From a bacterium (lineage in GTDB: Bacteria > Spirochaetota > Spirochaetia > JABEVK01), in the NCBI GenBank assembly GCA_021782055.1, contig JAJXVP010000017.1:1-30980 (forward strand): a DNA stretch of 30,980 bases, written 5' to 3'. This document shows positions 1 through 30,980 of the stretch, in pieces (within the stretch, counting starts at the first letter, position 1; each line of letters opens with the position of its first letter). The notes beneath the pieces are model-generated. The model was given only the letters and a program-made list of their open reading frames with translations, was not told the origin of the DNA and searched no databases. The position numbers and the translations under genes were made by a program.

Positions 1-131
1 ATTCCCCAAAAAACATCTCCCTCGGCATATTGGCCGGGGCCCGTTTTAAAAAACTTTTGAAACCCCTGCTGTTTCTCGGGCTGAATGCGTTGGCGCAGGC
101 TCGAAATTATAGATTCGTTTAAGCTATTCAT
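1..131 (-). CDS. DNA alkylation repair protein, AlkD-like (5' part only)
   Basis: This is the first 43 codons of a minus-strand gene that runs off the left edge of the window. The ATG is at 131-129, and an AGGGG-type ribosome site lies about 10 nt upstream. The visible N-terminus contains FFKTGPGQYAEGDVFWGI, which matches the start of the HEAT-like-repeat AlkD family of DNA glycosylases; these typically read FFKTG(K/P)GQYGEGDxFLGI. AlkD enzymes excise bulky cationic alkylated bases such as 3- and 7-alkylpurines. The gene begins 26 nt after the stop of the upstream lipoprotein gene, so the two are probably co-transcribed. The family call rests on this short segment only; the catalytic residues are outside the window. 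Confidence 0.75.
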   Translation of the reverse strand, partial: MNSLNESIISSLRQRIQPEKQQGFQKFFKTGPGQYAEGDVFWG

Positions 132-157
132 GGCAGTTCACACCCCTGTTAGAGTTC

Positions 158-1375
158 TTAGGAACTTTTAGCTCTTATTGAGCGCGTAAAAGTCTCGGTA
201 TGCTGTTGGTGGCCTTCCTGCCAGGTAAGAGTGATTTTATTATCAAACATCATCGCCTGGTTGACCCAAGGCCAGTCTTTTCCCGTTACCAGTTTTCCAT
301 CAACCTTTTCGATTTCGGTATTGATTGCAGGGAGCTGTGGCGCAAAGTTTCCCTGCGACGATCCGAAGAGAAGTTCCACAAATAAGCGCCATCCGCTGGG
401 GGTCATCTTTAAAGTCACGCCAAAAGGAAAGCTCGAGGTATGTGCCCTTGCCCAGTGGGCAGGGATTTTGGCGTAAAATTGGACATGATCTGAATAATAG
501 ACAGCCCAATCACAGCCGCTGAGCCAAGGGAACCCAACCCGGGCATTTCCCAAGGGCATCATTGTATTAATATACACTAGCGGGTGATGAAGGTTTTCCC
601 CTCCCCAAGCAAAGTCAGAACCGACCTGGAGCTCGCCAAAGCCGGTTGAAAATCGAGAGTAACGACCTTCGACAAGCCATGTGCTCGCTTTGGCCTCGTT
701 GACGTACGGAAAGGCGTTGGGGGCACCAGAGTCAAAAAACAACCAAAAGGGCTTGCCATTTTGCTTTGCTTTTAAAAAGAGTAGCCCGGCTCGAGAAACA
801 ATGGCGGCTGGAATGGGCCTCCAACCTTTGGGGATTTTAAAAGACGATCCTCGAGGGTAAACAGTCAAGGTTAGGTTTTGCGCATTCCACACCAACCACG
901 AATCTTCAAAGCCGCGGGTGCCTAACACCAAGCCTTCGGTGGGGGTATCCCTTGAACTTAAATCAATGTAGCCAGAAACGTCATCCACAACAAACGGTTC
1001 GACGGAAAAGCCGGGTAAAGGTAACTTCGCAAAACGGTATCTTTTTACATGCTGGGGGTTGTTCCTAAAGTAAGGAAAGTTTTCGACTTCGGGAGTTACA
1101 GAAAGCGGTTTGCCCAAAACTGAGAGAAATTTTTCAGATTTACGAAGGTGATAGTAGAAACTGGTGTAAGCCCCTGTATCCAACCAAACAAAAAGCTTGT
1201 ATCCCTTAACCATCACATAGCCGCCAAGCCTATTCGGGGGAATACCGGGCTCCCACTTCAAAACTAGTCCCTGGGGAGGATTTTCGGGCTTTTGTTGCCA
1301 GGTTGCACAACCAGCCAGCCACGAGAGGGTGAGAAACAGGACAAGCAGCTTTTTGTTCATACCACAGTCTACCAT
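158..1375 (-). CDS. lipoprotein with two retropepsin-like aspartyl protease lobes
   Basis: A 405-residue exported lipoprotein. A hydrophobic signal sequence ends in the lipobox LAGC with Cys23. Two aspartyl-protease-like motifs follow: LDTGA at residues 65-69 and FDSGA at 214-218. Each is followed about 80 and 65 residues later by a hydrophobic-Gly segment (VLGTRGF near 150 and RVGFPWL near 279) and then an amphipathic strand, as in Asp_protease_2 / retropepsin-like folds. The C-terminus (about 345-400) looks PDZ-like, with a VDGK turn. Retropepsins normally supply one Asp per chain and dimerise, so two lobes in one chain could form a self-contained bilobal active site. The ATG at 1375 has AAAGGTGAG 8 nt upstream; ATG 1360 would also keep the signal peptide. 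Substrate unknown. The two motifs are seen directly; protease activity is inferred. Confidence 0.65.
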   Translation of the reverse strand: MVDCGMNKKLLVLFLTLSWLAGCATWQQKPENPPQGLVLKWEPGIPPNRLGGYVMVKGYKLFVWLDTGAYTSFYYHLRKSEKFLSVLGKPLSVTPEVENFPYFRNNPQHVKRYRFAKLPLPGFSVEPFVVDDVSGYIDLSSRDTPTEGLVLGTRGFEDSWLVWNAQNLTLTVYPRGSSFKIPKGWRPIPAAIVSRAGLLFLKAKQNGKPFWLFFDSGAPNAFPYVNEAKASTWLVEGRYSRFSTGFGELQVGSDFAWGGENLHHPLVYINTMMPLGNARVGFPWLSGCDWAVYYSDHVQFYAKIPAHWARAHTSSFPFGVTLKMTPSGWRLFVELLFGSSQGNFAPQLPAINTEIEKVDGKLVTGKDWPWVNQAMMFDNKITLTWQEGHQQHTETFTRSIRAKSS

Positions 1376-1445
1376 ACGTCTGACTCACCTTTAGTCTTTT
1401 GTTCATGGGTCAAAAATCGACTTTCGTACCCGCAAGGTAGCTGAT

Positions 1446-2534
1446 ATGGGAAGACTGAACGCAGCATTTTATCCCGAGCGACTTGAGAGTCTCGGCGACA
1501 TCGAAACAAAGGCCGTTCTCAAAAAGCTGGCTAGTGCCCACCAAGCCCTTGCCGAGCTTAAGGCCACCGCAGATTCGATGCCCAATCAGGACATTCTCAT
1601 CAGCACCCTATCCCTGCAGGAAGCGAAAGACAGCTCGGCCATAGAGAACATCATCACCACACAGGATGACCTCTACCAGTCAGACAGCTTCGAGCACCGC
1701 TATCAAAGCCTAGCCGCAAAGAAAGTTCACAACTACGCCCGAGCCCTGCAGACTGCCCACGAACGTGTAAAGGAGACCGGCCTTATCACTGTCCGGGACA
1801 TCCTCGTAGTACAGTCCATCATCGAGGAGAACCGAGCCGGGTTCCGCAAGTTGCCGGGAACCGAACTCAAAAATGCGGCTACCGGAGCGACAGTATACAA
1901 GCCCCCCCAGCATCCAGACGACATCGCCCTCCTCATGGGCAATCTCGAAGAGTTCCTCAACCGCAACGAGCTTGTGGACTGGGATCCCCTAACCAAGATG
2001 GCCCTCGTCCATCACCAGATCGAGAGCATCCATCCCTTCTATGATGGCAACGGCCGCACGGGTCGCGTCCTCAACATCCTAAACCTCGTCAAAGATGGGC
2101 TTCTCGGAAGCCCTGTGCTCTACCTCTCCCGCTACATCAACCAGACGAAGGGCGAATACTACCGGCGCCTGCAAGATGTCCGCGATACGCGAAACTGGGA
2201 GCCGTGGCTCCTCTACATGATCGGCGGGGTCGAGCGGACATCACGGGAGACGACCCTCCTCATCCACGGGATCAAGACACTCATGCAAGAGTACAAGCAG
2301 AGGCTCAAGCTTGATCGCCCGAAGATGTACAGCCATGAGCTCTTAAATAACCTCTTTCGTCACCCCTACACAAAGATTGACTATCTCGTCCGTGATCTCT
2401 CGGTTACCCGCAAGACCGCCTCGAAGTACCTCGATGACCTCGTGGAGATCAGGCTCCTGACTAAGCACAAGATCGGAAAAGAAAACTTCTACTTGAACGA
2501 CGCGCTCTTTCTGCACCTGCAGGAGAAATCCTAG
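1446..2534 (+). CDS. Fic family protein (AMP-transferase) with N-terminal inhibitory helix
   Basis: A 362-residue Fic/DOC protein. The Fic catalytic motif HPFYDGNGRTGR lies at 196-207, with His196 as the catalytic base. An N-terminal inhibitory motif of the (S/T)xxxE(G/N) type is visible as S63-E67-N68, so it is a class II Fic that should be self-inhibited by Glu67 blocking the ATP gamma-phosphate site. Residues about 1-90 match the Fic N-terminal domain, and about 293-350 look like a winged helix. The family transfers AMP, and sometimes other phosphate-containing groups, to hydroxyl side chains of target proteins. The ATG has AAGG about 8 nt upstream. It stands alone and uses many ATC, CTC and GAG codons, a style that differs from its neighbours and could indicate acquisition. 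Target unknown. Confidence 0.92.
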   Translation: MGRLNAAFYPERLESLGDIETKAVLKKLASAHQALAELKATADSMPNQDILISTLSLQEAKDSSAIENIITTQDDLYQSDSFEHRYQSLAAKKVHNYARALQTAHERVKETGLITVRDILVVQSIIEENRAGFRKLPGTELKNAATGATVYKPPQHPDDIALLMGNLEEFLNRNELVDWDPLTKMALVHHQIESIHPFYDGNGRTGRVLNILNLVKDGLLGSPVLYLSRYINQTKGEYYRRLQDVRDTRNWEPWLLYMIGGVERTSRETTLLIHGIKTLMQEYKQRLKLDRPKMYSHELLNNLFRHPYTKIDYLVRDLSVTRKTASKYLDDLVEIRLLTKHKIGKENFYLNDALFLHLQEKS

Positions 2535-2609
2535 AATACGAGTGCTCGTTAGCTGTTGTAGTCGCCGTCTTGTTGTCCTGTTGAGGGGGCTCTGACGCAA
2601 GGTGCGACA

Positions 2610-2640
2610 CCAGAAAGGCTTGTTTTACAAGGGTTTCTGG
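2610..2640 (+). repeat. long hairpin after the fic gene
   Basis: An inverted repeat with outer arms CCAGAAA (2610-2616) and TTTCTGG (2634-2640), inner arms CTTGT (2619-2623) and ACAAG (2627-2631), and a 3-nt loop. Between the arms sits a symmetric GG/GG internal loop. No T-run follows, so it is not a standard intrinsic terminator. It may be an mRNA 3'-end structure for fic. Confidence 0.5.
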
Positions 2641-2656
2641 GAAGGAGCGAGAAATA

Positions 2657-2686
2657 AAAAAACCACCGTTTTAAGGGTGGTTTTTC
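2657..2686. terminator. bidirectional intrinsic terminator (fic / tRNA)
   Basis: Stem CCACC (2663-2667) with GGTGG (2676-2680), extended by A-run/T-run pairs on both sides. This gives a T-tract on either strand. It lies between the plus-strand fic gene and the minus-strand tRNA and can serve both. Confidence 0.75.
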
Positions 2687-2695
2687 TGGGGATAC

Positions 2696-2768
2696 TGGAG
2701 AATAGGGGAGTCGAACCCCTGACCTATTGATTGCGAACCAATCGCTCTACCAACTGAGCTAATTCCCC
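2696..2768 (-). tRNA. tRNA-Ala (anticodon CGC)
   Basis: A 73-nt cloverleaf on the minus strand. The acceptor stem pairs GGGGAAT with ATTCTCC. The D arm is GCTC/GAGC, the anticodon stem is ATTGG/TCAAT with loop TTCGCAA, and the T arm is AGGGG TTCGACT CCCCT. Positions 34-36 read CGC, which decodes the Ala codon GCG. The acceptor stem carries G3:U70 and A73, the known identity determinants for alanyl-tRNA synthetase, which supports the alanine call. The 3' CCA is not encoded, so it must be added after transcription. Confidence 0.9.
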
Positions 2769-2780
2769 GTATACGGAGTT

Positions 2781-2809
2781 AAACTAACGTAAACCGTCGC
2801 CTTTGACAA
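2781..2809 (-). promoter_or_regulatory. candidate tRNA-Ala promoter
   Basis: On the minus strand, TTGTCA (plus 2804-2809) is followed after 17 nt by TAGTTT (plus 2781-2786), about 12 nt before the tRNA 5' end. The -35 matches consensus at 5 of 6; the -10 is weak. Confidence 0.45.
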
Positions 2810-2889
2810 GAGCAGGCGAGTTTCAGCTTTCAAGTCTCCCCTTTTCATTGGACAGGTTAGGGATTACAGTAAAAAGGAGGGAGGGGTCA

Positions 2890-3372
2890 GTGCCAAGCTT
2901 TCGCCTTTTTGTTGATCTTGATGGTGTGTTGGCGGATTTTGACCGTGGTGTTTATGAAGCCACGGGACGCTACCCTTCGCAGATGTCCGACCGCGAAATG
3001 TGGCCGCTTGTTGCCAGGACCTCCGGTTTCTACGATCGCTTGCCTTGGATGTCAGATGGCCGAGATCTTTGGGAGTTTGTTGCGCGTTATAGCCCCATCA
3101 TTTGCACAGGCCTACCACGGGGGAACTGGGCCGAACCGCAAAAGCGGCAGTGGTGTCGACGTGAACTGGGTAACGAGGTTCCTGTCGTGACTTGCCAAAG
3201 TCGTGAAAAAGGTCAAGCTATTCAAGAGTTCCTCGAGGCCAACGAGACGGCGGTATTAATCGATGACCGCTTAAAATCCCAACCCAGTTGGGTTGATCTG
3301 GGCGGGATTTTTATCCTCCACACTTCTGCCTCCGAGAGCATCCGTGCCCTGCGGGACTTAGGTCTGGCATGA
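2890..3372 (+). CDS. HAD-superfamily 5'-nucleotidase (NT5C-like deoxyribonucleotidase)
   Basis: A 160-residue protein read from GTG 2890, which has a strong AGGAGGGAGG ribosome site just upstream; a longer reading from TTG 2803 has none. The N-terminus FVDLDGVLADFD carries HAD motif I, with nucleophile Asp9 and acid/base Asp11. The spacing and the DGVLADF signature match the NT5C family of cytosolic/mitochondrial 5'(3')-deoxyribonucleotidases and their bacterial relatives. Residues LIDDR near the C-terminal third supply the acidic Mg-binding motif. The likely reaction is dephosphorylation of (deoxy)nucleoside monophosphates. Its stop codon overlaps the start of the alarmone synthetase gene (ATGA), so the two are translationally coupled. 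Exact substrate cannot be read from sequence. Confidence 0.8.
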   Translation: MPSFRLFVDLDGVLADFDRGVYEATGRYPSQMSDREMWPLVARTSGFYDRLPWMSDGRDLWEFVARYSPIICTGLPRGNWAEPQKRQWCRRELGNEVPVVTCQSREKGQAIQEFLEANETAVLIDDRLKSQPSWVDLGGIFILHTSASESIRALRDLGLA

Positions 3373-4571
3373 ACCTTCCCAATCGTAAACAGCTTGAACT
3401 TCAGTACAACGCCGACCGAAAACTCTATGAATTGATCCTTCAGAACTTAGGGCACCGCTTTCAAGGTTGGGTAGAACCTTTGGGTCTCCACCCCGGCATC
3501 AAAATGCGGGTCAAGTCCTTTCACAGCTGGTTTGATAAAGTTCTACGCAAGATCCGTCAAGGAGTGCCCTCGGATCAAGTCCAGATTCAGGACGTTCTAG
3601 GCATGCGGATTGTCTGCCCGTTTATGGAGGACGTAAAAAAAATCGAGGATGTCGTTCGCACCCGCTTGACGGTTCTCGACGAAGAAAAGAAAGGCGCTTT
3701 ACAGTCCTTTAAAGAGTTCGGTTACGAATCAACCCACTTTCTTGTGGCCGTTCCTCACGACTTGATCGAGGCTCTGTCGCTTGATCAACCTCCTCCGTGC
3801 GAAATTCAAATCCGCACTATTCTTCAAGACGCCTGGGCCGAAGTGGAACATGAGCTGATCTACAAGTCGCAGTTTTTTCCCTTTGACCAACCGTTAAAAC
3901 GTAAGCTCGCCGCGCTCAATGCCAACCTCAGCCTCAGCGATATCATTTTTCAAGAGATTCGGGACTACCAACGTCAGCTCAACCATGAACTCGAAAAACG
4001 CCGTCGGAGTTTTCTCGATCGCCTAAAGACGCCGCAGAACCCTGACTCAACCCCAAGGAACAGTGACGACCATTATGCATCCCTCCCTGCCGAAAACATG
4101 GACCAAGTTCTGCTCGAGGCACTTTCGGCCCACAACCAAAAGCAATACAAGAGAGCCATCAACCACTATACGGCGATTTTAAAGCGTGGACCACAGAGCT
4201 TTGTCCAATCGTTGGTCCTGACCCACCGAGGAATGGCCTATTTTGCCGAAGGTTTGTACGAGAATGCTCTCGATGATTTTGACAGCGCGGTAGAACGGGA
4301 TGAGCGGAATGCTAAAGCCTACTATTATCGGGGCATGGTTCGCGATTCCATGGAAGAATACGACGCCGCCTTGACCGATTTTGGCAAAAGTCTCGAGATG
4401 GTACCCTACCAGTTTGAAGTTCTTTTAGCCCGGGCACGCACTTGGCTGAAGCTCGGACAGCAGGTCAAAGCTCAGCAAGATTGCGAAGCGGCCCTCAACT
4501 TATCACCAGACGATCCCGAAGGCTTGGCCTTACAAAGGGAATTGATTCTGGAAAAAAACAGCGGAGCGTGA
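3369..4571 (+). CDS. (p)ppGpp synthetase domain protein with C-terminal TPR repeats
   Basis: A 400-residue cytosolic protein. Residues about 20-215 form a RelA/SpoT synthetase domain with the expected signatures: RVKSFHS (47-53) with Lys57, DVLGMR (75-80), GYESTH (118-123), and EIQIRT (145-150) followed by D154, W156 and H161. There is no HD hydrolase domain in front and no TGS or ACT domain behind, so it resembles a small alarmone synthetase that can make but not degrade ppGpp. After a linker (about 215-245) come at least three TPR units (about 247-390), probably for protein binding or oligomerisation. It overlaps the upstream nucleotidase by 4 bp. The catalytic set looks intact, so it is probably active. 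What the TPR part binds is unknown. Confidence 0.88.
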   Translation: MNLPNRKQLELQYNADRKLYELILQNLGHRFQGWVEPLGLHPGIKMRVKSFHSWFDKVLRKIRQGVPSDQVQIQDVLGMRIVCPFMEDVKKIEDVVRTRLTVLDEEKKGALQSFKEFGYESTHFLVAVPHDLIEALSLDQPPPCEIQIRTILQDAWAEVEHELIYKSQFFPFDQPLKRKLAALNANLSLSDIIFQEIRDYQRQLNHELEKRRRSFLDRLKTPQNPDSTPRNSDDHYASLPAENMDQVLLEALSAHNQKQYKRAINHYTAILKRGPQSFVQSLVLTHRGMAYFAEGLYENALDDFDSAVERDERNAKAYYYRGMVRDSMEEYDAALTDFGKSLEMVPYQFEVLLARARTWLKLGQQVKAQQDCEAALNLSPDDPEGLALQRELILEKNSGA

Positions 4572-4583
4572 TAGCGTGAGCTT

Positions 4584-5771
4584 ATGAGCGTATTTCGCCC
4601 CCTACTTACCCTGGTCACAGGGGCTATCCTCTCGGTAAGCCTCACTTCTTTAGCTTGGGCCGACAGCTTTCAAGTCCGCCTACGAATCTTTCCTCAAGAC
4701 ACCCAGGTTTTTGCCGAGGGAGTCCCCCTCGCCTCTACGCCTGAGACTGATACCATCCGCGATATCTCAGTACCTTCTGGCGTCAAGCGCTTGAGCTTTG
4801 GTGCGTTGGGCTGGGAACCTGTCAGTGCGGTCATCCCTGAAGCCGTCAAACAGGGCGCGGTTTGGTCTTTTAAGCTAGAGCCCTACGGGACCACCCTCCG
4901 TAAGTTCGCTGAATTTGGCGTGGGCAGACACCCGAGAGGCTTGGCCTTTACGCCCGATGGAAAAAACATCATCGTGGCCACGACCGAAGGTCTTCAGACC
5001 TACACTCGCCAAGGTAAACCCGTTTCAAGCCCTGCCGAAAAAGGGGTCTTTACTGATGCGGCTTTGGTCCAAAACACCGTTGCCGCGTTGAACACTGACG
5101 GAACTATTGCACTTTTCCCCTCCGCAGTACCGGCCCTCAACTGGGGCTCGTCGGGTAAAGGCTCTTTGGCGGTACTCCCCGGCGGTCGACTTGCGGTTCT
5201 TGGCTGGGACGACCCTAGTGTCTCGATCATTGATGTCGCCGCAGCCAAAATCATTACCTCGCTAAAATTAGACGATATGGTAACTTCAGCGGCGCCCTAT
5301 GCCGGCGGACTGGTCGCCACCCAATTCAACGAAGGTAAACTTTTGTGGATCGCACCGGACGGGAGCTTAACGACGACTTCGATAGGCGGGAACCCTCGTT
5401 CTGCAGCATTAGCCGGTTCTCTCGTCTGGATTGCCGATATGGCCTCGGGCAAGGTAAGCGCCGTGGACATAGAACAAAAATCTGTGTTGTTCTCGGTGCC
5501 CGTTGGGCCTAATCCCCAGACCCTTGCCGTTTCGCCGAATGGCAAGATCCTCGCGGTAGCCCTACGAGGAACAAATAATCCCGAAAACTTTGCCCTGCAG
5601 GGTCCTGATTACGGCCAAGTTCAGTTTCTTGATGCCAAAACCGGAGCCAAGCTCGGTTATGTTTGGGGTCGTGACCAACCGATGGGCCTAGCTTGGTCGC
5701 CTTCAGGACGGTTTTTAGCCTTTACCGATTTTTTAACGGGCGATGTTGAAGTTTACCGTGTAAGTTTTTGA
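4584..5771 (+). CDS. secreted beta-propeller (YVTN/WD40-like) protein with PEGA-like N-terminus
   Basis: A 395-residue exported protein. A signal peptide ends near SLAWA (residues 22-26). Residues about 28-85 resemble a PEGA-type small beta domain (xVFAEGVPLxxTP). The rest contains repeated propeller blades with the xPxGLAFTPDGK pattern: RGLAFTPDGKNIIVAT, QTLAVSPNGKILAVA and GLAWSPSGRFLAFT. These are typical of YVTN-type or lactonase-like propellers, which usually act as binding scaffolds. No lipobox is present, so a soluble periplasmic location is likely. It follows the alarmone synthetase gene by 12 nt and is probably co-transcribed. No clear ribosome site precedes ATG 4584. Ligand unknown. 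Confidence 0.7.
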   Translation: MSVFRPLLTLVTGAILSVSLTSLAWADSFQVRLRIFPQDTQVFAEGVPLASTPETDTIRDISVPSGVKRLSFGALGWEPVSAVIPEAVKQGAVWSFKLEPYGTTLRKFAEFGVGRHPRGLAFTPDGKNIIVATTEGLQTYTRQGKPVSSPAEKGVFTDAALVQNTVAALNTDGTIALFPSAVPALNWGSSGKGSLAVLPGGRLAVLGWDDPSVSIIDVAAAKIITSLKLDDMVTSAAPYAGGLVATQFNEGKLLWIAPDGSLTTTSIGGNPRSAALAGSLVWIADMASGKVSAVDIEQKSVLFSVPVGPNPQTLAVSPNGKILAVALRGTNNPENFALQGPDYGQVQFLDAKTGAKLGYVWGRDQPMGLAWSPSGRFLAFTDFLTGDVEVYRVSF

Positions 5772-5818
5772 CCGTTCTTTCTTTGTGCTCCACCTTTGCT
5801 CACCTCATTGAGAGCTCA

Positions 5819-5847
5819 TTGACCGGCCAGTGAACCCGTGGTATCCT
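5819..5847 (+). promoter_or_regulatory. promoter, start codon 7 nt after the -10
   Basis: TTGACC (5819-5824), 17-nt spacer, TATCCT (5842-5847). The expected transcription start falls on or beside GTG 5855, so the message for the small Cys-rich protein may be leaderless. Confidence 0.5.
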
Positions 5848-5854
5848 ATTGCTC

Positions 5855-6178
5855 GTGGAACAGGACTTAGTAGAACAGGACACAGTTTACGGAAAGATTT
5901 ATTGTGCGAACTGCGCTCACTGCAAAGTGGTTCGCGTTCCTGCTGGCGATGGTAGTCAGTACCTCCTTCGCATTCGTTGTGCAGCAGGTAAGTGGAAAAC
6001 CAGAAACGGTGTGGAAAAGCTCTATAAGTATTTTACAATAACTCGACGAAGTCTGTTCAATTGTGAATCTTACTGTTCCATGGGTGATACACGAGGTTAT
6101 TTGCGTCAGCTGCGGTCGCTTTTGCCGCAAAAAGACGAAACCTACACCCAAAATCCTGAAACTCTTTCTTCTCGGTGA
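5855..6178 (+). CDS. small cysteine-rich conserved protein, possibly metal-binding
   Basis: About 107 residues if read from GTG 5855; TTG 5849 is in frame and would add two residues. No Shine-Dalgarno is seen. The N-terminal core carries YCANCAHC, followed by RIRCAAGKWK and NCESYCSMG, giving about seven cysteines in CxxC-type groupings that suggest a zinc or other metal site. A short stretch near LYKYFTITRR is basic and aromatic. I recall similar small proteins in spirochaetes starting close to the KIYCANC segment, so the first dozen residues may be lineage-specific. No known domain is recognised. The C-terminal tail after about residue 90 looks unstructured. Function unknown. Confidence 0.6.
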   Translation: MEQDLVEQDTVYGKIYCANCAHCKVVRVPAGDGSQYLLRIRCAAGKWKTRNGVEKLYKYFTITRRSLFNCESYCSMGDTRGYLRQLRSLLPQKDETYTQNPETLSSR

Positions 6179-6217
6179 TGTTTAACCTCAGTAAGATGTA
6201 ATCCCAAGGATGTTCTC

Positions 6218-6625
6218 ATGAAAAGGCATTATTTTCTGGGCGTAGTAGTTGTTGGACTGCTGCTCACCCTGTCTGGTTGTAAAACTGTTGATACCAATTT
6301 CACCCCTAACACCCCCACCGAGGTGTACTTTCAACGTGCGCAACAAGCCTCTGACCAGTATGATTACCAAACCTCACTCAAGATTTATTTGGAACTGCTT
6401 GCCAAAAAAGATTTAGACATGTCGACTCGTGTTTCGGCCCTGTATGAAGTGGCCTTTTTGCATTTCAAAATGGGCGACCGGGCCTTGGCTAAAACCCAGT
6501 TTCAAAAAATCTTAAACATGTACAACGACCCGACACTCAGTAACTTGCCTATTTGGGTTCAAATTCTTTCGACCAAGATTATAAAAGAAATAGACGCTGG
6601 TCAAAAAACAAACCGACAGGGTTGA
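6218..6625 (+). CDS. small TPR-type lipoprotein
   Basis: A 135-residue lipoprotein. The signal sequence MKRHYFLGVVVVGLLLTLSG is followed by lipobox Cys21. The mature part (about 30-130) is helical, with TPR-like spacing (YFQRAQQASDQYDYQTSLKIY, then ALYEVAFLHFKMGDRALAKTQF). This resembles small outer-membrane or periplasmic assembly lipoproteins that use tetratricopeptide pairs for protein contacts. ATG 6218 has AAGGATG about 5-9 nt upstream. It is followed by a convergent vWA gene 42 nt away with no clear terminator. Specific partner unknown. Confidence 0.7.
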   Translation: MKRHYFLGVVVVGLLLTLSGCKTVDTNFTPNTPTEVYFQRAQQASDQYDYQTSLKIYLELLAKKDLDMSTRVSALYEVAFLHFKMGDRALAKTQFQKILNMYNDPTLSNLPIWVQILSTKIIKEIDAGQKTNRQG

Positions 6626-6667
6626 TTGCGCCCCCAGCCACGACGGCCTAAGTCCTAGGTGTTTAGC

Positions 6668-7783
6668 TTAGTTACCGCCATCTCCCCCTGGGGGAAGTTT
6701 GACAATCTGGATTTCGACATTCTTTTCCAGGGCAGTTTGATGGACCATTGCCTCTGTTACTGCGCCCCTAGGCAGGTTATGTTGGGGGGCATCGCCAATT
6801 ACTAAAATCAAGCGGTGATTGGCCTGCCAGTCAAACGAATTCAAGGCCGCCCACAGTCCCTCGACGACCGCTTCGGGGATATCCCCGCCCCCCGCCGCAG
6901 TAGCCTGGTCTAAGGCCTTTTGGATAACTCCGACATCGGACTGAAACGTCACAACCCTGGTAAGGTAATCTTCCATATAATCACGGTAAAAGACCAACCC
7001 TAACCGAAAGTGTTGATAATTTTTGGCCTCGGCGGCAATCGGACCAAGCAAATCTTTTTGCAGGGCCTTGAGGTAGTCCTTCATGCTATTGGTTGTATCG
7101 ATACAAATCACCATATCCAGATCATCATGCACGGCACTCTGAATTCGATGAATTCCCTTGGCAATATCCGAAGCAACATAGACGGGCCCCAGTCGCCTGA
7201 GACGGGCGACAGCCGAATCGGTATCGGCAGGTGGGGGGGTAGCCTTTTCAACCAACTGACTTAACTCAAAAGCATTATCTTCGTACCTTCCCGTATAGTC
7301 CGCGTAAGGTTTTGAAAAGGTTCGTACCGAAAACCACAGCGATTGACCACTTTTAATGCGCTTTGCCAAGTTAATGCGGCCAAACCTTGCCCCGGGTTCG
7401 TGATACCCGTACTCGACCACCGGTGGAATCAAAATAACAAACGCCTCACCAAAATCTTTATCTGGAACAACGGTCGACGAAATCAGGTCGGTATGAGGTC
7501 CGGGGAGGAACTTACCGTTTAAAAGTCGCTGTTCATGACCGTTCAGCGCGTTAGGCTCAAGGCCCCTAAAGCTGTAAGTTGCTAGCTTGTGCCCCGCCGG
7601 TTCAAAAGCTTCTGTCAAAAGCACCGATTGTACCGCCGGAGTTTTCTTGATGATCAAATGGTACCCGTCGGGGTAAGCTTCAATTCTCACGTCGGCACCT
7701 GTAAGGCGTAAACTTGACTCGGGGGTCAACGCAACCAGGGGGAGCGTCGTCAAAACAGCCAGGAGCACAGCAATCAGCTTCAT
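6668..7783 (-). CDS. secreted von Willebrand factor A domain protein
   Basis: A 371-residue exported protein with a signal peptide (about 1-20) and no lipobox. The N-terminal 200 residues are beta-rich and unassigned. A vWA domain occupies about 220-365. Its MIDAS motif is DTTNS (D229, T231, S233), the DxTxS variant of DxSxS, and it also has the GGGDIPEA segment (298-305) typical of bacterial vWA proteins. Such domains bind protein ligands through a chelated divalent cation. It lies 37 nt downstream of the cNMP-binding regulator gene on the same strand. No Shine-Dalgarno is visible, but GATAAT sits 6 nt before the ATG, so it may have its own leaderless promoter. Ligand unknown. Confidence 0.8.
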   Translation of the reverse strand: MKLIAVLLAVLTTLPLVALTPESSLRLTGADVRIEAYPDGYHLIIKKTPAVQSVLLTEAFEPAGHKLATYSFRGLEPNALNGHEQRLLNGKFLPGPHTDLISSTVVPDKDFGEAFVILIPPVVEYGYHEPGARFGRINLAKRIKSGQSLWFSVRTFSKPYADYTGRYEDNAFELSQLVEKATPPPADTDSAVARLRRLGPVYVASDIAKGIHRIQSAVHDDLDMVICIDTTNSMKDYLKALQKDLLGPIAAEAKNYQHFRLGLVFYRDYMEDYLTRVVTFQSDVGVIQKALDQATAAGGGDIPEAVVEGLWAALNSFDWQANHRLILVIGDAPQHNLPRGAVTEAMVHQTALEKNVEIQIVKLPPGGDGGN

Positions 7784-7789
7784 GCCGAC

Positions 7790-7795
7790 ATTATC
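7790..7795 (-). promoter_or_regulatory. -10 hexamer 6 nt before the vWA gene start
   Basis: Minus-strand GATAAT, then 6 nt, then ATG (7783). The -10 matches at 5 of 6. I see no good -35 at normal spacing. Part of the leaderless pattern seen across the window. Confidence 0.35.
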
Positions 7796-7820
7796 GGAGA
7801 ATTTTTTGTCAGACTTATCG

Positions 7821-8426
7821 TTAGCACGTCCCGAGAGTCATCAGTTTTTCTAAGTTGGCGACTTCGATCAGGCCCGACGTGCGTTTAAGCACTTGAGAAG
7901 TTATTAAATCGTCTAGCGCTTGTTGCACTTCAGCACGAGCCAACGCCAAAGAAAGCGACAACTCGTCGGCTAACTTTTGTTCGTCGCCAAGTTGTGATGC
8001 TTGATGCGCCAGGACCTGTATAGCGCCCCAGACGGCCTGGTGACTAGATTGTTGCGCTAAGCGTTGAATTTGTCCGTTGGCATTTTGCAACCGCCGGCAG
8101 AGTTTATCGATGATGCTTAAAGCGATTTTTGGGTTCTTTTCGACCATTTGCTCTAAGCCCAGACGGTCAAAGGCCAATAAGGTGGTGGGTGCTAAGGTTG
8201 TGGCAGAAGCAGTCCGTTTTATTCGGTTGACAATGGCCATTTCGCCAAAGAATTCACCCTTTTCTAACACGGCAATCGGCGTTTCTTTGCCGGCAATTTG
8301 ACGGCTGATTTGAACTTTTCCCTCTTGAATGATGAACATTTGATCGCCTTCTTCATTCTCATGAAACACGATCTGATCGGTAGGAAGAACCTTGCCGTAC
8401 TTCTGCAAAAGGGGATTGTTATCCAT
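7821..8426 (-). CDS. cyclic nucleotide-binding (Crp/CAP_ED-like) regulator
   Basis: A 201-residue protein from ATG 8426. Residues about 15-120 form a cNMP-binding beta-roll with the typical pattern IVFHENEEGDQMFIIQEGKV, then GEFFGEMAI (phosphate-binding-cassette-like) and RTASATTLAPTTLL. The canonical PBC is FGE(M/L)AL-xxxxRxA(T/S); here R and A are kept. The C-terminal part (about 125-200) is helical and could be a divergent DNA-binding or winged-helix region (LADELSLSLALARAEVQQALDDL resembles an HTH). So it may be a transcription factor or a cNMP-sensing adaptor. A reading from TTG 8456 adds ten residues but lacks support. TATATT lies 6 nt before the ATG, suggesting a leaderless message. 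It is followed by the vWA gene. Confidence 0.78.
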   Translation of the reverse strand: MDNNPLLQKYGKVLPTDQIVFHENEEGDQMFIIQEGKVQISRQIAGKETPIAVLEKGEFFGEMAIVNRIKRTASATTLAPTTLLAFDRLGLEQMVEKNPKIALSIIDKLCRRLQNANGQIQRLAQQSSHQAVWGAIQVLAHQASQLGDEQKLADELSLSLALARAEVQQALDDLITSQVLKRTSGLIEVANLEKLMTLGTC

Positions 8427-8432
8427 ATCTCC

Positions 8433-8438
8433 AATATA
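8433..8438 (-). promoter_or_regulatory. -10 hexamer 6 nt before the cNMP-regulator start
   Basis: Minus-strand TATATT, then GGAGAT, then ATG (8426). The GGAG in the spacer is only 2 nt from the ATG, too close to act as a Shine-Dalgarno. No convincing -35 is seen. Confidence 0.4.
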
Positions 8439-8528
8439 ATCAAAAGGTAAGGCCAAAGCGAGAGCGCCTTACGGCCACTTTGAAGCAAAGTCGAGGTCCT
8501 GAGTGTTCCCCAAGTCTCAGGAGGATTT

Positions 8529-9503
8529 ATGAAACCATTGAACCTTGGGGCCAGTATTTTGCTTTTAGGAGTTCAGTTTTTGGGCTGCCAGGTTTTTGAG
8601 ACTGCCGCACCGGCTCGACTGCTGGAGTTCCATGCCGACGAATCGGCACTTCGCTTTACCTTTGATCACGCGCCCAAAGCGGCCGCGATGACCACCGATC
8701 CCCCAGGTGTCCTTTCGAGCCCCCACCTGCAAGGCGGTGTGGTGAGCCTAAAACGCCAAAATGAACCCCCAGGACGTGAAATCCGGTATTCCCTTGAAAT
8801 TCGCGAGGCCCAGGGATTGGTAACCGGGGTCCAAGGTTCCTATTGGGGAATAAACCCCAAAGCCGCTTTGTTACGGTTTTCTGAGGTGCGTAGTGCGGGC
8901 AATGGGCGGAACCCCGACGCGATTGAACTTGAAGTTCTTAAGGCCGGGTCTTTAACCGGTCTTTGCGTCGACTTGGCCACCCCTGGGCGTTTTTTTCGGT
9001 TTTCCTTTCCTTCGCAAGAGGTACAAAGCGGCCAGTATATGGTGATAGTGGCAGGAGCGCGACGGCCCTCCAGAATTCCGGGAACAATTTTCACTTGGGC
9101 TATTCCCGGTTTAGCTAACCAAGGTTTTTTGGTTGTACGAACCGCTCCAGACCAGCTCGCACAAGATGCGTTTTTATGGGGAAAAGATATTAAACGTGCT
9201 TCGGCTTTAGCTCAGTCCTATCACCGCCGTGAACCGACTGCTTGGGGTACTCAGTCCCCATGGACGGGACCGGCTTGGTGGCCTGAGGGGGCTAGCGCTA
9301 CCAGGACGTGGTGTCGCCTCAAAGAAAGGGCCTCACCCAATGGAGTCAGTCAGTGGATGCTCGTTGCAAACGGATGCCAAACGTTAGGCTCGGCCAACCG
9401 CCTGACACCTTACGACGCGTCACAAAAACGCACACTCACCGCCAAGGTCGCCAAGAAGAGTAAGACCAAAAGAGCCCCGTCTCACCCAGCGGCTCCCAGG
9501 TAA
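8529..9503 (+). CDS. lipoprotein with lamin-tail-like domain
   Basis: A 324-residue lipoprotein. The signal sequence ends at lipobox FLGC with Cys20, and ATG 8529 has a strong AGGAGG site. Residues about 114-180 read LLRFSEVRSAGNGRNPDAIEL and continue with a Gly-Leu-Cys strand and a GQYMVIV strand. This order matches lamin-tail (LTD) Ig-like domains, which begin with I(N/S)E(V/I) and a DxIEL turn and occur in many secreted bacterial proteins. The C-terminal about 30 residues are Lys/Arg/Ala/Pro-rich and look disordered. The 3' end overlaps the convergent gene at 9436 by 68 bp, which is where the basic tail lies. Function unknown; probably a cell-envelope protein. Confidence 0.6.
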   Translation: MKPLNLGASILLLGVQFLGCQVFETAAPARLLEFHADESALRFTFDHAPKAAAMTTDPPGVLSSPHLQGGVVSLKRQNEPPGREIRYSLEIREAQGLVTGVQGSYWGINPKAALLRFSEVRSAGNGRNPDAIELEVLKAGSLTGLCVDLATPGRFFRFSFPSQEVQSGQYMVIVAGARRPSRIPGTIFTWAIPGLANQGFLVVRTAPDQLAQDAFLWGKDIKRASALAQSYHRREPTAWGTQSPWTGPAWWPEGASATRTWCRLKERASPNGVSQWMLVANGCQTLGSANRLTPYDASQKRTLTAKVAKKSKTKRAPSHPAAPR

Positions 9504-9822
9504 ATAACACTAAGCGGCCAGCTTTCCACGAAAGCGCCGGAACTGAAAGCTTTGTCCAGTCCCCCGGTGCTTTCCAACCCATCCAAAACATGAGTTCTGG
9601 TGCCGGGCCCTCAAGGAAAGGCCCCTGTTCTCGGCTTAACCAAGAGCCTAGGGTGATCTCGCCCAAGTCAGCTTTAGTCGGGAAAGGAGACTTGTCTTGA
9701 GCAAGGAGCAAAGGGGGAAAGGCGCGAAAGGTGTCACCCACAACCTGGGCTACAGACTCTTGAAAGCGCAAGAGGCGAACATCGCCCCGGGGAGGAACCC
9801 AAGCCCACCGGGTTTTCTTCAT
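9436..9822 (-). CDS. unknown protein, 128 residues
   Basis: Not recognised. Read from ATG 9822, it has AAGGAAAAG upstream at good spacing, and it fills an otherwise empty interval between a plus-strand gene ending at 9503 and one starting at 9854. The protein is Trp- and Pro-rich (MKKTRWAWVPPRGDVRLLRF, then MFWMGWKAPGDWTKL), has no signal peptide and appears soluble. Its 3' end overlaps the lipoprotein gene tail by 68 bp. The coherent start, RBS and length favour a real gene, but the overlap lowers confidence. Confidence 0.5.
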   Translation of the reverse strand: MKKTRWAWVPPRGDVRLLRFQESVAQVVGDTFRAFPPLLLAQDKSPFPTKADLGEITLGSWLSREQGPFLEGPAPELMFWMGWKAPGDWTKLSVPALSWKAGRLVLFTWEPLGETGLFWSYSSWRPWR

Positions 9823-9837
9823 TTTTTCTTTTCCTTG

Positions 9838-9846
9838 TGTTACTAT
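9838..9846 (+). promoter_or_regulatory. extended -10, 7 nt before ATG 9854
   Basis: TGT-TACTAT (9838-9846) is an extended -10 (TGn plus hexamer, 4 of 6). It is followed by 7 nt and ATG 9854. It overlaps the alternative ATG at 9845, which argues for 9854 as the true start and for a leaderless message. Confidence 0.45.
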
Positions 9847-9853
9847 GCCCCCC

Positions 9854-10624
9854 ATGGTTCAAAAAATCAATCGCTTAGTCGAGAGTCTTGTGCAGGGCTT
9901 CAAAACCTGGCCTGGTCTAGAGACCGTGCAAAAGATTCCCTATCAGAGCTACTCTGACGCCCTCTTTGAGTTTACTAGCTTGAAGGTCGACGTGATTCTT
10001 GAGGGCGAGATCCCCGTCCAAAAACAACGCCTTAAGGTGCTTCCCCCCCACGAGTTTCTTGAAACCTCGTTAGCCGCGACAAAAGACCGGTTTTTCTTAG
10101 AAAGTGTTCCCGTGCATGTGGAATACAAAAAGACTCGTGAAATTGAGACTCTTGTCGCCGGAGTCAGAGATGAGCCTTTTACCTTGACGCAAGGTTCCAC
10201 CTACGGCCTCTATCGGGTCTTTTGGGGTGTCCCGGTAGTTTCGCGTACTGGTTGGATAGATCGGCAAAAACATATCCTTGAAACCCTGCCCGAAGGCTTT
10301 TGGCGCTGGCATGGAGCCAACCTTAACGCTCGGCTCGAACATCAATTGGCAGATATGGGAACCGCACTGTTTCATCAGGACCCTTTGCAGTTTCCTTTGA
10401 GTCTGGCCCAGTTGCTCGAGACCGTCACCGAGCACCTTTTGACCTTTCACCACCAATTCTTATGCCCCCCCGAACAACGCCTTCGAGCTCTCGAAGCGTT
10501 GCCCAATTTACCTTCGGGTTTTATGGGCTTGCTCAATTCTTTAATTCGATCTGACGGAGCTCTTGATCATGAGCGCAAGCTCACCGTAGCTCGTCGGCTC
10601 GTCGAACAGCTTTTGAGTTTGTAA
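9854..10624 (+). CDS. unknown cytosolic protein, 256 residues
   Basis: Not recognised. I prefer ATG 9854 because ATG 9845 lies inside the apparent -10 hexamer; neither has a Shine-Dalgarno. The protein has no signal peptide or membrane segment. Visible features are an N-terminal alpha/beta part (about 30-130) and a helical C-terminal half with TGWIDRQKHILETLPEGFWRW and a His-rich stretch (about 195-205). The arrangement loosely recalls nucleotidyltransferase-like proteins with helical tails, but no GSxxD catalytic motif is present, so I do not assign that. The stop is directly followed by the ATG of the HExxH protein gene, so the two are translated from one message. Confidence 0.7.
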   Translation: MVQKINRLVESLVQGFKTWPGLETVQKIPYQSYSDALFEFTSLKVDVILEGEIPVQKQRLKVLPPHEFLETSLAATKDRFFLESVPVHVEYKKTREIETLVAGVRDEPFTLTQGSTYGLYRVFWGVPVVSRTGWIDRQKHILETLPEGFWRWHGANLNARLEHQLADMGTALFHQDPLQFPLSLAQLLETVTEHLLTFHHQFLCPPEQRLRALEALPNLPSGFMGLLNSLIRSDGALDHERKLTVARRLVEQLLSL

Positions 10625-12151
10625 ATGCGCGCCTTGGTTGTGATCGTCGTTTTTCTGGGAACCGTCAACCTTCTGTTTGGTGGCGATGTTTTACGTCAGG
10701 GGAACAACCAAGCGCCGTTAGAACGGCACAAGCTTGAGTCGCGCGACTTTACGTCATGCTTTGAATGGTCCATGCCGGCAACGGCATCGAATTCTTGGCT
10801 TACGGTGGGGCCGTTTCCTCAGGGACAAGTTTTGCTTCAAATTGACCCAGAAACCCACGGTCCCGAAGCACGCTTTCCAGAGCTTTCGGGAACACCTGTT
10901 TGGCTTGCCTGGAAGCTCGACACGGGGTTGCATACTCTGCGCGTCACCACAACTGGGCTACCGCCAGGCCCGCTTACCCTTACGCTCAGCCATTCCCTGC
11001 CGACAAAAGAACCCCTGGAAGCTCTTTCAGGGTCACAACTCGCCCTCACTCTGCCCCCTTGGCAAACAGCACCTGGCTACACGCCGGCCTTGGAATTCTC
11101 TTGGTATTCGAATGCGGGGTTTACCGCGCAAAATACCGTGCGCTTTCGTTTTTCAGGTCGAGCCGGAACGTGGCGCTTTTATCCCCAAGTTTGGCACGAT
11201 GAGGCACGCCGCTGGCTTTTGACCTTTCGCAAAGGGGCCCCCGTTCCCTTGTACCGGGTAAAGCTGGTAGCGACACCTGGCGAGGCAGCTCTTCCGGCTG
11301 ACCCCGCCACTATCCTACATTGGCCTGCCGAATGCCTTCGGGAGGGCGATCATGACTGGTTTCTCTGGAACGGTAGGCGAAATATTTTGATCCTTCTGAC
11401 AAAATCCTACGCAGTTCAAGCCCAATTTCTAACCAGGCTTGCTTTCTTTGTTGAAAAACAGGGCTACCGCGGGACAATTTTGAACGAGCAAGAGGCTCGA
11501 CGTCTTCACGGCTGGAATGCCCACGATTATGCCCCCGAAGATTTAGCAAACTTTTTCAACCTGGCCAGTGCCGAGAACTTTCCCCTGTCTGCACAAGAAA
11601 AGGAACTTCGCCAGAGGTTGATCACTCAAAAGCTTTTGATACCAACTTCACCAGGGCACTGGAAGGCAGGCCAAGGGGCTTTGTTGGGCATCAGCGACGA
11701 ATCGCCCCCGCCTTTACGTGCCTTTTTGTTGACGCACGAGAGTTTTCATGGGCTGTACTTTACAACACCCCAGTATCGTCAGACTGTGGCTCAAATCTGG
11801 AGCCAACTGCCGTCAGCTTGTCGTCAGCAGTTTAGAAATTTTTTGGCTCAGGCACACTACGATGTGACCGATTCCCCTCTGGTAGTGAATGAATTTCAAG
11901 CTTACAGCCTACAACAATACTCGGATGGTTGGAGCGACTTTTTTCGTGATAAGGTTCTAAATGCGCCAGGGGTTGCTGACCTCGGGCCCCCAGCTAGCCT
12001 ACGGGCTTCGCTTTTGAACTACTATTTGCAAGCCGCCGAAAAGCTTGACCAGGCGGTAAGCCAGGACTTTGGAGTGCAATCGGGCGACATTCAGGATCCA
12101 GTCGCACATTTCTTGGCTGGCAGAAACAGTCTAACCCTGGCACCACCCTGA
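10625..12151 (+). CDS. secreted putative metallopeptidase (HExxH, gluzincin-like)
   Basis: A 508-residue exported protein with a signal peptide (about 1-20). The C-terminal half contains HESFH (371-375), giving zinc ligands His371 and His375 and catalytic Glu372. NEFQAY follows at 422-427, where Glu423 could be the third ligand, as in gluzincin-type NExxA motifs. The N-terminal half (about 40-250) is beta-rich and could be one or two substrate-binding modules. The arrangement suggests a periplasmic or surface peptidase. It starts immediately after the upstream stop. Its last 20 codons overlap the convergent kinase gene by 61 bp. I do not recognise a named family; peptidase activity is inferred from the motifs. 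Confidence 0.65.
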   Translation: MRALVVIVVFLGTVNLLFGGDVLRQGNNQAPLERHKLESRDFTSCFEWSMPATASNSWLTVGPFPQGQVLLQIDPETHGPEARFPELSGTPVWLAWKLDTGLHTLRVTTTGLPPGPLTLTLSHSLPTKEPLEALSGSQLALTLPPWQTAPGYTPALEFSWYSNAGFTAQNTVRFRFSGRAGTWRFYPQVWHDEARRWLLTFRKGAPVPLYRVKLVATPGEAALPADPATILHWPAECLREGDHDWFLWNGRRNILILLTKSYAVQAQFLTRLAFFVEKQGYRGTILNEQEARRLHGWNAHDYAPEDLANFFNLASAENFPLSAQEKELRQRLITQKLLIPTSPGHWKAGQGALLGISDESPPPLRAFLLTHESFHGLYFTTPQYRQTVAQIWSQLPSACRQQFRNFLAQAHYDVTDSPLVVNEFQAYSLQQYSDGWSDFFRDKVLNAPGVADLGPPASLRASLLNYYLQAAEKLDQAVSQDFGVQSGDIQDPVAHFLAGRNSLTLAPP

Positions 12152-13293
12152 GGGGGATTGTCGGCTTGAACCTTGCCACCCAGGGTAAGAACAATCAAAT
12201 CGACCAACGAAAGCCCCAAGCCCATTCCCTCGGAGTGATTCATAATACCCCCCGATAAAAACGGCTGAAAGAGGTTGGCCAAAGCAAATTCGGGAAACCC
12301 TGGGCCCCTGTCCTGAACGGTGAGAACTAACCAATCTCCGGTCCGATCAAGCGAAACATCGATGTGAGGTACCGGGCCCGCGTACTTTTGAGCGTTTTCG
12401 AACAAATTGAATAAGGCTTCTTGCAATAATTCTTCGTCACAACGAAGCTCGCCCAGACTGCCCTGAAGGTAAAAAGCGGGTTGGGGTTCGTCGGGGGCTT
12501 GGTCCTTTAAGCGGAGCGCCGCTTTTTCAACCAACGCTTTCAAGGGGATCTCGTGGTAATCAAGCGGACGAGAAGACGTCGAGATTCCCGCGTATTCTAA
12601 GGCTTTTTTGGTTGAACGCTCAAGGCGCTGGGCGGAATCGTCAACAAACTGCAAGAACTCTTTGGCCTCGGCTTTGTCTACATAGGGCTTAAGCATCTCA
12701 ACAAAGCCCAAGATCCCACTCAAGGGGGTCCGAAGCTCATGACTGACCAGGGCCACCATATTGGAGCGAGCTTCCTCAAGTCGGTGAATTTGAAAATACG
12801 CATCCTGCAGCTCTTGGGTGCGCAAAGCGACTTCTTTCTCGAGACGGCGCTGATGGCGTTGTTCCATATCTTGGTTGCGCACGTACGCCAGTTCTTTTCT
12901 GAGCATGGCCAAAAGCATGTGCCAATCGATGGGTTTAAGAACAAAGTTCCCGACACCTAGGTTAATGAGGGGAATCAGGTGCCTTGCCTCGCTGTAGGCC
13001 GAAGTGACCAAAAAACTTTGCTGAGGTTTCTGTTTTTGAATTTCTTGAATAAGGCCGATCCCATCCAACTCGGGCATGCTTATATCGGTGATGACCAGCG
13101 AAAAGCTATCCTGGCCGAACTTTTGCAGGGCATCGAGGCCATTGACAGCTGTTACTACGGTAGGAAAAATCGATTTAAGAATCTCGGCTACTTCGGCTCG
13201 AACACTGTCCTCATCTTCGACGTAGAGAACGCTCGATTCCTCGGCAAGCTTTAAAAGGTCGGCGATTAGCGGGTCACGAACCGTTGTGGGCAT
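12091..13293 (-). CDS. receiver domain-histidine kinase fusion
   Basis: A 400-residue cytosolic protein. Residues 20-135 form a CheY-like receiver with acidic residues E26, D27 and E28, phospho-acceptor Asp70 (ITD), Thr98 and Lys120. A coiled coil spans about 140-178. A HisKA domain carries SHELRTP with phospho-His185. The ATPase domain carries N-box Asn300, the DRGPGF G1 box (328-333) and the GMGLGLSL G2 box (356-363). With the receiver in front of the kinase, phosphorylation of Asp70 probably gates kinase activity. ATG 13293 has AGGAGG, and the gene overlaps the upstream kinase gene by 20 bp, so the pair is co-translated. No output regulator is adjacent. Confidence 0.93.
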   Translation of the reverse strand: MPTTVRDPLIADLLKLAEESSVLYVEDEDSVRAEVAEILKSIFPTVVTAVNGLDALQKFGQDSFSLVITDISMPELDGIGLIQEIQKQKPQQSFLVTSAYSEARHLIPLINLGVGNFVLKPIDWHMLLAMLRKELAYVRNQDMEQRHQRRLEKEVALRTQELQDAYFQIHRLEEARSNMVALVSHELRTPLSGILGFVEMLKPYVDKAEAKEFLQFVDDSAQRLERSTKKALEYAGISTSSRPLDYHEIPLKALVEKAALRLKDQAPDEPQPAFYLQGSLGELRCDEELLQEALFNLFENAQKYAGPVPHIDVSLDRTGDWLVLTVQDRGPGFPEFALANLFQPFLSGGIMNHSEGMGLGLSLVDLIVLTLGGKVQADNPPQGGARVRLFLPAKKCATGS

Positions 13294-14359
13294 TCACATC
13301 CTCCTGAGGAAACTCGAGCAAAAAGGACGTCCAATCGTCATGGCAAGACACCGAAAGTTGTCCATCATGAAAGTCTTCCACGATCATTTTGGCCATGTAT
13401 AAGCCCAACCCGGCATTTTCACCTTTAGAGCTCACATAAGGGTCAAAGATTTTAGGAAAAATCGCGGGCGCAATCGCCCCGCCGTTGTTCTCAATAAGCA
13501 AAAGGGCTTTACCGTTCTGGGTGCTTGCCGTCAGATTGATGCGTGGCCTACCCATATCCTGTTCCGCAAAGGCGTCGCCGGCATTTTGCAAAATTTCCAG
13601 AATGGCTTGCAGAATTTCACCGGCAAAGCCGTACAGGGGAATATCCTCCGCCGAGAACTCCAAATCGACATGAATCCCTTTCTTTTGAAAGTTTGACTTA
13701 AGGAGGTTAACAGCTCGCGTCGCAAGCTCGCAGAGATTTTGCCGTTTGGCCGTTCCCAACGAGGTGTAAAAGCCTCGAAAGGTGTCGATGGTCTGTGACA
13801 GGGACTGAACGGTTGCTGTGATCTTATCGAGCTTTTCGCGAAGATAATCTTGATCCAGGGAGCCAAGCTCCGTTTTTAGTTGAACATTGCCTACCAAAGA
13901 GTTGATCAAGGTCAGCGGTTGTCGCCATTCGTGGGCAATAAGACTCAGCAGATCGCCCATTTGCGCTTGTCGAGAACGAATAAGCGCAATGCCCTGCTCT
14001 CGTCGTGCGGCTTCTTCGCGAATAACTTCTTGGGTGGTGTCGGCGTGAACCACGATATATAAAGGAACGCCGGCCTCGGGCACGAGGGGAAAGACAGTAA
14101 GAGTGTCAATAAAAAGTCCGGGGTCACGGGGAATCCTCACAGGACAGCGCCAGAGGGGCACTTGCTTGGCCTGTTCCCACCAGTTCTCGTCAGCGGGTAG
14201 GCTTAAGCTCGGACTCGGTTTTCCAAGAAATTGTTGATAATCTTGCGAAAAATACAGCGGAAAATACGGATTTGCATAGAGAAGTACTCCCGCATCGTCC
14301 AAAATTTCGATGGGGAGAGGACATTGATCAAGAACATATGAAAAAGCAGAGTTGTCCAT
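13274..14359 (-). CDS. sensor histidine kinase with PAS-like domain
   Basis: A 361-residue cytosolic protein with no membrane segments. Residues about 5-115 are PAS-like (PIEILDDAGVLLYANPYF). The H-box AHEWRQPL carries phospho-His143, the variant common in kinases that lack the HExRTP form. The catalytic domain has Asn259 (LQNAGDA), an ENNGG G1 region (290-294) and GLGLYMAK as G2. It likely senses an internal signal or small ligand and phosphorylates the receiver of the overlapping downstream protein, although this pairing is inferred from gene order. ATG 14359 has no Shine-Dalgarno; TACAAT lies 6 nt upstream, so it is probably leaderless. Confidence 0.9.
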   Translation of the reverse strand: MDNSAFSYVLDQCPLPIEILDDAGVLLYANPYFPLYFSQDYQQFLGKPSPSLSLPADENWWEQAKQVPLWRCPVRIPRDPGLFIDTLTVFPLVPEAGVPLYIVVHADTTQEVIREEAARREQGIALIRSRQAQMGDLLSLIAHEWRQPLTLINSLVGNVQLKTELGSLDQDYLREKLDKITATVQSLSQTIDTFRGFYTSLGTAKRQNLCELATRAVNLLKSNFQKKGIHVDLEFSAEDIPLYGFAGEILQAILEILQNAGDAFAEQDMGRPRINLTASTQNGKALLLIENNGGAIAPAIFPKIFDPYVSSKGENAGLGLYMAKMIVEDFHDGQLSVSCHDDWTSFLLEFPQEDVNAHNGS

Positions 14360-14365
14360 AACGCT

Positions 14366-14371
14366 ATTGTA
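14366..14371 (-). promoter_or_regulatory. -10 hexamer 6 nt before the kinase gene start
   Basis: Minus-strand TACAAT (5 of 6), then AGCGTT, then ATG 14359. The -35 region is weak. It would drive the two-kinase operon. Confidence 0.45.
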
Positions 14372-14397
14372 ACCTACTTTTGGCGAAAGAAAAGGGC

Positions 14398-14427
14398 TTT
14401 ACATACTTTGCTTTTTTGTGTTAGTTT
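14398..14427 (+). promoter_or_regulatory. candidate promoter for the L28 gene
   Basis: TTTACA (14398-14403), 17-18 nt spacer, then TTAGTT/TAGTTT (14421-14427). It leaves a leader of about 25 nt carrying the GAAGGGG ribosome site. Confidence 0.35.
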
Positions 14428-14459
14428 GCCTTTCTAGAGTTTCTGTGAAGGGGTTTCTT

Positions 14460-14687
14460 ATGGCCAGAAGATGCGATATTTGCGGCAAGGGAACAATGTT
14501 CGGTAATAATGTTCCTCGCAAAGGTCAGCCGAAGAAGCAGGGTGGCGCTGGACAGCACATCGGGGTGCGAACCCTGAGAACTTTTAAGGCCAATATTGTG
14601 AATGTCAAAACCAGCTTGAACGGGACTGTTCAGACCATTAAGGTTTGCACTTCGTGCCTGAAAGCCAACAAGGTGCAAAAAGTCTGA
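14460..14687 (+). CDS. rpmB: 50S ribosomal protein L28 (bL28)
   Basis: A 75-residue ribosomal protein; this is the full normal length. ATG 14460 is preceded by GAAGGGG; an upstream reading from 14418 would only add leader sequence. It shows the bL28 start MARRCDICGKG, the GGxGxHxGVRTxRTFKAN core, and a C-terminal CTSC. The two CxxC pairs (Cys5/Cys8 and Cys63/Cys66) mark the zinc-binding C+ form of L28, which some genomes replace with a zinc-free copy when zinc is scarce. L28 sits in the large subunit near the E site. It is monocistronic, with its own terminator. Confidence 0.97.
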   Translation: MARRCDICGKGTMFGNNVPRKGQPKKQGGAGQHIGVRTLRTFKANIVNVKTSLNGTVQTIKVCTSCLKANKVQKV

Positions 14688-14732
14688 CAGCGGCGAGCTG
14701 GCGGACGAGACGTTCTCGCGCTTTCTACGGAG

Positions 14733-14763
14733 AAAAAAACCGGCTTTTTGCCGGTTTTTTTTT
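14733..14763. terminator. intrinsic terminator after rpmB
   Basis: Stem ACCGGC (14739-14744), TTTTT loop, GCCGGT (14750-14755), extended by A-run/T-run pairs and followed by a T-tract. The symmetric flanks let it also serve the convergent MBL gene ending at 14794. Confidence 0.85.
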
Positions 14764-14793
14764 GCCTTTGCGGTTTTTTTTGCCTTTGTTCCT

Positions 14794-15555
14794 TTAGTTC
14801 ACTTCAACCGTTAAGCCATCCCAAGCCGCCTCGACGCCCTCCGGAAGTCGGGACTGCAAGTCTTGATGCCGTATTTCATGGCCAATGTGGGTTAAATAAG
14901 TTTTCTTAGCCCCAAGTTCTCGAGCCAAAAGTACCGCTTTTTCAAACGTCAAATGGGTAGGGTGTGGCGTTCGTTGTAGGCCGTCGAGAAACAACACCTC
15001 AAGGCCCTTAAGTTGCTCTAAGCTCGGGGGTGGGAGCGCAGAACAGTCTGTCACGTACCCCATTTCGCCTATCCGAAAGCCAAGAATTTGGTCCTTTCCA
15101 TGAAAAACCCTCACCGGTAAGACCTCTAGCCCATGGGCGTCAAACCTTTGACCGGCACGAATTTCATGGACCCGTAGTTTGGGCCGCGAATTAAGACCGT
15201 CACCGGCAACAAAGGCATAAGGAAACATCCGATTGAGCTGTTGCAACAAGGCTTGTTCGGCCCAGATATCCACACCAGTGCGGTATGAAAGCGGACGAAG
15301 GTCATCGAGGCCCAAAATATGGTCGGCGTGGCCATGGGTGAATAAAACCCCGTCAAGATTCTTTAGACCGACCCGTAGCGCCTGGGCACGAAAATCCGGC
15401 CCAGTATCGATGATCCAATTTTTCTCGTTCACCGTGAGGAGCAACGAGGAGCGTAGGCGGCGATCTTTCGGGTCAGTTGAGGTACACAGGGAGCACGAAC
15501 ACCCAATAACAGGCAAACCGGTTGAGGTACCGGAACCTAAGACAGTGCAGATCAC
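14794..15555 (-). CDS. PhnP-like metallo-beta-lactamase-fold phosphodiesterase
   Basis: A 253-residue MBL-fold hydrolase. The metal-binding motif HGHADH is at 74-79, and further ligands include Asp150-region TDCS and a C-terminal THIGHE His. The N-terminus has LGSGTSTGLPVIGCxCxLC, with Cys19, Cys21 and Cys24. This CxCxxC insertion typifies the PhnP family (phosphoribosyl 1,2-cyclic phosphate phosphodiesterase) and related MBL proteins that carry an additional zinc. No phosphonate genes are near, so a different cyclic phosphate or nucleotide substrate is likely. It starts at GTG 15555, overlapping the upstream stop by 4 bp (GTGA), so it is coupled to the PilZ-like gene. Confidence 0.85.
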   Translation of the reverse strand: MICTVLGSGTSTGLPVIGCSCSLCTSTDPKDRRLRSSLLLTVNEKNWIIDTGPDFRAQALRVGLKNLDGVLFTHGHADHILGLDDLRPLSYRTGVDIWAEQALLQQLNRMFPYAFVAGDGLNSRPKLRVHEIRAGQRFDAHGLEVLPVRVFHGKDQILGFRIGEMGYVTDCSALPPPSLEQLKGLEVLFLDGLQRTPHPTHLTFEKAVLLARELGAKKTYLTHIGHEIRHQDLQSRLPEGVEAAWDGLTVEVN

Positions 15556-16343
15556 GAAGGGTTTCCCGCCTCTGCCGCCTTCTTTTTGGCTAAAACCGTT
15601 TTTCGAAACAGGTAGTCCTCTAGGATAGACAGCAGTTCATTCGAAAACTCTAACGCCAAGCTTCCTTTTGTGGCAATTTTTCCCGCTATCGTCACCGCCC
15701 CACTGCGAAAATAGACTTTGAGCTGTAAATCCTTGGCTTCATCCGGGTTCTCTTGAGCTTCGGGTAATACAAATTCTGCGACCTTGGTACTTAAGGTTTT
15801 CAAGGTAACTTTCCAACGCCGTTCGCCTTGCAACAGCTCGGCATAGTGGTTGTAGCCCAAAAGGGAGGACTGTTCTTCATCTAGCACAATCACGGTATCC
15901 CACTTCTCGTAGGCCTCTAAACGCAACTCTTGTTCTTCCCAAAATTGTCCCAAAATTTGCACAAGTTCGGCCGGAGCCGTTGTAAACTTTACCTGTAACC
16001 AGCAGACATTTTTTCGTTCGGGGAGCGGGGTTATGGCTTGAAGATGAACTTTAATATGAAAGCGAGCAGTGTCTTTTTGCTCCGGATTTTCAAAAACGAG
16101 CACCAAAGTGTTGACTGAGGCTAAAAACCGAGAAAAAAGGGTAACTTCCGAGGTGGTCAAAACCCCCAGAAGTTGGGCTCCCTGCAGACCTAAAAGACCG
16201 GGTACCACCGTCAGGTTGTATTCCCCGAGCTTCAGCAGGGTTTGATTGGTCAACAACCGTGTACGCCGCTGAAAATAAGGGTCAACTTTAACTTGACGAT
16301 CGGCGAACTTCGCCTGGAGCTGCTGAACGTCGTATACCTGCAT
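15552..16343 (-). CDS. PilZN3/PilZ-like protein, c-di-GMP motifs degenerate
   Basis: A 263-residue cytosolic protein. The segment about 75-135 (a beta-strand, an HIKVHLQAITPLP strand, WLQVKFTTAPAELVQILGQF) matches my memory of the N-terminal PilZN3-type domain found in spirochaetal PilZ proteins. The following part (about 145-245) aligns with the PilZ barrel in position. In canonical PilZ, c-di-GMP is bound by RxxxR and (D/N)xSxxG; here the equivalents look like EKWDTVIV and KTLSTKVAEF, so both arginines, the Asp and the Gly appear lost. This suggests a non-binding or altered PilZ. TATATT sits 6 nt before ATG; a GGAG-like run is 15 nt upstream, too far for initiation. It is coupled to the MBL gene. 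Confidence 0.5.
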   Translation of the reverse strand: MQVYDVQQLQAKFADRQVKVDPYFQRRTRLLTNQTLLKLGEYNLTVVPGLLGLQGAQLLGVLTTSEVTLFSRFLASVNTLVLVFENPEQKDTARFHIKVHLQAITPLPERKNVCWLQVKFTTAPAELVQILGQFWEEQELRLEAYEKWDTVIVLDEEQSSLLGYNHYAELLQGERRWKVTLKTLSTKVAEFVLPEAQENPDEAKDLQLKVYFRSGAVTIAGKIATKGSLALEFSNELLSILEDYLFRKTVLAKKKAAEAGNPS

Positions 16344-16349
16344 AAGCTT

Positions 16350-16355
16350 AATATA
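16350..16355 (-). promoter_or_regulatory. -10 hexamer 6 nt before the PilZ-like gene start
   Basis: Minus-strand TATATT (5 of 6), then AAGCTT, then ATG 16343. The -35 is weak. Divergent to another 6-nt case at 16389, within a 57-bp intergenic gap. Confidence 0.45.
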
Positions 16356-16365
16356 ATCTCTCCTC

Positions 16366-16394
16366 TTGCGCTCCGCTAGACTCCCCTTTAGAGT
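16366..16394 (+). promoter_or_regulatory. promoter with -10 6 nt before ATG 16401
   Basis: TTGCGC (16366-16371), 17-nt spacer, TAGAGT (16389-16394), then GAGCGT and ATG. Both elements match at 4 of 6. Predicts a leaderless transcript for the membrane pseudo-hydrolase. Confidence 0.45.
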
Positions 16395-16400
16395 GAGCGT

Positions 16401-17813
16401 ATGCGATTATGGGAAACCGCTTTCTTACTTAGCCTGTTGGCCTATCATCTGGCCCTTTTGGCTCCGCGGCGCCGTAGAGCTCCGGCCTGGAACTGGCTGG
16501 CCCCGTTAGCCGGCTTGCTAGCCCTGGTTTCGGCATTGGTGGAAGGCCTACGCTGGACAGATATGCCCGCATGGGGACTTTTGATTCTCGACCTCCTGGT
16601 TTTGATGTTTACCTTTAAAACGTTGAAAGGTCGGCCGCTCCGCAAAGGTTTTTGGTTTGGCTTGCGCTCTGTGTTTCGGTACCTCTTTGTTTTGGCCTCA
16701 CTTCTGATGGTTTTAGCCATAGTCTCGTTGTCGTTTTGGTTTCCGCTCCCCGCTAACAGTTGGTCGGGCCCCTTTAAAACGGCGTTACGAATTGAAAACC
16801 TCCCGCCTTCTCACGCCGAGCCCTCAGCTCAGAAGCAAGTCTTACTTTGGTACCCGGCAGCAGGCTCCTATACCCCCGGGATTCGACCTTTGCAGACTCG
16901 CGCCGCCTGGGTCACCCTTCAAGAGAAGGGTGGTCCCCCGCCTTTTCTGGATTCTCATTGGGCCTTGTTACCAGCAGGACAGCCTGCGCATTTTATTCAG
17001 GGCGGCAAGCTCGCCGGTCAAGAGAGCCAATACCCGGTTCTTCTTCTCATCCCGCCCAAAAAGACTTTTGCTTGGGAATATGAATACCTAGCCGAGGATT
17101 TGGCCTCCCAGGGCTTTGTAGTGGCCGCACTTACGACGCCCCTGAGTGCGCCCGCCGATAAAACGGTCTTTCAAGATTTTGCCGCTTTTGTCCGGTCTTT
17201 TGCCTGGGGTCCCACCTTTTGGAATTCGTTTTGGTATCTTGAGCAACAGCAGTCCCAAGCCCTCAATCGCAACGTCATCGCTGAAGCAGTCCATCTAAAA
17301 ACGCTTTTAACACAGATGGACGAAACGCCGGGAAATTTGCTTTTTCATGGGCTGGATTTATCGAAGGTTGCCCTTTGGAACCTGGGAGCACCACCACTCG
17401 ATATGTCCACTTTGGCCGCCCAAGGCTTTAAGGTTGTCGTTACACCCTGCGCCCGCCATACCGGGGACATGACTATTCTCCAGGTACCCTACTCCGGCGA
17501 AACTTTTGCACCGGGAGAGGGGCCTGCTGTATGGTCGCTCAAGATTCGCGGATTGCACCCCGCCGATTTAACCGACATGGCGTTTCTTAAGCCGTATTTG
17601 GCCTTTTGGAACCTGAAGGGACGCTTCGACGCTCATCCCCAGCTCTTATTCCGGGCGTATACAGGCGATTTCCTTATGCGAGCCTTTTACCCCGCTGGGC
17701 ATTCATTCACCGAGGGCTTACCTCTTATGGACGATGTCACAGTGACTCATAATTTCCCGGCAGGAAGTAAATCATCCCAGACCAACCCCTCCCCGTCGGC
17801 GACCGGGCGTTGA
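16401..17813 (+). CDS. membrane-anchored alpha/beta-hydrolase-like protein lacking the nucleophile
   Basis: A 470-residue protein. Four hydrophobic helices (about 5-20, 31-50, 56-74, 92-116) are followed by an extracytoplasmic or cytosolic alpha/beta-hydrolase-like domain (about 140-440) resembling the PAF-acetylhydrolase/dienelactone hydrolase group: YPVLLLIP strand, then EYEYLAEDLASQGFVVAAL, then LDLSKVALW at the nucleophile-elbow strand. Family members read LDLSRIxVFGHSFGG; here it is LDLSKVALWNLGAPP (319-332), so the GxSxG serine is missing. The strand that normally carries the Asp ends in VVVTPCA, also without Asp. A His remains at 386 (GLHPADL). It is therefore probably a pseudoenzyme. 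The 3' end overlaps the NeuB-family gene by 67 bp. Confidence 0.6.
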   Translation: MRLWETAFLLSLLAYHLALLAPRRRRAPAWNWLAPLAGLLALVSALVEGLRWTDMPAWGLLILDLLVLMFTFKTLKGRPLRKGFWFGLRSVFRYLFVLASLLMVLAIVSLSFWFPLPANSWSGPFKTALRIENLPPSHAEPSAQKQVLLWYPAAGSYTPGIRPLQTRAAWVTLQEKGGPPPFLDSHWALLPAGQPAHFIQGGKLAGQESQYPVLLLIPPKKTFAWEYEYLAEDLASQGFVVAALTTPLSAPADKTVFQDFAAFVRSFAWGPTFWNSFWYLEQQQSQALNRNVIAEAVHLKTLLTQMDETPGNLLFHGLDLSKVALWNLGAPPLDMSTLAAQGFKVVVTPCARHTGDMTILQVPYSGETFAPGEGPAVWSLKIRGLHPADLTDMAFLKPYLAFWNLKGRFDAHPQLLFRAYTGDFLMRAFYPAGHSFTEGLPLMDDVTVTHNFPAGSKSSQTNPSPSATGR

Positions 17814-18853
17814 AGGGTTCGTCCCAGGACGAGGTTCAAAAACTGCGGGGAAAGTCCCGGTCGTAAAACCTTTTCGGTTCGCAGAACGGCAACATCCTCG
17901 GCAGTCAGCACGTGCCCTGCTTTCAACGCTCGCAAAACGTGCAAACTGCGATTCGTTCGTTCATAATTGGCTTTTTCGCTTTCTGCCAACTGTTTTTTCC
18001 CCGAGCCTAAGACGGCTTGTACCCTAGCACCAAACCTGTCCACAGCCCAAGTTAGCCGTTGGGACTCGGGAACCTGTTGAACTTCCCGTAGGGTTTGTAC
18101 CATTTGCCGAAACAGAGCCGGGTCCAAGGCGATAGGGTCATCCAGGCCAGGGTCGGAACGGTCAAGGCAGAGGTGCTTCTCAACTAAACGCGCACCCACC
18201 GCAGCGGCAACTCCCGGCACCAAGTCGGGGTCCATAGAATGGTCAGACACCCCAACTGGGCAACCAAACAATACGGAAAGAGGCTGTAAAACCTTTAAGT
18301 TATAATCTTCGGGCGGGGCCGGGTACGCGGTGACGCAGTGCAAGAGCGCCTTTTGACCCGAAAGGACAGCAAACGCCGCTTCGATATCGGCTAGATAGCT
18401 CACCCCCGAAGAAAGCACCAAGGGTCGTTGATAAGAGTCTAGCTCTCGTAAAAGAGGAAAATGGTTCAGCTCGGGCGAAGCCACCTTGAACCAACTCGCT
18501 CCGATTCGATTGAGCAATTGAGCACTTTTCACCCCAAAAGGGGACGCTAAAAAAACCAAACCTGCTTTTTCGGTCTGTTCGCGGCAAAAGGCATAAAACG
18601 CCTCGTCTTGTTCAACGTCTTTAAAACGATCGTAAAGCCTGACCTTTCCCCCCGGCAGAGGAACGTCTCCGGTTAAGGGGTGGATGATTTCGTCGGCGAA
18701 GACCACTTGAAACTTGACACAATCCGCTCCCGCTTCGGCGGCAGCGGCAATCAGCTCCCGAGCCAAACTCCTATCACCTTGATGGGAAGTTCCCACCTCC
18801 GCAATGACAAAAACCCCCTGTGAAGAGGAAAAAACGTCCTGAAAGTCCTTCAT
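17747..18853 (-). CDS. N-acetylneuraminate synthase family protein (NeuB-like)
   Basis: A 368-residue cytosolic enzyme. The NeuB TIM barrel (about 12-280) shows AEVGTSHQGD (19-28), VKFQ (47-50), a Ser-Ser-Gly segment, HCVTAYPAP, GVSDHS and EKHLCLD. A C-terminal SAF (antifreeze-like) domain covers about 300-368. Family members condense phosphoenolpyruvate with an N-acetylated hexose to make nonulosonic acids such as sialic, legionaminic or pseudaminic acid. The exact sugar cannot be read. No other nonulosonic-acid genes are visible here. Such sugars often decorate flagellins in spirochaetes, but that is inference. The start has no Shine-Dalgarno; GAAAAT is 6 nt upstream. It is divergent from the small gene at 18933 across an inverted repeat. 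Confidence 0.9.
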   Translation of the reverse strand: MKDFQDVFSSSQGVFVIAEVGTSHQGDRSLARELIAAAAEAGADCVKFQVVFADEIIHPLTGDVPLPGGKVRLYDRFKDVEQDEAFYAFCREQTEKAGLVFLASPFGVKSAQLLNRIGASWFKVASPELNHFPLLRELDSYQRPLVLSSGVSYLADIEAAFAVLSGQKALLHCVTAYPAPPEDYNLKVLQPLSVLFGCPVGVSDHSMDPDLVPGVAAAVGARLVEKHLCLDRSDPGLDDPIALDPALFRQMVQTLREVQQVPESQRLTWAVDRFGARVQAVLGSGKKQLAESEKANYERTNRSLHVLRALKAGHVLTAEDVAVLRTEKVLRPGLSPQFLNLVLGRTLQRPVADGEGLVWDDLLPAGKL

Positions 18854-18859
18854 ACGGAT

Positions 18860-18865
18860 ATTTTC
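18860..18865 (-). promoter_or_regulatory. -10-like hexamer 6 nt before the neuB-like start
   Basis: Minus-strand GAAAAT (4 of 6), then ATCCGT, then ATG 18853. TTGAAC lies 19 nt further upstream. Weaker than the other members of the series. Confidence 0.3.
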
Positions 18866-18875
18866 GGCATTTCTC

Positions 18876-18902
18876 TATCGACAAGTTCAAAGGATGTCGA
18901 TA
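18876..18902. promoter_or_regulatory. inverted-repeat operator candidate
   Basis: Perfect arms TATCGACA (18876-18883) and TGTCGATA (18895-18902), 11-bp spacer, centre spacing 19 bp. It overlaps both the -35 and the -10 of the plus-strand promoter and sits between two divergent genes, as expected for a dimeric repressor site. Confidence 0.5.
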
Positions 18903-18906
18903 AAAT
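18878..18906 (+). promoter_or_regulatory. strong promoter for the gene at 18933
   Basis: TCGACA (18878-18883), 17-nt spacer, TAAAAT (18901-18906): each matches consensus at 5 of 6. Transcription would start near 18913, so the earlier in-frame ATG at 18894 cannot be used. Confidence 0.65.
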
Positions 18907-18932
18907 TACAGAAACTTGTGGGAGGAGATGCC

Positions 18933-19253
18933 ATGACACCTTTGATTTGTGATTTTACGGGCGAGGTGATTGTTGCGGCGGCGGACCCCCAAAACGGTCC
19001 CCAGCTTGACCGGGACTATTTTGTGGCCTACAACCGCGTCTTGAGCGTGAAAGGCAAAGAAAAACTCGATGCCATTGTTTGGGAATCCATGAAAGCTCGT
19101 GGTTTCGGCAAGTACAACTTCATGGAATACAAACGAGTCTTTAAGGCTGCCGTTGAACAGTACTGCAATCGTTCCAAGACGACGTATAACAAGAATTTTC
19201 ACGCCGACAACAAAAACGACTTCCGCTCACCTCAACAATCCTTTTGGCAATAA
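18933..19253 (+). CDS. small conserved protein of unknown function, 106 residues
   Basis: Not recognised. ATG 18933 has a strong GGAGGAG site 7 nt upstream, and the promoter lies over the earlier ATG at 18894, which therefore is not the start. The protein begins MTPLICDFTGEVI and has a Lys/Arg/Tyr-rich second half (GKYNFMEYKRVFKAA, then KTTYNKNF). No signal peptide, no membrane segment and only two cysteines. The basic C-terminal part could bind nucleic acid, but this is only suggested by composition. It is monocistronic, with a strong promoter and terminator, consistent with high expression. Confidence 0.7.
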   Translation: MTPLICDFTGEVIVAAADPQNGPQLDRDYFVAYNRVLSVKGKEKLDAIVWESMKARGFGKYNFMEYKRVFKAAVEQYCNRSKTTYNKNFHADNKNDFRSPQQSFWQ

Positions 19254-19311
19254 TTTCGCGTCTGTCTCTGCAGTTTGTTTCTTTTGTCAGTTACAATCGT
19301 TAGAAATAAAA

Positions 19312-19336
19312 AAAACCGCCCATGGGCGGTTTTTTT
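19312..19336. terminator. bidirectional intrinsic terminator
   Basis: Perfect palindromic stem ACCGCCCATGGGCGGT (19315-19330), with an A-run before and a T-run after. It separates the small gene ending at 19253 from serS ending at 19338 on the other strand. Confidence 0.85.
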
Positions 19337-19337
19337 G

Positions 19338-20621
19338 TTACGCTTTTCTTGGTTTAATCACTTCAAAGCCACAGTAGGGAACCAAAGCGGGCGGAAGGCG
19401 TACCGAGCCATCTTTTTGCTGAAAGTTTTCAAGAATCGCCACAATAGCTCGGCTTACCGCCACGGCAGTTCCATTGAGCATGTGGACAGGGCGATTTCGG
19501 CCAGCCTCATCCTTGTACCGAATTCCTAAGCGCCTGGCTTGAAAGTCAGTACAGTTCGAGGTTGAGGTGATTTCACCCCAATCGCCACCTTCGCCACGGC
19601 CAGGCATCCAGGCCTCGAGGTCATACTTACGATAAGCGGGCGCCCCCAAGTCTCCTGTGCAAGTGTCCACAACCCGGAACGGGATTTGAAGTGAGGTGAA
19701 TAATTCTTCTTCAAGCCCTCGTAGCTCTTCGTGGAGGGCATCAGACTCTTCGGGACGGCAATAAACAAACATCTCAACTTTAGTAAACTGGTGAACCCGG
19801 TACAGTCCTTTCGAGAACTGGCCATGCGCCCCCGCTTCGCGGCGGAAACAGTGCGAAACCCCTGCCATCTTGATGGGACCATGAGACAAATCCAGGATTT
19901 CCTCGGAGTAATAGCCCCCCAAGGTAATTTCGGCCGTGCCCACGAGGCAGGTGCCAGTCCCCTCTAAAGGGTAGATGTTCGATTCTTCGCCTCGAGGGTT
20001 AAACCCTATCCCTGCTAAAACCTCTTCTTTGGCAATATCAGGGGTAATCAGAGGGGTAAAACCCTTCTTGGTTAACAGGTCTAAGGCGTAGCGCACCAGG
20101 CCCAATTCCAAGAACACCCCTTCGTTCTTTAAAAAGTAAAACTTTGTGCCCGAGACCTTCGTTCCAGCTTCAAAATCAATAATGTCGAGGTTTTCGCCCA
20201 ACTGAACGTGATCCAGCGGAGCAAAGTCAAAGGTTGTGGGGATGCCCACCCGCTTAATTTCTAAGTTATCGCCTTCGAGTTTGCCTACCGGAGCGTCGGG
20301 GTGAGCCATGTTGGGAAGGCTCATCATGGCTTTTTTAAAGCTCTCTTCCACCTTCGCTAGCTCTTCTTCGAGGGTGGCAATAGCTTCTTTCAATTGACGG
20401 CCCTCCTCGATCAGAGAAGTTCTTACCTCTGGCTCGAGTTTCCCCTTCATTTTACCGGCATTTTCGTTGCGGGCGGCTCGGCGGGCTTCTAGAGTCTGTA
20501 ACAGTCGTGAGCGTTCCTCGGCTAGCCGAAGCGCTTCATGGGGGTCGGCCGTCATATGGCGATTTTTTACATTCAATAGAACGGCGTCGAGGTTATCCCT
20601 CAGAAAATTCAAGTCAAGCAT
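19338..20621 (-). CDS. serS: serine--tRNA ligase
   Basis: A 427-residue class II aminoacyl-tRNA synthetase of normal length. The N-terminal coiled coil (about 30-100) binds the long arm of tRNA-Ser. The catalytic core has TAEITL (229-234), motif 2 FRREAGAHG (259-267), and motif 3 GTAVAVSRAIVAILEN with Arg391. It charges tRNA-Ser, and where needed tRNA-Sec, with serine. It lies 65 nt downstream of the PtsN-like gene. Its ATG has no clear Shine-Dalgarno, but TTGTCA-17-TAAGAT ends 5 nt before the ATG, so it likely has its own promoter and a leaderless message. Confidence 0.97.
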   Translation of the reverse strand: MLDLNFLRDNLDAVLLNVKNRHMTADPHEALRLAEERSRLLQTLEARRAARNENAGKMKGKLEPEVRTSLIEEGRQLKEAIATLEEELAKVEESFKKAMMSLPNMAHPDAPVGKLEGDNLEIKRVGIPTTFDFAPLDHVQLGENLDIIDFEAGTKVSGTKFYFLKNEGVFLELGLVRYALDLLTKKGFTPLITPDIAKEEVLAGIGFNPRGEESNIYPLEGTGTCLVGTAEITLGGYYSEEILDLSHGPIKMAGVSHCFRREAGAHGQFSKGLYRVHQFTKVEMFVYCRPEESDALHEELRGLEEELFTSLQIPFRVVDTCTGDLGAPAYRKYDLEAWMPGRGEGGDWGEITSTSNCTDFQARRLGIRYKDEAGRNRPVHMLNGTAVAVSRAIVAILENFQQKDGSVRLPPALVPYCGFEVIKPRKA

Positions 20622-20626
20622 AATTC

Positions 20627-20655
20627 ATCTTACCGAGGAGTTCTTAGCCTGACAA
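20627..20655 (-). promoter_or_regulatory. promoter with -10 5 nt before the serS start
   Basis: Minus-strand TTGTCA (plus 20650-20655), 17-nt spacer, TAAGAT (plus 20627-20632), then GAATT and ATG. The -35 is 5 of 6 and the -10 is 4 of 6. The same TTGTCA is used in the tRNA promoter. Confidence 0.5.
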
Positions 20656-20686
20656 GTTCCTGAGGGAATCCGACGAGAAAGGATTT

Positions 20687-21163
20687 TTAACTGAAATAGA
20701 ATTTTGAGAGTTCTTCGAACTCGCTGATGGTCGTGGAAACGTCTTTAGCTGTCTTACACTTCATCAACGCCGGATAAAACTCGGGGTTGGTCATCAATAA
20801 GGCGAGATTCTTTAAAACAAAAAGGTGACCATCAGGGGCGTTGTCGTCCCCCACCAGCATCATGACCACATGGACGGGCTTGCCGTCTAAGCTCTGATAC
20901 TCAATCCCCTTTTGCGAAATCCCGAGAACGCCATAGGTCCGGTTCAAATTCGGAAGATGCGTATGCGGTAAAGCGATATTGCGGGCTATCCCCGTTGTCA
21001 TTTTCTTTTCGCGTTCCCACAAACCCGTCAACAAAGTCTCACGCGACAAAGCCGGCGCTTTATGAACCAAAAAATCGACCAACTCGCGAAAGAGGTCTTC
21101 TTTTGTAGTGCTTTTCAAATCGACAAGAACCCAATCCGGTTTAAAAATCTCGGAAATCAGCAT
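20687..21163 (-). CDS. PTS IIA domain protein (PtsN/fructose type)
   Basis: A 158-residue cytosolic protein. The IIA-fructose/nitrogen fold is clear: KEDLFRELVDFLV near the start, then EREKKMTTGIARNIALPHTHL, where His67 after Pro66 is the phosphorylation site. The protein would accept phosphate from HPr or NPr. It is a single IIA domain with no IIB or IIC partner here, so a regulatory (PtsN-like) role is more likely than sugar transport. It follows the V-ATPase operon by 54 nt, with AGAGGG before the ATG, and may be co-transcribed with it. This position hints at control of ion transport by phosphotransfer, which is inference. Confidence 0.88.
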   Translation of the reverse strand: MLISEIFKPDWVLVDLKSTTKEDLFRELVDFLVHKAPALSRETLLTGLWEREKKMTTGIARNIALPHTHLPNLNRTYGVLGISQKGIEYQSLDGKPVHVVMMLVGDDNAPDGHLFVLKNLALLMTNPEFYPALMKCKTAKDVSTTISEFEELSKFYFS

Positions 21164-21183
21164 TTTGCCCTCTTTATTTGGCC

Positions 21184-21214
21184 GTTAGGGCCAGCCCAGC
21201 AAGCCGGCCCTAAC
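21184..21214 (-). repeat. inverted repeat between atpK and the IIA gene
   Basis: Perfect 9-bp arms GTTAGGGCC (21184-21192) and GGCCCTAAC (21206-21214), 13-nt loop. No T-run follows on the minus strand, so it is not a classic terminator. It may set mRNA stability between the V-ATPase genes and the IIA gene. Confidence 0.55.
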
Positions 21215-21217
21215 CTC

Positions 21218-21694
<477 letters not shown>

Positions 21695-21698
21695 TTAC

Positions 21699-23576
21699 CT
21701 AGTTTTGATTAGATTTTGTCTGCATTCGGAACGGCGAGTAGGAAACTCCTCCCCCCTTAAATCCGATCGCTTTATAGAACTCGACGAACGTGAGCCTGAC
21801 GGGGTGCACGAACGACGCAATTAAAGCCAAACCGAGGTTGATGGCGTGACCCAAAAGGAGTACTACCACCAGAGCCAGCCACAGCACGGGGTTATCGCCC
21901 TTGCCAAGGACCATCAGCCCAATTGTGTTGAAGGACATGGCCAACAGGCCGCCCGCCAACCCCAATGCGAACAAACGCAAGTAGGACAAAAAGTCGCCCA
22001 AGATTTGAGAAAAGAACTCAAAAAGCTCCCAAAGCCCATGCGCTGGGCGCAGGTAAAACTTAACATGATGCTCAACACCGTTGAAAAACAGCACCAGAAC
22101 AAGGCCGACAATTGCTAGAACTTTGGTAACGAGCGGCAGGTTCGGGATAGCGTAAATCCAAGGTCCGATCGGGATTGGTCCCACCATCAGGTGCGGCCCA
22201 TCACCAAAGTAACCCATCTGAAGGATACCTATGGCCGCAAAGACGACCAAACAGGCTGTCCCCAGCGGTTTCAGGGCCCCCTGTATGCCGTTGTTTTTAA
22301 AGCCATTGTAGGACCGAAGCAAATGCCCAATTAGCACCTGAACGATACCCAACAAAATCGGCAACCGCATGGCCTGATCCATGGTACCGAAACTGGCAAA
22401 CGACTTAAGGAAGCTGGGGTAAACAGAGCTGTCGGCCTGAATCCCGAACATGTCTCCTAAAAGAACGCCCCCCAAGATCGTCGTCAGGGACAAGATAATT
22501 CCGAGGCCCGCGATCTTTTTCATGTCGCCCTTGAGAGCAAAAAACGCCGACACGGTAGCTACTAGCATTAAAAACCCATAGCCAACGTCTGCCAGACACA
22601 AACCAACAAACAGGGCGAAGAAAGGTCCCAAAAAGGCCGTCGTATCCGCTTCATGATAGTTGGGCAGGCTGTATACCTTTGTGATGGGTTCAAACAGCGA
22701 CGCCAATTTTCCGTTGCGCATCGCAATCGGAGGCGAATCGGTGTGCGTCGGGTTTTCAATCAAATACGCACAGGTCGACGCCTCCAGAAAGGCTTTAACA
22801 TCGGCTTCGCGTTTGACGGGGAACCACCCTTGCAGTAAAAGGGCCTTGCCGTCAGCCACTTCAACGAGACTATTGTTAGCCAACGCATAGGCCAAGCGAT
22901 CTTGATAGGTCTTAATCCCTTTCGTGATTTCGTCTAAATAACGACCATAAGACAAAAGGGCCTTGCGGCGTTTTTCAATCTCTTCGTGAATGGCCAGTAC
23001 TTTAGCTTTGAGCTGGGTTAACGACCCGGCTAAGAACACCTCTTGACCGACCAGGGCGACAGGTTCCTTTCCTTGCTCAGTCAGAGACACATAGAACACA
23101 TGCGAGGCGTCGCGAGCCACTTCGATGAACGAAGGTTCCTTGGCCACCGCCTCGTACTCTGCGCTCAACGCGGAGGCAAACCGGCAATGCAACCCTGCGG
23201 CTTCAAGAGCCGCCAGCTTTTCGGCGTCGTAGTCGCCCCAAATCTCTTGTAAGGCTACCTCTTTTGCCAGCTTTTCACCCTGTGTACGAAGGTCCTCGAG
23301 CTCGACGTTAGTCTTATCGACCACATCGATCATCGGGTCCAGGTCGTCAAGAGGCTCTTGGTGAAACGTGGTATGCGCTTCATCCGTCAGGGCTTTGATA
23401 AACCCGTGGATCCGTTCCAGCTTGGTAATGTTTTCTTTAAGAAGCAAAACCTCTAACCGCTGGGAGTCCTTGCCGAACTCAATGTGCAAAACACCTAAAT
23501 CTTGCAAGGGGCGCAAAATGACATTACGGTCATCGCTCCGTAACAGAAGCGACAGTTTTTTCATCTTCTCGATCAT
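21699..23576 (-). CDS. atpI: V-type ATPase subunit I (a-subunit)
   Basis: A 625-residue protein. The N-terminal half (about 1-310) is a soluble, coiled-coil-rich stalk-like part. The C-terminal half holds about seven or eight membrane helices. The essential helix carries SYLRLFALGLAGG, with Arg534 facing the K ring, and a second conserved Arg594 is in VHPVRLTFVEFY. This subunit forms the ion half-channels. It overlaps the D gene by 4 bp, so translation is coupled. Confidence 0.95.
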   Translation of the reverse strand: MIEKMKKLSLLLRSDDRNVILRPLQDLGVLHIEFGKDSQRLEVLLLKENITKLERIHGFIKALTDEAHTTFHQEPLDDLDPMIDVVDKTNVELEDLRTQGEKLAKEVALQEIWGDYDAEKLAALEAAGLHCRFASALSAEYEAVAKEPSFIEVARDASHVFYVSLTEQGKEPVALVGQEVFLAGSLTQLKAKVLAIHEEIEKRRKALLSYGRYLDEITKGIKTYQDRLAYALANNSLVEVADGKALLLQGWFPVKREADVKAFLEASTCAYLIENPTHTDSPPIAMRNGKLASLFEPITKVYSLPNYHEADTTAFLGPFFALFVGLCLADVGYGFLMLVATVSAFFALKGDMKKIAGLGIILSLTTILGGVLLGDMFGIQADSSVYPSFLKSFASFGTMDQAMRLPILLGIVQVLIGHLLRSYNGFKNNGIQGALKPLGTACLVVFAAIGILQMGYFGDGPHLMVGPIPIGPWIYAIPNLPLVTKVLAIVGLVLVLFFNGVEHHVKFYLRPAHGLWELFEFFSQILGDFLSYLRLFALGLAGGLLAMSFNTIGLMVLGKGDNPVLWLALVVVLLLGHAINLGLALIASFVHPVRLTFVEFYKAIGFKGGGVSYSPFRMQTKSNQN

Positions 23577-24184
23577 GCAGCACCCGCTCCGGCCGCCTCG
23601 GCAGCCTGTTTGGACTTGGTGATCTTTTGAGCCGATTTTTCGAGGTTGTCGACATCTTCCAAATAGCGTTTAATACGCAAAATGGCGTCGTTGTATTCGG
23701 GAATTTGAACCTTTTCGTAGAGGTTGACCTTTTGCGTGGTCTTTTTGAGCGAGTACTCCAAAATCGACAAGCGTTTTTCGGCCACCTCAACCTGCGACAA
23801 AAGTTCCGTCAGCTCTTTAAGCTCGACAATTCCGAACGCCAACCAGTTGGCTCCAGCAAACCGAGAAAAATAGGCAATGCCATATTCTAGGTTTTGCAGA
23901 AGCGGAGTTTTGACACCCGCGACTTTTTTGACACCAACTTCGACATTCTTCAGTTCAAAAATCTCTAACGGAAACTCGGCCCACAGCCCCACGTCTTTTC
24001 TTAGGGCATCGAGCCGGTTTTGCAGTTGGGCTTTGAGCTCTTTGAGTTCGTCCTTCTGCTTTTGAATCGTGACGCGCAGAGCGGCTTCTTTGCTTTTCAG
24101 AACCGGCAGAGCTGTCTGCCGCATCTTGAGCTGAGCCCGCAACTGTTGCATCGCGATTTTATTGAATTGATAACTTATGGCCAT
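23573..24184 (-). CDS. atpD: V-type ATPase subunit D (central rotor shaft)
   Basis: A 203-residue coiled-coil protein. It starts with the typical NKIAMQQLRAQLKMRQTALPVLKSKEAAL segment of V-type D subunits and has a matching C-terminal helix (about 130-190) to form the shaft that turns inside the A3B3 head. It sits between B and I in the operon. The tail of about 15 residues is Ala/Gly-rich. Confidence 0.95.
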   Translation of the reverse strand: MAISYQFNKIAMQQLRAQLKMRQTALPVLKSKEAALRVTIQKQKDELKELKAQLQNRLDALRKDVGLWAEFPLEIFELKNVEVGVKKVAGVKTPLLQNLEYGIAYFSRFAGANWLAFGIVELKELTELLSQVEVAEKRLSILEYSLKKTTQKVNLYEKVQIPEYNDAILRIKRYLEDVDNLEKSAQKITKSKQAAEAAGAGAA

Positions 24185-24185
24185 C

Positions 24186-25505
24186 TTATGCCTTCCAGTA
24201 CTTATCCATCAGGCTTTGTTTGATGGCAACTTCAATTTTGCTAAAGTATTTGCCAAACAGATTCCACGCCGTATCAAGCATCTCATCGACTTGAATGTTA
24301 ACGTCGATGGCCAGGAGGCTTCGCGAGTAGTCCGCGCCAAACTGAATCGTACGTTCATCGTAGTCGGTAAGATCAAACCCGTTGTCACGCTTGGTCTTGG
24401 CTTTGGCGGCGTCGGCAAACAAACGAACAGCGGCGTTCATCACCTGGGGGTGATCCTCGCGGGTGCGTTTTCCAATGACCAACTGCTTTAAGCGAGATAG
24501 TGAGCGGAAGGGGTCAACAATGACCTTTCCCACTTCGGTATCGCGTCGCAAAAACAGCTGACCTTCTGTGATGTAACCGGTGTTGTCAGGAATGGCGTGA
24601 GTAATGTCCCCGCCCGACAAGGTGGTAACCGCCACAATCGTAATCGAGCCACCCGATGGCAGCTGGGCAGCTTTTTCGTAGATCTTGGCAAGGTCAGAAT
24701 ACAGTGAACCAGGCATCGAGTCTTTTGAAGGAATTTGATCCATCTTGTTTGAAACAATGGCCAAGGCGTCTGCATAGAGCGTTACGTCCGTTAGCAAAAC
24801 CAAAACCTGCTGATTTTTCTCGACGGCGAAGTACTCGGCGGCGGTCAAAGCCATATCAGGAATCAACAGTCGTTCGACAGGAGGGTCTTCGGTGGTATTG
24901 ATAAAGCTAACGATGCGGTCAAGTGCCCCAGCGTTGTCAAACAGATTGCGAAAGTACAGGTAATCGTCATTCGACAAACCCATACCGCCAAGGATAATTT
25001 TATCGGCTTTGGTGCGCAATGCAACGTCGGCCATAACTTGGTTGTACGGCTGGTCAGGGTCTGCAAAGAACGGAATTTTTTGACCGGTAACCAGGGTATT
25101 GTTCAAGTCGATGCCGGCAATACCCGTAGTGATCAGCTCGGACGGTTGCTTACGGCGCACCGGATTAACGGTAGGAGACCCAATCGGAACTTCTTGTCCA
25201 TCAACCTCGGGGCCGCCGTCGATGGGCTGGCCATAAGCATTAAAAAAACGGCCCGCCAACTGATCCGAGACTTTCAGCGTGGGGGAACGTCCGGTAAACA
25301 CGACTTCGGAATTGGTCGAAATGCCTTCGGTTCCTTGAAAAACCTGCAGAGTCACTTCTTCGCCTTGAATTTTGACAACCTGGGCGGGACGTCCATCTAC
25401 GTAAGCCAGTTCTTCGTTGCCGATCCCCGTCGCCTTGAGCGTACAGGTCGCCTTGGTCAGCTTTAGGATCTTGGTATAAACCTTTTGGAACGCTTGTTTA
25501 TCCAT
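24186..25505 (-). CDS. atpB: V-type ATPase subunit B (non-catalytic)
   Basis: A 439-residue regulatory nucleotide-site subunit. It has no Walker A motif, as expected for B, but keeps the overall fold, with IAGIDLNNTLVTGQKIPFF, IINTTEDPPVERLLIP-like text and FRSLSRLKQL near the C-terminal third, where an arginine finger should be. The ATG overlaps the stop of the A gene by one base (TAATG) and has GGAGAG upstream. Confidence 0.96.
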   Translation of the reverse strand: MDKQAFQKVYTKILKLTKATCTLKATGIGNEELAYVDGRPAQVVKIQGEEVTLQVFQGTEGISTNSEVVFTGRSPTLKVSDQLAGRFFNAYGQPIDGGPEVDGQEVPIGSPTVNPVRRKQPSELITTGIAGIDLNNTLVTGQKIPFFADPDQPYNQVMADVALRTKADKIILGGMGLSNDDYLYFRNLFDNAGALDRIVSFINTTEDPPVERLLIPDMALTAAEYFAVEKNQQVLVLLTDVTLYADALAIVSNKMDQIPSKDSMPGSLYSDLAKIYEKAAQLPSGGSITIVAVTTLSGGDITHAIPDNTGYITEGQLFLRRDTEVGKVIVDPFRSLSRLKQLVIGKRTREDHPQVMNAAVRLFADAAKAKTKRDNGFDLTDYDERTIQFGADYSRSLLAIDVNIQVDEMLDTAWNLFGKYFSKIEVAIKQSLMDKYWKA

Positions 25506-27259
25506 TACTTCACTCTCCGTTCTTGCAGGGTCTCGCGGAATTCTTTTTCGTACTTGTGGAACTCATCGGACTCATAGACCGCGTAGTTCATCTGCTTGAG
25601 GATGTTGATTACCCTTTTAAAGAAGGGAGCCACCTGGTCGAACGAATCAAAATTGTAGCTTGCTTCAACAACTTCGGTGACAACGTCCATCATGTACTTT
25701 TGGCGGGGCAACGAACACTGCGAATCGATTTTGTCAAAGGCATCTTGTTGCATCAAAACAAAGTCGATGGTTTCGGCCTTCCAGAAGGTCAAGTGGTAGT
25801 CAATCGGAACGCCGTCGTCGCCAAGGATGTTAATTTGGTCACTGGCCTCTTTTCCGCGGTAAACCCAGTTTTTGGCGTTGGCTACCTTGTTCACCCAATC
25901 TGATCCTAACTTGGCGTTAAGGTAATCGCGAATCTCAGGATACTCCAGATACTTCGAGTAACTGTCGATCGGGTCAATGGCGGGGTAGCGTTTTTGGTCA
26001 GCGCGACCCTGTTGCAAGGCGTAGAAGCAACGGGCTGACTTTTTGGTGGATTCCGTCACCGGTTCCTTGAGGTTACCACCCGCCGGAGAAACCGTACCAA
26101 TAAAGGTTACTGATCCCGATTGTCCGTTGTTCAAAAGAACGTAACCGGCCCGCGCGTAGAAGTTCGAAATAATCGCAGGCAAGTCCATGGGGAAGGCGTC
26201 AGGGCCTGGAAGCTCTTCAAGACGGTTGGACATTTCGCGCAACGCCTGTGCCCAACGAGAAGTGGAGTCAGCCAAGAGCAGAACCTTGAGGCCCATCATC
26301 CGGTAGTACTCGGCAATCGTCATCCCGGTATAGACCGACGCTTCGCGGGCCGCTACGGGCATATTCGAGGTATTACAAATAATCGTCGTTCGTTCCATCA
26401 AGCTACGACCCGTTCGTGGGTCAATCAGCTCAGGGAACTCGGTGAAAATTTCAACAACCTCGTTCGCGCGTTCTCCACAGGCCGTAAAAACAATCAAGTC
26501 TGCTTCAGCGTTTTTCGAAAGGGCGTGTTGCAACACCGTTTTTCCGGCACCGAAAGGCCCGGGAATGAAGCCTGTTCCGCCTTCGGCCATGGGGTTAAAG
26601 GTGTCAAACATACGGACACCGGTTTCCATGACCTTAAAGGGACGCGGCTTTTCTTTGTAGGTGTGAATCGCTCGTTTAACCGGCCACTTTTGTACCATAG
26701 TCACGGTTTCAACATCACCATGGTCATTTTCTAATTCCGCGATTTTTTGGCGAATCGTGTATGACCCTGCCCCGGTAATGGACTTTACCTTCCAGCGACC
26801 TTCGAACTTGAAGGGAACCATCACTTTGTGATCGATCCAGCCTTCTTTAACAGAACCCAGCCAATCGCCGGCGCGAACAAAATCGCCGACCTTGGCGAGC
26901 GGTTTGTATTCATACGAAACCTTTTCATCAAGGGCTTCGGTGTATTCTCCGCGTTTAAGAAAGACGCCTGTTTTTTTATCGAGGTCATTTTGTAGACCAT
27001 CGTAGTTGCGTGACAGGATGCCCGGTCCTAGTTCGACCTCGAGCATGTGCCCCATAAACTCGCAATCTGTCCCGACCTTGAGCATACGGGTACTTTCGTA
27101 TACCTGGCCGAAGACGGTATCACCTGAAACGCGGATAACTTCCGCCATCAGTTTTCCGTCTTCTAACGCCACAAAAAAGATTTCGTTCTGACCGACGGGG
27201 CCGTCAACTTTAACCGTCAGCAGGTTGGCAATGATGCCCGTAATTTTTCCTTTAACCAT
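25505..27259 (-). CDS. atpA: V-type ATPase subunit A (catalytic)
   Basis: A 584-residue catalytic subunit. The P-loop is GPFGAGKT (234-241), with Lys240 and Thr241 binding ATP-Mg. The GERANEV segment with the catalytic Glu follows about 25 residues later. The region about 110-200 is the non-homologous insert (bulge) that separates V/A-type A subunits from F-type beta. It hydrolyses or makes ATP at the A/B interface. It overlaps DUF2764 upstream by one base (TAATG) and has a purine-rich ribosome site. Confidence 0.97.
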   Translation of the reverse strand: MVKGKITGIIANLLTVKVDGPVGQNEIFFVALEDGKLMAEVIRVSGDTVFGQVYESTRMLKVGTDCEFMGHMLEVELGPGILSRNYDGLQNDLDKKTGVFLKRGEYTEALDEKVSYEYKPLAKVGDFVRAGDWLGSVKEGWIDHKVMVPFKFEGRWKVKSITGAGSYTIRQKIAELENDHGDVETVTMVQKWPVKRAIHTYKEKPRPFKVMETGVRMFDTFNPMAEGGTGFIPGPFGAGKTVLQHALSKNAEADLIVFTACGERANEVVEIFTEFPELIDPRTGRSLMERTTIICNTSNMPVAAREASVYTGMTIAEYYRMMGLKVLLLADSTSRWAQALREMSNRLEELPGPDAFPMDLPAIISNFYARAGYVLLNNGQSGSVTFIGTVSPAGGNLKEPVTESTKKSARCFYALQQGRADQKRYPAIDPIDSYSKYLEYPEIRDYLNAKLGSDWVNKVANAKNWVYRGKEASDQINILGDDGVPIDYHLTFWKAETIDFVLMQQDAFDKIDSQCSLPRQKYMMDVVTEVVEASYNFDSFDQVAPFFKRVINILKQMNYAVYESDEFHKYEKEFRETLQERRVK

Positions 27260-28134
27260 TACCTTTTCCCTTTTCCGACGAAGAGCTCGTCCGAGAAGAC
27301 AATACTCCCCTTGATTTGATTCACTAATTTTTCGAACAAACGTCCACCCTCTTCAGGGTTCAGACCATTCCAGCGTTCCACCATGGCAAGCTTTAGCGCA
27401 TAGGCATAAACCGCATAAGTTCCGAAGGTATCGTTTTCCCAAGTCTGGGTCAGCCAATCCCATCGGATCTGGTCAATGTGTTTTTCAATCGCCGAAGGTT
27501 CCGCTGGAACAGCACCACTGATCGTTTGCTTGTCGCGCTCCATGCTGTGAAGTTGTTTTTCTCCGTAGACCTCCACCAACTTGGGGAGGTAAGGAAGATC
27601 GAGCGACAGGCCAAAATCTACAGCCGAGGACTGCAAAACAGCCGTCGCCGCTGTGCCAACCTTGATGATGCTTTCATGGAACGGTTGTTTTGTTTTTCGC
27701 AACGCCAAAGCGGTGGTCACGTTACGCAGGTCTAAATCGAAGAGAAACCACTCTGCCGTTCTGGGCGCGACAATTTCTTCAAGGCGGTTATAAACCGTCA
27801 AAAGAATTTCGTCCAACCGACTGGGTCGACCGCCCAGTTCACGAAATTCTAGCTCGCTGGGTTTAAGCCAGCTCTCGGGAACATCAAACGGTGCTAAAAA
27901 ATCCGCCAAGAGCTCGCGGGTCCAAACCACCGGTTGACGGTTGGCAACAGGAAAGGCAAATTCTTGAACCGCCACTCCCAAATCCCTCAACAAGAAGAGT
28001 TTTTTAAGCTCCTCGAGTTCCTCGGGGAGAAGCATATCGTCGCACTGATCGAGAAAGCCTTTCAGAGTTACCGGCGCCTTGGCGTCAAGAAACAGCTCAT
28101 AGAGGCTTGATACCAGATAGTAATGCTGTCTCAC
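27259..28134 (-). CDS. DUF2764 protein, V-ATPase operon component
   Basis: A 291-residue helical protein starting at GTG 28134, with AAGGTG 8 nt upstream. The N-terminus RQHYYLVSSLYELFLDAKAP matches the DUF2764 family (YYxLxxSLPxL), which sits in the same place, between E and A, in V-ATPase operons of spirochaetes, chlamydiae and Bacteroidetes. These operons have no recognisable C subunit, so DUF2764 is the favoured candidate for the C/d role linking the rotor shaft to the K ring. That role is inferred. No catalytic motif is visible. Confidence 0.88.
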   Translation of the reverse strand: MRQHYYLVSSLYELFLDAKAPVTLKGFLDQCDDMLLPEELEELKKLFLLRDLGVAVQEFAFPVANRQPVVWTRELLADFLAPFDVPESWLKPSELEFRELGGRPSRLDEILLTVYNRLEEIVAPRTAEWFLFDLDLRNVTTALALRKTKQPFHESIIKVGTAATAVLQSSAVDFGLSLDLPYLPKLVEVYGEKQLHSMERDKQTISGAVPAEPSAIEKHIDQIRWDWLTQTWENDTFGTYAVYAYALKLAMVERWNGLNPEEGGRLFEKLVNQIKGSIVFSDELFVGKGKR

Positions 28135-28140
28135 AGTAGG

Positions 28141-28755
28141 TCACACCTTCGGCGAAGGGAAGAGAATTTCCTTGGCCCTTACTTTGAGGAAAGACTGAAA
28201 GAATTGTTGAAAGTCACGATCGCTAAAGGACAAAATAAACGCCCCGTCTCGGGGCTCAAGGCGAAAACCACCTTCCATGCGGGTTTCGAACTTCAGGTCC
28301 ACGCCCTTGCCCAGGACTTCGCCAGCTTTGGCTTGAAACAGCTTATCAAAATCTGCCCGCTTCTTTTCGGGGAGTACAAGAGTCACCTCAGGATTCTGAG
28401 GATCCCACTTGGCCAAGAGGTCTTTCACCAAGTCTTTTACAAAGGCGGCATCATCCACAGCCGACTTAACACTTGCCGACAGGGCAGAGGTCGCCAGCAG
28501 GTTGGTAATTTCGCCCTTGAGAGTCGCCACAGCTTGTTCGCCAGCCATTTTGATTTCGGCCATGGCCTTGGATTTCAGCTGTTCCGCCTCAGCTTTCGCA
28601 GAATTGACAACGGACGTTGCTTCCGCCGCCGCTTTTGCTCGGAGTGCTTCTGCCTCCTGGTGAGCTTTTTCCAGAATTCCCTTAGCCTCTTGAGACGCCT
28701 TTTCGACCCCATCTTTATAGAGTCTGTCCGTGAGCTCTTGCAGTTTTCCTTCCAT
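28141..28755 (-). CDS. atpE: V-type ATPase subunit E (peripheral stalk)
   Basis: A 204-residue protein read from ATG 28755, which has GAGG 9 nt upstream; a reading from TTG 28764 overlaps that site and is rejected. Residues about 1-95 form a long charged Ala/Glu/Lys-rich coiled coil, and the C-terminal about 100 residues form the globular E-type domain (VTLVLPEKKRADFD, then GGFRLEPRDGAFILSFSD). It acts as a stator stalk. First gene of the operon. The usual G/H partner is not present nearby. Confidence 0.93.
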   Translation of the reverse strand: MEGKLQELTDRLYKDGVEKASQEAKGILEKAHQEAEALRAKAAAEATSVVNSAKAEAEQLKSKAMAEIKMAGEQAVATLKGEITNLLATSALSASVKSAVDDAAFVKDLVKDLLAKWDPQNPEVTLVLPEKKRADFDKLFQAKAGEVLGKGVDLKFETRMEGGFRLEPRDGAFILSFSDRDFQQFFQSFLKVRAKEILFPSPKV

Positions 28756-28801
28756 ACGCGTCAACCTCGCTTACCTATGTCTAGAGGGATACTAACTCAA
28801 C

Positions 28802-28830
28802 AATCTGAATTTGGAAAGAGTATCTGACAA
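28802..28830 (-). promoter_or_regulatory. candidate V-ATPase operon promoter
   Basis: Minus-strand TTGTCA (plus 28825-28830), 17-nt spacer, CAGATT (plus 28802-28807). The -35 is 5 of 6 and the -10 only 3 of 6. It gives a leader of about 40 nt. The AT-rich stretch 28840-28912 further upstream contains other weak -10-like hexamers, so the site is tentative. Confidence 0.3.
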
Positions 28831-28913
28831 TAATTCCCCAGGATTTTAGTCATTTAATTAACTGATAATATTTTATCTTTTAACTCAGAATGAACCGTTT
28901 TCATAACTTGCAT

Positions 28914-28943
28914 TAATAAAAAAGCCGACCCCAAGGGTCGGCT
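28914..28943 (-). terminator. intrinsic terminator after rubredoxin
   Basis: Stem arms AGCCGACCC (28923-28931) and GGGTCGGCT (28935-28943), 3-nt loop, followed on the minus strand by a T-run. It ends the rubredoxin transcript before the V-ATPase promoter region. Confidence 0.85.
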
Positions 28944-28971
28944 GGATGACGCTCGTCAGTCTTTGACTAAA

Positions 28972-29136
28972 TTAGTCTTCAACAGGCGAAAAATCGTCTT
29001 TAGAAGCCCCGCACATCGGGCAAACCCAGTCGTCCGGGAGGGCTTCGAAGGATGTCCCCGCCTCGATGTCGTTATCCGGATCACCCACTTCAGGATCATA
29101 AATATAACCGCAGACATCGCATACAAATTTTTGCAT
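28972..29136 (-). CDS. rubredoxin
   Basis: A 54-residue electron-transfer protein. ATG 29136 has a perfect AGGAGG site; the longer upstream reading is not real. The iron is held by Cys6, Cys9, Cys39 and Cys42 in two CxxCG motifs (CDVCG and CPMCG), with the conserved YDPxxGDPDN and LPDDWVCP segments. Rubredoxins pass electrons to oxygen- or peroxide-detoxifying partners (rubrerythrin, superoxide reductase, flavodiiron proteins) in anaerobes, which suits an anaerobic host. No partner gene is in the window. It is downstream of TIGR02757, with its own promoter. Confidence 0.97.
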
Positions 29137-29172
29137 GAGTTTCCTCCTACCTCTCGGTGTTATTATGACAGA

Positions 29173-29201
29173 AGTATAATGCCAACTTTGACTCAAGTCC
29201 A
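29173..29201 (-). promoter_or_regulatory. rubredoxin promoter
   Basis: Minus-strand TGGACT (plus 29196-29201), 17-nt spacer, TATACT (plus 29173-29178). The -10 is 5 of 6 and the -35 is 4 of 6. The leader is about 30 nt with the AGGAGG site. Confidence 0.5.
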
Positions 29202-29957
29202 GAATGTTGTTTGTGTTGACATACCTTTTCTTGTCAAAGCAAAATCCCAACGCAGGGGATCGTCGGGCGCGAACCGGCGAAAAAAGTCCGTAATCTCCTG
29301 GCAAGCCTTACGATCCGCCTGGCGGCGCGTCGTTACTCCTTCGGCACGGGCCCATGCCAGAACATGGGTATCCACCGGTGCTAGGAGCTCGGACGGTGGG
29401 ACTCGGGACCAACCGCCGGGGTCGATCGCATCGTGACGTACCATCCAACGAAAAAAAAGATTCAGCCGTTTAAAGGCACTGCTTGTTCTAGGTCGGGGCA
29501 CAAGAATGCCAAGATCGCCCTGTGAATGAAAGAGGCTCGCAAAGGTTTCGAGGCGAACCCAGGGGTCTGAGGTTTCGCAAAGCGCCGACTCAAGGTTGCC
29601 ATAGCGGCGCAAAACCTCGCCAGTCGCCGTCAACCAGGTCGCCAGCCGCTGGGATGAAAAAAACCTGTAAGTCAGATCGGCAGTTAAATCAGCCGCCTGA
29701 GAGTGGTTTAGTGACCGCAACCCTTCGGCCAAGGGGTGGGGAAGTCGCGCTAAGAGCTTCGTAGCAAACGCGATTATGGCGCTCACGCGTCCTAACGACA
29801 GGCAAGCAACCAAAAATGCCCCTACCTCACGGTCGGCAGGGTCAAGCTTCCAGACCAGTGAGACAGGGTCAGTTGGCAACCATTCTGGCCGATGCCACTG
29901 CTGATACAGTTCTTCTCCTTCACGGAGAAAGGCCTCAGCCGGATCCACCAAAGACAT
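29193..29957 (-). CDS. TIGR02757 family protein
   Basis: A 254-residue cytosolic protein of a conserved family of unknown function common in spirochaetes and Bacteroidetes. It shows the family text [20 protein letters not shown] (41-60), a YRFF segment (97-100), [20 protein letters not shown] (164-183) and [11 protein letters not shown] (194-204), with Asp196 and His198 likely important. The helical arrangement resembles the HhH-GPD DNA glycosylase superfamily, but I see no demonstrated activity. It overlaps the glucosaminidase-domain gene by 23 bp, so they are co-translated. Confidence 0.88.
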
Positions 29958-30606
29958 GAGAAACCGTCACTAAGGGGTCTTTTTGGGCAAAACGTGTCAT
30001 CCGGTTCAAAAGATTATTGAGCTTGATGCCATAATCGGGGTCCGAGGCCCAAGTTCCCGCCAGTTGCCAGATTGTCGGGGCGCAAGAACGGCGAATCCAA
30101 ATGAGCCTGGGGTTTACTGGTGCGTTAACCAAGGGGGCTTTTCCGGCATAATACTTCAGGTGCTGGATTTGTGCTCGCACCCCTTCACGGGGTGACAGAA
30201 AACTCAAGCCAGGATTGCCGCCGTCTAGCGCTCCAATCCCGGCAAAGTTATTTTGCGAGGCCTGTACCTGCCCGCCGAACCGCAGGTCGTGGGTCTCTAA
30301 GAGCATTTGCGCAAAGGCCACATCAGGGTTAACCCCTTCGACTCGAGCCTCTTCCTGGTACAAAAGCGAAAGATTGAGAGCCACAGCCAAGCTGAGCGAA
30401 GGGTTTTCATGCACCAAAAACCTGGCGCGCTCCCAGGGGCTTAGCGCCCCTTTGGCCATTAAAAACGGATTAGGAGGAACCCCCTGCACTTGTCCCACCC
30501 CCCCTAGGCCCACCAGCAAAGCGAGCAGGGTAAGAAGACGAGTCCAGAAGCTGGAGCTTGCGTTAGACTTTAAGGGCGAAGAAATGATCCACCACCTGCT
30601 TATCAC
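29935..30606 (-). CDS. secreted glucosaminidase-domain protein
   Basis: A 223-residue protein with a signal-like hydrophobic stretch (about 22-40) after a longish N-terminal region. Residues about 75-210 match the endo-beta-N-acetylglucosaminidase family (FlgJ/LytB-like): YQEEARVEGVNPDVAFAQML with Glu86 as probable catalytic acid, then ETHDLRF, QNNFAGIGA, and SPREGVRAQIQHLKYYA. It probably cleaves peptidoglycan. In spirochaetes similar enzymes help flagellar or cell-wall remodelling. The start at GTG 30606 has no ribosome site and lies within the STAS gene, so the true start is uncertain. It overlaps the next gene by 23 bp. Confidence 0.8.
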   Translation of the reverse strand: MISRWWIISSPLKSNASSSFWTRLLTLLALLVGLGGVGQVQGVPPNPFLMAKGALSPWERARFLVHENPSLSLAVALNLSLLYQEEARVEGVNPDVAFAQMLLETHDLRFGGQVQASQNNFAGIGALDGGNPGLSFLSPREGVRAQIQHLKYYAGKAPLVNAPVNPRLIWIRRSCAPTIWQLAGTWASDPDYGIKLNNLLNRMTRFAQKDPLVTVSHVFGGSG

Positions 30607-30949
30607 CGCGAAAGAAGGGGATAAAATCGTTAAGCTTTACCAGCTGAAAGACTTCATGAATCTTGGCATTAACGTTAAGAAAAGCAATGTCGCCGCCTTT
30701 GTTTCGAATCGCCTTGGCCAAACCGATAAAAATGCCAATACCGGTACTGTCGATGTATTTTAGCTCCGTCAGATCAAAGACCAGCTTTTTCATCCCCCCG
30801 TTGATGAGGGTGCCGATGAGAAGGTTGAACTCGTCAGAGACTTCCATGACTAGGTTTCCCGACAAATGCACTTTATAGATAAAACTATTGTTTAGATCGT
30901 CTTTGCCCAGCGAGACGGCCGACCGCATCAATTCGATTTGGTAGAACAT
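30563..30949 (-). CDS. STAS-domain anti-sigma factor antagonist
   Basis: A 128-residue single STAS domain (SpoIIAA/RsbV type). The conserved loop reads YIDSTGIGIFI, with D67-S68-T69-G70; Ser68 is the residue phosphorylated by an anti-sigma kinase in this family. In the unphosphorylated state such proteins sequester the anti-sigma factor and free the sigma factor. GAGGT lies 5 nt before ATG 30949. No kinase or phosphatase partner is visible within the window. It is the first gene of the cluster shown, about 30 bp from the window end. Confidence 0.92.
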   Translation of the reverse strand: MFYQIELMRSAVSLGKDDLNNSFIYKVHLSGNLVMEVSDEFNLLIGTLINGGMKKLVFDLTELKYIDSTGIGIFIGLAKAIRNKGGDIAFLNVNAKIHEVFQLVKLNDFIPFFRGDKQVVDHFFALKV

Positions 30950-30980
30950 TTCGACCTCGTTGAGTCATTTTACATGGAAG

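Follow-up and report, generated by a model that had tools for sequence, protein, structure and literature searches.

The window, by which we mean the whole 30,980-nt stretch of DNA that was analysed, carries about thirty genes, some of which begin a few nucleotides behind a hexamer resembling the −10 box of a promoter. A preliminary description listed nine such genes. The nine hexamers all lie where it placed them, but TANNNT at a gap of 5–7 nt to the start codon (a site, hereafter) is found in only seven cases, the genes starting at 5855, 8426, 9854, 14359, 16343, 16401, and 20621. The hexamers before 7783 (GATAAT) and 18853 (GAAAAT) are not TANNNT. The elements are given below together with their state in G003, a near relative whose SerRS is 96% identical. 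G003 is so close to the window that near-identical upstream sequences there add little to single cases.

4572–4577, plus strand: TAGCGT, 6 nt before ATG 4584, without a −35; absent from the preliminary list
5819–5824, plus strand: −35 TTGACC, 17-nt spacer to the −10 at 5842; same in G003
5842–5847, plus strand: −10 TATCCT, 7 nt before GTG 5855; same in G003 (L200), though four of the seven gap bases differ
7791–7798, minus strand: TCCGATAA, sigma28-like −10, 7 nt before ATG 7783; overlaps GATAAT; same in G003
7814–7817, minus strand: TAAG, sigma28-like −35, 15-nt spacer; same in G003
8433–8438, minus strand: −10 TATATT, 6 nt before ATG 8426 (cNMP-binding domain protein), without a −35; kept in G003
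9841–9846, plus strand: −10 TACTAT, preceded by TGT (extended −10), 7 nt before ATG 9854; identical in G003
14366–14371, minus strand: −10 TACAAT, 6 nt before ATG 14359 (histidine kinase); G003 has the same −10 and gap
16350–16355, minus strand: −10 TATATT, 6 nt before ATG 16343 (PilZN3 domain protein)
16366–16371, plus strand: −35 TTGCGC, 17-nt spacer to the −10 at 16389
16389–16394, plus strand: −10 TAGAGT, 6 nt before ATG 16401
18861–18868, minus strand: GCCGAAAA, 7 nt before ATG 18853 (NeuB family); overlaps GAAAAT; kept in G003 and L001
19338–20621, minus strand: serS, seryl-tRNA synthetase; Pfam N-terminal domain from residue 1
20627–20632, minus strand: −10 TAAGAT, 5 nt before ATG 20621 of serS
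20650–20655, minus strand: −35 TTGTCA, 17-nt spacer to the serS −10

The −35 at exactly 17 nt, described earlier for three genes, is present before 5855, 16401, and 20621, which are the only genes in the window with a −35 of the TTG type. Genes with a Shine-Dalgarno (SD) sequence were said to lack the hexamer, and this holds for rpmB (14460), atpK (21673), and the gene at 18933; for the last one (18933–19253), labelled rubredoxin, no Pfam match is found at E 1e-3. The layout before 16343 is kept in the orthologues L097 (57.6% identity; TAGAAT at gap 6 and TTGAGC at 17) and L002 (36.6%; TAAGAT at gap 6), and for 16401, L002 and L180, at identities of 35% and 33%, carry TTG...N17-TANNNT with a gap of 9. 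The gene at 8426 has an earlier in-frame TTG at 8456, and the −10 at 9841–9846 overlaps an alternative ATG at 9845. TAGCGT before 4584, a start only 12 nt past the upstream gene, is probably a chance match.

The promoter of 7783, and perhaps that of 18853, could be of the sigma28 (FliA) type instead of sigma70 and still abut the start codon, a possibility to which we give somewhat less than an even chance. When scored against TAAA-N15-GCCGATAA, which we take to be the sigma28 consensus, 7783 matches at 10 of 12 positions and 18853 at 9 of 12, its −35 being poor. On this assumed consensus, the arrangements TAAG-N15-TCCGATAA-7 nt-ATG before 7783, the same in G003, and GCCGAAAA-7 nt-ATG before 18853, kept in L001, favor such an assignment. 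However, each sigma28 box of 7783 contains one mismatch and a good −35 is absent from 18853. Such sites are also scarce: eight of the 17 matches in 2064 upstreams lie at a gap of 7–9 nt, and two of these eight represent one gene, counted in the window and again in G003.

With the start codons of the preliminary description, 8 of 30 window genes have a site, whereas 1000 dinucleotide-shuffled versions of these 30 upstreams average 1.06 and none reaches 8. This count is raised by the choice of starts, since 8426 and 9854 were preferred to in-frame starts lying earlier, and GTG 5855 to TTG 5849. Blind or 5′-most starts give 5 of 30 (shuffle mean, 1.04; 4 of 1000 as high), and a separate blind gene call gives 6 of 27 against 1.4 expected.

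Sampled DNA of the closest genomes, in which starts were called without regard to the sequence before them, gives the −10 peak predicted by the test that the preliminary description proposed. G003 has 66 sites against 24.3 expected (527 upstreams; p 2e-12) and G004 has 39 against 11.2 (334 upstreams; p 7e-11). The peak is sharp in both and centered at gap 6; the counts at positions −13, −12, and −11 are 17, 40, and 9 in G003 (8.1 expected per position) and 14, 24, and 1 in G004 (3.7 expected per position). G005 has 13 sites against 2.2 (75 upstreams), and the small samples of G001 and G002 have 10 against 4.0 and 5 against 2.5, respectively. The strict excess amounts to about 8% of genes in G003 and G004 and 14% in G005, so that the term widespread stands for an excess of roughly 8–14%, not for nine of about thirty genes. 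Other spirochaete loci without serS show a small excess (35 against 23.9 in 479 upstreams; p 0.02), and 100-kb samples of G013, G027, and G030 show no excess of sites. By the same method, a peak is found in a sample of Deinococcus radiodurans MP1 (8 against 0.6; 74 upstreams) and none in Escherichia coli (2 against 4.1; 80 upstreams). Neither the Rubrobacter loci, with serS removed (4 against 1.8 in 65), nor the Planctomycetes loci (6 against 3.6 in 172) show a clear peak.

These counts bear on the reading that the hexamers are chance matches in AT-rich DNA that look regular through start-codon choice. The convenient starts at 8426 and 9854, with 5 rather than 8 of 30 remaining under blind or 5′-most calling, and the probably fortuitous motif at 4584 speak for it. 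However, even blind starts in the window are equalled in only 4 of 1000 shuffles, and the p values in G003 and G004 make chance very improbable. It is refuted for the pattern overall, though single cases could still be chance.

Promoter features were pooled over G003, G004, and G005, which have the strongest peaks; G001 and G002 were left out as small samples. Around 96 SD-less sites chosen by TANNNT at gap 5–7 alone, the unselected −35 region has T, T, and G at frequencies of 0.71, 0.53, and 0.59 at exactly 17 nt, that is, a TTGAC −35 with a 17-nt spacer accompanies sites selected only by position. At least four of six −35 matches are found in 33% of these sites at a spacer of 17, 15% at 18, 6% at 16, and 0–4% at the remaining spacers from 12 to 23. 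In the D. radiodurans sample, the combination of a −35 and a −10 next to the start codon is at background (1 against 1.0 expected; 74 upstreams), and since leaderless genes are established in that species, the −35 is not a requirement.

The sites also avoid SD sequences and operon-internal positions. An SD sequence precedes 21 of 117 genes with the −10 and 428 of 819 without it (p 6e-13), the avoidance being weak in G004 alone (13 of 39 versus 144 of 295; p 0.05). Sites are found at 63 of 276 divergent genes (17.0 expected), at 24 of 155 genes lying 15–60 nt behind a same-strand neighbor (5.4 expected), at 15 of 158 lying more than 60 nt behind (5.7 expected), and at 9 of 307 lying less than 15 nt behind (7.6 expected). 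The first orthologue test was dominated by serS and was rerun without it. Of 204 non-serS pairs whose starts coincide, 7 have the site in both orthologues and 17 in only one (odds ratio 17.5; p 2e-5). Pairs below 70% identity (n = 169) still share sites (p 0.005), and two of seven control positions in the orthologue test are near 0.05 as well (shift 28, p 0.03; shift 24, p 0.07). The exact pattern of the anti-SD tail of 16S is present in only two of eight genomes (G031 and G013), and a 16S model search of the six nearest genomes matched in G007 only, probably because the assemblies lack 16S.

The start codon of serS is secure because the Pfam N-terminal domain begins at residue 1. With identical proteins counted once and loci with too little upstream DNA omitted, the abutting-promoter layout precedes serS in 50 of 72 sampled spirochaete loci, and it is absent from serS in 28 non-spirochaetes. 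A rule that every spirochaete serS has the promoter, an SD sequence, or both held for the first 66 of 66 and was dropped after six more genomes; G027 has neither. The layout is also found before metG in 27 of 36 sampled spirochaetes. The first 20 metG upstreams comprised 19 of the best-scoring matches and G001, to which G003 and G004 were added; another 14 genomes came later, giving 36 of 41 searched, as a usable 5′ end is absent in G002, G006, G008, G009, and G041. Starts projected from the alignment (n = 22) give 14 with TA, 6 with neither, 1 with SD, and 1 with both. Starts were moved, after the upstreams had been seen, to the nearest in-frame ATG (else GTG or TTG) within 2–3 codons, which gives 20 TA, 0 neither, 1 SD, and 1 both; the later genomes were treated by the same rule. 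The metG upstreams of G014 and G039 are nearly identical and not independent. Other genes, located with E. coli queries in the case of synthetase and housekeeping genes, differ: ychF is mixed (13 SD, 4 TA, and 4 neither; n = 21), and 12 other housekeeping matches comprise 6 SD, 4 neither, 1 TA, and 1 both. Synthetase genes are not supported as a general leaderless class, the nine others found in the sampled spirochaete DNA being 5 SD, 3 neither, and 1 TA; in the three with neither the starts were called blind, and some of them are plainly wrong or truncated at the edge of a contig.

The promoters might be real and the starts wrong, with the protein made from a downstream SD-bearing codon behind a short leader. 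Start placement is indeed imperfect, as 11 of 22 projected metG starts were shifted by one or two codons. However, a downstream start with SD within 30 codons is found in only 1.0% of −10 genes (3.7% of SD genes and 5.9% of genes with neither), and SerRS relatives align from residue 1 and MetRS relatives from residues 1–4, leaving this reading highly unlikely. That the AT-rich stretch is a translation signal of leadered mRNAs (an unstructured or S1-binding leader) and no promoter deserves hardly any credence: AT-rich or U-rich stretches before non-SD genes are discussed as possible S1 sites in PMC5397173, but the precise distance, the specificity for TA...T, and the −35 placed 17 nt away are features that RNA polymerase recognizes, and the site is missing where a gene sits close behind a same-strand neighbor.

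We consider, with a probability of roughly 0.88, that in this spirochaete lineage, as judged from sampled DNA of relatives of the window, a substantial minority of the genes heading transcription units have a sigma70-type promoter abutting the start codon and would produce leaderless mRNAs. The promoter would be TTGAC-N17-TANNNT, at times with an extended −10, its −10 box lying 5–9 nt before the start codon. RNA polymerase would begin about 7 nt past the −10, on the start codon or no more than about 3 nt from it, and the ribosome would have to recognize the 5′-terminal AUG of an SD-less mRNA directly. Operon-internal genes, and about half of all genes, would bear SD words instead. While the placement of the promoters and its conservation are seen directly in the DNA, the 5′ end of the transcript and the mode of translation initiation are predicted from it: as ordinary sigma70-type promoters abut the start codon, the mRNAs should be leaderless. 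The preliminary observation is largely right, and its leaderless reading gains support at the sequence level from the −35 at 17 nt, the avoidance of SD and operon-internal positions, and orthologue conservation.

A broader proposal, which we regard as tentative and on balance doubtful, is that much of the phylum keeps the essential serS and metG leaderless through a start-fixed promoter, alternating almost only with the SD state, even where 100-kb samples lack an excess (metG in G013 and G030), and that the window lineage expanded this layout to a main mode of expression, nearing the level of Deinococcus. The explanation could be a constraint on how SerRS and MetRS are made, for example translation by 70S ribosomes under limiting initiation factors.

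Leaderless genes in spirochaetes are already published (PMC5243855 and PMC3160421), and the surprise for a spirochaete is smaller than was claimed; the mode is known from other bacteria and little studied in spirochaetes. The present analysis would add a poorly studied, uncultured spirochaete lineage to those that make strong use of leaderless genes, here with a visible sigma70 promoter. The recurrence of the layout at two essential genes, serS and metG, across many spirochaetes makes it testable in cultured species. At such genes the sequence itself reveals the promoter, and gene finders expecting SD sequences may misplace starts in these genomes.

Three known systems can be compared. In Leptospira interrogans, about 440 mapped mRNAs have leaders shorter than 10 nt, and no promoter motif apart from sigma54 elements is reported there (PMC5243855). 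Both are spirochaetes with start-proximal 5′ ends, mapped in L. interrogans and predicted here, but the lineages are distant, and the sigma70 motif is clear here from sequence alone. TA-led leaderless genes were predicted in 6 of 18 spirochaete genomes, with a mean of 3.9% (1.8–6.9) (Zheng et al. 2011, PMC3160421). These resemble the present genes in TANNNT about 12 nt before the start, the lack of SD, and an excess above shuffles; the excess here is 8% (G003 and G004) and 14% (G005), though a different algorithm was used there and the figures are not strictly comparable. In Deinococcus-Thermus, the promoter function of a −10 region adjacent to ORFs was tested, and about one third of D. radiodurans genes are concerned (PMC12340547). 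The motif and its position are identical to those found here, whereas the −35 is a clear part of the spirochaete pattern and, with the −10, is at background in D. radiodurans MP1.

The nine −10-like hexamers that the preliminary description read as a leaderless pattern, 5–7 nt before start codons, are all present at the positions it gave. Seven have the form TANNNT at a gap of 5–7 nt, whereas those of genes 7783 and 18853 (named by start-codon coordinate) do not, and −35 boxes at a spacer of exactly 17 nt are confirmed at 5855, 16401, and 20621 (serS). With the starts of that description, eight TANNNT matches (the seven and 4584) are found in 30 upstreams; shuffling these sequences with dinucleotide content kept (1000 rounds) gives an average of 1.06, none being as high. 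With blind or 5'-most starts, five matches are found (shuffle mean, 1.04; 4/1000 as high).

The SerRS of the window is 96% identical to that of sampled genome G003, 79% to that of a Spirochaetales MAG (locus L001), and 77% to those of a Spirochaetaceae MAG (L002) and genome G004. In a tree of 94 SerRS sequences, it clusters with G003 and L001 (support 99–100), and a wider group includes L002, G004, G005, G007, and L006 (support 91–94). Two genes near the start of the window (1446–2534 and 3369–4571) encode a protein of the Fic family and one that combines a RelA/SpoT domain with TPR repeats.

Genes of the relatives were called by a dicodon model, with start choice blind to all upstream information. 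Alignment of their upstreams, as the preliminary description had proposed, concentrates the first base of TANNNT at −12 and −13. The counts at −13/−12/−11 are 17/40/9 in G003 (622 kb of ~2.6 Mb; 8.1 expected per position), 14/24/1 in G004 (400 kb; 3.7), and 4/7/2 in G005 (95 kb; 0.75), and the gene shares in excess of background are 7.9, 8.3, and 14.3%, respectively. Small samples of the lineage give 10 versus 4.0 expected (G001) and 5 versus 2.5 (G002). The pattern described as widespread is present in the sampled relatives, but its share, about a tenth by this strict measure, is below the impression given by the window. Among the five sampled genomes of the lineage, G005 (L216–L220) shows the highest excess (14%) and the lowest SD (Shine-Dalgarno) share near starts (0.33 versus 0.20 background).

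Beyond the lineage, G031 (9 versus 3.3 expected), G014 (5 versus 1.8), and G020 (12 versus 6.5) are weakly positive and G012 is borderline (8 versus 4.1, p 0.05). The peak is absent from the G013, G027, and G030 samples and, by the same method, from an E. coli sample (80 upstreams). The other spirochaete loci, with serS removed, give just 35 versus 23.9 expected (2.3%). In a D. radiodurans MP1 sample (74 upstreams), the excess obtained in this way is 10%. PMC12340547 reports that roughly one third of the genes of D. radiodurans are leaderless, so actual leaderless shares may be higher than the strict measure indicates; this is a hint only, the MP1 sample being small and from a plasmid.

A pooled set of 96 genes of G003, G004, and G005 was chosen solely on TANNNT at a gap of 5–7 nt and no SD. 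In these genes, preferences are seen at positions that played no part in the choice: the −35 at spacer 17 has T, T, and G at 0.71, 0.53, and 0.59, the extended −10 position has G at 0.47, and the fourth −10 position has A at 0.56. The share of sites with at least 4/6 −35 matches is 33% for a spacer of 17, 15% for 18, 6% for 16, and 0–4% for the remaining spacers between 12 and 23, compared with a maximum of 5.4% at any spacer in genes lacking the −10. SD words are found in 21/117 genes with the site versus 428/819 without it. Divergent genes carry the site in 63/276 cases (17.0 expected), and genes that follow a neighbor on the same strand by under 15 nt in 9/307 (7.6 expected). ATG starts account for 92% of site genes, 85% of SD genes, and 74% of genes with neither.

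Among 204 reciprocal-best pairs whose members share a start (serS excluded), the site is in both members of 7, one of 17, and neither of 180 (p 2e−5); co-occurrence persists in the 169 pairs below 70% identity (p 0.005), and seven shifted control positions give p 0.03 to 1. The site of 16343 (a PilZN3 gene) is retained in orthologues at 57.6 and 36.6% identity, and two orthologues of 16401 (35 and 33%) have TTG...N17-TANNNT at gap 9. G003 has the −35 and −10 of 5855 unaltered, yet four of the seven gap bases differ. By these comparisons, the sites abutting start codons are conserved. Boxes, spacing, exclusion of SD, and conservation together identify the TANNNT sites near start codons as promoters. 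Transcription by sigma70 begins about 7 nt past the −10, so sigma70-type promoters at start codons would give leaders of about 0–3 nt, and the ribosome would directly recognize the 5' AUG for translation, like known leaderless mRNAs.

For serS and metG, TA-led denotes at least 7/12 −35/−10 matches, spacer 16–18, gap 5–9, and no SD; 4–9% of shifted positions satisfy the promoter part. The first 66 spirochaete serS genes comprise 49 TA-led, 16 SD, and 1 with both, and six added genomes give 1 TA, 4 SD, and 1 neither (50/72 TA-led overall). In 28 non-spirochaete outgroups, 17 are SD, 11 neither, and none TA-led or both. The SerRS tree requires the TA state to have changed at least six times along branches with good support; therefore, the serS state switched several times. 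Of 36 spirochaete genomes, 27 have a TA-led metG, 2 show both features, 5 are SD, and 2 are neither, counted after start correction with the upstreams already seen. The TA layout of serS and metG extends beyond the genome-wide TANNNT peak. The metG −10 is TATAGT in 12/36 genomes (L252–L271, L305–L318), more uniform than a loose TANNNT would predict. No description of leaderless serS or metG in spirochaetes was found in searches of an open-licence library.

The boxes at 7783 and 18853, listed earlier with the other hexamers, are not TANNNT but sigma28-like, in both cases on the minus strand with a gap of 7 nt to the start codon:

7783–7820, VWA-domain gene (7783)
18853–18890, NeuB-family gene (18853)

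At 7783, the boxes, TAAG-N15-TCCGATAA, resemble a sigma28 pattern and adjoin the start codon too. A few comparable sites at gap 7–9 occur in the relatives, and leaderless promoters may not be confined to sigma70. The gene at 18933–19253, previously called rubredoxin, has no Pfam match at E 1e−3; its relatives are in L123 (from G003), L081, and L135.

Leaderless genes marked by TANNNT are known in many bacteria, and PMC3160421 gives 6 of 18 spirochaete genomes with such genes (mean 3.9%). In Leptospira interrogans, about 440 mapped mRNAs have leaders shorter than 10 nt, according to PMC5243855.
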